Source: Beroe forskalii (taxonomy: Eukaryota; Ctenophora; Nuda; Beroida; Beroidae). From it: 64,000 nt of DNA. Every line of letters begins with the position of its first letter. The stretch's first letter is position 1. Position numbers and translations under genes: made by a program. Under the pieces are notes generated by a model. The model was not told the origin of the DNA. It worked only from the letters and a program-made list of their open reading frames with translations, and searched no databases. Below are positions 1-64,000 of the stretch, in pieces. The DNA lies in the NCBI GenBank assembly GCA_011033025.1, contig WFMF01000004.1, forward strand, positions 744,001-808,000, read 5' to 3'.

Positions 1-110
1 TAACGGTGTTACTGTATCGTAACGGTTCTACTGTGTCGTAACGGTGTAACTTTGTCGTATTCGTAGAAATGAAACTGCGTTGTAACGGTTCTACTGTCAC
101 GTCAATGCAT
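1..110. repeat. Degenerate short tandem repeat at window edge
   Basis: Imperfect repeats of a roughly 20 bp motif (taacggtgttactgtatcg-like, variants taacggttctactgtgtcg) fill the first 110 bases. The array may continue outside the window. No coding potential seen. Bases 111-285 that follow show nothing I recognise. Confidence 0.6.
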
Positions 111-285
111 AACTTTACCGTAAAACTGGTTCATGTTGTTGTTGATGTGATTGTTGATGCTGTTTAGTGTTAATGTTGCAGCCCTGTGCGAGGAATTATC
201 GTAAAATGTCACCTGCACGGCCAGCAGGAATTATATTTTTAAGGGAAACACGCCCAAATGCCCATATCAGTTCAAATTTTACAAA

Positions 286-690
286 TTAGCGATCAGCGCT
301 GATCGGCGCCGATGAGGGAAAATGGCGTTCACAAAGGCTCTTATACAGGTGTTTTGGTCGGCGCTGATCAGCGCTGATCAGCGCTGATTTTATGCCATCA
401 GCGCTGATCGGCGCTGATCAGCGCTGATTGATCGCCGATCAGCGCTGATCAGCGCTGATCAGCGCTGATCGGCGCTGATCAGCGCTGACGACTGCCGATG
501 AGAATTTTAAAATTTCCGATCGGCGCTGATCAGCGCTGATCGGCGGTGTCGCTGATCAGCGCTGATCGGGCCCGATCAGCGCTGATCAGCGCTGATCAGC
601 GCCGATCAGCGCCGATCAGCGCTGATCGGCGGTGAATCAGCGCTGATCAGCGCTGATCAGCGCCGATTGCAAAGTCAACATATGCCCATC
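286..690. repeat. GATCAGCGCT/GATCGGCGCT array, probable right end of an iteron-packed element
   Basis: About 30 copies of a self-complementary 10-mer, gatcagcgct, with variants gatcggcgct and gatcagcgcc. At the right edge a short unique tail (gattgcaaagtcaacatatgccc) runs straight into the minisatellite inside the sequence that reads cccaacatcagggacac in the sister copy near 7870. The array therefore looks like part of an insertion into that minisatellite. I could not find the matching left terminus in the window, so the boundaries are inferred. Confidence 0.55.
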
Positions 691-2010
691 AGGGACACTA
701 TCTCAGCATCAAGGAGACTCTCTCAGGATCATAGACTTCTTCCTTTGGGATCAGAGAGACTCTCTCAGGATCAGGGAGACTCTCTCAGGATCATAGAGTC
801 TTCCCTAGGATCAGGGAGACTCTCTCAGGATCAAAGAGACTCTCTCAGGATCAAGGAGACTCTCTCAGGATCAAAGAGACACTCCCAGGATCTAAGAGAC
901 TTTCCCAGGATCAAGGAGACTCTCCCAGGATCAAGGTGACTCTCCCAACATCAGGGACACTATCTCAGCATCAAGGAGACTCTCTCAGGATCATAGAGTT
1001 CTTCCCTTGGGATCAGGGAGACTCTCTCAGGATCATAGAGTCTTCCCTAGGATCAGGGAGACTCTCTCAGAGTCAGGGAGACTTTCTGAGGATCATAGAG
1101 TCTTCCCTAGGATCAGGGAGACTCTCTCAGGATCAAGGAGACTCTCTCAGGATCAAGAAGACTCTCTCAGGATCAAAGATACTCTCCCAGGATCTAAGAG
1201 ACTATCCCAGGATCAAAGACAATCTCCCAGGATGAAGGTGACTCTCCCAACATCAGGGAGACTCTCTCAGGATCAGGGAGACTCTCTCAGGATCAGGAAT
1301 ACTCTCTGAGGATCATGGAGTCTTCCCTAGGATCAGGGAGACTCTCTCAGGATCAAGGAGACTCTCTCAGGATCAAGGAGACTCTCTCAGGATCTAAGAG
1401 ACTATCCCAGGATCAAGGAGACTCTCTCAGGATCATAGAGTTCTTCCCTTGGGATCAGGGAGACTCCCTCAGGATCAGGGAGACTCTCTGAGGATCATAG
1501 AGTCTTCCTAGGATCAGGAGACTCTCTCAGGATCAAGGAGACTCTCAGGATCAAGGGAGACTCTCTCAGGATCAAGGACAATTTGCAAGATCTAGGATGC
1601 TGTCCTAGAATCAAGGAATGTACCTAGGGTACATAGCTGTCATGAAGGAGTGTAGCCTCCTCTTTCAGGAATAGGGAGACGATCTCAGCATCAGGAGACT
1701 CTCTTAGGATCATAGAGAGTCTTCCCCAGCATCAAGGACACTCTCAGGATCAAGGAGACTCTCCCAGGACCAAGGAGACTCTCTGAGGATTAAGGAGACT
1801 CTCCCAGGATCAAGGACAATTTTGCAAGATCTAGGATGCTGTCCTAGAATCAAGGAATGTACCCTAGGGTACATAGCTGTCATGAAGGAGTGTAGCCTCT
1901 CTTTCAAAGAATAGGGAGACGATCTCAGCATCAAGGAGACTCTCTTATGATCATAGAGTCTTCCCCAGCACATCAGGGACACTCTCTCAGGATCAAGGGA
2001 GACTCTTCTT
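667..2010 (-). repeat. 20 bp minisatellite, copy Z
   Basis: Tandem array with unit close to GGATCAAGGAGACTCTCTCA, interspersed with 21-mers of the type ATAGAGTCTTCCCTAGGATC. The apparent ORFs in all frames are artefacts of the 20 bp period. The same array lies upstream of the RAG1-like exons in copies A, B, C and E. The gene direction is taken as minus, by comparison with copy A. Near 1560-1990 a ~250 bp higher-order unit appears, containing the 18 bp palindrome at 1857-1874. Confidence 0.9.
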
Positions 2011-2720
2011 GGATGAATAATTCACTAATTCCACCCCAGGAACAAAATCAGACCTAGGATCAAGTAATGCATCTTGTCAGAATGTTCCAACTGACCAAAC
2101 TTAGGCACCTGCATCGTTCCGCGTCGATCAAATGAATTGATCAAATGAAAAACGCACACATGTGTTATTTTGCGCAGATGTCATCATAAAGTGTAATTAG
2201 CGCGTTTTCATTTGATCAATCCGACTGATCGGCTCACATATAATCAACAAATAAAATTTAAAACGAGTTTCATTGTCTGTATGCACAATTTGCAATATTG
2301 ATATTGCAGACAGATAACAGGCACTAAAATTTGAATAATATTACCAAAATATAACATAACAGATTTCAAATCTTTTATACATGTTAAAATATTTAATATT
2401 TATAAATTCTATCAAATTATTTCATAACAGGGCGTAATCAGACTCATATGTGCGTCGACGGACGATGTCCGTCGAAAGCGCAAGGTGACGTCAAATGTGG
2501 AACGCGATGCCGCGCCAGATGAGGTAACATCCTAATATGCGCAACTTTCATGCGCGGCATGTCGTGCGCGGCTCGCTGCCTGTTGAGTACAAACAACAAG
2601 CCGCGCATTAACTCGCGCATATGGATGAACACGCAACCGTAAATTTCTGCATATCACAATGAAAGACGTTAGAGTGCGCTGCGATACTGGTTCGAATCTC
2701 AAATGTTGCGTCAAATCTCA
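2011..2720 (-). repeat. 5' flank of the RAG1-like repeat unit, copy Z
   Basis: This segment parallels 15071-15686, and its first part also parallels 36480-36900 in reverse. It starts with the block ending ...atgttccaactgaccaaactt next to the minisatellite. An AT-rich stretch with paired tttgatcaat/attgatcaaa motifs follows. From 2437 there is a GC-rich hairpin zone (gcgcggc words facing each other around 2540-2625). Short ORFs here are not convincing. Confidence 0.7.
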
Positions 2721-3008
2721 CTTGTACGGCGCGCGACCGCCAATTCCGCACGCAGTGCCAGGGCACTATAGTTAAGGATTTTACCTACCCTCCGCCGCGC
2801 GCCATTTTTCAGGGAATCTGCACGACCCTCAAGGGAGGAAGGGAAGGAGGAAGGAGGAAGTTTTCCAATTGGCTCAAAAAACCCCAAAATTTTTTCCCGT
2901 TCCCTTTTGAAAAACCCTTGTTTCCTTCCCCGGCACCCCAAAATTTGTTTCCCAATTATCATGATATTAATATTATTTTTTCCAAAAGCCAAAATGGATT
3001 TGGTTGTG
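2721..3008. other. Degenerate repeat DNA, no gene seen
   Basis: Contains a segment, ggattttacc..accctccgccgcgcgccattttt, that recurs near 41236-41290 inside the 39890-43524 element. It is therefore repeat-derived. No supported coding region. Confidence 0.5.
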
Positions 3009-3187
3009 TTGGGCGCTGACGTTTTTTGCTGAAAAACGATATGAGAAAAAGCGACCGTTTAAACGGCTACAACTCACTTCGAATTGTTTTTGTTGCTGAA
3101 ACAAACTGGGCATCGAAGTGACGTTGCGGCCGTTAAACGGTCGCTTTTCTCATATCATGTTTTTCAACAAAAATGCCGCGCCCAAAC
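3009..3187. mobile_element. Short inverted-repeat (hairpin/MITE-like) element
   Basis: The two arms, 3009-3070 and 3127-3187, are near-perfect reverse complements: gatatgagaaaaagcgaccg on the left against cggtcgcttttctcatatc on the right. The outer ends read ttgggcgc and gcgcccaa. The loop is about 55 bp. No convincing target-site duplication was found. A small non-autonomous DNA element is the simplest reading. Confidence 0.65.
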
Positions 3188-4090
3188 AAACTGGCTTGCC
3201 TTTGGAAAACACAACCTTTTTCAGTGCTAATTTGAAGCACTCAAACTCAAATTAATGCTAAGTCTACCTTTACAAATACAAAGAAAGCAGCTGTTGTAAC
3301 GTATGTGAATTTTTGATTACCGCATACAACTGATGACGTCATCAATACGTCATAATATTTTAGCAACCACATGAGACCCATTTTACAGCAAATTTGGGAC
3401 TATGACCGACAACATATCTAAAGATGAAGACCAGGGATTGCCCCGTTCTCTCACACTAAGCTCTACCGTTTTGGCTATTTTTTCGCGATTTTTTGCGTCA
3501 CCATGGTTTAAACAATCGCAAATATCTCAATGATGCCTATAAGCCCGGACATTTTTAAGCAGAGTTCTGGAAACTACATTAAATTTCCTTTTGGAGCTAG
3601 AGGGAACATTTTTTCCTATCTTGAAAGCTTCATATCGAAAAAACGTGCTGAAAAACGTACATTTTTCGGAAATTGGAATTTGAAAAACATGACTTTGTGA
3701 CGTCATAATGACGTCATACACATGACGTAAGACACTTTTTAAGGACACTATTCGTAAGTTCTATCTTTCTTCTTTCCAACGCTGGGTCGATGAGCCATGC
3801 ATCTTGTATGGTTCTCGAGATATACCTGTTTAAAGAGGGTACACTTTTCACCTAAAAATGTTCTCTATTGGTATGTATATATACATTATATGTATATACC
3901 TATATATGTATATACCTATGTATATATATGGTAACAGATTTAATTCTATATATGGCACTCTTGGTACATATACCTTTCTCGATCAACGAGATATACCTGC
4001 ATGTAGTGTGTAACAACACATTATCTACATGATACCTATGCAAATTACATGCCAATGCTTGGTTTTTATTTACTAATTCACCCCTATATA
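3188..4090. other. Intergenic, with TATATG-rich microsatellite at 3868-3932
   Basis: AT-rich DNA without a supported gene. A short tract of alternating tatatg/catata words lies near 3868-3932. ORFs here are short and not repeated elsewhere in the window. Confidence 0.5.
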
Positions 4091-4128
4091 GTCACACATA
4101 CAAACTCGGTGATCTGAAAATGAGGCAG

Positions 4129-4192
4129 GGGCGAGCAGGGCTTGAACCCACAACTTCTGATTGCCGGTCAGTGCTCTACCAATTGAGGGGGG
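4129..4192 (-). tRNA. Inverted partner tRNA-like sequence, probably pseudo
   Basis: Read on the minus strand it repeats the plus-strand tRNA-like sequence from the D-arm to the T-arm. Here the T stem (GTGGG/CCTGC) pairs fully with two wobbles, and the 3' acceptor half TCGCCCC would pair with GGGGAGA except at one position. That GGGGAGA half belongs to the neighbouring copy, while this copy's own 5' end is CCCCCTC. The two genes share their centre, so only one acceptor stem could be complete. Confidence 0.4.
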
Positions 4193-4255
4193 AGATAGCT
4201 CAACTGGTAGAGCACTGACCGGCAATCAGAAGTTGTGGGTTCAAGCCCGCCCGCC
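4189..4255 (+). tRNA. tRNA-like sequence, probably pseudo
   Basis: D-arm GCTC...GAGC and T-loop TTCAAGC are visible. The best anticodon arm is CTGA/TCAG around a 7-base loop CCGGCAA, which would give anticodon GGC (Ala), but position 33 is C rather than the usual T. The 3' acceptor side (cgcccgcc) pairs poorly with GGGGAGA. A degenerate tRNA or tRNA-derived SINE head is more likely than a working tRNA. Confidence 0.45.
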
Positions 4256-4288
4256 ATTTTCAGATCACCAGAGTTTGTATGTGTGACT

Positions 4289-4511
4289 ACAGGCAGGTGA
4301 ATCGTAACCCATTTTAACAAGAACACCCTCGATTTTGGCAATATTCAAGTTGAGATAACTCGGCCATTTTTAATCCAATCGATCTGAAATTTTGACAGTT
4401 GCACTTTTGACCTCTAAACATGCGATGTTCAAATTTTGGTGCGATTTCGGCAACGGGAACTTACTCAAATTTTAACGTGAAATATGGCCAATCCATGAAA
4501 ACATATAGTTG
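4289..4511. other. No feature seen
   Basis: Unremarkable sequence between the tRNA-like palindrome and the GC-rich hairpin element. Confidence 0.4.
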
Positions 4512-4881
4512 GGGCTGGCAAGCAAAGTTGCGAAAACTTGTCCTCATGTCCTTCGGACACTCAGTCGCAACAAACTCGCCTCCGAGGGCCCTTCGGGCCC
4601 TCGGAGGCTTGTTTAACTGCCGTATAGCGAGCTCGCCCTCGGACCCTTCGGGTCCTCGGGCTCGCGCTCGGGCCTTCAGCCCCGAGCAAAAGTGGGCGCC
4701 GTAACGAGCTCACCTTCGGCCCCTTCGGGGCCTCGGGTGAGCACTCGGGCCTTCGGCCCGAGCAAAGTTGTGACCGTCACGAGCTCACCCTCGGCCCTTC
4801 GGGGCCTCGGGTGGCTTCGAACCTCGGCCCGAGCAAGTTGGTTCTCCGAAAAAACGCCGCGGGGGCTTGCCAGCCCCCTGA
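4512..4881. mobile_element. GC-rich element packed with UUCG-loop hairpins
   Basis: The ends are inverted (GGGGCTGGCAAGC at 4512, GCTTGCCAGCCCC near 4868). Between them lie at least five hairpins of the form (G/C stem)-CCCTTCGGG-(stem). One is the near-perfect palindrome at about 4572-4610 (cctccgagggcccttcgggccctcggagg). TTCG closed by C-G is an unusually stable tetraloop in RNA. The ORFs reading ALRALGG and similar are by-products. No clear target-site duplication seen. Confidence 0.6.
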
Positions 4882-4882
4882 T

Positions 4883-5183
4883 TATATCACCCTGTGACAC
4901 TCAAATCTCTAACTTATACCCCTGGCCAGTCTTTTTTATTACCGCGGGGGGTTACCGCCCTGGCCAGGGCGGGAATCTTATATCTTATTATTCTTATGCT
5001 ATCACCCTGTGACACTCGTTCGTCTAATATATACCCTGGCCAGTCTTTTTTATTACCGCGGGGGGTTACCGCCCTGGCCAGGGCGGGAATTATACACCCT
5101 GTGACACTGAAATGTCTAACTTATACCCCTGGCCAGTTTTTTTTTTATTCCGCGGGGGGTTACCTCCCTGGCCAGGGAGGGAA
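4883..5183. repeat. Three-copy ~100 bp tandem repeat with CCTGGCCAGG palindromes
   Basis: Three copies, starting near 4890, 5002 and 5096, each read accctgtgacactc...cctggccagtctttttt...ccgcggggggttaccgccctggccagggcgggaat. Each unit contains two CTGGCCAG sites and a CCGCGG site. The repeat sits between the GC-rich element and the 3' end of RAG1-like copy A. Confidence 0.8.
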
Positions 5184-5204
5184 TTAAAAACTCAGAAAGT
5201 GAAC

Positions 5205-5563
5205 CGGGAAGAAAGTGTTGAGTACCCGTCACGAATACTATATAAACTGTTGAAAATTTAAAGTGTATACTAAGCGGTTACATGTCGAAGTGGTGACCGT
5301 ATACCGCAACCTACATGGTCGAGGCGACAGCCGAGACTGTGTAAGTTGGATAATTGACGAGGCGTGCCGAGTTCATTATCGAAGGTATCGGTCACAGCTG
5401 AGATCATGGAACTGGATTATACCCGACCGGAAACAGCTGGGACCTACTATTCTCTGACCAAACAACAGTATTTCTTCCCACTCGGGTCTGACGACCCTCG
5501 TCGGGATTCAATGCTTAAGTAGATTTTTGAGTGCTCCTTTATAAAATCAAATTTCATTTAATG
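5205..5563 (-). repeat. 3' end of the RAG1-like repeat unit, copy A
   Basis: Sequence shared with 49800-50115 (copy C) and 52243-52575 (copy D). Copies A and C/D stop matching after ...gtattcgtgacgggt (copy A on the minus strand, near 5227). This marks the likely 3' limit of the repeat unit, because the downstream Penelope-like DNA in C and D is absent here. No ORF in this segment is supported. Confidence 0.7.
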
Positions 5564-6561
5564 TCATGCGATGCCATCGTCTCTTAGTTTGACGTTATCT
5601 GATGACATGTTCTTGTAGGGTTTGATGGTGCTCAGGTTGCAACACTCGGCTACGACCAGGGTATTGAACATCAGTTTGCAACAATTGATGACGGAATGAA
5701 GAACAGTCATGCTCTCCAGAGGGGCGATTGGTTGCTCGGTAAAGTTCATCCTCTTCTTAGCGTCTCTGCAACCAATCAACCCCTTGCGTAAAAGCCGAAA
5801 ATATACGTTCTCCAACTTTTTTGCTCTGTTCACCAACGTCAAACATCAAATAATGAACACCAAAAACTTCCTTCTGTCGCTCCCCAATATAATAGTTCTC
5901 AAGAGTCCAGTCACACCCGTAACAATGTGCCGCAGACTGCCCACTGATAAGACCTCTCAATTTGCCATCAATCATACATCTCTTAATATTAAATGAAACG
6001 TTCGCTTGATAGTCAGGGGTGATATCAACCACCGTATTTGGTTGCTCTTTCGGGTACCTCTCGAAAAGAGCTTTACACAGTTCGTAAGTTTCGTCCTGAA
6101 GTACCATACACAAAGGCTTAACAGAGAAATTTGAGTTCAATATGGGATTCTCAAACACTGTTTTGTGTATTGCTTCAGTCTTGTCGACAATCTTCACTAC
6201 AGCAAATCCCATGGTAACCATCTTATTCCACTTCTCCTTTATTTCAATCTGATTACCTGCCCCGTCAAGTCCATCCTTGAGTTGGAACTCAATCACCTTC
6301 ATAGAAGGTCTGAGGATTCCAACTTCATGGAATTGCTTGACTGTAACCCTAAGATAGTCCATATAACTTGGTACGAAGACACCCCTAGGGACAGTTTTTC
6401 CTTTGATGATTTCATACATGTCTGGTACTACTTTAACTACACGCTTCATTTTTTCCCGTCGTAAAATCTTCTTGGAGGGATACTCGACCCCACTCTCTCT
6501 TGAGGAAGCGTCGATGCTTTAAGCACTGCTCCTGAGAACTTCTCGTCTCTACTTTGTGAGT
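5564..6561 (-). pseudogene. RAG1/Transib-superfamily transposase core, exon 5 of copy A
   Basis: After a splice acceptor (cattcacag|ACTCAC) this exon gives the longest transposase reading frame in the window. From the ATG at 6449 it runs 230 codons. Visible features: DGLDG with candidate catalytic Asp at residue 59; VFENP...NSNFSVKPLC at 98-114; LQDET at 117-121; CMIDGKL with candidate second catalytic Asp at 161; a CxxC pair at 176/179. The Asp-Asp spacing of 102 compares with 108 in vertebrate RAG1 (D600/D708), and the CxxC matches RAG1 C727/C730 in order. Near residue 193-200 the homology leaves this frame. It continues in a second frame (stop codon at 5564) with LEN..., an LH pair and a hydrophobic stretch resembling the RAG1 segment after the zinc Cys pair. 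The third catalytic Glu region is absent. Assignment is by motif comparison from memory. Confidence 0.75.
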
Positions 6562-6763
6562 CTGTGAATGAATGAATGGATGATAAATGATTGGATGAAT
6601 CAATGATTTAAATGATTGGATGAATGATTTAAATGATTGGATGAGTTAATGAATAAATGATTGAAAGAATGAATTCATGATTTTTTTGGTTTAAGGCAGG
6701 ACATATAGGGCAAAAGGGAAGTTGGTCTGACCTCGGGTGAATAGATACAATACTTTTACTTAC

Positions 6764-6883
6764 CAGAGCTTTAAACCCTCCAATCTTGGTGGACTTGGGA
6801 GGGGCTCTGTCTTTGATCTTGTCAGTGTACTCTTGGTACTTAGGGTCTATCAAATTTATAGCCGATGCCAGCACGTCAAGAGC
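6764..6883 (-). pseudogene. RAG1-like unit, exon 4 of copy A
   Basis: Exactly 120 bp, flanked by tgttatcag| and |gtaagt, with one open frame (ALDVLASAINLIDPKYQEYT... ending GGFKAL). It joins exon 5 in phase 0. Identical coordinates relative to the unit are kept in copies B (39216-39335) and E (60848-60967), and copy C (48473-48591) has lost one base. The intron to exon 5 is rich in atgaatgattgg-type microsatellite (6565-6680). The function of this N-terminal segment is unknown. Confidence 0.6.
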
Positions 6884-7039
6884 CTGATAACAGTTGCAAA
6901 TGCTGCTTTAAAGTTTGTAATAGACGGAAAACTGCTTCTAATTGAGTCTACTCAGAACGGACTGAAAATTTCAAAATATCAGTAATGGAATAATAATTGT
7001 TGATTGTGGAGATAATCATGGTACTATGTTAGGTTTCAC

Positions 7040-7119
7040 CTGCTGCAGCAGCATTTCTTGTTGGTGTACAATGACTTCCTTCTCCTCCCAACGGAACGGT
7101 TTCATCTGATGAATAGAAC
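7040..7119 (-). pseudogene. RAG1-like unit, exon 3 of copy A
   Basis: 80 bp between attaaacag| and |gtgaaacc. It reads FYSSDETVPLGG...HCTPTRNAAAA when entered in phase 2 from exon 2. Its exit phase (1) does not match the phase-0 start I infer for exon 4. Either an exon boundary is different or an indel is fixed in all copies. Confidence 0.5.
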
Positions 7120-7316
7120 CTGTTTAATAAGACCAAAGAAATTTTGAAGAGAAAGAAATCTAACACACCAAAAACAGATTAATCAACCGATAAAGTCATT
7201 ACTTCACTTCTTTTCAACCAAATAGAAATAGATATTTTTTCAACAGTGAGCCATCAAAGCATTAACTCATTAAAGCAATTGGCGAAAATCTACCAGGAAT
7301 TATAGATATAAGTAAC

Positions 7317-7417
7317 CTCTTGCTGCTGCAGACTGCACATGTATAGGGGCTGTGTTCTGTGTAGCACTCCCTGGTTTCGTTTTTAAAAAACGGTTTCAGA
7401 TACATCTTCATCTGTAT
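7317..7417 (-). pseudogene. RAG1-like unit, exon 2 of copy A
   Basis: Spliced segment between atttgcag| and |gttact. It codes for an acidic stretch (DTDEDVSETV) and a CxxC (YTCAVCSS). In this copy the homopolymer gttttttaaaaac is 2 nt shorter than in copy B (cgtttttttaaaaaacg), which creates a TAA stop in the frame entered from exon 1. Confidence 0.5.
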
Positions 7418-7640
7418 CTGCAAATAATGATGAATTTAGGTATTAATTAACACAACATTGAATGAGATTTATATTCATTACTTTCAATACAATGACAGCT
7501 TATTATTTTCTGTTACCAATTTTTATGAAAGAGCATCTCAGTTGTGCTGAGGCTAGCCACTAAAGGGAGTGATCTAAACTCTATCAAAGTATCTTGGACA
7601 TTTCAATGAATATGTTATGCAAGCATTAGGTAGATGATAC

Positions 7641-7713
7641 CTGTAGTTGTGGTGCCTGATTCATCAGAATACTCAGGGTCTGATTCCACAAAATCTGAGT
7701 CTGTGCTGCTCAT
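7641..7713 (-). pseudogene. RAG1-like unit, exon 1 of copy A
   Basis: Begins with ATG and codes MSSTDSDFVESDPEYSDESG..., an acidic leader, before a donor ACTACAG|GTATCA. The same 73 bp exon occurs at 38390, 45718 and 59850. The minisatellite lies about 75 bp upstream, so any promoter would be within or near that array. Confidence 0.55.
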
Positions 7714-7789
7714 GATCTATTAAATCTAGAATCATAGTCAGTGGGTTGCAGGATGAAGAGTGTACTTATAGGTAATATGTATACTTATA

Positions 7790-8776
7790 AGATCAAGGAG
7801 GCTCTCTCAGGATCATAGAGTCTTCCCTAGGATCAAAGACAATCTCCCAGGATTAAGGTGACTCTCCCAACATCAGGGACACTATCTCAGCATCAAGGAG
7901 ACTCTCTCAGGATCATAGACTTCTTCCTTTGGGATCAGAGAGACTCTCTCAGGATCAGGGAGACTCTCTCAGGATCATAGAGTCTTCCCTAGGATCAGGG
8001 AGACTCTCTCAGGATCAAAGAGACTCTCTCAGGATCAAGGAGACTCTCTCAGGATCAAAGAGACACTCCCAGGATCTAAGAGACTTTCCCAGGATCAAGG
8101 AGACTCTCCCAGGATCAAGGTGACTCTCCCAACATCAGGGACACTATCTCAGCATCAAGGAGACTCTCTCAGGATCATAGAGTTCTTCCCTTGGGATCAG
8201 GGAGACTCTCTCAGGATCATAGAGTCTTCCCTAGGATCAGGGAGACTCTCTCAGAGTCAGGGAGACTTTCTGAGGATCATAGAGTCTTCCCTAGGATCAG
8301 GGAGACTCTCTCAGGATCAAGGAGACTCTCTCAGGATCAAGAAGACTCTCTCAGGATCAAAGAGACTCTCCCAGGATCTAAGAGACTATCCCAGGATCAA
8401 AGACAATCTCCCAGGATTAAGGTGACTCTCCCAACATCAGGGAGACTATCTCAGCATCAAGGAGACTCTCTCAGGATCATATACTTCTTCCCTAGGATCA
8501 GGGAGACTCTCTCAGGATCAAGGAGACTCTCTCAGGATCAAGGAGACTCTCTCAGGATCTAAGAGACTATCCCAGGATCAAGGAGACTCTCTCAGGATCA
8601 TAGAGTTCTTCCCTTGGGATCAGGGAGACTCCCTCAGGATCAGGGAGACTCTCTGAGGATCATAGAGTCTTCCCTAGGATCAGGGAGACTCTCTCAGGAT
8701 CAAGGAGACTCTCTCAGGATCAAGGAGACTCTCTCAGGATCAAGGACAATTTTGCAAGATCTAGGATGCTGTCCTA
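7790..8776 (-). repeat. 20 bp minisatellite, copy A (gene-proximal part)
   Basis: Same unit as 667-2010. The array is split by a LINE inserted at the sequence CCTA. It continues at 14664. Confidence 0.9.
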
Positions 8777-9312
8777 ATAATAATAATAATAATATCAATT
8801 TTTTACAGCACTCATTCTAAAAATATCCTTTCTTCCCGTATAAAAAGAGGCAAATTCCATGTGCTGAGGGCAGACATCAAGTCAATTATGAAAACTGTTA
8901 AAAGAGTCACCCACTAAGGACTAATAATAGTTATATGGTTAATCATATTAAAATTAATAAAAACAAACTTGAATAAGTGCAACTAAAAGTGTACTCTTTA
9001 AAACTAGTCAGGCTGCATAACTTGCCCAAGTAAAGTAAATTGAATAAATTTAAAATGTTTATTAATAACAGTAAGAAAATGAACATTTAAAAACAAAACA
9101 CTGCTGTCAACATAATGTACTGTTATCATAAAAAGTCAGCACAATCTATGTAGGTAAAATTTACAGCATCCAGGGATGGCCAATGGTTTCAAGAATATTA
9201 TTTGGGAGAAATCAACAGAAAATCAAGCATCTGGTGTTATAATAACATAATAACACCTTACACCTTGTTATTTGCCATGCCAAAACTACAAGGAAGACTT
9301 AATTGAGGGAAC

Positions 9313-9651
9313 TCACCTTGGCTTATACAAGTGATCAAATGCATTGTTTACCCTGTAATTTGGATCAGTGATTATTGCATCTAACAATTGTGCCTTATAC
9401 AGCTTCCCAAAGATTTTAACATCACTTTTAATCCTGAGGTCAAGTGGAGGATATTCCAAGCTTTTGCTCCTAGATAATAAAAAGTTTTTTAGATTAGCAG
9501 ATTTGGGTGTGTAAAGGTTACAGTTTGCACCATCTCTACTACCTCCAGAGATGAACCTGAACTTATTCATAAAGTTGGAAGGACTGAGATTGTTTATGAT
9601 TCTAAACATGTAGCAAGATAAATGTACTTGTCGCCTGAGATGAAGGGGCAA
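9313..9651 (-). pseudogene. LINE ORF2 C-terminal segment
   Basis: A 112-codon frame (starting PLHLRRQVHLSCYMFRIINN) with LRRQ and leucine/hydrophobic spacing typical of the region after the RT thumb in jockey/CR1-clade LINEs. It lies immediately 3' of the RT and just before the 3' untranslated region and (TTA)n tail. Confidence 0.55.
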
Positions 9652-9836
9652 CCCACTTCATGTCTCTATAAACATTGATGCTACTTTCTGTCTTTTCAAC
9701 GCCTAATGCAATCTTAGCAACCTTTTGTATAAGATATCAAGCTCAAGAAGTTTAGTTTTTGATGCCCTACCATAAATAGTATCTAAATAGTCAAAATGAG
9801 GTAAGATGAGTGAATTAGCAAACATTTTCCTATTTT

Positions 9837-10897
9837 TCAATGGTAGCAAAGTGCCCTCTGTACATAGCTCCAATACGTTCTGTATTTTTTCTTGATGTAA
9901 TCTACATGCAAGTCAAATTTAAGTAGATTATCAACAATTAACCCTAGATATTTATAAGATTTGCATTCTTTAACTGAGTAATTACCGAAAATATTGATTT
10001 TCACCCCAAATTGGATATTATCAAAGATAATAATCTTGGTTTTATCTACATTTAAAGCAAGTTTATTGACGCATAGCCATTTAATGATGGTCATCATTTC
10101 TATTCTTATGTTAAGGTAACTATTCCTACATATGTTTCAAATAACAGTGCACCATCATCTGCAAATAAATAAGGTGTGGACAGATTACATGCATTGGCAA
10201 TATCATTGATATATATACTAAACAGCAGAGGACCAAGAAGACTACCTTGTGGTACACCAAACTTTATGCTTAAATATACTTTTGATCCCTGAGATTTTGT
10301 TGATTGTTTACAGTTCATAAGATAGTTTTTGATCCACAGAATAACAGTACCATCAACCCCCATAGAATTTGAGCTTATCTATTACGATGCTGTGATCCAC
10401 AGTATCAAATGCTTTCTTTTATGTCCAGAAAAAATTATTGCTGGGATGTTGCCTTTTACACTTATTATCAAATAACATCAAAACATGTCTAGTGTGAGAT
10501 AAGTTGTCGAATAATTCTTTCTAAAACCATATTGATGGTTAGTCAAGTGAGCTTATTTTCATCAAAGTATTTCGTTAGCTGCTCATTAACACAATGTTCA
10601 ATGCATTTCCGAAACTAGGGGCAAAAATAGATATTGGTCTGTAATCATTAGGATCATTTGCATCTCCACCCTTTGAAGATTGGTGTTACTGATGCTAGCT
10701 TACAAGGAGTTTGGGAACTGGCCAAAGAAAGACTAAGGTTAACAATATGGCTGATGCAGTGAATGATAATAGGCAACACAGATTTAATAACTTTCAGTGG
10801 TAGCTTATCATTGGTTGACTTATCAGATGGTATTGACATTATATATGCCTTAATGGACTCACTTGATACTTCTTCAAATGAGAGCAGAGTGAACACT
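9837..10897 (-). pseudogene. LINE reverse transcriptase remnant
   Basis: Three separated frames give the RT motifs in order: a fingers segment (LPLKVIKSVLPI...ASVTPIFK) at 10654-10896; GVPQGSLLGPLLFSIYIND and the catalytic FADD box at 10106-10363; and a thumb segment with ALNVDKTKIIIF and YKYLGLIVD at 9837-10097. The enzyme would copy element RNA onto nicked target DNA. Frameshifts between the blocks show it is inactive. Confidence 0.8.
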
Positions 10898-11539
10898 GAA
10901 TGTTATTATTCATCAAGAAGTCCTATATGATATATTGTCATAGTTGGGAATTGTTTTGTTAATTGTATTCCCAATCTCACTGAAGTGATTATTCAAATTT
11001 CCTGCATTGATAATTTCAGGATCTACACTGGGCTGAGTATTACATTTAGATGGCATGTTTGTAGCTTACCTTAATAGATTTCCATATACCTTTCAAGTCG
11101 TTCTTATCACTTTTTTTCTTTAGATCATTAAGTAAGTTTTCCCTCTTATTGGCCTTGGTTATTTTGTTGAAGTAACATTGCTTAGCTGCTTTCTATACAA
11201 GTCCCAAGCTAAGTGGGCATTGATGCACTTATTGCAAACATTACAATTATTGCAATTGGATTCATTAACTTTTCTTAGCATAGATTTGAATTTTCTGTGG
11301 AGCTTCTTCTTAGTCTTAATAGCATTCAAACTGTCCTGGGATGGTTGATAAATAAACTTTTCATGCCTTTTAATGATCTTTTGAGGAAAGAAATGACTAT
11401 GATTATCATTCAAGAAACTATCTAGTAAGGACATTGCTTGTTCAACATTTGTGCTTGAATAGATAGAGGTAAAATCAGAGTTAGCTAAGTAGGTTTGAAA
11501 TGCCTTGATATTGTTGTTACAATAATTATTAATAACTAC

Positions 11540-13150
11540 TTTTTTCAAATTTTTGAGGTAGTTCCACCTTGAAGCTTAATTCAAATTTCAGTGCAAAATG
11601 GTCACCAGGGCATTCATTTAGTACTGAAGAATTTTCAAAGTCAGAGTAGCAGTTTGTAATAATAACATCAATGGTGCTGTAAGTAAATTTATTTCCTTTC
11701 TTTGCTACTCTAGTATAATTTTGTATTGTCTGCACCATATTAAAAGATCTAAGAGTAGAATCTAGTTTCTTATAATCAGCTGAATTTATCTTATTTTGGT
11801 CTATATTGATGTCTCCTACCCAGATCACCTTCTTTCCCTTGAGTTTGATCATACATTCTGTAAAATAATCCAGAAATTCATTAAGTTTACAATACCCTCC
11901 AGAACGGTAAAACCCACAAAGATATATGTTGCTACTTTTGATTTTGATCCATTTGGCTTCTATTGTTGAAATATTTGTACTGATTTTGACTTCATCAACT
12001 GCAACTTTATTGGGTAAAAGTGTCACAAGAGTTGTGATTTTTGTCCAATGGATCCATTGGATCCATCATGTCCAATGGACATGTCCAATGGACGTCCATT
12101 GGACATCCATTGAATGTCCATCGGGTAAAACGTCCAATGGTGTTCAATGGATCCAATGGATCCATTGGATCCAGTTTGATGTTCAATGGACATGTTCAAT
12201 GGATCCAATGGATGTTCAATGGATCCATCTGAGTGGATCCAATGGACACAATCACCAAACATGGTTTGGTAGATGGACATCAGTCTGGTATTTTTGTTCA
12301 ATGGATCCATTGTGTCCATTGGATCCAATGGATCCATTGTGTCCATTGTGTCCATTGAACATGTCCATTGGATCCATCTGATCCATTGTACATGGTGTCC
12401 ATTGGATCCATTGTGTCCAACGGATCCATTGTGTCCAATGGACAAAATGGATCCATTGGATCCAATGGACACAATGTTCAATGGATCCAATGGATCCAAT
12501 GGACATGTCCAATGGTGTTCAATGGACGCAATGGATCCATTGGATCCAATGGACAAAATGGATCCAATGAACAAAAATACCAGTCTCATGTCCATCTACC
12601 AAACCATGTTTGGTGATTGTGTCCATTGGATCCACTCAGATGGATCCATTGAACATCCATTGGATCCATTGAACATGTCCATTGAACATCAAAAATGGAT
12701 CCAATGGATCCATTGGATCCATTGAACACCATTGGACGTTTTTACCGATGGACGTCATGTTCAATGGATGTCCAATGGATGTCCAATGGATGTCCATTGG
12801 ACATGTCCATTGGACATGATGGATCCAATGGATCCATTGGACAAAAATCACAACTCTTGTGACACTTTTACCCTTTATTGCTTATTATCAGTCCACAACC
12901 TCCTCTAGTACCTGAACCTCTATCAGCTCTTTTGAACTCAAAATTGGCAGGTATATTTAAAGTATTGGATGAGATACTTTCTCGTTAAGGTTAGTTTCAT
13001 TCAAGACATAATATCCATGTTGTATTTCTTAATCATTTGACAAATCTGTGTTGACTTGGAAATTCCAATAAGGCCTCCCTGGATGTTGCAATGACACACA
13101 GTAAGATTGTGTAATAAATTAGAGTTGGTCATTCTTATGAGACATAAAAA
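11540..13150 (-). pseudogene. LINE AP-type endonuclease domain, interrupted by an 860 bp element
   Basis: The frame at 11529-12026 shows GDINID, YSTIDVIITN and GDHFAL, matching the late catalytic blocks of LINE apurinic-like endonucleases. On the far side of the insertion, 12880-13100 continues with RGGCGLIIS and, after a few stops, an LNET-like block and an NIQGG start. Removing 12013-12872 plus one TSD copy restores the junction ISNKVAVDE. That supports a clean insertion into a once-continuous ORF. Confidence 0.75.
12013..12872. mobile_element. Iteron-packed TIR element E1 (TCCATTGGA type), 8 bp TSD
   Basis: 860 bp flanked by the duplication CTTTATTG (12005-12012 and 12873-12880). The inverted termini start GGTAAAAGTGTCACAAGAG and stay near-perfect for about 40 bp. 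The body is almost entirely overlapping TCCATTGG/CCAATGGA words, often joined to GATCC, in both orientations. All ORFs in it (MDPMDPL, GSNGSIGSI patterns) are products of this repeat. There is no transposase, so it is non-autonomous. The TSD length would fit hAT, P, Merlin or MuDR-like superfamilies. Confidence 0.85.
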
Positions 13151-13251
13151 TGGAATGATTGATCATTGCAGACACCTAATTTGAAAAAATCTAAGCATGA
13201 ATAAATATCTAAAAACAAGTTGTCAAAATTAGCTAAACACATTAGGTAATA

Positions 13252-14093
13252 GGGGAGCGATGGGGCAAATGGGATAGTATACCAAATGGGACCCTTGCAA
13301 TTCCTGGGAATTTGCATGGGTTGGGACTAAAATTTTTGTTGCTGCTCAATGGGTCACCGAGATAGTTCACTTAAACCATGAAGTCACTGAGGTAATTCAA
13401 TCAGGCTCTTCTTCACACACATACTTCCTTACACCAGATAATGAGTAACGATGTTGCTTGTTTTACTCCTATCATGACATGATTTGTATTGGAATATTCC
13501 CTTTATGTTTGATTGTATTTGGTTCGTCATCATGTATTCTCCAGTGATTGATGGGTTTTTGGTTGGTTAATGATAGTCTAATATGTTAATTAGCCATAAA
13601 TTGAACTGCCATATAATTTGTAAAATGGGATACTCATGAGTTTGTAATATGGGATATCCCATTTGGCCATTTTACTATATCCCATTTGACCAATTATGGT
13701 TTTTCTAATTTTCTATTTAATTGGGACATGGTTTGAATTTTATCATTTTATCATAAAATGTGTTCCTATTTCATTTGCACTTTCCAGGCATCCAAAATTT
13801 TGTTTTAAATACAAGATGTTAAATGGGACACTGGAAGTTGGTCAAATGGGATATCCCATTTGGGCTATTTATGGGTCCCATTTGACAAACTTTCACAGAA
13901 AAATCAAATGAGGGTTGGCCAAACGGGATGAGGCCACACCCACAAAATGGGCGGGGAATGGTGAAGTTTGATGTTATTACACTAATCTTCAGGCAATAGC
14001 GAGTATCTATGCAAAAAATTATATGGAAATCGGCTAAAATGAAAACTATACAGACTTTAGAATTTTAGGGTCCCATTTGCCCCATCGCTCCCC
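13252..14093. mobile_element. Iteron-bearing TIR element E5 (AAATGGGA type), TA target
   Basis: The ends are GGGGAGCGATGGGGCAAATG and its reverse complement, each preceded or followed by TA (13250-13251, 14094-14095). This is a Tc1/mariner-like target choice. The interior holds at least eight aaatggga words on both strands, several fused as aaatgggatatcccattt. It sits inside the LINE between the ORF1 and endonuclease remnants. No transposase seen. Confidence 0.75.
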
Positions 14094-14150
14094 TAAATTA
14101 TTATAATTGAAGATTAAAGGCCAATACTCATTGTTGATCAAGGTAAATGC

Positions 14151-14660
14151 TCAATGGTGAGCAGTGTACTTAAGGTATCTTGCTAACCTGATGACTCCCT
14201 CACGTGTTAGGTGTACATTATCAGACCCTTTGCTGCTGAAAAAGTTATCTTTACGATTGCCATCCTTATAGCAAAACAAGTTCCTATCTGATTCAGTTTT
14301 GACCATTCTAAGGTATGGCTTTCTGTCAGTGAGTAACTTAATGGTATGGTTAAGTTGGTTAATGACAAAGTTCCTACAAGAGCTCACTCGAGGCAAGATA
14401 TTGATCACATTGATTGAGGCATGCTGTGCCCATTGATGGAGGTACTCAAGAAGACTTTCAATGTCAAATTTGGCTTCATCTAAGAGTTTTCTGAAACAAT
14501 ATGATTTGTGATAAAGTTAAAATGGTTACCCCTATGAACTCCTAAAATTTGGTCAACATTTTTAGTACCACATAATATGAATACTTTCCTGACAGAGCTT
14601 GGATTTAATGATAGGAACTTTGCATCTTGCCTCAGATTATTAAGTATGGTCTTAGCAGTA
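14151..14660 (-). pseudogene. LINE ORF1 remnant with SGNH-esterase-like domain
   Basis: The two frames 14480-14663 and 14151-14408 carry VFILCGTKNVDQ (compare the GxND block of SGNH hydrolases), NILPR, and near the end SDNVHLTREGVIRLARYL (compare the DxxH catalytic block). Esterase-type ORF1 proteins are known in CR1-like LINEs. The N-terminal GDS block is missing because the LINE is 5'-truncated here. Confidence 0.55.
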
Positions 14661-14663
14661 GCA

Positions 14664-15070
14664 CCTAGAATCAAGGAATGTACCCTAGGGTACATAGCTG
14701 TCATGAAGGAGTGTAGCCTCCTCTTTCAGGAATAGGGAGACGATCTCAGCATCAAGGAGACTCTCTAGGATCATAGAGTCTTCCCCAGCATCAGGGACAC
14801 TCTCAGATCAGGAGACTCTCAGGATCAAGGAGACTCGGATCAAGGAGACTCTCTCAGGATCAAGGACAATTTTGCAAGATCTAGGATGCTGTCCTAGAAT
14901 CAAGGAATGTACCCTAGGTACATAGCTGTCATGAAGGAGTGTAGCCTCTCAAGAATAGGGAGACGATCTCAGCATCAAGGAGACTCTCTTATGATCATAG
15001 AGTCTTCCCAGCATCAGGGACACTCTCTCAGGATCAAGGAGACTCTTCTTGGATGAATAATTCATAATTC
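14664..15070 (-). repeat. 20 bp minisatellite, copy A (distal part)
   Basis: Continuation of the array beyond the LINE. It includes the 18 bp palindrome ATGTACCCTAGGGTACAT at 14678-14695 and a degenerate second copy near 14908. Confidence 0.85.
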
Positions 15071-15686
15071 CACCCCAGGAACAAAAATCAGACCTAGGAT
15101 CAAGTAATGCATCTTGTCAGAATGTTCCAACTGACCAAACTTAGGCGCGTCGATCAAATGAATTGATCAAATGAAAACGCACACATGTGTTATTTTTAGA
15201 TGTCATCATAAAAGTGTATTGCGTTTTCATTTGATCAATCCATTTGATCGACGTAAGAAACCACCTTATATAATCAACAAATAAAATTTAAAACGAGATT
15301 TCATTGTCTGTATGCACCAATTTGCAATATTGATATTTGCAGACAGATAACAGGCTTTAAAATTTGAATAATATTGCCAAAAAATATAATAACATAACAG
15401 ATTTCAAATCTTCTATACATGTTAAAATATTTTAATATTTATAAAATTCTATAAATTATTTCATAACAGGGGCGTGTCGAACTCATATGTGCGCGGCTTT
15501 TCCATGCGCGGCGTAATCGTGCGCGGCTCGCTGCCTGTTAATTACAGGCAGCAAGCCGCGCATTAAAAAGCCGCGCATATATGAGTTCGACACGCCACCG
15601 TAAATTTTGCTGCATATCACAATGAAAGACGTTGGAGTGCGCAGCGATACTGGAATTCGAATCTCAAATGTTGCGTCGAATTTCAA
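15071..15686 (-). repeat. 5' flank of RAG1-like unit copy A, with a ~118 bp hairpin
   Basis: Parallels 2011-2720. At 15477-15596 there is a long near-perfect inverted repeat (gtgtcgaactcatatgtgcg ... against cgcatatatgagttcgacac) with gcgcggctcgctgcctgtt and aacaggcagcgagcc-type arms inside. The equivalent site in copy Z (2440-2640) is a degraded version. Confidence 0.7.
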
Positions 15687-15689
15687 ATC

Positions 15690-16440
15690 TATGCCATTGG
15701 AAGGACTTATCTTATTGAATAATAGAATTTTCTGTTAGGAAGGATGATATACGCAGGGAGGAAATCATTTAAGGATCAGCTTATCTTGCCAGTGAAGGGA
15801 AGGAGGAAGATATCTAGGAAATGGAAGGAGGAATACATTGGTCAGGAGAGGGAGAAGTAGGGTACTATTTTCAGGGTTTTAAATTTCGACTCGATTGTAG
15901 ATTCAGAGTGATCACGAGGATATCAAGTTTTTGAAATTGGACAATGACACTTGCCTCAACCATTTTTAGTTTCAGAACACATCACATGACCTGTCAGGAG
16001 GATCCGCCTGCTAGTACTTTTTGACCATGAAGAAACGCGCAATTGACCTAGTTTGCGGATTTTAACGAGTAGGCAATTTTGCTATCTATGCCATTCGGCA
16101 GTCTTATCTTTCCGATCCCATAGAATTTCTGTTAAATGTGATATACGCAGAAAAATCATTTAAGGATTGGGGCTTATCTTAGTTTTTCTAAGGCCGATTT
16201 GTAACTAAAAAATGGAAGCTCAAGTTTAACATTGGCGGACAAAGTACATTTACAAAACGACTTTAAAATCGTACATCCGGAATAAGTGTCCCCAGTCAGA
16301 TCACATGACAAAGCAGAGACACCTCAACCATTGATAGAGCAGAACAAGGTTCACGTGACTGAGATCGAGGAAGTGCCGTACTCTTTGACCATGAAGAAAA
16401 TCCAGTTAACAGTGACCTAGTTTGTTATATTTTAACGATT
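15690..16440. repeat. Degenerate direct repeats, left shoulder of a large inverted complex
   Basis: A ~100 bp segment starting ctatgccattggaagg at 15690 recurs at 16090. The part 16225-16440 (accatgaagaaaatccagtt, aacagtgacctagtttg) is the reverse complement of 20625-20815 and partly of 19150-19330. No gene seen. Confidence 0.55.
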
Positions 16441-17120
16441 GGGCACCGTCGCTCAAAATCTGGGCACCATGGAATTTTTGATACCAATCTATCCTAATTC
16501 TACGATAGAAACACAAAAACAGATATTTTTTGTATTTTTCTGGCGTTGCCAGTACCATTTTCAAAAAGGCGGATAATTGCGATTCAAACGCGGAGTCTTA
16601 AGAATAATGGACACCACCGGCTAGCCAACTTGCCAGACAGCCAGCTACCGGTTACCCAGCCGGTTCGAGATCGCGAATTCGTACTCTTCTGATCCAGATG
16701 ATTAAGAAACGGCCAAGAGCACGACAAGTTCCTCAGGATTGTGAACCGTCGCTCAAAAATTCAAGCACCATGGAATTTTCTGATACTAATCTACTAATTC
16801 TACGAAGATGGAAAACAGATTTGTTTATCAGCTAAAGTCTTGCCAGTACCATTTTCAAGCTGATAATTGCGATTACGGCAGTCTTAAGAACTTCTCTGAG
16901 GAGTCACCGGCTAGCCGATTTGATAGACAGCCAGCTAGCTGGTTACCCAGCCGGCCAGCAGGTCGGCTAGTTTGTCAGCTGGTCGATAGTTGATCCTCAC
17001 AGTGATTTCGGCCGATAATTATGATAACTTGGAAAATGGAAGCTTTAGTTTATGAAGTACATTAGTACTATACAAGGTTAAAATTGTACATCCCAATCGG
17101 AGTCAGGGGTATGCATCTTG
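16441..17120. repeat. Dispersed GGCTAGCCGG-type repeats and decayed copies of flanking repeats
   Basis: Pairs of ~100 bp direct repeats (caccatggaattttctgatac near 16468 and 16766) alternate with clusters of ccggctagcc/gccagctagctgg words at 16620-16665 and 16905-16985. No coding region supported. Confidence 0.5.
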
Positions 17121-19140
17121 AGACGCCGAGTGTCCCGACATTTCATCTTCGACACTTCATCTCAAAATGTACAGAAAAAGGTTCATCTGGTACTGATAAA
17201 TTGAGGAAGCAAGCAGCACTTTATCAATGAAAGATCAACGGACATTTCATCTCGCGACACTCATCTCACGACATTTGACGTTTCATCTCGACACTTCATT
17301 CAAAGTACGACATTTCATCTGGCACTGTAAATTGATTTTAACTCTGCCGGGTACGATATTTTGATCTTCGAGAGCAGACGTTTCATCTCCAAGGCTATCG
17401 ATTCACTTCATCATTGGGGGTTGACAACCTTTTAAAGGGAAATTTGATTCAGGTATGCCCTTTCTTTCCCCAAGGCCGGGAAAATTTCCCATTTCGGGGG
17501 TAAAATCTTTTTTCAGGGGGAAACTTATTCGGGGTGTATTTTTTTTTCCCCATCTCAGACGGGGGAAACTTCCCTTTCTCTGGGGTCCATTTAATTTTCA
17601 GGGGACCTCATCTGGGGGGCGACACTTTATCCGGGGTTCAAACCAAATTTTGGGGGTTCACACTTCATTAAAGGAACGACACTTCATTTTGGACGCACAT
17701 TTCATCCCCGGGGCAGAAACTCTTTAAATACTCAAGAATTCGCGGCACTTCATTTTATAAAAAAGGGGGCCTTCACCCTGGGTACAAAGGGCCATCTCTG
17801 CGAAAATTCATTCGGGGACGACACTTTCATTTTTGGGGCAAGCCCATCTAAATCGTTATGGGGGAAGCCATTTTATTAAAACCTAAATTTTTTATTCAGG
17901 GAAGACATTTCATTTTGGTACCACACTTCATATCAGACTGCGACACTTTATCTCTGGCCGGCGGGTACGATACTTCATCTTTGACTGCGACACTTCATCT
18001 CTGGGTACGACACTTCCCAGAGATGAAGTGTTGCAGTCTGAGATGAAGTGTCGTACCTAGAGATGAAAAGTCCCAGTCTGACTCTGAGATGAAATGTCGT
18101 TGTCTGGGATGAATTGTCGTACCCCGAGATGAAGTGTCGTAACCAGAGATAAAGTGTCGCAATCTGAGATGAAGTGGCGTACCTAGAGATGAAATGTCCC
18201 AGTCTGAGATGAAGTGTCGTACCCTGAGATGAAATGTCGCAGTCTTAGTGAAGTTTCGTACCCTGTGTTGCAGTGGCGTACCCTGAGATGAAATCTCGTT
18301 GTCTGAGATGAAGTGTTGTACCCTGAGATGAAGTGTCGTACCCTGAGATGAAATTTCGTAGTTTGAGATGAAGTGTCGTAGCCAGAGATAAAATGTATGT
18401 CGTACCTTGAGATGAAGACGTGTCGTACCCTGAGATGAAGTGTCGTACCCTGAGATGATCTGTCGTACCCAGAGATGAAGCGCCGTACCCATAGATGAAG
18501 TGTCGCAGTCTGAGGTAAAGTTTCGTACTGAGAGATGAAGTGTCGCAGTCTGAGATGAAGTGTCGTTCCATGAGATGAAGTGTGGTACCCTGAGTTGAAG
18601 TTTTGAACCCTGAGATGAAGTGTCGCTGTCTGAGATGAAGTTTCGTACCTTGAGATGAAGTGTCGTACCCGCCAGAGATGAAGGTTCGCAGTCTGAGATG
18701 AAGTGTCGTACACCCTGAGATGAAGTGTCGTACTCTGAGATGAATTATTGTACCGAAAGATGGAATGTCGCAGTCTGAGATGAAGTGTCGTACCTGAGAT
18801 GAAGTGTCATACCGAGAGATGTAATGTCCCAGTCTAAGATGAAGGGTCATACACTGAGATCAAGTTTCCTACCCTGATAAGAGGTGTCAACCCGAGTTGA
18901 AATGTCGTAGCCTTGGAGATGAAACGTCGTACTCTCGAGATCATATGTCAGTACAATCAAGTTACAGCACAAGATGTTTTGTCGTACCCTTTGAGATGAA
19001 ACGTCGCACTCTGGAGATGAAATGTCGTACTTCAGGATAGAATCAATTTACAGTACGAGATGAAATGTCGAGCTTTGAGATGAAGTGTCGAAGATGAAAT
19101 GTCGTGAGATGAAGTGTCGCGAGATGAAATGTCTGTTCCC
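17120..19140. repeat. Palindromic satellite of CGACACTTCATCTC words
   Basis: 17120-18010 carries the words gacatttcatctc/cgacacttcat. From about 18016 to 19130 the same ~20 bp word appears inverted as a tight tandem (agatgaagtgtcgtaccctg, over 45 copies). The centre lies at ~18010 (cacttcccagagatgaagtg). Minus-strand ORFs reading HFISGYDTSSQGTTLHLR-type repeats are artefacts. The left half is much more degenerate than the right. Confidence 0.8.
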
Positions 19141-19450
19141 CGATCTTTTCATTGATACTGCTTGCTTCCTCCTCCTCCTTCTCTATCAGTCACGTGAACC
19201 TGGTTCTGCTCGATCATTGGTTGAGGGAGAGTGTCCCTTGCTTTGTCATGTGATCTGACTGGGGACACTCGGCATTCACATGCACCCTGACTCCTGATTG
19301 GGATGTACAATTTTAACCTTGTATAGTACGAATGTACTTCTTGGCTCCCAATGTATAAACTAAAGCTTCCATTTTCCAAGTTATCGCAATTATCAGCTCG
19401 AAAATTGCACTGGCAAGGCGATCGGCTAGCCGACCAGCTGACAAACTAGC
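19141..19450. repeat. Copy of the 20625-20815 repeat, same orientation, plus GGCTAGCCG words
   Basis: actgcttgcttcctcc...gtgatctgactggggacact...gattgggatgtacaattttaac occurs here and again at 20688-20815. The inverse occurs at 16260-16370. No gene. Confidence 0.6.
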
Positions 19451-20486
19451 CGGCCGGGGTAAAGGGACACTTGACCCCCCGACATTACATCCCCCGACAT
19501 TACATCCCCCGACACTACATCCCCCGACATTACAACCCCTACTACAGTACTGTAAATCTATAGAGGAAAGCGGGGGGTCAAACGTCGCAGTTCGACGATT
19601 GCTGCGACATTTGACCCCCCGACATTGCATTCCCCGATGAATAAACATAAATCAAACGCACTGATAGGCGGCTTAACCAAGGTTTTTAAGTGCGACATTT
19701 GACCCCCCCGACATCACATCCCCTCTATATGCACAGTAAACTCCTATGCAACTGTGCTTGGGAACTGTGCTTGGGAACGACTGAGCTGAGGACGTAGTGT
19801 CAAACAAAATGAACCCTCCTCGATTGAACAGCTCCTCGAACCTCCCCTCCCTTCAGCCTGCTCCCTCATATTCTTAAACAGCTCCTTCCTCGTCAACCCC
19901 TCCTGCCATGCCTTCCCTCCACACCCCAGCAACTCTCCTGACATACTGGAAAGTGAACGACTCTGTCAGTCTGTGCATGGTGTGGTGATGGGACCTTCAA
20001 AGCAGCTCCCAAGCGGGAGACCCACCTCTACACTGTCCACGGATAAAATATTGGATTTACTGTTCCAGAGTGTTCCTCCCTGTTGCGGATGTTGTGGCTT
20101 CCTTCGAGTCCCTCTCTAGCTTCGGCTGGATCTGCCCGCACCACCAACGCCCTTGACTCCTTTCACCACTCCTTAAACTCCTTGCTATGAGGCCACCACT
20201 CCTCCATGTGGAACCTTCTCAAGACACTCCAGTCGCAGCAGAACCTCTCCAGAACCAAGATGTTCCGTGTAACCAGAGGAGACGTGTTCAAGCCATCTGC
20301 TCTGGAAAGAAGGAGGACCTACAGGATCCAGAACCTCCTCCAGACCTACTCCAGATCTTCTGCTGACAGCTTCCTGTCTATCAGATTTTATAAACCACAG
20401 GGGGTCAAGTGTCGGGGGATGTAGTGTCGGGGGATGTACTGTCGGGGGATGTAATGTCGGGGGGTCAAATGTCGCACTTTCCCGGC
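19451..20486. mobile_element. Iteron-bearing element with GACATTACATCCCCC words at both ends
   Basis: The left end (gggtaaagggacacttgacccccc) and right end (ggggggtcaaatgtcgcactttccc) are inverted. Both are followed inward by short arrays of cccccgacattacat, more of them on the left (19475-19720) and four on the right (20400-20465). It lies within ccggctagcc DNA, so the TSD cannot be resolved because the target is itself palindromic. The centre (19750-20395) is less repetitive. It contains a short Cys/His segment (CxxC...H....H, 19985-20035) but no convincing ORF. Confidence 0.6.
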
Positions 20487-20815
20487 CGGCTAGCCGACCT
20501 GCTGGCTAACCGGCTACAAAACAATAAAACGGATTTTTTGTGTTTCACATTTCACAGATCTTGGGATCGGAATAAGCTTCAAGACTGCCGAACGATGAAA
20601 TAGAATTAGCAAGAGTGCCTACTCGTTAAAATATAACAAACTAGGTCACTGTTAACTGGATTTCTTCATGGTCAAAGAGATACTGCTTGCTTCCTCCTCT
20701 ATCAGTCACGTGAACCTTGTTCTGCTCTATCAATGGTTGAGGGAGTGTCCTCTGCTTTGTCATGTGATCTGACTGGGGACACTCCTGATTGGGATGTACA
20801 ATTTTAACCCCTGTA

Positions 20816-21035
20816 TAGTACCTAGCCAACCGGCCAGCCGGCCGGCTAGCCGGTTAGCCGGCCGGCTGGCCGGCCGGCTAGTCAATCAGCCGGTCGGCTA
20901 GCCGCCCGGCTAGCCTCCCGGCTTGCCAGTTAGCCGGCCGGCTAGCCGGTCGGTTAGCCGGTCGGCTAGCCGGCCGGCTAGCCGATGAGCCAACCGGCTA
21001 GCCGACTGGCCAGCCGGTTAGCCGGCCGGCTAACC
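20816..21035. repeat. CCGGCTAGCCGG palindromic satellite
   Basis: About 220 bp of near-continuous ccggctagcc, ggccggctag and gtcggctagc words, self-complementary and rich in NheI-like GCTAGC and GGCCGG sites. ORFs on both strands (ASRLAGRL) are artefacts. Confidence 0.85.
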
Positions 21036-21419
21036 CCTACTCCAACACCCCTTTGCCTTCCTTCTCCAAACCTTCGTTTGCCTTCCTTCTCGGGCGAAAT
21101 ATCCGAAATCAGCGTATCCAAATTTTCAGGACTGCCTCTCAATCGGTGCATTAGTGGGTTAACGTATTCTCGCGGTATACCTACGTATCTCGCGTCATGT
21201 AATGCCTTATCAAGATAAGAACATCGCTCTAATCCTACTTGGGATCGCATTCACTAACGTGTCTTACGTGTAGATGCCTCATCACATGATCTGAACCGAG
21301 TAGTAGCCAACTGAACGTGTGCAAGGTCTCATATCCCATCGCATCTCGTTAAGGATCCCATATCTCGCCGGATGAATGGTCTCGTATCACATCACCTCTC
21401 GTGATCACCACCCTCACTG
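21036..21419. other. Unassigned sequence upstream of the 21462 ORF
   Basis: No tandem repeat and no supported ORF. It contains three related atctcg/catatc words at 21330-21390. It could be the promoter and 5' leader of the downstream element. Confidence 0.4.
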
Positions 21420-21428
21420 TATAAATAG
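21420..21428 (+). promoter_or_regulatory. TATA-box candidate
   Basis: TATAAATAG lies 33 bp before the ATG at 21462, preceding the only substantial ORF in this stretch. Transcription would start about 30 bp downstream, near 21450, leaving a leader of only ~10 nt. Either the ATG used is internal or the spacing is coincidental. Confidence 0.35.
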
Positions 21429-21461
21429 CTTGGCGGAGGGTTCTGTTTATCCAGTTTCTCT

Positions 21462-21977
21462 ATGACAAGACCACATCAAAGACGAACACAGTTCCAGAAA
21501 AAGATGATGAATCTACCACCACGGAGTATCGATAGGAAGAGTTATTCGTGTCACAGGATAGGAAAGAGGAGATCAGACGTCGCCAGGCCAGTGCGAGTCT
21601 GTTTCAGTGACCGGGTGTCTGCCAACACAGTCCTGTGCAGTAAAGGTAATCTGAAGACATCGGAGAGGTTCAAGAAAGTTTTCATCAGTCCAGACAGAAC
21701 ACCACCTGAGCGCGAGGAGAGGAGGAAGCTGGTTTTGGCATTGAAGGACAAGATCAACACAGAGCCTCACATGTTTCACTATTTGAAAGATGGAAAAGTT
21801 TGCAGTAGGGAACATTTACCACGTCACAAGGCTCATGGACAGCTTGACGACTCTCAAAGTGACGTAAGCCTGGAGTACGTGCCTACATCACAGGACCTGT
21901 CCCTGTTAGTTGAGCTTCAGCAAACCTTTGATAACTTCGAACGATCTATTGATCTACGTTTAAAGAAGTGTAGCTAG
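21462..21977 (+). CDS. Retrotransposon ORF1-like protein fragment (RRM C-terminal region)
   Basis: 171 codons, no recognised name. From about residue 36 the pattern RPVRVCFSDR...LKTSERFKKVFISPDRTPPERE then RRKLVLALKDKI...HYLKDGKVC resembles the second half of the RRM in LINE ORF1 proteins. It can be lined up with the 292-aa protein at 61261 (RPIRVTFDK..., VYISLDKSPEERAERKMLV, YFIRRGELC). The coiled coil and first half of the RRM are missing. A short 3' untranslated stretch and a 30 nt poly(A) tract (22122-22151) follow, with no ORF2. This looks like an ORF1-only, poly(A)-tailed retroposon. Confidence 0.55.
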   Translation: MTRPHQRRTQFQKKMMNLPPRSIDRKSYSCHRIGKRRSDVARPVRVCFSDRVSANTVLCSKGNLKTSERFKKVFISPDRTPPEREERRKLVLALKDKINTEPHMFHYLKDGKVCSREHLPRHKAHGQLDDSQSDVSLEYVPTSQDLSLLVELQQTFDNFERSIDLRLKKCS

Positions 21978-22116
21978 AGGTCAGAGGAAACTGTGACTAT
22001 GTTAGGTTTTTATTATGATAAGACTGTAACTTTATGATCCCCACGGCCCAGTGCCCACACGGAGGATCGGGATAGCATTGACATTGTTAAGTGATATTTT
22101 ACTGATCGCATTGACA

Positions 22117-22121
<5 letters not shown>

Positions 22122-22151
<30 letters not shown>
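22122..22151 (+). repeat. Poly(A) tract, probable retroposon 3' end
   Basis: 30 consecutive A following the 21462 ORF and its 3' region. The upstream 40 bp contain a duplicated gcattgacattgtta. Confidence 0.75.
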
Positions 22152-22155
<4 letters not shown>

Positions 22156-22543
22156 CTAGAAAATATTTCTGCAGCTGAATTTCAAAATGAATTGACGTAA
22201 ATTCAAATGAAATTGCCGAAAAAAACTGTAATGCAGTTTTTGGGAGCGCCAAAATAATTTAATAACACCATGAGTTGGTCATTGGAACTGTGTCATTATT
22301 CTAGTTATATTTTCGTTAAATCGGTTTAATAATCCACTTGGCTCAGACGGTTAAAATCATGGCCATTCGTTCGAGCATTCCATTGTAATTTTACCCCCTG
22401 TTAAAAGGATTCGCAGCCTTAACGCCTCGAGGTCCACATTTAGTACTTATTTTTAGCTCTCAGTATGCAGTTTTGTCATAAGTACTTAGATAGTTACATA
22501 GATGCGAGTTTAATGTTGAACAACCTTTATTAAAGAATTTCAT

Positions 22544-22577
<34 letters not shown>
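22152..22577 (+). mobile_element. Second poly(A)-tailed segment
   Basis: About 390 bp ending in a 33 nt poly(A) tract (22545-22577), with the polyadenylation signal variant ATTAAA at 22529-22534. The A-box-like TTGGCTCAGACGG (22337) and a GTTCGAG word (22368) suggest a possible tRNA-derived SINE, but their spacing is short. It could equally be the real 3' end of the 21462 transcript, with the first A-tract internal. Confidence 0.45.
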
Positions 22578-22579
<2 letters not shown>

Positions 22580-23035
22580 ATCTACCACCTCTTCGGCCAA
22601 ATGAAACTTTATTACTTAGCTTATGTAATTGTTAAATTCATTTTACTCTATTATATAATAACACATGTAATGACCTAAATCGTGATAACAGACTGGGATT
22701 TAGTTTTTATGCAATTTGCTGAGTATAATTGATTCGTGGTTTCTTTTGAGCAAAATTTTTAGTTTGGCAACTGCTTGAAAATTTTGTCAAAGAACCGGTT
22801 ATAATGGTTCAAAAATGATTTCGATTTTGTCCATAGGACTGTTAAAAAGGCCGGCTAAATAAAGGCCAATAAGGTAAGAGTCGGTATCATATTTGTTTTT
22901 GGCGTTCAGAAAACTCAAAAACTGAATCGATCGAATACCTAACAAATCACTATATTAACCAACCTTATCCACCAGTCAGCTCATGACTTGACAGTTGACT
23001 GGACTGCGATATTGGAAAAGACGAGCTCTAGATCT
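22578..23035. other. No feature seen
   Basis: AT-rich unique-looking sequence leading into the 23 bp minisatellite. Confidence 0.4.
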
Positions 23036-24335
23036 GGCCTGCATCAGAGTGAGTACTATCCCGGCATCAGAGTGAGTACTATCCTGGCATCAGAGTGAGT
23101 ACTATCCCGGCATCAGAGTGATCAGTACTATCCCGGCATCAGAGTGAGTACTATCCCGGCATCAGAGTGAGTACTATCCCGGCATCAGAGTGAGTATTAT
23201 CCCGGCATCAGAGTGATCAGTACTATCCCGGCATCAGAGTGAGTACTATCCCGGCATCAGAGTGATCAGTACTATCCCGGCATCAGAGTGAGTACTATAG
23301 TACTATCCCGGCATCATAGTGAGTACTATCCCGGCATCAGAGTGAGTATTATCCCGGCATCAGAGTGAGTACTTTCCCGGCATCAGAGTGAGTACTATCC
23401 CGGCATCAGAGTGAGTACTATCCCGGCATCAGAGTGAGTACTATCCCGGCATCAGAGTGAGTATTATCCCGGCATCATAGTGAGTATTATCCTGGCATCA
23501 TAGTGAGTACTATCCCGGCATCAGAGTGAGTATTATCCCGGCATCAGAGTGAGTACTTTCCCGGCATCAGAGTGAGTACTATCCCGGCATCAGAGTGAGT
23601 ACTATCCCGGCATCAGAGTGAGTATTATCCCGGCATCAGAGTGAGTACTTTCCCGGCATCAGAGTGAGTACTATCCCGGCATCAGAGTGAGTACTATCCC
23701 GGCATCAGAGTGAGTACTATCCCGGCATCAGAGTGAGTATTATCCCGGCATCAGAGTGAGTATTATCCCGGCATCAGAGTGAGTACTATCCCGGCATCAG
23801 AGTGAGTATTATCCCGGCATCAGAGTGAGTATTATCCCGGCATCAGAGTGAGTACTTTCCCGGCATCAGAGTGAGTACTATCCCGGCATCAGAGTGAGTA
23901 CTATCCCGGCATCAGAGTGAGTACTATCCCGGCATCAGAGTGAGTCCTTTCCTGTTATCAGAGTGAGTACTATCCCGGCATCAGAGTGAGTACTTTCCCG
24001 GCATCAGAGTGAGTATTATCCCGGCATCAGAGTGAGTATTATCCCGGCATCAGAGTGAGTATTATCCCGGCATCAGAGTGAGTATTATCCCGGCATCAGA
24101 GTGAGTATTATCCCGGCATCAGAGTGAGTATTATCCCGGCATCAGAGTGAGTATTATCCCGGCATCAGAGTGAGTACTATCCCGGCATCAGAGTGAGTAT
24201 TATCCCGGCATCAGAGTGAGTATTATCCCGGCATCAGAGTGAGTACTTTCCGGCATCAGAGTGAGTACTATCCCGGGCATCAGAGTGAGTATTATCCCGG
24301 GGTGAGTATTATCCCGGCATCGGGCCATCAGAGTA
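23036..24335. repeat. 23 bp minisatellite
   Basis: Over 50 copies of a 23-mer (cccggcatcagagtgagta + ctat/ttat/cttt). Variation is mainly at the actat/attat/acttt positions. A few 25-mers have an inserted tc (gagtgatcagtac). Each unit contains GTGAGT, a strong 5' splice-site core. The array degenerates at its right end (24290-24340). Confidence 0.9.
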
Positions 24336-24409
24336 AGCATCTTTGCCGGCAGGACATCAATTAGTACAGTGGCATCAATTAGATCATCTTATTACATTTA
24401 TTCAGCGAA

Positions 24410-24598
24410 TTAGATAATCATTAACTGATTGACAACGGGGTTACGGTCATCGACAAAAATTACAATGCAAGCGACAAGCACAATATAATATACGAATATA
24501 CAACGACTCACCATTTTCCTCTGAGAAGCCTCATGCCTTAGGCATGTTCCGGCATGTCCAATATTTGCAAAGTTATATGAAGCTTGAGTCGTATCCAT
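24410..24598 (-). CDS. Possible small membrane peptide, unrecognised
   Basis: 62 codons. A hydrophilic Cys/His-containing first half is followed by one membrane-like segment (CIFVYYIVLVACIVIFV, residues ~33-49) and a short polar tail. I do not recognise it, and no TATA box or splice signals stand out. It may be chance or the first exon of a gene. Confidence 0.2.
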   Translation of the reverse strand: MDTTQASYNFANIGHAGTCLRHEASQRKMVSRCIFVYYIVLVACIVIFVDDRNPVVNQLMII

Positions 24599-24599
24599 T

Positions 24600-24805
24600 G
24601 AGAATGCGCGGCGTAAATTTCATAGAATTCTGCTGAGATGTGCGCGTCGCAGGCAATTATTTCCGAACATGGTTTTAATCACTTAATCGGGGCGTAAAAA
24701 ATGCGCCCCGAGTTTTTGGCGGGAATACCAAAGATGTGTGGCCCTGTTTGTGACTTTTCGAAGAAAAGGCGCGCGCGCGCGCGAACAAACAGGGACACAT
24801 AGCAT
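24600..24805. repeat. Imperfect hairpin with (CG)n centre
   Basis: gatgtgtggccctgtttgt (24733) faces acaaacagggacacat (24784). Next to the right arm is a cgcgcgcgcgcgcg run at 24769-24783 and there is ggggcg/cgcccc pairing at 24689-24710. Small MITE-like structure; no TSD recognised. Confidence 0.5.
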
Positions 24806-25496
24806 GTGGCAAAGAAATATCGACTTCAAAATTTTTTTCATGTTAACTCTGGTGACCATTTCCTATTGATTGCACACCTCAGATTCTGTCTAAGTCACTT
24901 TTTAAAAAATGTGTCCAATTTTGGTGCAACATTTGTGCACACGCCCGAGTGGCGCCAGTGGGTCTGGGGGTGCCGAACCTGGCTAAAAAGTTGGCCCACA
25001 GGGTGTACCTTTTGGGTCAAACATTATCTTAGAAACATGTTTACCATAAACACGTTTTTCTGTGATAGTCACAAACACCTTCACTTCTGGTCAACCATAC
25101 TCCTCTTTTTGTTGCAAATGGGTAGACAATAGTATCCTGATTTAGTCTCAATAAGTTTTACCCTTTCCCCATGAAAAATTAAAGAATAATAATCAACTTA
25201 TCACCTTTTCAGATACATGTTATGTTTTCGTGGCACAGCTGTGCATTGAAATAAGTTGATGTGCCACTATAATATAAAAGTTTAAATTATTATTATTATT
25301 ATATTGTTTTCCATCACCATTATTTAGAAGGTATCTGTGATGGAATTGAGGCAGAGATCAACTTTTGCCCTTGTCATTTAAACTGTCATGATAGAAATCA
25401 ACCCAATTTTGAGCACTAACTGTTCTAGTACAGCCTGTATCTAAAAATGCACAGCCTATTGATTCGAAAAACCAGTGAGTGCAGGATATGTTACTC
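24806..25496. other. No supported gene
   Basis: AT-rich sequence with a (TTA)n run at 25287-25300. A 108-codon plus-strand frame at 24806 has no recognisable motif, and I do not call it. Confidence 0.4.
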
Positions 25497-25680
25497 TCAT
25501 ATAGAAATATACTACTACTAGAAGGGGGAAGGGCCAGCGAGGGCCCAGGCGGCGCCCAGGAGAGGAAGCAACTGGCCGAGACAAGCGCTTCCGAGCTCCC
25601 ATGCGCCCGGATGGGACGGGAGTCCCGTTCCTCCCCGTTGCCATCCTGTCGGAACAGGACGGCGTTCATATAGAAATATA
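25497..25680 (-). mobile_element. 154 bp GC-rich retroposon with a perfect 15 bp target-site duplication
   Basis: A GC-rich block (25512-25665) sits in AT-rich DNA between two identical copies of TCATATAGAAATATA (25497-25511 and 25666-25680). The minus strand is taken as sense because it then ends in a (TAG)n-like tail (tctagtagtag). It contains small hairpins (cctgttccgacagg, ggaacgggactcccgtccc). A long TSD plus 3' simple tail is the signature of LINE-type reverse transcription of a structured small RNA (SINE or retro-ncRNA). I do not recognise the parent RNA. Confidence 0.6.
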
Positions 25681-25740
25681 GAACTTACACCTCTGTATAT
25701 TTGAATTTGGCACCATCACTCATGACTTGAATTGGGATTC

Positions 25741-26470
25741 TTATATAAGGACTTCCTCTTCCTCCTCTTGAGTTATTTCCACTCTGACTGGGGCTGCTTC
25801 TTCCTTGATATGGTTGATGATATTGCTTGCTACTTCATGATCTGTTAGGACCATGTGATCCAGAAGTGGTTCCTCTGTATGGTCTTTTGTGAGAAGCGAG
25901 GTGACATTCTTCTGGCTCAGACTAAATCTGAACAGCTTTTCACTATTAACCTGATCCAAACCTGATTTGTTGATCCATACTGAGAAAATTTCATCCAATA
26001 TTGCTGCCATTCGAACTACATAAGTTAATTGCTCTACTCTAGCTAAAGCTGAATCAACCTTTTCACTTTCGAGAGATTAGCACTTTTAAGAAATCTGTAT
26101 GTAAGTACCTCTTCAAGCAGCTTCATATCATACTTTAGCAGCTCATCATAAAACTTCTGAAAATTACTTTCAGGTTCTGAGGGACATGAACTTCCACAAC
26201 ACGATATGCACAATGAGAGATGTCTTCTTTATGAATGCTATCATGTTTCTCAATCATCTTTTCAAGACCATCGTTTGATGCCAAATTTTTTTTACCAGTT
26301 CATGTTTTTTAACAGTCCTTCTGGAAGCTGCAATAACAATGCTGATGCTCTTTTATTCCTTTTCAATGCTATGAATTCATTCCAGAGATCAATATCAAGT
26401 CTCTGATCCTCATAATTCTTTACTTTGTAGGCTGGGGCTTTGGTATTCACTCTTCCTTTAAACTAGATGA
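25741..26470 (-). pseudogene. Exon-like remnants of an unrecognised protein
   Basis: An open frame from upstream of the ATG at 26010 down to 25741 reads ...ARVEQLTYVVRMAAILDEIFSVW and ends in an acidic tail (EITQEEEEEVLI). Farther 5' on the same strand, 26290-26460 has an open stretch (KAPAYKVKNYEDQRLDIDLW...LPEGLLKNMNW). 26110-26210 has ESNFQKFYDELLKYDMKLLEE followed by a GTACTT donor-like site. The pieces lie in different frames with stops between them. This is either a multi-exon gene whose boundaries I cannot fix or a decayed copy. No domain recognised. Confidence 0.35.
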
Positions 26471-26684
26471 CATTACACACTATAAATCATAACAAGCAAA
26501 CTTAACAAGCAAACAGGAAATTAACTAATGATTATCAAAATGTGTTTACATCTTTACATACTTTCATGATTTTTCACAACCTTTGTTTATTACTAATGAG
26601 CATGTATCTGTAAGTTTATAGTAATATAGTAGCTAGTTCATAATGTTTTACTAACTCTGTTCAACGTCTCCATGTATTGAGGTC

Positions 26685-26862
26685 ATGAATGAAGATATTA
26701 ATAAGTCAGAGGTGCTTCAGAGAAATTATGACCTTAGACGTCGAGACAAACACATAAACTACAGTGATTTACAGCGACAAGAATCAAGAATCAGAGAAGT
26801 CAAATCTAAGAACTCCATCAAGCTTATTTCAGCTGAAGAAAAGAAGTGGAGTAATGAAAAAG
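26685..26862 (+). CDS. First exon of an unrecognised two- or three-exon gene
   Basis: Starts ATG AAT GAA GAT and stays open for 59 codons of charged sequence (NYDLRRRDKHINYSDLQRQ, then KLISAEEKKW). It ends at a consensus donor AAAAAG|GTACAG. The phase (1) matches the exon at 27998-28156, giving a continuous Lys/Glu-rich protein. No domain recognised. Composition and clean splice signals make it one of the better host-gene candidates here, but no stop codon or 3' end is identified. Confidence 0.4.
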
Positions 26863-27997
26863 GTACAGTATAATATATAATATTTTCTTCATTTCACTAA
26901 TAAGTCAATTAATTAATTATTTCCAAGATTAGAAGATTTAGCATTAGAAGATTAGATAAATCTCAATTGATATTACAATCTTATCAAGTGAATGTTATGC
27001 CTACGTGTAGAGGTTCGATAGTACTTGTACTATTCTGATTTAATAATAATAAAAATAATAAGTTTACATTTAGTTAATTTGGCAATGAAAAATAATACTT
27101 TCACACTGTGCTTGCATGGTATGATACAAACTACAAAGTCTAAAACCATGTCACCTCATACACTGGGAGCCACCTCATACACTGAGGGACACATATAATG
27201 TTACAGGGACACATATTTGTGGGATTCCATTGGCTGATTGATGCTCCTATGGATTGTTCACATATTACATAATGTGCTAGGGGGAAGGAAGGGGTTTTCA
27301 AAGTAGGCTTCCATTATGTAATCAAAGGACAAAGAAATTCGATTTTCCATGTAATTTTTGAAACTTTTGAAACTCAAATTTTCTCAATATTTTCACATTT
27401 TTACCAAAAATTTTAAACGATATAGGTAACATTGTCAATTTTCATCACAATCCAATTTTCAAAAAAGATTGATTATTATTGGAGCGGTTATGGAACTTAG
27501 AAAGTGTTTGCAGGACCAGAAATGTAGATTTTTTCGCAAACAAAACGTCCCAGGAAACACTCTCCATTGAGAGGGCTGTAATGGTCATTTCCATGCTCTA
27601 TAAAGTTAAACTCAGCTGCCAAAAAAGCCAATTGTTCATACTTCATACAGTATCAAAAGGGTGATCCTTTCAATACTGTTTGAAAATTTAGCATTATTCA
27701 ACTGAGCCAGACAGGAACAAATTTTAGCCATAGTCCTATAGCCAAAGGGTAAAAAACACAAGTGAGGGGGAACCATGAATATGTAATATTCCCTCTCAAG
27801 AGAAGTGAAGAAGTGGTTTTGGCCTTTATTATGTTTGATTACAAAGGGGGTTTGAAAATGGCCAAAGATCATGTGATTACCGAGAATTGTGATGTCTTAC
27901 AACATTCGTTCAATATATTACCAGATAATGTCAAGATTTCTAAAATCATACCTCTTACTCTCTTAATAACACTTGTTATAGCTGTTTATTAATTTAG
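26863..27997 (+). other. Probable intron of the 26685 gene
   Basis: 1,135 bp between the GTACAG donor and the TTAATTTAG acceptor. AT-rich, with a short direct repeat (cacctcatacactg) at 27150-27190. ORFs inside (27479, 27762) carry no motif. Confidence 0.35.
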
Positions 27998-28156
27998 GGT
28001 TGAAGGAGAAAAAGTGGGAGGCTCTTTTCAAGAAATACAGTTTGGACAGTAGTGAAGATTGGCTAGCTGTTCGACCCTCTAGTAAGGGTAAAATCAAGGC
28101 GTCAGGAAAAATATCATTTTCAGAGGATGAGGATGGTTTTGCTTCCAACTCTGACG
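27998..28156 (+). CDS. Second exon of the 26685 gene
   Basis: Acceptor tttattaatttag|GG. The frame reads GLKEKKWEALFKKYSLDSSE, a short basic linker, then an acidic end (ISFSEDEDG...SNSD), before donor GACG|GTAGGA. Phase in and out are both 1. A possible third exon starts after gaggctag at 29015 (EIINSDTDDLESSLLMNQ...). That would also be in phase, but it runs directly into the polypyrimidine array at 29160. Confidence 0.4.
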
Positions 28157-29150
28157 GTAGGATTTCCAGAATACTGATCGACAAAAGTACTTAATAATTG
28201 CAATTAATGATCATTTGTTTGAAATTTGAATGAAATAATAGCAAGATCTACATGCCACGAAAAAACTTAATCCTGGCCATCCTAGATACATGCAAAATCC
28301 TTTTCGAAATATGCAGTTTTGAGATATTTCCAACTCCCAAGACAAAAATGCATAAATTTACTTGAGTTCTATCTTTGTGCATTTTTTGTGTTTATCGATT
28401 TTTCATTTTCCATACCAAGGGATTCTTGTCAGTAGCTGTGAAAATGAAAGTACATGTTTTAAGCATTGAAATGAAAATTATGCATGCTTCAATTATGCAT
28501 GTTTCAAATCTCATTTAATTTGCATTAACTCATTAAAAAATAGTAATTGTATTCATATAAATTTTAAGTTCAACAAAATTTCGATTAAATGCATATAAAC
28601 TTGCTCCCAGATCCCAATCTACTGGATTAAATCTTCGTATCTTTAGAAATTGTAACTAAATTACATTTACTAAGGTACCTTGATCTGAAATTACGCTGAA
28701 ATAAAGAAATAAGAGTTATATAATCCTTATTGAGGGACAATTTTGTTAATTGAAAACGTCTGGCTTCTGGGGGCTGTTGCCCCCAGACCCCTGCATACAG
28801 GTTTACAGAATTTCATTCTCATTGCTGTTGATATTTTGCATTTCTAATACCTTCACATGAAATTGGACTCAAATATGATTTGAAACTTAAAATCATATTC
28901 AGCACTCTTGTTTATTAAAAACATTTAGCTTCTGGGGCTGTAGACATTTTTCATTTCAAATTTATTACCCCAATGCTCTAGAAATAACCTATTTCCAGAT
29001 GACTCCTGATGAGGCTAGAAATAATAAATTCCGATACTGATGATCTCGAAAGTTCTCTGCTTATGAACCAGATGCAACAGATTGGAAGAAATGTCTTACA
29101 GTATACTCAGGACAGGCGAAGTCAAAATTGGAAAGCCAGTCAAAATCAAG
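28157..29150. other. Intron/intergenic
   Basis: AT-rich sequence with two related words, ggcttctgggggctg (28761) and agcttctggggctg (28927). Nothing else supported apart from the possible third exon noted at 27998. Confidence 0.35.
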
Positions 29151-32100
29151 TCCCAATGTTCCTTCCTTCCTCCCTTCCTTCCTCCTTCCCTTCCTCCTTC
29201 CTTCCTCCTTCCCTTCCTCCCTTCCTTCCTCCTTCCTTCCTCCTTCCCTTCCTCCTTCCCTTCCTCCCTTCCCTTCCTCCTCCTTCCTTCCTCCCTTCCC
29301 TTCCTCCTTCCCTTCCTCCTTCTTCCTCCCTCCTTCTTCCTTCCTTCCTTCCTCCTTCCTTCCTCCTTCTTCTCCTTCTTCTCCTTCCTTCATCCTTCCT
29401 TCATCCTTCCTTCCTCCTTCCTTCATTCCTTCCTTCCTTCCTTCATTCCTTCATTCTTCCTTCCTTCATCATTCCTTCATCCTTCATTCATCATTCCTTC
29501 ATTCCTTCCATTCATTCCATTCCATTCATCATTCCATTCATCATTCCTTCATCATTCATTTCATCATTCATTTCATTCATTTCATCCTTCCTTCCATCAT
29601 TCATTCATCATTCCTTCATCATTCATTCATCCCTTCCATTCATCATTCATTCATCATTCCTTCATCATTCATTCATCATTCCTTTCCTTCCTTTCCTTCC
29701 TTCCTCCTTCCTTCTCCTTCCTTCATCATTCCTTCCTCCTTCCCTCATTCCTTCATTCTCCTTCCTTCATCCTTCCTTCTCCTTCCTTCCTCCTTCCTTC
29801 ATCCTTCCTTCATCATTCCTTCATCCCTTCCTTCATCCTTCCTTCATCATTCCTTCATCCTTCCTTCCTTTCATCCTTCCTTCATCTTCCCTTCCTCCTT
29901 CCTTCTTCCTTCCCTTCCTCCTTCCCTTCCTCCCTTCCTTCCTCCTTCCTTCCTCCTTCCTTCCTTCCTTCCTTCTTCCTTCCTTCCTTCCTCCCTTCCT
30001 CCTTCCTTCCTTCCTCCTTCTTTCCTTCCTTCCTCCTTCCTTCCTCCTTCCCTTCCTCCCTTCCTTCCCTTCCTCCCTTCCCTTCCTCCTTCCTTCCTCC
30101 CTTCCTTCCTCCCTTCCTTCCTCCCTTCCCTTCCTCCTTCCTTCCTCCTTCCTTCCTCCCTTCCTTCCTCCTTCCTTCCTCCTTCCTTCCTCCCTTCCCT
30201 TCCTCCTTCCTTCCTCCTTTCCTTCCTCCTTCCTTCCTCCTTCCCTTCCTCCTTCCTTCCTCCTTCCTTCCTCCTTCCTTCCTCCTTCCTTCTCCTTCCT
30301 TCTCCTTCCTTCCTCCTTCCCTTCTCCTTCCTTCCTCCTTCCTTTCCTTCCTCATTCCTTCCCTTCCCTTCCTCCTTCCTTCCTCCTTCCTTCCTCCTTC
30401 CTTCCTTCCTTTCCTTCCTCCTTCCTTCCTCCTTCCTTCCTCCTTCCTTCCTCCTTCCCTTCCTCCCTTCCCCTTCCTCCCTTCCCTTCCTCCTTCCCTT
30501 CCTCCCTTCCCTTCCTCCCTTCCTTCCTCCCTTCCTCCTTCCTTCCTCCCTTCCTTCCTCCTTCCCTTCCTCCCTTCCCTTCCTCCCTTCCCTTCCTCAC
30601 TTCCCTTCCTCCTTCCCTTCCCTTCCTTCCTCCTTCCCTTCCTCCTTCCTTCCTCCCCTTCCTTCCCTTCCTCCCTTCCTTCCTTCCATCCCTTCCTCCC
30701 TTCCTTCCTCCTTCCCTTCCTCCTTCCTTCCTCCCTTCCCTTCCTCCTTCCCTTCCTCCTTCCTTCCTCCCTTCCTTCCTCCTTCCCTTCCTCCCTTCCC
30801 TTCCTCCTTCTCCTTCCTTCCTCCTTCCTTCCTCCTTCCTTCCTCATTCCTTTCCTTCCCCTTCCTCCCTTCCTTCCTTCCCCTTCCTTCCTCCTTCCTT
30901 TCCTCCTTCCTTCCTCCTTCCTTCCTCCTTCCTTCTCCCCTTCCTCCTTCCTTCCTCCTTCCTTCCTCCTTCCTTCCTCCTTCCTTCTCCCTTCCTTCCT
31001 CCTTCCTTCCTCCCTTCCTTCCTCCCTTCCCTTCCTCCCTTCCTTCCTCCTTCCCTTCCTCCCTTCCCTTCCTCCTTCCTTCCTTCCTTCCTTCCTCCTT
31101 CCTTCCTCCCTTCCTTCCTCCCTTCCTCCCTTCCTTCCTCCTTCCCTTCCTCCTTCCTTCCTCCCTTCCTCCCTTCCTCCTTCCCTTCCTCCCTTCCTTC
31201 CTCCTTCCTTCCTCCCTTCCTTCCTCCTTCCCTTCTCCTTCCTTCCTCCTTCCTTCCTCCTTCCTTCCTCCTTCCCTTCCTCCCTTCCTTCCTCCTTCCT
31301 TCCTTCCTTCTCCTTCCCTTCCTCCTTCCTTCCTCCTTCCTTCCTCCCTTCCTTCCTCCTTCCCTTCCTCCTTCCTTCCTCCCTTCCCTTCCTCCCTTCT
31401 CCTTCCTTCCTCCTTCCTTCCTCCTTCCTTCCTTCCTCCTTCCCTTCCTCCTTCCTTTCCTCCCTTCCTTCTCCCTTCCCTTCCTCCTTCCTTCCTCCCT
31501 TCCTTCCCCTTCTTCCTCCTTCCTTCTCCTTCCTTCCTCCCTTCCCTTCCTCCCTTCCCTTCCTCCTTCCCTTCCTCCTTCCCTTCCTCCTTCCTTCCTC
31601 CCTTCCTTCCTCCTTCCTTCCTCCTTCCTTCCTCCTTCCTTCCTCCTTCCTTCCTCCTTCCCTTCCCTTCCTCCCTTCCCTTCCTCCCTTCCCTTCCTCC
31701 CTTCCCTTCCTCCCTTCCCTTCCTCCCTCTCCTTCCTCCCTCTCCTTCCTCCCTTCCCTTCCTCCTTCCTTCCTCCTTCCTTTCCTTCCTTCCTCCTTCC
31801 TTCCTCCTTCCTTCCTCCTTCCTTTCCTTCCTTCCTTCCTTCCCTTCCTTCCTCCTTCCTTCCTCCTTCCTTCCTCCCTTCCTTCCTCCTTCCTTCCTCC
31901 CTTCCTTCCTCCTTCCTTCCTCCCTTCCTTCCTCCTCCTTCCCTTCTCCTTCCCTTCCTCCTTCCTTCCTCCTTCCTTCCTCCCTTCCTTCCTCCTTCCT
32001 TCCTCCTTCCCTTCCTCCTTCCTTCCTCCCTTCCTTCCTCCCTTTCCTTCCTCCTTCCTTTCCTTCCTTCCTCCTTCCTTCCTCCTTCCTTCCTCCTTCC

Positions 32101-33590
32101 TTCCTCCTTTCCTTCCTCCTTCCTTCCTCCTTCCTTCCTCCTTCCTTCCTCCCTTCCCTTCCTCCCTTCCTCCCTTCCCTTCCTCCTTCCTTCCTTCCTT
32201 CTCCTTCCCTTCCTCCCTTCCCTTCCTCCCTTCCTTCCTCCCTTCCTTCCTCCCTTCCCTTCCTCCTTCCCTTCCTCCCTTCCTTCCTCCCTTCCTTCCT
32301 CCTTCCTTCCCTTCCTCCCTTCCTTCCTCCTTCCTTCCTTCCTTCCTCCTTCCCTTCCTCCCTTCCCTTCCTCCTTCCCTTCCTCCTTCCTTCCTCCCTT
32401 CCCTTCCTCCCTTCCTTCCTCCCTTCCTTCCTCCCTTCCCTTCCTCCTTCCCTTCCTCCCTTCCTCCTTCCCTTCCTCCTTCCTTCCTCCTTCCCTTCCT
32501 CCCTTCCTTCCTCCTTCCCTTCCTCCCTTCCCTTCCTCCTTCCTTCCTTCCTCCCTTCCTTCCTCCTTCCCTTCCTCCCTTCCTTCCTCCTTCCTTCCTC
32601 CCTTCCCTTCCTCCTTCCTTCCTCCTTTCCTTTCCTTCCTTCTCCTTCCTTCTCCTTCCTTCCTCCTTCCCTTTCCTTCCTTCCTTCCTTCTCCTTCCTT
32701 CCTCCCTTCCTTCCTCCTTCCTTCCTCCTTCCTTCCTCCCTTCCCTTCCTCCCTTCCTTCTCCTTCCTTCCTCCCTTCTTCCTTCCTCCTTCCTTTCCCT
32801 CCTTCCTTCCTCCTTCCCTTCCTCCTTCCTTCCTCCTTCCTTCCTCCTTCCTTCCTCCCTTCCCTTCCTCCTTCCTTCCCTTCCTCCCTTCCTTCCTTCC
32901 TCCCTTCCTTCCTCCTTCCTTCCTCCTTCCTTCCTCCTTCCTTTCCTTCCTTCCTTCCTCCCTTCCTTCTTCCTTCTTCCCTTCCTTCCTCCTTCCTTCC
33001 TCCTTCCTTCCTCCCTTCCTTCCTCCCTTCCTTCCTCCTTCCTTCTCCTTTCCTCCTTCCTTCCTTCCCTTCCCTTCTTCATTTCCTTCCCTTCTCCTTC
33101 CTTCCTTCCTTCCTTCCTTCCTCCTTCCTTCCCTTCCTTCCTCCTTCCCTTCCTCCCTTCCCTTCCTCCCTTCCTTCCTCCTTCCTTCCTTCCTTCCTTC
33201 CTCCTTCTTCCTTCCTTCCTTCCTCCTTCCTTCCTCCCTTCCTTCCTCCTTCCTTCCTCCTTCCCTTCCTCCTTCCTTCCTTCTTCCTTCCCTTCCTTCC
33301 TCCTTCCTTCCCTTCCTTCCTCCTTCCTCCTTCCTTCCCTTCCTCCTTCCCTTCTCCTTCCCTCCTCCTTCCTTCCTCCTTCCTTCCTTCCTCCTTCCCT
33401 TCCTCCCTTCCCTTCCTCCCTTCCTTCCTCCTTCCTTCCTCCCTTCCTTCCCTTCCTCCTTCCCTTTCCTTCCTTCCTTCCTCCTTCCCTTCCCCTTCCT
33501 TCCTTCCTCCCTTCCTTCCTTCCCTTCCTCCCTTCCCTTCCTCCCTTCCTTCCTCCTTCCTTCCTCCCTTCCTTCCTACCATTCTATTCC
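29150..33590. repeat. 4.4 kb polypyrimidine array (CCTTCCTTCCTCC-like)
   Basis: Almost pure C/T on the plus strand. The first 700 bp are rich in cattcattcatc, the rest in cttcctcccttcc. The three plus-strand frames of ~1,500 codons (PSSFLPP...) and the long minus-strand frames (EEGRKEGG...) exist only because CT-only DNA contains no stop codon. They should not be annotated as proteins. Homopurine-homopyrimidine mirror tracts can adopt triplex (H-DNA) structures. Confidence 0.95.
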
Positions 33591-36300
33591 TTTCCTAACA
33601 AATCCTTCTAATCAGATTAACTCGTCACTTGCTCCTTCCTTCTCTCCCTTAATTATATTTTCCTTGACGTCCTTCATCCTTCCTTCCTCCTTCATTTTCC
33701 TGAACGTTCCTCCTTACGGTGGTGCTCGAACTCCCTTCATGCCTTGCTTTTAATCCGCCCTTTGCTCCTTCCTTCCTTCCTTCACCCTCGCCGCCATTCC
33801 TCGCCCTGAGTTCGACACCTCCCAATAATTTCTGATTCGTCATTGGTTTCAGTATGACGTCCTCCTTTTCAGTGATATATCAATCCTTCAGTGATTCGTC
33901 CTTCCCTTCATCCCTTCCTTCCTCTCCTTCAGTTCCGCCTTCCTTCCTCATTCACCATTCCCTTCAATGGTGAATCAGACTGATTTAGTTATGTCAGACT
34001 CATTCAGTCATTAAATTCCCAGACTCCTTCAGTGATACTTCAGACTGATGCCAGTGTAACGCCAGACTGGTGTCGGTCATTCATTCTGGTTTGGTCCTCC
34101 AAACGTCAGACTGGTTCTCGTGATTTTCATGGTTTCATTAATGTTTTCTAGTGTCGGTGATTCATCAGATTGGTTTCATTCCTTAAAGAATGATTTCAGC
34201 CTTCTATCAATCCCTTCCTGATTCACTTCGTCAATAATATCATCCTTCTGGTTTCGGGATGTTAAATTCCTCCTTCCCTTCCTCGACGTATTTCCCTGAA
34301 GAAAAATCCGTTTTTCCTTCCTCCCTTCACTTCAAAATTCCTTCTCCTTTCCTTCAGGGTCCTTAAATACGTCCTTCCTTCCGCGCATTCGCTACATCAT
34401 ATCCCTAAAACGATTTCCATTTAACATTTTAAAGTCGCGCCTTCCCAATACATTCAGACAATGCCTTTTATTCGAAGTTTCAAAATTTCATCATTCCCTT
34501 TCCCTTCAGTTTCTGCCAAAATTATCCTTCCTCATTGATTTTAAAAATTCATTCAACCTTGATCTGGTGACCCAGACTGGTGTTAATGTATTCGTATGAC
34601 TGTCATTTCGTCAGGCTGATGTCATATTTTTTCATGATTCGCAAAGACGTCATTCACTGGTGTCAGTGTTATTCACTGATTCATCATATGTTAATCATTC
34701 AGTGATACGTTCCTGGTCCTTGATTCATCTGGTTCCCTTCATCATTCAAACCCTTGTCAGTGTTCCGTTCATTCATCATACTTCAAATTGGTTTCATCAA
34801 TATGTCATCATTCTGATGCTTCGAAATTCATTAATCATAATGCGCCGAATAACCAAGGAAAAATTGGGAATTCATAATTTTCCACTTTCATTTCAGTTTC
34901 ATCCCTTCATTGGTCCTTTTCATTTCTGTTAACGAGCTAAAGGTCCCATTTAATGGGCGTCAATTCACGTCATCATGAATAAAATCATTCTTTTATTAAT
35001 TTTAATTCGCCCCCCCACCTTCATCATTCTTTCAATAATGAATTCGCTAACATGGAATAATCATTTCAAGCTTCATCATTCATTTATTCCAAAATTACCC
35101 TTCACTCCTTCATCATTCATCCCAATTCTTTCATCATTCATTCATTTTTTCCTTTTAAATCTTTCCTGCCCGCCATTCATCCCTGTCCTTCACTCTTTTC
35201 TGATTGAGGAGTTCTTAAAGTTTTTTTCTCTTCAAAATCATTCATTATGAAATTTTCCCTTCGGGACCATCCATTAAATCGTTCCTGTATAAGACATTTC
35301 TGTTGATGAGGTGAACTAATGAGCACCATTCGAAAAGGAGATAACGAGTTTTATGTTCATTCTATTCTTGGTTTGCATCATTCGTTCAAGTGTTCATATT
35401 CCTTCCATCAGGTTTGGTGAATCAAGTTTCCATCGATTTAAGTAGCATTCTTTCATCATTCGTTTTCATTTCATTCATTCAATCATTCATTCATCACAAA
35501 ACGATTTTCATCATTTTTTTTTGTAATTATATTTCAAACATTTTTTCGCCATTCAGGTTCCTCATTTTGTTTTCTTGTTCCGTTCAATTTCAATTCACCC
35601 CTTAATCAACATTTCATCATTTCAATGATTCTGGTCATTCTATTCAGATGACATCCCTTTTCCTTCTTCCTTCCTCCCTTCCTTCCTCTAAATATTCCTC
35701 GCATATTTTCCTCCTGTACAATCAAATGCCGCATAGAACCCTTCCCTTCCTCCTTCCTTATCCCGACCATCAATCCTTAAACCGACACTCCCCTTTTGGG
35801 TCCATCCTTCCTGCAAATCCTTCCTTCCTCAAAAAAATTCCTCCTTCCCGCCCTCCTTCCTTCCCAAATGGAACCCCATTTCAATCATTGAAGCAAATTG
35901 ATTACGATTTCCTTCATGGAATGAATTCAATTTCCTTCCGACCAAATGGACAATCAAGGCTGATGATCGCTTCCTGTTCCCGCAGTGTGCTGTATTGGAC
36001 TTCCTGACATCTTTCACTTAAAATTCCTCGACGCAGTTTGGTTATTTCGTCCTTCCTTCACTTTGGGCCCATCGACCTGTCGGACGCTCCAATTCGCTAA
36101 GTCATTAAGGGTCCAAACTAAAAAACTGCGGCGGTATTTTCTTAAATTATGGGCAAAAATTTTTGCGTCAAATTTAATTTACAATGAAACGCCGCCTGAT
36201 TGTTTCTCGCAAATTCAAATATTGCGTAATTCAATAAAATTAACTTTCATTTTAGTTGTGATATGCGGCTTTCTTTTTACGTTGCCAATCTAAATTAAAT
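33591..36300. repeat. Degenerate low-complexity shoulder of the polypyrimidine array
   Basis: Plus-strand T/C-rich sequence with scattered ttcctccttcc blocks (33754-33780, 33900-33960, 35658-35690, 35735-35760, 35812-35865), cattcattcatc words and recurring cagactggt(g/t)t phrases at 34040-34110 and 34570-34620. ORFs of 60-120 codons have no motif. Either old decayed satellite or inaccurate consensus next to a region that is hard to sequence. Confidence 0.5.
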
Positions 36301-36479
36301 AATAAAATTTTTAATTCATCCGATATTTAACTTGCTATCTTGGAATACGTATTTTATTACATGCATTTCCGTTCGCGGCGTCGTTATTGGGGGTAGTTGG
36401 AGGCCGACTCAAGCGTAGTTCCCGATTTTGCGTAACGCGGTTTCTATTATCCGACATCGCCCGTCGACGCTTGGCACAT

Positions 36480-36925
36480 TCCATTCGACACGCAACATGT
36501 TCATTAAAATAATTTATAGAATTTTATAAATATTAAAATATTTTAACATGTATAAGAGATTTGAAATCTGTTATGTTATTATATTTTTGGCAATATTATT
36601 CAAATTTTAAAGCCTGTTATCTGTCTGCAAATATCAATATTGCAAATTGGTGCATACAGACAATGAAATCTCGTTTTAAATTTTATTTGTTGATTATATA
36701 AGGTGGTTTGGTCTTTGCGTTTGGAACATTCAAATGAAAACGTGCGCAATACACTTTTATGATGACATCTGCGCCAAAATAAACATTTGTGCGTTTTTCA
36801 TTTGATCAATTCATTTGCCGCGAATTGCCTAAGTTTGGTCAGTTGGAACATTCTGACAAGATGCATTACTTGATCCTAGGTCTGATTTTTGTTCCTGGGG
36901 TGGAATTATGAATTATTCATCAAGA
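36480..36925 (+). repeat. 5' flank of RAG1-like unit copy B
   Basis: Reverse complement of the flank at 15071-15475 and 2011-2437 (paired tttgatcaatt motifs, then ggtcagttggaacattctgac and a block ending aattattcatcaagaag). The outermost part (36360-36500) is not shared with copies Z and A, so the unit boundary on this side is near 36500. Confidence 0.7.
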
Positions 36926-38320
36926 AGAGTCTCCTTGATCCATAAAGAGTGTCCCTGATGCTGGGAAGACTCTATGATCATAAGAGTCTCCTTGATGCTG
37001 AGATCGTCTCCCTATTCTTGAAAGAGGAGGCTACACTCCTTCATGACAGCTATGTACCCTAGGGTACATTCCTTGATTCTAGGACAGCATCCTAGATCTT
37101 GCAAAATTGTCCTTGATCCTGAGAGAGTCTCCTTGATCTTCAGAGAGTCTCCTTGATCCTGAGAGAGTCTCCTTGATCCTGAGAGAGTGTCCCTGATGCT
37201 GGGGAAGACTCTATGATCCTAAGAGAGTCTCCTTGATGCTGAGATCGTCTCCCTATTCCTGAAAGAGGAGGCTACACTCCTTCATGACAGCTATGTACCC
37301 TAGGGTACATTCCTTGATTCTAGGACAGCATCCTAGATCTTGCAAAATTGTCCTTGATCCTGAGAGAGTCTCCTTGATCCTGAGAGAGTCTCCTTGATCC
37401 TGAGAGAGTCTCCCTGATCCTAGGGAAGACTCTATGATCCTCAGAGAGTCTCCCTGATCCTGAGGGAGTCTCCCTGATCCCAAGGGAAGAACTCTATGAT
37501 CCTGAGAGAGTCTCCTTGATCCTGGGATAGTCCTGATAGTCTCCTGAGAGGAGTCCCCTTGATCTGGGGAGTCTCCTTGATCCTGAGAGAGTCTCCCTGA
37601 TCTAGAGAGACTCCATGATCCTCAGAGAGTATTCCTGATCCTGAGAGAGTCTCCCTGATCCTGAGAGAGTCTCCCTGATGTTGGGAGAGTCACCTTAATC
37701 CTGGGAGATTGTCTTTGATCCTGGGATAGTCTCTTAGATCCTGGGAGAGTCTCTTTGATCCTGAGAGAGTCTTCTTGATCCTGAGAGAGTCTCCTTGATC
37801 CTGAGAGAGTCTCCCTGATCCTAGGGAAGACTCTATGATCCTCAGAAAGTCTCCCTGACTCTGAGAGAGTCTCCCTGATCCTAGGGAAGACTCTATGATC
37901 CTGAGAGAGTCTCCCTGATCCCAAGGGAAGAACTCTATGATCCTGAGAGAGTCTCCTTGATGCTGAGATAGTGTCCCTGATGTTGGGAGAGTCTCCTTGA
38001 TCCTGAGAGAGTCTCTTGATCCTGAGAGAGTCTCCCTGATCTGGGAAGACTCTATGATCTGAGAGTCTCCCTGATCTGAGAGAGTCTCTCTGATCCTGAG
38101 AGAGTCTCCCTGATCCTAGGAAGACTCTATGATCCTGAGAGAGTCTCCCTGATCCTGAGAGAGTCTCTGATCCCAAAGGAAGAAGTCTATGATCCTGAGA
38201 GAGTCTCCTTGATGCTGAGATAGTGTCCCTGATGTTGGGAGAGTCACCTTAATCCTGGGAGATTGTCTTTGATCCTAGGGAAGACTATGATCCTGAGAGA
38301 GCCTCCTTGATCTTATAAGT
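36926..38320 (+). repeat. 20 bp minisatellite, copy B
   Basis: Reverse-complement form of the Z/A array (TGAGAGAGTCTCCTTGATCC). The 18 bp palindrome occurs at 37052-37069 and 37293-37310 within a ~240 bp higher-order unit. The section 37530-37570 and 38020-38090 shows deletions relative to the other copies. Confidence 0.9.
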
Positions 38321-38389
38321 ATACATATTACCTATAAGTACACTCTTCATCCTGCAACCCACTGACTATGATTCTAGATTTAATAGATC

Positions 38390-39335
38390 ATGAGCAGCAC
38401 AGACTCAGATTTTGTGGAATCAGACCCTGAGTATTCTGATGAATCAGGCACCACAACTACAGGTATCATCTACCTAATGCTTGCATAACATATTCATTGA
38501 AATGTCCAAGATACTTTGATAGAGTTTAGATCACTCCCTTTAGTGGCTAGCCTCAGCACAACTGAGATGCTCTTTCATAAAAATTGGTAACAGAAAATAA
38601 TAAGCTGTCATTGTATTGAAAGTAATGAATATAAATCTCATTCAATGTTGTGTTAATTAATACCTAAATTCATCATTATTTGCAGATACAGATGAAGATG
38701 TATCTGAAACCGTTTTTTTAAAAAACGAAACCAGGGAGTGCTACACAGAACACAGCCCCTATACATGTGCAGTCTGCAGCAGCAAGAGGTTACTTATAAT
38801 TCCTGGTAGATTTTCGCCAATTGCTTTAATGAGTTAATGCTTTGATGGCTCACTGTTGAAAAAATATCTATTTCTATTTGGTTGAAAAGAAGTGAAGTAA
38901 TGACTTTATCGGTTGATTAATCTGTTTTTGGTGTGTTAGATTTCTTTCTCTTCAAAATTTCTTTGGTCTTATTAAACAGGTTCTATTCATCAGATGAAAC
39001 CGTTCCGTTGGGAGGAGAAGGAAGTCATTGTACACCAACAAGAAATGCTGCTGCAGCAGGTGAAACCTAACATAGTACCATGATTATCTCCACAATCAAC
39101 AATTATTATTCCATTACTGATATTTTGAAATTTTCAGTCCGTTCTGAGTAGACTCAATTAGAAGCAGTTTTCCGTCTATTACAAACTTTAAAGCAGCATT
39201 TGCAACTGTTATCAGGCTCTTGACGTGCTGGCATCGGCTATAAATTTGATAGACCCTAAGTACCAAGAGTACACTGACAAGATCAAAGACAGAGCCCCTC
39301 CCAAGTCCACCAAGATTGGAGGGTTTAAAGCTCTG
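38390..39335 (+). pseudogene. RAG1-like unit copy B, exons 1-4
   Basis: Exon 1 38390-38462 (ATG, acidic leader), exon 2 38686-38788 (acidic then CxxC), exon 3 38980-39059, exon 4 39216-39335. All are bounded by AG/GT. This is the only copy in which exon 2 stays open through the homopolymer (ETVFLKNETRECYTEHSPYT). The exon 3 to exon 4 junction is out of phase as I place it. Intron 1 here is uninterrupted and serves as the empty-site control for the element inserted in copy C. Confidence 0.6.
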
Positions 39336-39537
39336 GTAAGTAAAAGTATTGTATCTATTCACCCGAGGTCAGACCAACTTCCCCTTTTGCCCTATATGTC
39401 CTGCCTTAAACCAAAAAATCATGAATTCATTCTTTCAATCATTTATTCATTAACTCATCCAATCATTTAAATCATTCATCCAATCATTTAAATCATTGAT
39501 TCATCCAATCATTTATCATCCATTCATTCATTCACAG

Positions 39538-39889
39538 ACTCACAAAGTAGAGACGAGAAGTTCTCAGGAGCAGTGCTTAAAGCATCGACGCTTCCTCAAG
39601 AGAGAGTGTGGGGTCGAGTATCCCTCCAAGAAGATTTTACGACGGGAAAAAATGAAGCGTGTAGTTAAAGTAGTACCAGACATGTATGAAATCATCAAAG
39701 GAAAAACTGTCCCTAGGGGTGTCTTCGTACCAAGTTATATGGACTATCTTAGGGTTACAGTCAAGCAATTCCATGAAGTTGGAATCCTCAGACCTTCTAT
39801 GAAGGTGATTGAGTTCCAACTCAAGGATGGACTTGACGGGGCAGGTAATCAGATTGAAATAAAGGAGAAGTGGAATAAGATGGTTACCA
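39538..39889 (+). pseudogene. RAG1-like unit copy B, exon 5 (5' part)
   Basis: Starts at cattcacag|ACTCAC and continues in phase 0 from exon 4. The frame includes KHRRFLKRECGVEYPSKK, then the DGLDGAGNQ block with the first candidate catalytic Asp. It stops at WNKMV/T, where the 3.6 kb element is inserted between duplicated GGTTACCA copies. Confidence 0.75.
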
Positions 39890-41102
39890 GGCAAATGTAA
39901 AGTTCTGCGCAAGGCTTAACTGAGCGCAAATTTGCGCTCATTTGCGCTCGTTAGCGCTCAAATTAGGGAAATTTTGCGCTCGTTAGCGCTCGTTAGCGCT
40001 CATTTGCGCTCCGGAGCCTCGAAAATGACTGAGCGCAAATGAGCGCAAATTTTGCGCTCATACGTGCTCGTCATCGCTCATATATGTGCTCATTAACGCT
40101 CGTTAGCGTCCATTTTGCGCCCACTTTGCGCCCATTTTGCGCTCAGAGCGCTAACGAGCGCAAAATGATCCCTGGAAAAATGTCTTTTTGCGCTCAGATG
40201 CGCTCATTTGCGCTCAGCCATACTGAGCGCAATTTTGCGCTCATTAGCGCTCATTAGCGCCCATAAGCGCCCGTTAGCGCTCAGTTGCGCTCAGTTGCGC
40301 TTATTGCCGATTTGCGCCCAGATGCGCTCAATTGCGCTCAGTTTCACCACACCTCAGCAATTTTGCGCCCATTTTGCGCTCAGCCTTTCTGAGCGCAAAT
40401 GAGCGCTAACGAGCGCAAAAATTTTGCGCCCATTTGAGCTCATTTGCGCTCGTATGTGCTCGTAAGTGCTCATTTGCGCTCGGTAGTGCTCATTTGCGCT
40501 CGGTAGCGCTCATTTGCGCTCGAAAGCGCTCATTTGCGCTCGAAAGCGTTCATTTGCGCTCAGAAGCGCTCATTTGCGCCCAGTTATTCGAGGCTTACGT
40601 TTCTGAGCCGGCATAGGTGTCTTGTACTAGCACATTGCGTGAAGGGCGCAGCTCACAAGCCACGAACCGTCGAAACATAGGTCTTGCTTGTTGTTTCACG
40701 TGCGAACAGAGAACTGCACACGCGACGTCACAGATGTTTGCAAGCATGGGCATATAAATATGAAAGCCGAGCATTGTTATTGAGCAAGGCTGAAGGCAAT
40801 CTGAATCAGTGTCACAATAAAAAGTCGCGGCTCACAGTGCAGACTACCCTTCTCTGCCGTGGTTGACTGGTTGCTAGGCAACATGAACAATGTCATGTCA
40901 CGTGACTATATACTAATCCAGTGCCGACGACAGGTTCGAAGTAGACCACAGTTTCCTACGATTCGTGTTGCAAAAAATGTGCGTGCGGCGGAGGGTAGCC
41001 CTGACCCCTTATCTTCAAAGCTTGCTAAACACGTATATCCCTGTCTGCGTTGCGCGGCGCGCGTACGCACACCTCTGCGGGCTTAGGAACTTCAAAGCGC
41101 TA

Positions 41103-41740
41103 GATGCGATGCGCTTAATCATATTTTCTGGGTGACGTCATAGATTATGAAGGCTTCCGTTTTCTCTAACCAGGGGCGTCGCGCCGCGCATTCTTTGCAC
41201 TAAACCAGGGTCATGGTATTGGTTGCCTGGTGATAGGATTTTACCCTACCCTCCGCCGCGCGCCATTTTTTTTCTGCAACACGACCCTCCAAAGCAAATT
41301 TCCGAGTGTTGCGCGCTAGGGATGGGTGAAATCCATCTAGGTGATACCAGACGTGCAGACCCGCTGATGCAGCCGCTGACTGAGCGGTGCGCGGCGCGTC
41401 GCTCAGAACGGTCTTTCATCGATACTGATAGATAGAGACAACTGACAAGGTCATGGTTAGGGCAACTGCAAGTGCAAGCGCCTCGACGGACGTTGCCCGT
41501 CCATTTCTTCTGACTGCAACTGGGTGGCTCCCATTTATATGGGAGACTAGACCAAACTGAATACGGGCTAGTCTCCATAAAATTATAAACGGGAGCTTGC
41601 CCTAACCATGACCCTGGTTTTGTGCAAAGAGTGCGCGGCGTGACGCCCCTGGTTTTGGGGAAACAGAAGCCTTCATTATCTAATTCCATGAGTAATACGT
41701 GTCACCCAGAAAATAAAATTAAAATTTAGCGCATCGCATC
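41103..41740. repeat. 638 bp inverted repeat nested in element E2
   Basis: The left arm from tagatgcgatgcgcttaa through ttttctgggtgac, gaaggcttccg and accaggggcgtcgcg is mirrored by the right arm ending ...agcgcatcgcatct. The arms are about 110-140 bp. The centre (41230-41590) carries ggcaac/gttgcc and gacggacgttgcccgtcc pairings. Probably a separate MITE that inserted in E2. Confidence 0.65.
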
Positions 41741-41925
41741 TTATACCCGCAACGTTCCACATTTGACTATTTGAGTTTGACCGATGGTCACATTTGCGCT
41801 GTCGCCATTTGACCAGTTGGCAACCCAGTCAGAATAAATAGATGAGCAACGACCTTGTCCGATAACGTCCGTTGACAACACGACCCTCCAAATTTTGCCT
41901 CCAAATTAGTGTCCCTTATAATTTT

Positions 41926-41986
41926 GTCAGACGTTGTCTGACCCCTTCGCCTTCGGTCAGACAACGTCTGACAAATATAATTAGAG
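41926..41986. repeat. Long hairpin with TTCG-type loop
   Basis: gtcagacgttgtctgacc and ggtcagacaacgtctgac are perfect reverse complements around ccttcgccttc, extended by an ataatt/aattat pair. The same core (gacgttgtctgactccttcg) reappears at 55488 inside element E4. Confidence 0.75.
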
Positions 41987-43532
41987 CGCCCGCGCCTTCA
42001 TCATCTTGATCTATGACAAACACGTCACTCGGAAAAATATAGTTATTAATTAAGCGCATCTGCCATCCAACGCTTTAAAGGCCAGGGTTGCCCTAACCAA
42101 AACCAGGACTCTGGTTTTGCGCTGCACAGCGTGCGTGGCAAGCGACTTAGCGACGCCCCTGGTTACTGGTTTGGGGAAGGCCAGGGTTAGGATCATGATT
42201 AGGGCCATGATTTGTTAGGTTTAGGGTAAGGGTGATATGAGAATCAGCGACCGACGCTGAATTCTCGTGATGCCGAGGGTCTGTCTACGTCCGACAAGGG
42301 GACTAGCAACGCCTTGCCCTAACCTGCTAACCAGGACCCTGGTTTTGCGACGCCCCTGGTTAGGGGAAGGCAACGCCAGACATTCAGACAAATTGGGATA
42401 TTTGAAGTTAGTGCCGCGCATTGAAAATAATAAATATGAATATGAATCTATACCCAACTGCCGTTATCGGCACTGGATAGTCACGTGTCATGCATCAATC
42501 GACATTGTAAAAATTTCATAGCAACCACTGCAGAAAATGAATAGCCTGCACTTGGCACTGCGAGCTGCAATTCGTTATGTGATTGCCTAACTCTGCTTTC
42601 TAAACCTCTTGCAATTGCATAAGTTCTTTGACGTTTCGAGGAAGCAAAGAATGTGATTGTGAATGTATAATTTAAACCCCTGAATCCCTGATTCGATGCT
42701 TCGTGGCATGTGAGCTCCGCAAGCCAGCTGCCAGCACCTGACACAGCTATTCCGGCTCAGGAACGTAAGTCTCTAGTAACTGGGCGCAAATGAGCGCAAT
42801 TGAGCGCTAATGAGCGCAATTGAGCGCAATTGAGCGCAATTGAGCGCAATTAAGCGCTAATGAGCGTAATTGAGCGCAATTGAGCGCTAATGAGCGCAAT
42901 TGAGCGCTAATGAGCGTAATTGAGCGCTAATGAGCGCAATTGAGCGCTAATGAGCGCACTTAAGCGCAACTGAGCGCAAATGAGAATAAGAAAGTTCTAT
43001 TTTTTGTAAAATAGCTACAACTGAGCGCAGCTGAGCGGAATTGAGCGCAACTGAGCGCAAAATTGAAATTATTTGCGCTCAGGACAACTGAGCGCAAAAT
43101 TGAAAATTTGCGCTCAGTTGTTCTGAGCGCATATGAGCGCAAATGAGCGCAAAATAATTTGCGCTCAGTAAAACTGAGCGCAAAATGCAAAAATTTGCGC
43201 TCGTTAGCGCTCGTTAGCGCTCATTTTTAAATTCTGTAAATTTTGCGCTCGTTAGCGCTCTGAGCGCAAAATGGGCGCAAAATGGGCGCTAACGAGCGTT
43301 AATGAGCACATATGAGCGATGACGAGCATATATGAGCGCAAAATTTTGCGCTCATTTGCGCTCAGTTATTTTCGAGGCTCTAGAGCGCTAATGGGCGCTA
43401 ACGAGCGGTAATGAGCGCTAACGAGCGCAAAATTTTGCGCTCGTTAGCGCTCGTTAGCAATCATATGTGCTCAATTGTGCTCATTTGCGCTCAGTTAAGC
43501 CTTGCGCTATACTTTACATTTGCCGGTTACCA

Positions 43533-44345
43533 TGGGATTTGCTGTAGTGAAGATTGTCGACAAGACTGAAGCAATACACAAAACAGTGTTTGAGAATCCC
43601 ATATTGAACTCAAATTTCTCTGTTAAGCCTTTGTGTATAGTACTTCAGGACGAAACTTACGAACTGTGTAAAGCTCTTTTTCGAAGGCAGAAGAGCAACC
43701 AAATACGGTGGTTGATATCACCCCTGACTATCAAGCGAACATTTCATTTAATATTAGAGATGTATGATTGATGGCAAATTGAGAGGTCTTATCAGTGGGC
43801 AGTCACGGCACATTGTTACGGTGTGACTGGACTCTTGAGAACTATTATATTGGGAGCGACAGAAGGAAGTTTTGGTGTTCATTATTTGATGTATGACGTT
43901 GGTGAACGGAGCAAAAAAGTTAATTTTTCGGCGCACACGCAAGGTTGATTGGTTGCAGGAACACTAAGAAGAGGATGAACTTTACCGAGCAACCAATCGC
44001 CCCTCTGGAAACATGACTGTTCTTCATTCGTCATCAATTGTTGCAAACTGATGTCAACCCTGGTCGTAGCCGGTGTTGCAACCTGAGCACCATCAAACCC
44101 TACAGAACATGTCATCAGATAACGTCAAACTAAGAGACGATGGCATCGCATGACATTAAATGAAATTTGATTTTATAAAAGACACTCAAAAATCTATTAA
44201 GCATTGAATCTGACGAGGTCGTCAGACCCGAGTGGGAAAAATCTGTTGTTTTGGTCAGAGAATAGTAGGTCCCAGCTGTTTCCGGTCGGGTATAATCAGT
44301 TCCATGATCTCAGCTGTGACCGTATACCTTCGATAACTAAATCCA
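43533..44345 (+). pseudogene. RAG1-like unit copy B, exon 5 (3' part)
   Basis: Resumes as tgggatttgctgtagtg and keeps KIVDKTEA, NSNFSVKPLC and LQDET. It then has several small deletions (after ALF, before MIDGK, in the CxxC region), so the frame is lost earlier than in copies A, C and D. This is the most damaged copy. It ends within the 3' non-coding part and abuts copy C almost directly (44361), a head-to-tail arrangement. Confidence 0.7.
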
Positions 44346-44360
44346 TTATCCAACTTACGG

Positions 44361-45645
44361 TCGGCTGTCGCAGTTGGAACATTCTGACAAGATGCATTAC
44401 TTGATCCTAGGTCTGATTTTTTGTTCCTGGGGTGGAATTAGTGAATTATTCATCCAAGAAGAGTCTCCTTGATCCTGAGAGAGTGTCCCTGATGCTGGGG
44501 AAGACTCTATGATCATAAGAGAGTCTCCTTGATGCTGAGATCGTCTCCCTATTCTTGAAAGAGGAGGCTACACTCCTTCATGACAGCTATGTACCCTAGG
44601 GTACATTCCTTGATTCTAGGACAGCATCCTAGATCTTGCAAAATTGTCCTTGATCCTGAGAGAGTCTCCTTGATCTTCAGAGAGTCTCCTTGATCCTGAG
44701 AGAGTCTCCTTGATCCTGAGAGAGTGTCCCTGATGCTGGGGAAGACTCTATGATCCTAAGAGAGTCTCCTTGATGCTGAGATCGTCTCCCTATTCCTGAA
44801 AGAGGAGGCTACACTCCTTCATGACAGCTATGTACCCTAGGGTACATTCCTTGATTCTAGGACAGCATCCTAGATCTTGCAAAATTGTCCTTGATCCTGA
44901 GAGAGTCTCCTTGATCCTGAGAGAGTCTCCTTGATCCTGAGAGAGTCTCCCTGATCCTAGGGAAGACTCTATGATCCTCAGAGAGTCTCCCTGATCCTGA
45001 GGGAGTCTCCCTGATCCCAAGGGAAGAACTCTATGATCCTGAGAGAGTCTCCTTGATCCTGGGATAGTCTCTTAGATCCTGAGAGAGTCTCCTTGATCCT
45101 GAGAGAGTCTCCTTGATCCTGAGAGAGTCTCCCTGATCCTAGGGAAGACTCTATGATCCTCAGAAAGTCTCCCTGACTCTGAGAGAGTCTCCCTGATCCT
45201 AGGGAAGACTCTATGATCCTGAGAGAGTCTCCCTGATCCCAAGGGAAGAACTCTATGATCCTGAGAGAGTCTCCTTGATGCTGAGATAGTGTCCCTGATG
45301 TTGGGAGAGTCTCCTTGATCCTGAGAGAGTCTCTTTGATCCTGAGAGAGTCTCCCTGATCCTAGGGAAGACTCTATGATCCTGAGAGAGTCTCCCTGATC
45401 CTGAGAGAGTCTCTCTGATCCTGAGAGAGTCTCCCTGATCCTGAGAGAGTCTCTCTGATCCTGAGAGAGTCTCCCTGATCCTGAGAGAGTCTCTCTGATC
45501 CCAAAGGAAGAAGTCTATGATCCTGAGAGAGTCTCCTTGATGCTGAGATAGTGTCCCTGATGTTGGGAGAGTCACCTTAATCCTGGGAGATTGTCTTTGA
45601 TCCTAGGGAAGACTATGATCCTGAGAGAGCCTCCTTGATCTTATA
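44361..45645 (+). repeat. 5' flank and 20 bp minisatellite, copy C
   Basis: Starts agttggaacattctgacaag, then the array. The 18 bp palindrome is at 44589-44606 and 44830-44847. The array is shorter than in B, with a section of pure gatcctgagagagtctccct repeats at 45340-45490 that suggests recent slippage or unequal exchange. Confidence 0.9.
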
Positions 45646-45717
45646 AGTATACATATTACCTATAAGTACACTCTTCATCCTGCAACCCACTGACTATGAT
45701 TCTAGATTTAATAGATC

Positions 45718-48591
45718 ATGAGCAGCACAGACTCAGATTTTGTGGAATCAGACCCTGAGTATTCTGATGAATCAGGCACCACAACTACAGGTATCATCTA
45801 CCTAATGCTTGCATAACATATTCATTGAAATGTCCAAGATACTTTGATAGAGTTTAGATCACTCCCTTTAGTGGCTAGCCTCAGCACAACTGAGATGCTC
45901 TTTCATAAAAATTGGTAACAGAAAATAGGCAAAATGGTACCACAGGAACACGACAAAAATTAGCCTCCATTAGCCTCCATTAGCCTCCATGGAGGCTGAG
46001 TGGAGGCTGAGTGGAGCCTGAGTGGAGGCTAAGTGGAGGCTAATTTCAAAAATTAGCCTCCACGGAGGCTAGTGGAGGCATGAGGCTAATTTTCGAAAAA
46101 ATAGCCTCCACTATGGAGGCTATATTAGCCTCCACTAGCCTCCACTAGGCTCCACTAGCCTCCACTCAGCCTCCACTCAGCCTCCACTCAGCCTCCAAGG
46201 GAGGCTAAAATTTTTTGGTTTAGCCTCCACTAGCCTCCACTCAAGATTTAGCCTCCATTAGCCTCCACGGAAATTTAAAAATTCATTTTTTGGATTCTAT
46301 GGAAGCTATTTTGACAGTGCTAGTGGAGGCTATAGCCTCCAAATGGAGGCTAAAATCATGAAAGAACACAGATAATATGCTAGCCTCCACAAAATTAAAT
46401 TTATGTCATGTTTTTACATTTTGTAACATAGACCAAAGTCTAGTATTAGGCACCACTAGGCCTCCACTAGAATCCACCTCCAGCCTCCACTCAGCTCCAC
46501 TAGGCTCCACTCAGCCTCCACTAGGTTTCCACCTTAGATTCAGCCTCCACTAGCCTCCACGCAGCCTCCACTCAGCCTCCATTAGCCTCCACTCAGCCTC
46601 CACTAGGCTCCACTAGCCTCCACTAGGCTCCACTAGCCTCCACTAGGCTAGTGGAGCTAAGTGGAGCCTAGTGGAGGCTGAGTGGAGGCTAAGTGGAGCC
46701 TAGTGGAGGCTGAATGGAGCCTAGTTGAGGCTGAGTGGAGCCTAGTGGAGGCTAGTGGAGGTTGAGTGGAGCCTAGTGGAGGCTAAGTGGAGCCTAGTGG
46801 AGGCTGAATGGAGGCTAGTGGAGCCTATTGGAGCCTAGTGGAGGTTGAGTGGAGCCTAGTGGAGGCTAAGTGGAGCCTAGTGGAGGCTGAGTGGGGAGCC
46901 TAGTGGAGGCTAGTGGGGCCTGAGTGGAGCCTAGTGGAGGCTGAGTGGAGCCTAGTGGAGGCTAAGTGGAGGCTAGTGGAGGCTGAGTGGAGCCTAGTGG
47001 AGGCTGAGGGAGCCTAGTGGAGGCTGAATGGATCCTAGTGGAGGCTAGTGGAGCCTATTGGATCCTAGTGGAGGCTAGTGGAGCCTGGTGGGCCAGTGGT
47101 GGCCAGTGGAGTGGGAGGCTGAGTGGAGCCTAGTGGAGGCTAGTGGGGCCTAAGTGGAGCCTAGTGGAGGCTGAGTGGAGCCTAGTGGAGGCTAAGTGGA
47201 GGCTGAGGAGCCTAGTGGAGGCTGAGTGGAGCCTAGTGGAGGCTGAGTGGAGCCTAGTGGAGGCTGAGTGGAGCCTAGTGGAGGCTAAGTGGAGCCTAGT
47301 GGAGGCTGAGTGTAGGACAGTTGGAGCTGTCTGAAAGTTTGAAGCGATATATTGTTTTTCACATTAGTACACATAAATCACCATTTTCAGCAAGAAATTT
47401 GTGTTTTTGTAGGCTTATTGATTTAGGTTTCAGTTTTCCACTTAGCCTCCACTCAGCCTCCATTAGCCTCCATTAGCCTCCATATGGAGGCTTTAGCCTA
47501 CAAAATTGACTTTTAAATTTCTGTGGAGGCTAATGGAGGCTACCCTGAGTGGAGGCTAGTGGAGGCTATTGAGGCTAACCAAAATTTAGCCTCCATGGAG
47601 GCTGAGTGGAGGCTGAGTGGAGGCTGAGTGGAGGCTAGTGGAGGCTAATGGAGGCTAGTGGAGGCTAATATAGCTCCATAGTGGAGGCTATTTTCAAAAA
47701 TTAGCCTCTATGCTCCACTAAGCCTCCGTGGAGGCTAATTTTGAAATTAGCCCACTTAGGCTCCACTCAGGCTCCACTCAGCCTCCACTCAGCCTCCATG
47801 GAGGCTAATGGAGGCTAATGGAGGCTAATTTTTGTCGTGTTCCTGTGGTACCATTTTGCCCAGAAAATAATAAGCTGTCATTGTATTGAAAGTAATGAAT
47901 ATAAATCTCATTCAATGTTGTGTTAATTAATACCTAAATTCATCATTATTTGCAGATACAGATGAAGATGTATCTGAAACCGTTTTTTAAAAACGAAACC
48001 AGGAGTGCTACACAGAACACAGCCCTATACATGTGCAGTCTGCAGCAGCAAGAGGTTACTTATAATTCCTGGTAGATTTTCGCCAATTGCTTTAATGAGT
48101 TAATGCTTGATGGCTCACTGTTGAAAAATATCTATTTCTATTTGGTTGAAAAGAAGTGAAGTAATGACTTTATCGGTTGATTAATCTGTTTTTAAAAGTT
48201 AGATTTCTTTCTCTTCAAAATTTCTTTGGTCTTATTAAACAGGTTCTATTCATCAGATGAAACCGTTCCGTTGGGAGGAGAAGGGTCATTGTACACCAAC
48301 AAGAAATGCTGCAGCAGGTGAAACCTAACATAGTACCATGATTATCTCCACAATCAACAATTATTATTCCATTACTGATATTTTGAAATTTTCAGTCCGT
48401 TCTGAGTAGACTCAATTAGAAGCAGTTTTCCTCTATTACAAACTTTAAAGCAGCATTTGCAACTGTTATCAGGCTCTTGACGTGCTGGCATCGGCTATAA
48501 ATTTGATAGACCCTAAGTACCAAGAGTACACTGACAAGATCAAAGACAGAGCCCTCCCAAGTCCACCAAGATTGGAGGGTTTAAAGCTCTG
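45718..48591 (+). pseudogene. RAG1-like unit copy C, exons 1-4
   Basis: Exon 1 45718-45790; exon 2 47956-48054; exon 3 48243-48317; exon 4 48473-48591. Exons 2-4 have single-base and codon-scale deletions (for example ccaggagtgc for ccagggagtgc, gccctatac for gcccctatac). Intron 1 contains the 1.9 kb element E3. Confidence 0.6.
45928..47860. mobile_element. Iteron-packed TIR element E3 (GGAGGCTAAT type), 9 bp TSD
   Basis: 1,933 bp between two CAGAAAATA copies (45919-45927, 47861-47869). The empty site taacagaaaataataagc is seen in copies A, B and E. Perfect terminal inverted repeats of about 40 bp start GGCAAAATGGTACCACAGGA. The body is gcctccact/agtggaggct words on both strands, with a tandem stretch at 46650-47320 and a unique AT-rich spacer at 47335-47445. 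The ORF reading SLVEAEWSLVEAEW is an artefact. No transposase. Confidence 0.88.
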
Positions 48592-48794
48592 GTAAGTAAA
48601 AGTATTGTATCTATTCACCCGAGGTCAGACCAACTTCCCTTTGCCCTATATGTCCTGCCTTAAACCAAAAAAATCATGAATTCATTCTTTCAATCATTTA
48701 TTCATTAACTTTCATCCAATCATTTAAATCATTCATCCAATCATTTAAATCATTGATTCATCCAATCATTTATCATCCATTCATTCATTCACAG

Positions 48795-49800
48795 ACTCAC
48801 AAAGTAGAGACGAGAAGTTCTCAGGAGCAGTGCTTAAAGCATCGACGCTTCCTCAAGAGAGAGTGTGGGGTCGAGTATCCCTCCAAGAAGATTTTACGAC
48901 GGGAAAAATGAAGCGTGTAGTTAAAGTAGTACCAGACATGAATGAAATCATCAAAGGAAAACTGTCCCTAGGGGTGTCTTCGTACCAAGTTATATGGACT
49001 ATCTTAGGTTACAGTCAAGCAATTCCATGAAGTTGGAATCCTCAGACCTTCTATGAAGGTGATTGAGTTCCAACTCAAGGATGGACTTGACGGGCAGGTA
49101 ATCAGATTGAAATAAAGGAGAAGTGGAATAAGATGGTTACCATGGGATTTGCTGTAGTGAAGATTGTCGACAAGACTGAAGCAATACACAAAACAGTGTT
49201 TGAGAATCCCATATCGAACTCAAATTTCTCTGTTAAGCCTTTGTGTATGGTACTTCAGGACGAAACTTACGAACTGTGTAAAGCTCTTTTCGAGAGGTAC
49301 CTGAAAGAGCAACCAAATACAGTGGTTGATATCACCCCTGACTATCAAGCGAACGTTTCATTTAATATTAAGAGATGTATGATTGATGGCAAATTGAGAG
49401 GTCTTATCAGTGGGCAGTCTGCGGCACATTGTTACGGGTGTGACTGGACTCTTGAGAACTATTATATTGGGGGAGCGACAGAAGGAAGTTTTTGGTGTTC
49501 ATTATTTGATGTTTGACGTTGGTGAACAGAGCAAAAAAGTTGGAGAACGTATATTTTCGGCTTTTACGCAAGGGGTTGATTGGTTGCAGAGACGCTAAGA
49601 AGAGGATGAACTTTACCGAGCAACCAATCGCCCCTCTGGAGAGCATGACTGTTCTTCATTCCGTCATCAATTGTTGCAAACTGATGTTCAATACCCTGGT
49701 CGTAGCCGAGTGTTGCAACCTGAGCACCATCAAACCCTACAAGAACATGTCATCAGATAACGTCAAACTAAGAGACGATGGCACGCATGACATTAAATGA
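48795..49800 (+). pseudogene. RAG1/Transib-like transposase core, exon 5 of copy C
   Basis: No large insertion. After ACTCACAAAG the early frame suffers deletions (aaaactgtccc shortened, tagggttacag shortened, gacggggcagg shortened), so the DGLDG part is out of frame. From 49133 an open frame covers MGFAVVKIVDK, NSNFSVKPLC, LQDET, CMIDGKL (second candidate Asp) and the HCYGC pair. It then reaches an extra G (ttgggggagcg) that shifts the frame. A second frame (49513-49800) carries RAKKLENVYF and the SMTVLHSVINCC block. Confidence 0.75.
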
Positions 49801-50115
49801 AATTTGATTTATAAAGGAGCACTCAAAATCTACTTAAGCATTGAATCTTGACGAGGGTCGTCAGACCCGAGTGGGAAGAAATACTGTTGTTTGGTCAGAG
49901 AATAGTAGGTCCCAGCTGTTTCCGGTCGGGGTATAATCCAGTTCCATGATCTCAGCTGTGACCGTATACCTTCGATAATGAACTCGGCACGCCCGTTCAT
50001 TATCCACCATACAGTCTCGGGCTGTCGCCCTGACCATGTAAGTTGCGGTATACGGTCACCACTTCGACATGTAACCGCTTAGTATACACTTTAAATTTTC
50101 AACAGTTTAGTGACG
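49801..50115 (+). repeat. 3' end of RAG1-like unit copy C
   Basis: Same non-coding tail as at 5205-5563 and 52243-52575, ending near gtgacgggtgtag where Penelope-like DNA begins. Confidence 0.7.
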
Positions 50116-51080
50116 GGTGTAGAATAGGGATTTCTTCGTCAATTTAATCAGAAATAGGACGAGTAGAGTGGTTACGAACATCTTCAATTGTAACAATTAA
50201 AACGTCGTGTTCTTGTGATGTTTCAATGAATATATCATTCATCATAGTCATACATTCTGAGAAGTTAATTGGTTAGAACATACAACTGACACGCAACATA
50301 TTCATATCACTACGCTTTTATCTTAACTAAATCTATAATTGAATTAAATTAATTTATTAGAAAATGCACTGAATATAATGTTTGTCTTATTGTTCGTTAT
50401 GTGAAAATGTAAAAATATAATATATTCAAATGTCAAGGCACGAGCACTGTACACAGTACACAGTGACGTAATGACGTATGTGAGCTAGTAGAGAGAGAGA
50501 GAGTTCCCGCTCAAACCCTATGCTTGTCAATACGTCACTGCATACCGACACTCTGTTGCTCAGTGACTCTGTGTCTTGACCTTGTCAATAGCTGGGGAAA
50601 ATTCTGCCTTTCAGTTGGTCTTGATATGTTGGTAAATTAAATAAGAATAACGGTACTGATTTCAGTTTATCATTAATTAATACGTTCCATCGTATTCCTG
50701 TATATATAAGCTTTCTTTAATTTTGCGTTTTAAACATTTTAACATATTTAAATGTTATCACAGTTCTCAAACGATTTGGCAACTTGATTCGCCGCCAAGT
50801 GTTTTCCAACTTCGGTCATACCAGTTCCACTTGTCTTCATGTGTTCTTCAAACCGTGTTCTGAAGAGCACGACAAGTCTCACCAATATACCGTCGCCCAC
50901 AACTACAAGTGATCCTGTATACCAAATCATGTTTGAGGTGTTTTGGCTGTCTGTCTTTAAAACTGAACTTATGACATAATTTAGAATAACTGTTTAAATA
51001 AATTAACTGACATTTCCCCGGTACTAATACATTGTTTGACTTTCGATGAAATGTCGCCAATGTATGGTAACTTAAAATAC
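50116..51080 (-). mobile_element. Penelope-like element fragment (GIY-YIG end), copy 1
   Basis: Minus-strand frames at 50848-51060 and 50748-50930 encode VYRITCSCGRRYIGET and RFEEHMKTSGTGMTEVGKHL, the GIY-YIG nuclease signature of Penelope-like elements. One frameshift sits near 50870. The 3' part (50116-50747) matches 52576-53180, including gtacacagtacacagtgacg and a (GA)n run. The element is cut at 51080. Confidence 0.75.
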
Positions 51081-51746
51081 ACCTAAACTTTTTTCAGTCT
51101 CTTCGTGTACCAGCTTTTTTGTCAGCTTATTTTGACCCATGCTTGGGCTTGTTGGTTCTGGATTTCTATCAGGGGGCAAAAACATATCCCAAATAACTAT
51201 CCCAAATGCAATGTCCCCATTCAGCAACTACATATTATTAAATATGCCCATAGTTGACTATCACTATGATTGCATATGTTACAAATAATGGTATTGAGGG
51301 AATTGGCTTCATCCATCTATGAGTTGTTAAGTGTTTTTTCATAGTTCTCCCTGAAATTTATATCTATGTAAGTTATTTATTTATTGTTGATTTATATTTG
51401 AAATAAAGCTTATTACCTAATTTACCATTTGCAATTTATAGTAGCCCAATTGGCACCATTAACAAATTCTCCATATTCTAAGATACTACTGCATCAGCTG
51501 GAAAGTTTTTAATGAAAAAAAGCAAATCTCAACATAGCAAATAAGTAAAACTTTAGCACAAAATTCAACTACCACTCGCCCAGTTGGTACTCAAAAACCA
51601 AACTTATCTGTCAATTCTGTTCAGGTTCGCACTATAGCAACAGCCTGTGTGTTTCCTTTCTCCCAGAATTTGACAACCTTTGACATGTTGAAATTATGCC
51701 TTCATTGTGAAATGTCTCCTCTGAAAACACTCCAAAACATTTCGAG
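51081..51746. other. No recognised feature
   Basis: AT-rich unique-looking sequence between the first Penelope fragment and RAG1-like copy D. No ORF with a motif. Confidence 0.4.
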
Positions 51747-52242
51747 AGGTACCCGAAAAGAGCAACCAAATACGGTGGTTGATATCACCCCTGACTATCA
51801 AGCGAACGTTTCATTTAATATTAAGAGATGTATGATTGATGGCAAATTGAGAGGTCTTATCAGTGGGCAGTCTGCGGCACATTGTTACGGGTGTGACTGG
51901 ACTCTTGAGAACTATTATATTGGGGAGCGACAGAAGGAAGTTTTGGTGTTCATTATTTGATGTTTGACGTTGGTGAACAGAGCAAAAAAGTTGGAGAACG
52001 TATATTTTCGGCTTTTACGCAAGGGGTTGATTGGTTGCAGAGACGCTAAGAAGAGGATGAACTTTACCGAGCAACCAATCGCCCCTCTGGAGAGCATGAC
52101 TGTTCTTCATTCCGTCATCAATTGTTGCAAACTGATGTTCAATACCCTGGTCGTAGCCGAGTGTTGCAACCTGAGCACCATCAAACCCTACAAGAACATG
52201 TCATCAGATAACGTCAAACTAAGAGACGATGGCATCGCATGA
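51747..52242 (+). pseudogene. RAG1/Transib-like transposase fragment, copy D
   Basis: Truncated at the 5' side. It begins within exon 5 (cgagaggtacccg) and keeps EQPNTVVDITPDYQANVSF, CMIDGKL with the second candidate catalytic Asp, and the HCYGC pair. It has four T (gaagttttggtg) where copy A has five, so here the frame leads RQKEVLVFII then TGA, after which the RAKKLENVYF...SMTVLH frame follows in phase. The copy A frame avoids this TGA only by the extra T. This suggests the ancestral frame ran straight through, with a sense codon in place of TGA. Confidence 0.75.
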
Positions 52243-52575
52243 CATTAAATGAAATTTGATTTTATAAAGGAGCACTCAAAAATCTACTTAAGCATTGAAT
52301 CCCGACGAGGGTCGTCAGACCCGAGTGGGAAGAAATACTGTTGTTTGGTCAGAGAATAGTAGGTCCCAGCTGTTTCCGGTCGGGGTATAATCCAGTTCCA
52401 TGATCTCAGCTGTGACCGTATACCTTCGATAATGAACTCGGCACGCCTCGTCCATTATCCAACTTACACAGTCTCGGCTGTCGCCTCGACCATGTAAGTT
52501 GCGGTATACGGTCACCACTTCGACATGTAACCGCTTAGTATACACTTTAAATTTTCAACAGTTTATATAGTATTC
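52243..52575 (+). repeat. 3' end of RAG1-like unit copy D
   Basis: Non-coding tail as in copies A and C, including acagtttatatagtattcgtgacgggt, then Penelope-like sequence. Confidence 0.7.
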
Positions 52576-53727
52576 GTGACGGGTGTGTAGAATAGGGATT
52601 TCTTCGTCAATTTAATCAGAAATAGGACGAGTAGAGTGGTTGCGAACATCTTCAATTGTAACAGTTGAAACGTCGTGTTCTTGTGATATTTCAATGAATA
52701 TATCATTCATCATAGTCATACATTCTGAGAAGTTAATTGGTTAGAACATACAACTGACACGCAACATATTCATATCACTACGCTTTTATCTTAACTAAAT
52801 CTATAAATAATTGAATTAAATTAATTTATTAGAAAATGCACTGAATATATAATACGACAATCTATTGTCTGCTATTATGTGAAATACAATATACATTATA
52901 CAAGATACACAGCAATTGGCAATGTCAAGGCACGAGCACTGTACACAGTACACAGTGACGTAATGACGTATGTGAGCTAGTAGAGAGAGAGAGTTCCCGC
53001 TCAAACCCTATGCTTGTCAATACGTCACTGCATACCGACACTCTGTTGCTCAGTGACTCTGTGTCTTGACCTTGTCAATAGCTGGGGAAAATTCTGCCTT
53101 TCAGTTGGTCTTGATATGTTGGTAAATTAAATAAGAATAACGGTACTGATTTCAGTTTATCATTAATTAATGTTCCATCATCGTATTCCTGTATATATAA
53201 GCTTTCTTTAATTTTGCGTTTAAACATTTTGCTTTCAAATGTTAGTATATCACAGTTCTCAAACGTGATTTGGCAACTTGGATTCGCCGCCAAGTGTTTT
53301 CCAACTTCGGTCATACCAGTTCCACTTGTCTTCATGTGTTCTTCAAACCGTGTTCGAAGAGCACGACAAGTCTCACCAATATACCGTCGCCCACAACTAC
53401 AAGTGATCCTGTATACCAAATCATGTTTGAGGTGTTTTGGCTGTCTGTCTTTAAAACTGAACTTATGACATAATTTAGAATAACTGTTTAAATAAATTAA
53501 CTGACATTTCCCCGGTAAATCCTTACTAATACATTGTTTGACTTTCGATGAAATGTCGCCAATGTATGGTAACTTAAAATACACCTTAAACTTTTCTGGC
53601 CCTTCGTGTACCAGCTTTTCTGTCGTGTTAACTTTATTAGTAATTTCCTTGTTGATAGTACTATACGTAAAATTTTTACTGTATCCATTATTACTTAACA
53701 TTTCTACAATTTTCTCAACTTCAACTT
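52576..53727 (-). mobile_element. Penelope-like element fragment (GIY-YIG end), copy 2
   Basis: One open minus-strand frame of 208 codons (53701 to 53075). The N-terminal part links from the RT (VNTTEKLVHEGPEKFKVYF). Then come KCQLIYLNSYSKLCHKFSF, the GIY-YIG core (YRITCSCGRRYIGETCRAL) with the following RTRFEEHMK Arg/His residues, and the GKHLAAN end. The nuclease would nick target DNA for retrotransposition. 3' non-coding DNA runs to 52576. The fragment meets a plus-strand Penelope piece head to head at about 53727. Confidence 0.8.
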
Positions 53728-54178
53728 AGCCGTATTTGATAATGAAGATGATGCAGCCAGATTTTTAGCTTATTTAAACAGTTTACATCCCAGTATTAAG
53801 TTTACATGTGATAAAGAAGTGTCAGATAAATTGCCGATTTTAGATCTACTTATCATTAAAGACAGTAATTCCAGTACAGAGGACATATCTATTACAGTAT
53901 ACCGTAAACCGACACACTCAGGTGTGTTCACTCACTTTCTCAGTTTTTCACCGTTTAAGTTTAAGTTAGGTTTAATTAGGACCTTAGTCGATCGAGCGTA
54001 CAAAATTTGTAGCTCGTGGGAACTATTCCATGGTGAAGTTGAGAAAATTGTAGAAATGTTAAGTAATAATGGATACAGTGGGAATTTTACGTATAGTATT
54101 GTCAACAAGGAAATTGCTAATAGAGTTAACACGACAGAAAAGCTGGTACACGAAGGGCCAGAAAAGTTTAAGGTGTGA
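53728..54178 (+). mobile_element. Penelope-like element fragment (end of RT), inverted relative to copy 2
   Basis: An open frame from 53730 encodes AVFDNEDDAARFLAYLNS, then KLPILDLLII, VYRKPTHSGVFTHFLSFSPF and KLGLIRTLVDRAYKICSSW, typical of the late RT and thumb region of Penelope-like elements. It then reads the same VNTTEKLVHEGPEKFKV as copy 2 on the other strand. Both ends are truncated. The arrangement is an inverted partial dimer, as is common for Penelope-like insertions. Confidence 0.8.
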
Positions 54179-54189
54179 CCGGGGCAACT

Positions 54190-54521
54190 CAAAAATTTGG
54201 TCAGTTGGAACATTCTGACAAGATGCATTACTTGATCCTAGGTCTGATTTTTTGTTCCTGGGGTGGCATGGAATTAATGAATTATTCATCCAAGAAGAGT
54301 CTCCTTGATCCTGTAGCCAGACGTTGCCTGCCCCATATTTTTTTCAAAAAAGTCGGGGCGCGCGCGCTTCGCGCGCGCGAGGGTGAGCAACGCCCCAGCG
54401 TGATCCTGAGAAGTGTCCCTGATGCTGGGGGAAGACTCTATGATCCTAAAGAGTCTCCTTGATGCTGAGATCGTCTCCCTATTCCTGAAAGAGGAGGCTA
54501 CACTCCTTCATGACAGCTATG
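54190..54521 (+). repeat. 5' flank and start of minisatellite, copy E
   Basis: Begins ggtcagttggaacattctgac. At 54313-54402 a ~90 bp non-minisatellite stretch interrupts (gccagacgttgcctgcccc ... gagggtgagcaacgccccagc), containing the hairpin cgcgcgcgcttcgcgcgcgcg at 54358-54380. The array is then cut at agctatg by the outer nested element. Confidence 0.7.
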
Positions 54522-55509
54522 CTGCCGCTTTTTCAAAGGAGGGGGTAAGCGCCATCGACATGTTTTTGAGATATTACAACTTTTGTGTTTGTAATTTTTA
54601 AGACCTTTTAATTCCACCAAATTTTCTTTAATTTTAGGAACAATGCTAGCTGAAACTTAGACTTAAATTTTAGTACCAATTTCAACTTTCCCCGATAAGA
54701 TGAACACAAATATCATTAAAAATGAATTTTCGTAAAAATTTCTGCTAAATTTGAATTTTCACCTTGGACTTACCCTCTATTCTGAGAAAAGCATACACTT
54801 ACCTCCCTTTCTTGAGAAAAATGACTGAAGATCTAGATATCTGGGGTAAATCCACATTTTCAATTAAACTTAAAAGTAGGATGTGAAATGGTTTGTGTGT
54901 TTGTTTTTGGATTTTACCCCAAGTATGATGAATATTTGTTGTCATGTTAGCTCAAGAAAGGGAGGTAACTGTGCTATCATCCCCAAAATAATGAAATCTG
55001 ATCAGGGGGTAACTCCATTTCTCTCAGAAAAAGGGGGTAACTGTGGAGTTACTTCATTTTCTGAGACAATTGGTGTAGAAAATGCAGAAAAATCGGCATA
55101 ATAGGCCGCGAACTTTAGTTCGCCGCGAACCCGGGCGAACTCAGGCGGAACCCGCGCGAACTCCGCGCGGGTTCATAGCGTTCGCCGACAGTTCGCCAAT
55201 TTTTTCCTTGGCGAACTCCGCTGAAGTTCGCCGAGAGTTCGCCAGACGTTCGCCGAACTCCGGGCGAACTCAGGCGAACTCAGGCGAACCCGCGCGGAGT
55301 TCGCCGCAAACTAGCGAACTAGTTCGCCGCGAATAATTCGCAGCAAGAACTTAAAATTTTGGTTGGCGAACGATTTTTTGGAGTTCGCGGCGAACGAGTT
55401 CGCAACGGAACTAGTTCGCGGCGGACTGGATTCGCCGCGAACACCACCCCCTAAGTTCGCGGCGAACTAGTTCGCGGCGAACTCTGTCCGACGTTGTCTG
55501 ACTCCTTCG

Positions 55510-56220
55510 CCTTCGGTTAGGGTTTGGGTTAGGGTTTGGGTTGGGTTTTGGGTTAGGGCCCATCCATGAACTATAAAGGACGTCCGCAAAATTTCGAGCA
55601 TTTTAGACCCCTCCCTCCCCTTGTCCGCATTTCAGAAACCCCTCCCTCCCCACAGGACGTCCGCACTTTTCTTTAAAATCTTCTGAGTCATCATTCTGGG
55701 CCCGGAAATTTCACGATTTTCTTGTGAAATAACCGTCAAATCGACCATAACTTCAAAATTGCGGACGTCCGCATTTGACCAACACCCCTCCCCTATGTCC
55801 ACAAACGTCCGCATTGGGCGGACTCCCTCCTCCCCCCCTCATTGCGGACGTCCTTTATGGATGGCCCTTAGGGTTTTGGGTTAGGGTTAGGGTTTGGGTT
55901 TGGGTTAGGGGTTTGGGTTAGGGTTTGGGTTAGGGTTTGGGTTAGGGTTTTTGGGTTTGGGTTAGGGTTTGGGTTTGGGTTTAGGGTTTGGGTTTTGGTT
56001 GGGTTAGGGTTTGGGTTAGGGTTTGGGTTAGGGTTTGGGTTAGGGGTTTAGGGTTAGGGTTTGGGTTTTTGGGTTAGGGTTAGGGTTTGAATTAGGGTTT
56101 GGGTTAGGGTTTGGGTTTGGGTTAGGGTTTGGGTTAGGGTTTGGGTTTGGGTTTGGGTTAGGGTTAGGGGTTGGGTTCGGGTTTGGGTTTGCGTTTGGAT
56201 TCGGGTTAGGGTTTGGGTTG
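55510..56220 (+). repeat. Telomere-like TTAGGGTTTGGG array inside E4
   Basis: Mixed ttaggg and tttggg hexamers (plus strand G-rich), interrupted by 55556-55867. TTAGGG is the usual metazoan telomere repeat; the regular alternation with TTTGGG is not. G-tracts of three in phase would favour G-quadruplexes. Confidence 0.85.
55556..55867. mobile_element. 312 bp TIR element E6 (GGACGTCCGCA type) in the telomere-like array
   Basis: Ends GGGCC(C)ATCCAT...AAAGGACGTCCGCAA and the inverse ttgcggacgtcctttatgga, flanked by TTA on both sides. The interior has additional gacgtccgca/tgcggacgtcc words in both directions and C-rich ccctccctcccc stretches. Third level of nesting: minisatellite > outer element > E4 > E6. 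Confidence 0.75.
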
Positions 56221-56895
56221 GCGAACAATCGTTCGAGGTGAACTAGTTTGGCAGTTTGCAGCGGAATTGTTATAGCTGATGACAAACAAGTTCGCAGCAT
56301 AAAATGAATAATGAAGTTCGCCGCGAACTGGTTCGCCGCGAACTTAGAAAAAAACTAGTTCGCGGCGAACTAGTTCGCGGCGAATAATCCGCCGCGAACT
56401 TGTTCGCCACGAATCAGTTCGCCGCGAACGATTGTTCGCCGGCGAACAATCGTTCGCCAACCAAAAATTTTGAGTTCGCTGCGAACTAGTTCGCGGCGAA
56501 CTAGTTCGCCAGTTTGCGGCGAACTCCGCGCGGAACCGCCTGAGTTCGCTCGAGTTCGCCCGGAGTTCGGCGAACGTCCGGCGAACTCGGCGAACTTCAG
56601 CGGAGTTCGCCAAGGAAAAAAATTGGCGAACTGTCGGCGAACGCTATCGAACCCGCGCGGAGTTCGCGCGGGTTCGCCTGAGTTCGCCCGAGTTCGCGGC
56701 GAACTAAAGTTCGCGGCCTATTATGCCGAAAAATCTCCCAGATAGGTGGAATTACCCCCTAAAGTGAAACTGAAACAGTAAAATTATGATACGAGAATTA
56801 TTTTATCTTATGCAGCTCAGTGAGCTGATCACGATGATACCAAATTTGTGATTTTCGATTTTTTGGAGTTACCCCCTGTTTTGAAAAAGCGGCAG

Positions 56896-58045
56896 TATGT
56901 ACCCTAGGGTACATTCCTTGATTCTAGGACAGCATCCTAGATCTTGCAAAATTGTCCTTGATCCTGAGAGAGTCTCCTTGATCCTGAGAGAGTCTCCTTG
57001 ATCCTGAGAGAGTCTCCCTGATCCTAGGGAAGACTCTATGATCCTCAGAGAGTCTCCCTGATCCTGAGGGAGTCTCCCTGATCCCAAGGGAAGAACTCTA
57101 TGATCCTGAGAGAGTCTCCTTGATCCTGGGATAGTCTCTTAGATCCTGAGAGAGTCTCCTTGATCCTGAGAGAGTCTCCTTGATCCTGAGAGAGTCTCCC
57201 TGATCCTAGGGAAGACTCCATGATCCTCAGAGAGTATTCCTGATCCTGAGAGAGTATTCCTGATCCTGAGAGAGTTTCCCTGATCCCAAGGGAAGAAGTA
57301 TATGATCCTGAGAGAGTCTCCTTGATGCTGAGATAGTCTCCCTGATGTTGGGAGAGTCACCTTAATCCTGGGAGATTGTCTTTGATCCTGGGATAGTCTC
57401 TTAGATCCTGGGAGAGTCTCTTTGATCCTGAGAGAGTCTTCTTGATCCTGAGAGAGTCTCCTTGATCCTGAGAGAGTCTCCCTGATCCTAGGGAAGACTC
57501 TATGATCCTCAGAAAGTCTCCCTGACCCTGAGAGAGTCTCCCTGATCCTAGGGAAGACTCTATGATCCTGAGAGAGTCTCCCTGATCCTTGGGAAGACTC
57601 TATGATCCTGAGAGAGTCTCCCTGATCCCAAGGGAAGAACTCTATGATCCTGAGAGAGTCTCCTTGATGCTGAGATAGTGTCCCTGATGTTGGGAGAGTC
57701 ACCTTGATCCTGGGAGAGTCTCCTTGATCCTGGGAAAGTCTCTTAGATCCTGGGAGTGTCTCTTTGATCCTGAGAGAGTCTCCTTGATCCTGAGAGAGTC
57801 TCTTTGATCCTGAGAGAGTCTCCCTGATCCTAGGGAAGACTCTATGATCCTGAGAGAGTCTCCCTGATCCTGAGAGAGTCTCTCTGATCCCAAAGGAAGA
57901 AGTCTATGATCCTGAGAGAGTCTTCTTGATGCTGAGATAGTGTCCCTGATGTTGGGAGAGTCACCTTAATCCTGGGAGATTGTCTTTGATCCTAGGGAAG
58001 ACTCTATGATCCTGAGAGAGCCTCCTTGATCTTATAAGTATACAT
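56896..58045 (+). repeat. 20 bp minisatellite, copy E
   Basis: Resumes with the 18 bp palindrome (56897-56914) and runs to cttataagtatacat, where a LINE is inserted. Confidence 0.9.
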
Positions 58046-59783
58046 GTTGTTGTTGTTGTGAAACCCACGGTGGGGCTGGCAATGTGCCGCAATATTATAT
58101 CAATATTACACAATACAAGTTTAACAATCCAACAAAAACATAAACTCATAAAGCACTGATTTACGTATTTAAGGAGTTCATCTTTATGTAATATGTCGTT
58201 TCAAAGCATATGAAATACGGATATTACCAAGACTGCAGATCAATAATAACAAAATAGATAGAAACTGTCAAAACATAACTTCACTGAAAAACTCGCAAAA
58301 CAATTTATTGCAAATCCTGAACAATACGGATAAAAAAACTGTCAAACATAAATCTTCTAAAAAACTCGATAAACCGTGATTTTTTATTAGTTATGGCAAA
58401 ACGGTTCATATTACATTCATATACAATAAATTCATATACGAATTAATTTTATAAGTTTGTATATCACGTCATCATAATTTGTAATAAATTAATATTGAAT
58501 ATTTATACACTTATTTAATACACTCATTAGCATTATACACTGTAGTTAACAATTTTGCCTTCATTTCGCATGGATCTAAGACCTCTAATGTCAAAAATTA
58601 AGAAGCTATTAGTCCTCCAATCGTTTTGCTCACCCTCTGACTGTAATTTTATCATAAACTTTTTTGAATTATTTTTAAAAATATTGAATGAGATGCAACA
58701 AGCAGGTGAAAGGAAACTTTGTACCGTTCGCTGGTCGTAGTATAAAAGTGGACCTTTAAAAAACACAGAGTTTCTGAACACCTGAGTGTTGTGTTCATTG
58801 AACCATGCTAAAAACGAGGAATTAGTCTGATCCAGTGTACTCATAGTCAAGATATCACTATTGATCGTGTTTTTAATTGAGATTGGTAACATGGACGGAA
58901 AACTTTTGGCCTTATGCATCATTTGAACTGCCTGATTTGCAATAATGCCGTGGATTGTTAGAATACCATAATCATTGAAAGAGCTTTTCGTGCTAGTAGG
59001 AAGCCTACCGTCCTTGTAGTAGTAGTTGACATATCCCGGCATTACTGCTCTCATAGCTTTTTCTGTGCGGTAAAAGTTGACTTATGTTACTTTTGTTCGT
59101 AAAGCCCCAAACTAAACAGCAAAAGTTAAGATGACTCTGAACAAAACTATGATATATCTGAAGCCTTACTTGTTCAGGAACTTTGGATTTTATCTTGTAC
59201 ATAATGCCAACGTATCTTGACATTTTACTTCTTAGGGCCTTAATGTGAGCAGACCATGCCAATTTTTCGTCAACCATCACTCCAAGGAAGCGAGCTTCCT
59301 GGACTCGCTTGATGGGGAAGTTGTTAATTTCAAGATCGGGATTTTGCAAAATTTTATCTCTGCTGAATATCATGTAGTGGGTTTTTTGAGGTTTAGCATC
59401 AAGCCATTGCTATTTACCCATTGGAATAATTTACAGCTCAAAGTTGCTAACTTATTTTCAATTTCAGAGACACTTTTGCCAGTAATTATTATGTTAGCAT
59501 CGTCAGCATATAGGATGAATTTGGCAAATTTGTCTATACCAGGCATGTCATTTATATATATAATAAAGAGCAAAGGTCCCAATATACTCCCTTGGGGAAC
59601 ACCAAAACGCACATGCTGGTTAGATGACTTTTTGTTATCTATCGCTACAAATTGTTTCCTATTGTTTAGATAACTTTTTAACCAATCAAGGGTTTTGCCG
59701 CGAATTCCATAATGGTTAAGCTTGTGGAGCAGTATATCGTGATCTACCATATCAAACGCCTTAGAGAAATCAATAAGAAGCAG
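58046..59783 (-). mobile_element. 5'-truncated LINE with (CAA)n tail
   Basis: Inserted between tatacat and catattacc (shared CAT), the empty site being seen in copies A-C. The plus strand starts gttgttgttgttg, that is a CAA-type tail on the minus-strand element. It encodes only the RT from the FSKAFD block onward and the C-terminal domain. 58150-58530 is AT-rich 3' untranslated DNA. Confidence 0.85.
58533..59783 (-). pseudogene. LINE reverse transcriptase (C-terminal half) and C-terminal domain
   Basis: Minus-strand frames in order: IDFSKAFDMVDHDILLHKL, GVPQGSILGPLLFIIYIND and LYADDANIII (catalytic YADD) at 59370-59783; FPIKRVQEARFLGVMVDE and SKVPEQVRLQIYHSFVQSHL (thumb) at 59005-59373; MRAVMPGYVNYYYKDG and a long C-terminal segment at 58533-59054. 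Only two frame breaks separate them (a T/A run near 59378 and one near 59075), so this is a relatively young copy. Clade likely jockey/CR1-like. Confidence 0.85.
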
Positions 59784-59849
59784 CATATTACCTATAAGTA
59801 CACTCTTCATCCTGCAACCCACTGACTATGATTCTAGATTTAATAGATC

Positions 59850-60967
59850 ATGAGCAGCACAGACTCAGATTTTGTGGAATCAGACCCTGAGTATTCTGAT
59901 GAATCAGGCACCACAACTACAGGTATCATCTACCTAATGCTTGCATAACATATTCATTAATAAAACAAATAATTTAATAAAACAAATAATTTACATTTTG
60001 TAGCACATTACACCATGATTCAAACACAAATTCCTTTGATCATATAACAATTGTGATTTTAAGTAGTTGGATACTTGGTTGATGAGAGACATAGCATTTA
60101 ATTAGCAATTAATAAAGTAATAATTTAAAATTGAAATGTCCAAGATACTTTGATAGAGTTTAGATCACTCCCTTTAGTGGCTAGCCTCAGCACAACTGAG
60201 ATGCTCTTTCATAAAAATTGGTAACAGAAAATAATAAGCTGTCATTGTATTGAAAGTAATGAATATAAATCTCATTCAATGTTGTGTTAATTAATACCTA
60301 AATTCATCATTATTTGCAGATACAGATGAAGATGTATCTGAAACCGTTTTTTAAAAACGAAACCAGGGAGTGCTACACAGAACACAGCCCCTATACATGT
60401 GCAGTCTGCAGCAGCAAGAGGTTACTTATAATTCCTGGTAGATTTTCGCCAATTGCTTTAATGAGTTAATGCTTTGATGGCTCACTGTTGAAAAAATATC
60501 TATTTCTATTTGGTTGAAAAGAAGTGAAGTAATGACTTTATCGGTTGATTAATCTGTTTTTGGTGTGTTAGATTTCTTTCTCTTCAAAATTTCTTTGGTC
60601 TTATTAAACAGGTTCTATTCATCAGATGAAACCGTTCCGTTGGGAGGAGAAGGAAGTCATTGTACACCAACAAGAAATGCTGCTGCAGCAGGTGAAACCT
60701 AACATAGTACCATGATTATCTCCACAATCAACAATTATTATTCCATTACTGATATTTTGAAATTTTCAGTCCGTTCTGAGTAGACTCAATTAGAAGCAGT
60801 TTTCCGTCTATTACAAACTTTAAAGCAGCATTTGCAACTGTTATCAGGCTCTTGACGTGCTGGCATCGGCTATAAATTTGATAGACCCTAAGTACCAAGA
60901 GTACACTGACAAGATCAAAGACAGAGCCCCTCCCAAGTCCACCAAGATTGGAGGGTTTAAAGCTCTG
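59850..60967 (+). pseudogene. RAG1-like unit copy E, exons 1-4
   Basis: Exon 1 59850-59922, exon 2 60320-60420 (same short homopolymer stop as copy A), exon 3 60612-60691, exon 4 60848-60967. Intron 1 has an extra 174 bp AT-rich insertion (59959-60132) absent from other copies. The exon sequences are otherwise close to copies A and B. Confidence 0.6.
59959..60132. mobile_element. 174 bp AT-rich insertion in intron 1 of copy E
   Basis: Defined by comparison with the empty site tattcattgaaatgtcc in copies A-C. It begins with a duplicated aataaaacaaataattt. Possible ATT duplication; no inverted ends recognised. Confidence 0.6.
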
Positions 60968-61170
60968 GTAAGTAAAAGTATTGTATCTATTCACCTGAGG
61001 TCAGACCAACTTCCCCTTTTGCCCTATATGTCCTGCCTTAAACCAAAAAAATCATGAATTCATTCTTTCAATCATTTATTCATTAACTCATCCAATCATT
61101 TAAATCATTCATCCAATCATTTAAATCATTGATTCATCCAATCATTTATCATCCATTCATTCATTCACAG

Positions 61171-61179
61171 ACTCACAAA
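61171..61179 (+). pseudogene. Start of exon 5, copy E, cut by a retroposon
   Basis: Only ACTCACAAA is present after the cattcacag acceptor. The exon resumes at 62538 with gtagagacgagaag and runs for 47 bp to 62584, where it is lost in unrelated sequence. Confidence 0.7.
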
Positions 61180-62537
61180 AAAAATATATTGTGTGTTGTA
61201 TTCTCATTCGTGTCAATTTTGACTGCTCTTGAAAAGTTGTAAATTTGGAGAAGGGGGGCCATGGGTTCTTTCTTCGACGCCGTTCAGGAGGAGATAGAAT
61301 TGTCATCAAAACATGAAGAAAAGTTGTATGGATTGAGTAAAAATAAGGAACTGACTATTCAAATCCTAAAGGATAAGCTTGACAAAGAGAAACTAGCAAA
61401 CCTTGTCATTGAATCATTGAGAAGAACACAAAACTGCATGGACTTGCTGAGAGAAGCAGTGGGCGAAGTGGAATCAAATCAGAAGGAGTCAAAGGCTGCT
61501 AGTAGAGAAATCATAAAACTACAGAGTGAGTTGTTAGCAAGAAAAACAGAGCAGATTGAGCAGTTTCAGGATCTAGTTGATACTAAGCTAAATGACACCA
61601 TCAAAACGCAGATGCAGTCTTACAGTGAAGTCGTTAAGAAAAATGCTGGTGAATCCTTGTCAATCAGAAAAATCAAATCAGCTGTTAAGGACGTTGTGAA
61701 GAGTGATTCAATAGATCGAGAGAAGAATCTGATTTTGTTTGGGGTCGAGGAAGAATCGGGAGAAAATGTTAAGGAAAAGGTGGAAAACATATTTGAAGAT
61801 ATAGACGTATACGTGAGGCCAAGGTTTTACAAAGCTGAAAGATTTGGTAGAAGCTCAGAAAAACGGCCGATTAGAGTAACATTCGATAAAACTGAAACAG
61901 TTTTTGAGGTGCTCAGATCAGCCAGAAAATTAAAAGACAGTAGTTTTAACACTGTTTACATAAGTTTGGACAAAAGTCCCGAAGAACGTGCTGAACGAAA
62001 GATGCTGGTGGACCAAATGAAGAAGAAAATTGCTGAAGACCCTCCGAGGAAGTATTTCATCAGAAGGGGTGAACTCTGCTGTGAAGAGGACACTGCCCAA
62101 GATTCAAGCGGTTCCGGTTCAACAAGAAGAAGAGGCTAAGGTTGCTGGCTGGCAGTCACAGAAGTACAATAAATCATGCTGCTCTTGAATAAACATGTCA
62201 AATCAAATCTGCCCCCCCCCCTACAATTTAGAAATGGGCAGTTTACTGTTAAAACACTACGTTGATTTAAACAAGGCAATTGCCAGTAAAAACAGGTAAC
62301 TTGATGCAGTGTTTTTGCAGTCTAATTTTAATCACAAGTTAGAATGAGCACTGATCAACAGCGTCAAAATTCCGAATCAGTAAACAATGCAAAGTTTGAG
62401 TAGATATCTTATGACATCTATATCGCTGATAAGCAGCAAAAATGAAACTGAGAAACTGTCACTATCCTGTAGTGATTGACAGGGTAGAGAGATTTACATG
62501 AGTTGTCGAGTGACAAAATCTCTGATTATTATTATTA
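61180..62537 (+). mobile_element. ORF1-only LINE-derived element
   Basis: 1.36 kb inserted in exon 5 of copy E. It has a short leader, one complete 292-codon ORF1, a ~400 bp 3' region with (C)9, and a (ATT)n tail (gattattattatta). There is no endonuclease or RT. The tail type matches the LINE at 8777-14663, which could be the helper family. No clear TSD. The layout recalls mammalian HAL1 (half-L1) elements. Confidence 0.7.
61261..62139 (+). CDS. LINE ORF1-type protein: coiled coil plus RRM
   Basis: 292 codons, ATG to TAA, with no break; the best-preserved ORF in the window. Residues ~10-125 are Lys/Glu/Gln-rich with heptad-like Leu/Ile spacing (NKELTIQILKDKLDKEKLAN and on), a likely trimerising coiled coil. 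Residues ~150-240 fit an RNA-recognition-like fold (NLILFGVEEE, KAERFGR, RPIRVTFDK, VYISLDKSPEERAERKMLV), followed by a basic C-terminal part (RKYFIRRGELCC) and a Ser/Gly/Arg tail. Such proteins bind element RNA and form the ribonucleoprotein with RT. No ORF2 follows. Family assignment from pattern only. Confidence 0.7.
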   Translation: MGSFFDAVQEEIELSSKHEEKLYGLSKNKELTIQILKDKLDKEKLANLVIESLRRTQNCMDLLREAVGEVESNQKESKAASREIIKLQSELLARKTEQIEQFQDLVDTKLNDTIKTQMQSYSEVVKKNAGESLSIRKIKSAVKDVVKSDSIDREKNLILFGVEEESGENVKEKVENIFEDIDVYVRPRFYKAERFGRSSEKRPIRVTFDKTETVFEVLRSARKLKDSSFNTVYISLDKSPEERAERKMLVDQMKKKIAEDPPRKYFIRRGELCCEEDTAQDSSGSGSTRRRG

Positions 62538-62584
62538 GTAGAGACGAGAAGTTCTCAGGAGCAGTGCTTAAAGCATCGACGCTT
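62538..62584 (+). pseudogene. Exon 5 fragment of copy E after the retroposon
   Basis: gtagagacgagaagttctca...gcatcgacgctt matches 39547-39593 and 48804-48850, then diverges into acttacaacacaac. The rest of copy E is missing. Confidence 0.75.
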
Positions 62585-62690
62585 ACTTACAACACAACAC
62601 ATATCTTATCTTACTATATATAATGCGTGTTGTTAATATTTATATATATATTTATTTATGGCTGGCGGTACGTTTTCAAGTAGGCAACGA
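62585..62690. other. AT-rich spacer
   Basis: Contains tatatatatttatttat; nothing else seen. Confidence 0.4.
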
Positions 62691-63290
62691 AATTCTTTTT
62701 TCATCGTGTTGCAAAAACTTTATAATGAATCAGAAAATATAGAATTTTTTTGCGGCCACCCTGAGGGGAGTGGGGGCCACGCCCTTTTTCGTCAAAATTA
62801 AAGTTTCGAATTTTTCAAAATTCCTTCTCCATCGAGTTCCTTATGATGAATAAAAATTTTGAGAATTTTGTCCGCAATATTGGGTTACCCTGAGGGGCGG
62901 GAGGCCACGCCCTTTTTCGCAAAAATTAAAATTTCGAATTTTTAAAATTCTTTCGCCATTGTGTTGCTTATAATGAATAAAAATTTTGAGGATTTTTTCC
63001 CGCAATATTGGGTCGCCCCCGAGGGGCGTGAGGGGCCACGCCCTTTTTCCGTCAAAATTAAACTTTCGAATTTTTTTCAAATTCCTTCGCCATCGAGTTG
63101 CCCATGATGAATAAAAATTTTGAGAATTTTGTCCGAATTATTGGGTCACCCTGAGGGGCGTGGGAGGCCACGCCCTTTTTCCGAAAAATTAAAATTCGAA
63201 TTTTTCAAATTCCTTTGCTATGGAGTTGCTTATGATGAGCAAAGGTTTTGAGAATATTGTCGGCAATATTGGGTTACCGTTGGTGGGAAG
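62691..63290. repeat. Five-copy ~120 bp tandem repeat
   Basis: Units start near 62690, 62820, 62945, 63065 and 63200. Each has cgccatcgagttgcttatga, aataaaaattttgagaattt, an aatattgggttaccctgagg block and ggccacgccctttttc. Units differ by a few per cent to about 15 per cent. ORFs on the minus strand are repeat artefacts. Confidence 0.85.
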
Positions 63291-63611
63291 CTTTTTTTCA
63301 GAAATTAAAGTTTCAATTTCCCCCAAACCGCACGGTCAAATCGCTGTCAAAGGGACATGTGGCCGTTAGCTCATGCGGCTGCCATCATTCGCCGTCCGTA
63401 GGACGGGAACCGACTAGTTAAATTAACTAACTGAGGTCCATGACCTCAATTTGAAAAACTTGCTCAATCTTGACATTGCTGCATCTTTGAGATCAGGTGC
63501 TCAATGTCAGGTGAAGAGGAGTTGGAAAAATCAGCGGGGAGGGCCTCAGTTCCATTTCAGGTAGAAATGACAATGGATGGAACAGATGACATGAATAATG
63601 ATTGTGATAAA
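63291..63611. other. No supported gene
   Basis: Unique-looking sequence up to the assembly gap, with a small inverted pair gccgtccgtaggacggg at 63391. Confidence 0.4.
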
Positions 63612-63711
63612 NNNNNNNNNNNNNNNNNNNNNNNNNNNNNNNNNNNNNNNNNNNNNNNNNNNNNNNNNNNNNNNNNNNNNNNNNNNNNNNNNNNNNNNNN
63701 NNNNNNNNNNN
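63612..63711. other. Assembly gap of exactly 100 N
   Basis: A run of 100 N, the usual placeholder for a gap of unknown length. The frame predicted across it (63598-63981) is meaningless. Confidence 0.95.
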
Positions 63712-63985
63712 TCCCTTTCCTTCCTCCTCCTCTTCTCCTTCTTCCTCCTTCCTTCCTCCCTTTCCTTCCTCCTTCCTTCCTCCTCTTCCTCCTCTTCCTT
63801 CCTTCCTCCTTCCCTTCCTCCTCTTCCTTCCTCTCTCTTCCTCTTCCCTTCCTCTCTTCCTCCTTCCCTTCCTCCTCCCTTCCCTTCCTCCCTTCCTTCC
63901 TCCTTTTCCTCCTCTTCCTTCTTAGGTCCTTCCCTTATATTTTACTTCCTCCCTTCCTTCCTCCTTCCTTCTCCCTTCTAAGAGA
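63712..63985. repeat. Polypyrimidine array after the gap
   Basis: CT-rich DNA like 29150-33590 but with more tcctcctctt words. The gap probably reflects collapse of a longer array. Confidence 0.9.
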
Positions 63986-64000
63986 CTTTTCCTTGTTGAT

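Follow-up and report, generated by a model that had tools for sequence, protein, structure and literature searches.

Word arrays in non-autonomous inverted-repeat elements of Beroe forskalii and their probable relation to Merlin transposons

Introduction

What mobilizes transposon-like elements that encode no recognizable transposase, and why are their bodies filled with copies of a short word in both orientations? The question is raised by a 64,000-nucleotide stretch of the ctenophore Beroe forskalii (contig WFMF01000004.1, positions 744,001 to 808,000), referred to below as the window. An earlier note on this DNA had proposed a common design for at least seven elements and had likened three further arrays to them. 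The analysis presented here confirms such a design in five window elements and suggests that they are probably non-autonomous members of the Merlin superfamily (IS1595-like DDE transposases), in which the word arrays represent amplified putative transposase-binding sites.

Results

Five window elements of one structural class

The following elements have GGCA or GGTA ends and 8-9 bp target site duplications (TSDs), all of them perfect in the window, and lack a recognizable transposase. Word counts are given as forward/reverse.

E1, 12013..12872, 860 bp; ends GGTAAAAGTG; TSD CTTTATTG at 12005-12012 and 12873-12880; word CCATTGGA, 15/18.
E3, 39890..43524, 3,635 bp; ends GGCAAATGTA; TSD GGTTACCA at 39882-39889 and 43525-43532; word GAGCGCAA, 25/27, in two arms.
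E4, 45928..47860, 1,933 bp; ends GGCAAAATGGTACC; TSD CAGAAAATA; word AGCCTCCA, 34/51.
E6, 55095..56727, 1,633 bp; ends GGCATAATAGGCC; TSD GAAAAATC; word AGTTCGCC, 12/13 with the nested middle excluded.
E8, 19458..20481, 1,024 bp; 5' end GGTAAAGGGACAC; TSD CCGGCCGG at 19450-19457 and 20482-20489; 15-bp word CCCCCGACATTACAT near the ends.

GGTA or GGCA is found at both ends of E1, E3, E4, and E6, and at the 5' end of E8 (GGTA), whose 3' end reads GAAAG inward if placed by the 8-bp TSD. The terminal inverted repeats (TIRs) extend over 130 bp at 91% identity in E1, 109 bp at 99% in E4, and, by an extension scan, about 66 bp in E6; they are weaker in E3 (17 bp by extension scan; three differences in 27 positions) and in E8, where small gaps set the two ends apart. 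E1 amounts almost to a single long inverted repeat, whose arms are complementary over 174 nt (97%) and 130 nt (91%). Two paralogous gene copies, near 5757-6518 and near 49091, show the E3 target site without the insertion, identical at 50 of 50 bases. The TSDs show only a mild A+T-rich centre.

Copies elsewhere in the genome were sampled for four of the five families, the E3 TSD being recorded in the window copy, and the TIR/TSD structure was present in most of the sampled copies, as the earlier note had expected. Both ends were found in 16 of 20 fetched copies of the E1 family, with 8-9 bp TSDs that were perfect in 13, had one mismatch in one, and were missing in two. For E4, both ends were seen in 17 of 20 copies, 16 with perfect 8-bp TSDs and one with a single mismatch; the TSD of the window copy itself is 9 bp long. 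Perfect TSDs flank five of six fetched E6 copies (none in the sixth) and all four E8 copies that have both ends, out of six fetched. Many identical ends show a recent spread of these elements in the genome.

Family-specific word arrays

Word counts were compared with the highest count reached by any 8-mer over 100 dinucleotide-shuffled versions, which was 7 for E1, 6 for E3, 5 for E4, and 6 for E6, well below the counts listed above on either strand. Each confirmed family has its own word, in agreement with the earlier note. The fraction of an element covered by 8-mers present at least four times is 0.82 in E1, 0.76 in E4, and 0.74 in E6, so the description of bodies filled with the word holds for these three; it does not hold for E3, with a coverage of 0.40 and a 2.1-kb middle containing no copy of the E3 word. 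Coverage in E8 is 0.18. Both orientations occur in each half of E1, E3, E4, and E6, unevenly in E3 and E4. Autocorrelation peaks lie at 10 in E3, at 10, 11, and 21 in E4, at 9 in E1, and at 15 in E8, and are mixed in E6. Several words are near-palindromic. A TTAGGG-like array is present in E6, and satellites with a 20-bp unit, such as that at 688-1816, occur often in the window.

Elements and arrays outside the class

The other named features differ from these five.

E2, 13252..14093; TIR GGGGAGCGATGGGGCAAATGGGA; TA target duplication.
E7, 55558..55871 (claimed at 55556), nested in E6; TIR GGGCC..ATCCAT..GGACGTCCGCA; flanks of about 3 bp.
Claimed E5, 54522..55094; no TIR, TSD, or word array found.
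Array 286..690; word ATCAGCGC, palindromic unit, 19/19, 10-bp period.
Array 17120..19140; word GAGATGAA, 36/5, mostly on one strand, 20-bp period.

E2 has TA flanks in the window and in all five copies with both ends (six fetched), a Tc1/mariner-like target duplication, and its word is sparse (5/5, coverage 0.13). E7, with six copies of its word, sits inside five of the six fetched E6-family copies; its flanks, known from few copies, are TTA in the window and TTT at another locus (L064). A 3-bp TSD, TTA or similar, is typical of PIF/Harbinger elements. In the claimed E5, a TIR/TSD scan found nothing, and the best word occurs three times, which equals the shuffle maximum. Of the seven elements reported to have inverted ends and clean target duplications, those at 12013, 39890, 45928, and 55095 were retained. 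The seven do not form one group, since at least three TSD types (8 bp, TA, and about 3 bp) are mixed among them and one shows no ends. Among the three additional arrays, 19451-20486 corresponds to E8, with TIR-type ends and a TSD, whereas 286-690 and 17120-19140 are real arrays for which the same scan found no ends; the strand balance of the former is automatic, because its unit is palindromic.

Merlin-encoding elements of the same genome

The criteria given for the Merlin superfamily are terminal GG, TSDs of 8-9 bp, and TIRs of 24-462 bp (PMC8101967). Transposase-encoding elements of this kind are present in B. forskalii. The element at positions 684-3419 of locus L063 has ends GGCAGTATCC, perfect over 150 bp, the 8-bp TSD CAATTTTC on both sides, and an open frame of 297 aa matching PF12762 (E 1.4e-19). 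Its word GACGTCTA occurs 5/5 and 4/5 times in the two ends, a strand balance that is automatic, as the unit TAGACGTCTA is palindromic. In the L082 family, the ends GGCAACTTGG / GGTAATTTGG (GGCA/GGTA), with TSD CTAATTTC, are followed by arms that are 80-84% word, with an 11-bp period and opposite orientations in the two arms. Among the best 100 of 128 ends of this family, 25 of 37 end pairs less than 6 kb apart enclose one of the 141 Merlin matches in the genome, with 0.06 expected.

For 17 Merlin genes (loci L056 and L063-L078) the upstream sequence was available; a GGCAGTnT block is present at 11 (L063, L064, L066-L069, and L073-L077), followed at ten of them by a clear word array and at L076 by a short run, as judged by eye and from 8-mer counts. 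The block is absent from the available stretch at six (L056, L065, L070, L071, L072, and L078), of which L056 is a broken piece and L070 and L072 have arrays nonetheless. The words differ by lineage (GGCGGACCTA, TCTCCGAGACT, GTCGGAACCTA, TAGACGTCTA, and TAGTGGAATTCCACTA); the L063 and L064 transposases, 94% identical, lie beside divergent, related versions of one word. Autocorrelation peaks are multiples of 11 in L066-L070, L072, L074, and L082, and 21 in L063 and L064; L070 has a 15-bp array as well. At L068 and L074 the arrays at the gene ends are in a single orientation, unlike those of the window elements, which run in both. An array of GCCGGCTAGC near L065 was rejected as that element's own, the same array and flank occurring alone in the window at 20823-21032.

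The Merlin transposase has a protein match in Mnemiopsis leidyi (86% identity over 43% of its length). Comparison of its structural model with solved structures gave no close fit: among the 50 matches listed, the integrase and transposase chains have TM-scores to the query of at most 0.35. In the model, the N-terminal part has zinc-ribbon-like cysteines and helices of the helix-turn-helix type.

The window itself yielded no Merlin match by tblastn and no Rfam match. A search of 10 kb around the 70 genomic occurrences of the E3 end pattern and around the best 100 of 337 E4 ends met none of the 141 Merlin matches. The window families are therefore tied to Merlin by build only, and the search for autonomous relatives, proposed in the earlier note, led to the similarly built L063 element and L082 family but to none with the exact E3 or listed E4 ends. 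Three long E4 copies, considered and rejected as autonomous candidates, have neither a Merlin match nor an open reading frame above 135 aa; the 4.8-kb E4 copy in L042 appears, by eye, to be a nested insertion. The E3 middle was likewise rejected as a recognizable transposase gene (no Merlin match by tblastn, and no Pfam match for the 151-aa one among its open reading frames).

Discussion

Assignment of the window elements

The assignment to Merlin, which we consider likely, is supported by the GG end and the 8-9 bp TSDs of all five window elements and by the similar anatomy of the Merlin-encoding elements described above; we infer that a Merlin enzyme mobilizes the five families and binds their words. 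The periods of E3 (10 bp) and E1 (9 bp) differ from the 11 bp of Merlin genes, which argues against it. The Merlin genes end in GGCAGT, compared with GGCAAA, GGCATA, or GGTAAA in the window elements, so that only GGYA is common to both. As the same build recurs in transposase-encoding elements of this genome, the design that the five elements share is not a chance feature of this window.

A less probable, though still plausible, source of mobility is a Mutator-type transposase, the window elements then being non-autonomous MULE or Foldback elements, having TSDs of 8-9 bp and tandem repeats in subterminal position, like Muta1 of Aedes aegypti or Foldback of Drosophila. There are 46 MULE matches in the genome, and the comparison with MuDR in the earlier note was apt insofar as MULEs here do carry subterminal word arrays: three loci (L059-L061) contain GGACTTTATGCCGACA in both orientations, the reverse complement of which includes GGCATAA, identical to the first seven bases of E6, and at L085, L087, and L088 the inverted ends are long and contain repeated words. 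In Muta1 itself, TSDs are 8 or 9 bp long and a 12-bp subterminal repeat is present nine times (PMC5225508). However, repeated ends were visible in only these six of ten fetched loci, and, in a comparison made by eye, none of the six appears to start with GGCA or GGTA and a unique block. The words in these loci recur with periods of 15-18 or about 31, rather than 10-11, and the 10-kb surroundings of the 70 E3 ends and of the best 100 of 337 E4 ends contain none of the 46 matches. The earlier note had named hAT and MuDR; the GG ends and 8-bp TSDs point instead to Merlin.

Two other explanations deny the words a role in protein binding or in transposition at all. The earlier note had regarded binding sites and captured satellites as both possible. 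That ordinary satellite or minisatellite arrays were caught between unrelated transposon ends would accord with the 20-bp satellites of the window, the TTAGGG-like array in E6, and the discussion of Merlin elements with internal tandem repeats as possible satellite seeds (PMC8101967), but it appears improbable: the strands are near balance in E1, E3, and E6, whereas a captured satellite usually has one orientation; each family has its own word, with periods of about 10-11 bp recurring in unrelated words; and Merlin-encoding elements carry the same type of array immediately inward of their ends. Growth of Foldback palindromes by hairpin-mediated rearrangement, in which the inverted structure would drive both array expansion and orientation, could explain the long inverted repeat of E1 and the near-palindromic form of several words; the single-orientation arrays at L068 and L074 speak against it, and helical spacing is not predicted by such models. 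We consider it improbable as well. We favour amplified binding sites over captured satellites, because the words adjoin the termini of transposase-encoding elements on the inner side, change from one transposase lineage to the next, and mostly recur at intervals of about one or two helical turns.

Possible mechanism

Each of the five elements ends in a short, unique block of about 13-35 bp that starts with GGCA or GGTA, with the family-specific array inward of it. If the arrays are binding sites for a Merlin transposase, the block would serve as the cut site, and the cognate enzyme would recognize the array, word by word, through its N-terminal DNA-binding region. With words about one or two helical turns apart, neighbouring transposase molecules would line up along the same side of the double helix, and the array would provide higher affinity and specificity for a word too short, and hence too common in the genome, to suffice alone. 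Array growth may have been favoured through better recruitment; in E1, E4, and E6 the array would have spread until the body was filled, at no cost, as there is no gene to keep.

On a more speculative note, and one to which we give little credence, each family, much of its body turned into some 25 to 130 putative sites for one Merlin transposase, could act as a sponge whose elements together titrate the enzyme, attract it ahead of the gene-bearing copy, and drive a chase in which word and transposase specificity change in step. The nearly identical transposases of L063 and L064, beside diverged forms of one word, would fit such a chase; a literature search on titration by internal repeats returned no paper.

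Among cut-and-paste superfamilies, Merlin has, as far as we are aware, received relatively little study. In the available part of its description, the terminal GG, TSD, and TIR length are named, and internal recognition sites are not (PMC8101967). Should the arrays indeed be binding sites, this genome would supply a ready-made collection of transposases paired with their sites, several of the words being readable by eye, and coevolution of the two would be open to direct test. It would also illustrate a simple route from mobile elements to short, dispersed, both-strand satellite-like arrays.

Comparison with known systems

Modular foldback ends of short tandem repeats and an 8-bp TSD, as in the window elements, are characteristic of the TU elements of sea urchin. 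The Muta1 MULE (PMC5225508) and the Tetris foldback element (PMC4079207) likewise combine TSDs of 8-10 bp and subterminal tandem repeats with non-autonomous members, but the Muta1 array is limited to the 145-bp ends, and the Tetris repeats are about 220 bp long. Galileo, of the P superfamily, offers a precedent for repeated binding sites and resembles the window elements in having a conserved end of about 40 bp and a family-specific TIR, in whose tandem repeats lie several sites bound by the THAP domain of its transposase; it differs in superfamily, in this DNA-binding domain, and in the few binding sites reported in the part of the account available (PMC3688188). Merlin, related to IS1016/IS1595, shares GG termini and 8-9 bp TSDs with the window elements and, in their relatives here, encodes a DDE_Tnp_IS1595 transposase, which the window elements lack. 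Some Merlin elements contain tandem repeats, whereas the accessible portion of the Merlin survey makes no mention of body-filling arrays of family-specific words at helical spacing (PMC8101967).

Elements in the window and their genomic copies

A scan of the window looked for pairs of exact inverted 10-mers that are bordered on their outer sides by an exact duplication of 7-10 bp. At least seven elements with inverted ends and target duplications had been proposed in an earlier note; the scan recovered those at 12013, 39890, 45928 and 55095, but not those at 13252, 54522 and 55556. Further hits within arrays are a product of the repeats themselves. A fifth element, E8, was absent from the first scan because small gaps make its two ends unlike each other; the array 19451-20486, earlier listed only as looking alike, is this transposon.

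Word-filled or word-bearing elements of the window
E1, 12013-12872: inverted ends and duplication (window scan)
E3, 39890-43524: inverted ends and duplication (window scan)
E4, 45928-47860: inverted ends and duplication (window scan)
E6, 55095-56727: inverted ends and duplication (window scan)
E8, 19458-20481: fifth element, target duplication CCGGCCGG

The common design was to be regarded as coincidence if copies elsewhere lacked this structure. Copies of E1, E4, E6 and E8 were fetched from the 216-Mb assembly G000, in which the window belongs to contig 469. Both ends are present in 16 of the 20 stretches fetched for E1, where the 8-9 bp duplication is perfect in 13, has one mismatch in 1 and is missing in 2. 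For E4, 17 of 20 have both ends (16 perfect duplications, one with one mismatch); the six E6 copies show five perfect duplications and one without, and all four E8 copies with both ends (6 fetched) have a perfect one. The genome evidence for E3 consists of end-pattern matches, 70 at no more than 3 mismatches and 28 of them exact, the non-exact ones being mostly the other end of E3, which differs at 3 places; its duplication was read in the window copy only, and its insertion has an exact empty site in two window paralogues of the host gene copy (50/50 bases). The E4 end pattern occurs 337 times at no more than 2 mismatches, and the 100 occurrences listed are identical. The many identical ends mark a recent spread of these families.

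The remaining candidates differ. Six copies of E2 (13252) were fetched; the five that retain both ends are flanked by TA, as is the window copy. The E2 word makes up only 13% of the element, in conflict with a word-filled element bearing 8-9 bp duplications. E7 (55556), with flanks of about 3 bp, lies inside five of the six fetched E6 copies and thus travels with E6. For E5 (54522), the window scan gave neither ends nor a duplication, and word counts gave no excess. The look-alike arrays 286-690 and 17120-19140 are real, the former with a palindromic unit and the latter mostly on one strand, but no ends were found for either in the window scan. A telomere-like TTAGGG/TTTGGG array (55515-56219) lies within E6 and in five of six fetched E6 copies; the short copy L052 lacks this array and E7 together.

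The window is eukaryotic in content, with LINE-type reverse transcriptase pieces as one example. It also contains a multi-copy gene family with a 253-aa frame (5757-6518 on the reverse strand, 39454-39900, 49091-49516 and 51538-51960). Two relatives have PF26100 in a precomputed Pfam table, and one is matched by RAG1, though weakly and below cut-off (E 0.0016). A CCTT-type pyrimidine tract of 4.4 kb occupies 29159-33577, the core of one strand being nearly all C and T. The 20-bp satellite ATCAAGGAGACTCTCTCAGG forms at least five blocks in both orientations (688-1816, 7791-8746, 37110-38312, 44647-45640 and 56955-58031).

Word content

In E1 the most frequent 8-mer has 33 copies (15 forward, 18 reverse); the corresponding counts are 52 for E3 (25/27), 85 for E4 (34/51) and 25 for E6 (12/13, nested middle left out), compared with a maximum for any 8-mer of 7, 6, 5 and 6, respectively, in 100 dinucleotide shuffles. 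The proposal that the bodies are filled with words on both strands holds for E1, E4 and E6, where frequent 8-mers cover 82%, 76% and 74%, but not for E3 (40%), E8 (0.18, not word-filled) or E2 (13%). The 2.1-kb middle of E3 has zero copies of its word, and no gene was recognised there. Each of 15 E4 copies of 1.8-2.1 kb has the word 72 to 96 times, and one enlarged copy has it 134 times.

Merlin transposases of the same genome

The genome has 35 PF12762 matches to Merlin transposases, and one of its Merlin proteins as query gave 141 matches, many of them pieces; the nearest named relative of a Merlin transposase here is a protein of the ctenophore Mnemiopsis leidyi, 86% identical across 43% of the query, so the genome may be that of a ctenophore. 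The element at locus L063 (684-3419) has ends GGCAGTATCC, perfect across 150 bp, the duplication CAATTTTC on both sides, the palindromic word TAGACGTCTA at both ends and an open 297-aa frame (DDE_Tnp_IS1595, E 1.4e-19). Its modelled transposase (mean pLDDT 89, 36 sequences) combines an N-terminal part with cysteines 35, 38, 60 and 63 invariant or nearly so, a helical part that HTH_23 matches weakly (E 0.079, short of the curated cut-off) and the DDE domain. By pattern the cysteines look zinc-ribbon-like; Pfam supports this in a single relative, L066, and there below threshold. The element has a second open frame (L063:2496-3083, 195 aa, proline-rich), the end of which aligns with the C-terminal part of a Merlin protein from Mnemiopsis leidyi at 29% identity across 119 residues; the product of this frame is possibly an accessory protein of that lineage.

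Comparison of upstream sequence at 17 Merlin loci (L056, L063-L078) revealed a GGCAGTnT block in 11; within the stretch examined it was not found in L056 (a broken piece), L065, L070, L071, L072 and L078. Arrays of a mostly 11-bp, lineage-specific word follow the block, with a short run only in L076; L070 and L072 have arrays and no block in that stretch. The transposases of L063 and L064 share 94% identity, and the two loci carry divergent versions of one word.

About 34 of the 141 matches (by eye) are pieces from residue ~146 on, mostly with at least 2 stops. One of them, fetched with its surroundings as L082, lies in an element of 2,189 bp that is bounded by GGCAACTTGG and GGTAATTTGG and has the target duplication CTAATTTC. 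The word makes up 80-84% of its two arms, which measure about 350 and 590 bp, and is oriented oppositely in them. Of 128 occurrences of the end pattern, 100 were listed; these yield 37 pairs no more than 6 kb apart, of which 25 have a Merlin match between them (expected 0.06). This family therefore combines GGCA/GGTA ends and an 8-bp duplication (one copy) with arms full of word and a remnant of Merlin. One 4.75-kb pair of this type (G000:C314:855230-859982; the usual member is 2.2-kb) surrounds a Merlin match to residues 10-175 with 28% identity and one internal stop, the frame being listed as 318 aa.

Spacing of the words

Autocorrelation peaks fall at 11 and its multiples in Merlin loci L066 to L070, L072 and L074 and in L082, at 21 in L063 and L064, at 10 in E3 and array 286-690, and at 10, 11 and 21 in E4; E1 peaks at 9, E8 and the second array of L070 at 15, and E6 is mixed. 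Most periods are thus close to one or two DNA turns across words of unrelated sequence, which we read as probable selection for sites along one helix face, E1, E6 and E8 being a poorer fit.

Assignment of the window families

A radius of 10 kb around the 70 E3 ends and the 100 listed E4 ends takes in none of the 141 Merlin and none of the 46 MULE matches. Three long E4 copies lack any Merlin match, and their ORFs do not exceed 135 aa. Autonomous relatives with the ends of window elements, which the earlier note proposed to look for, did not emerge from this test of E3 and listed E4 ends; no shared autonomous copy was found, and it is from ends, duplication length and build that we infer the tie to Merlin.

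MULE loci L059, L060 and L061 have the word GGACTTTATGCCGACA in both orientations, flanking the gene on both sides, so the word-array design occurs in more than one superfamily of this genome. That the window elements are themselves non-autonomous MULE/Foldback transposons is nevertheless unlikely. In favour of it, the genome has 46 MULE matches, and MULEs here have repeated words at their ends too. The first bases of E6, GGCATAA, occur on one strand of the L059-L061 word; this overlap could be accidental or could speak against Merlin for E6. However, the MULE loci with repeated ends visible by eye (6 of 10 fetched) start with the word or other sequence, not with GGCA/GGTA and a unique block, and their end-word periods are 15-18 or about 31; none of these six loci yielded its exact ends or a clean duplication.

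Possible role of the words and comparison with known systems

For Merlin-type elements, the observed ends, duplications, words, spacing and parallel anatomy are probably explained by a model in which the transposase would cut at the terminal block, while the words, as putative binding sites, would load it. A gene-less element could add words at no cost, and more words would give better transposase capture.

Subterminal repeats are known in hAT elements. They are also a described feature of MULEs (PMC5225508) and of Galileo (PMC3688188). For Merlin, the open-licence literature searched, as far as its text was available, yielded no description of helically spaced family-specific words; tandem repeats were called previously undescribed in 2021, with several Repbase Merlins noted to have them (PMC8101967). 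Footprinting in Galileo placed a THAP-domain site in the TIR; tandem repeats there contained more sites, and the authors suggested that specificity comes from multiple sites (PMC3688188).
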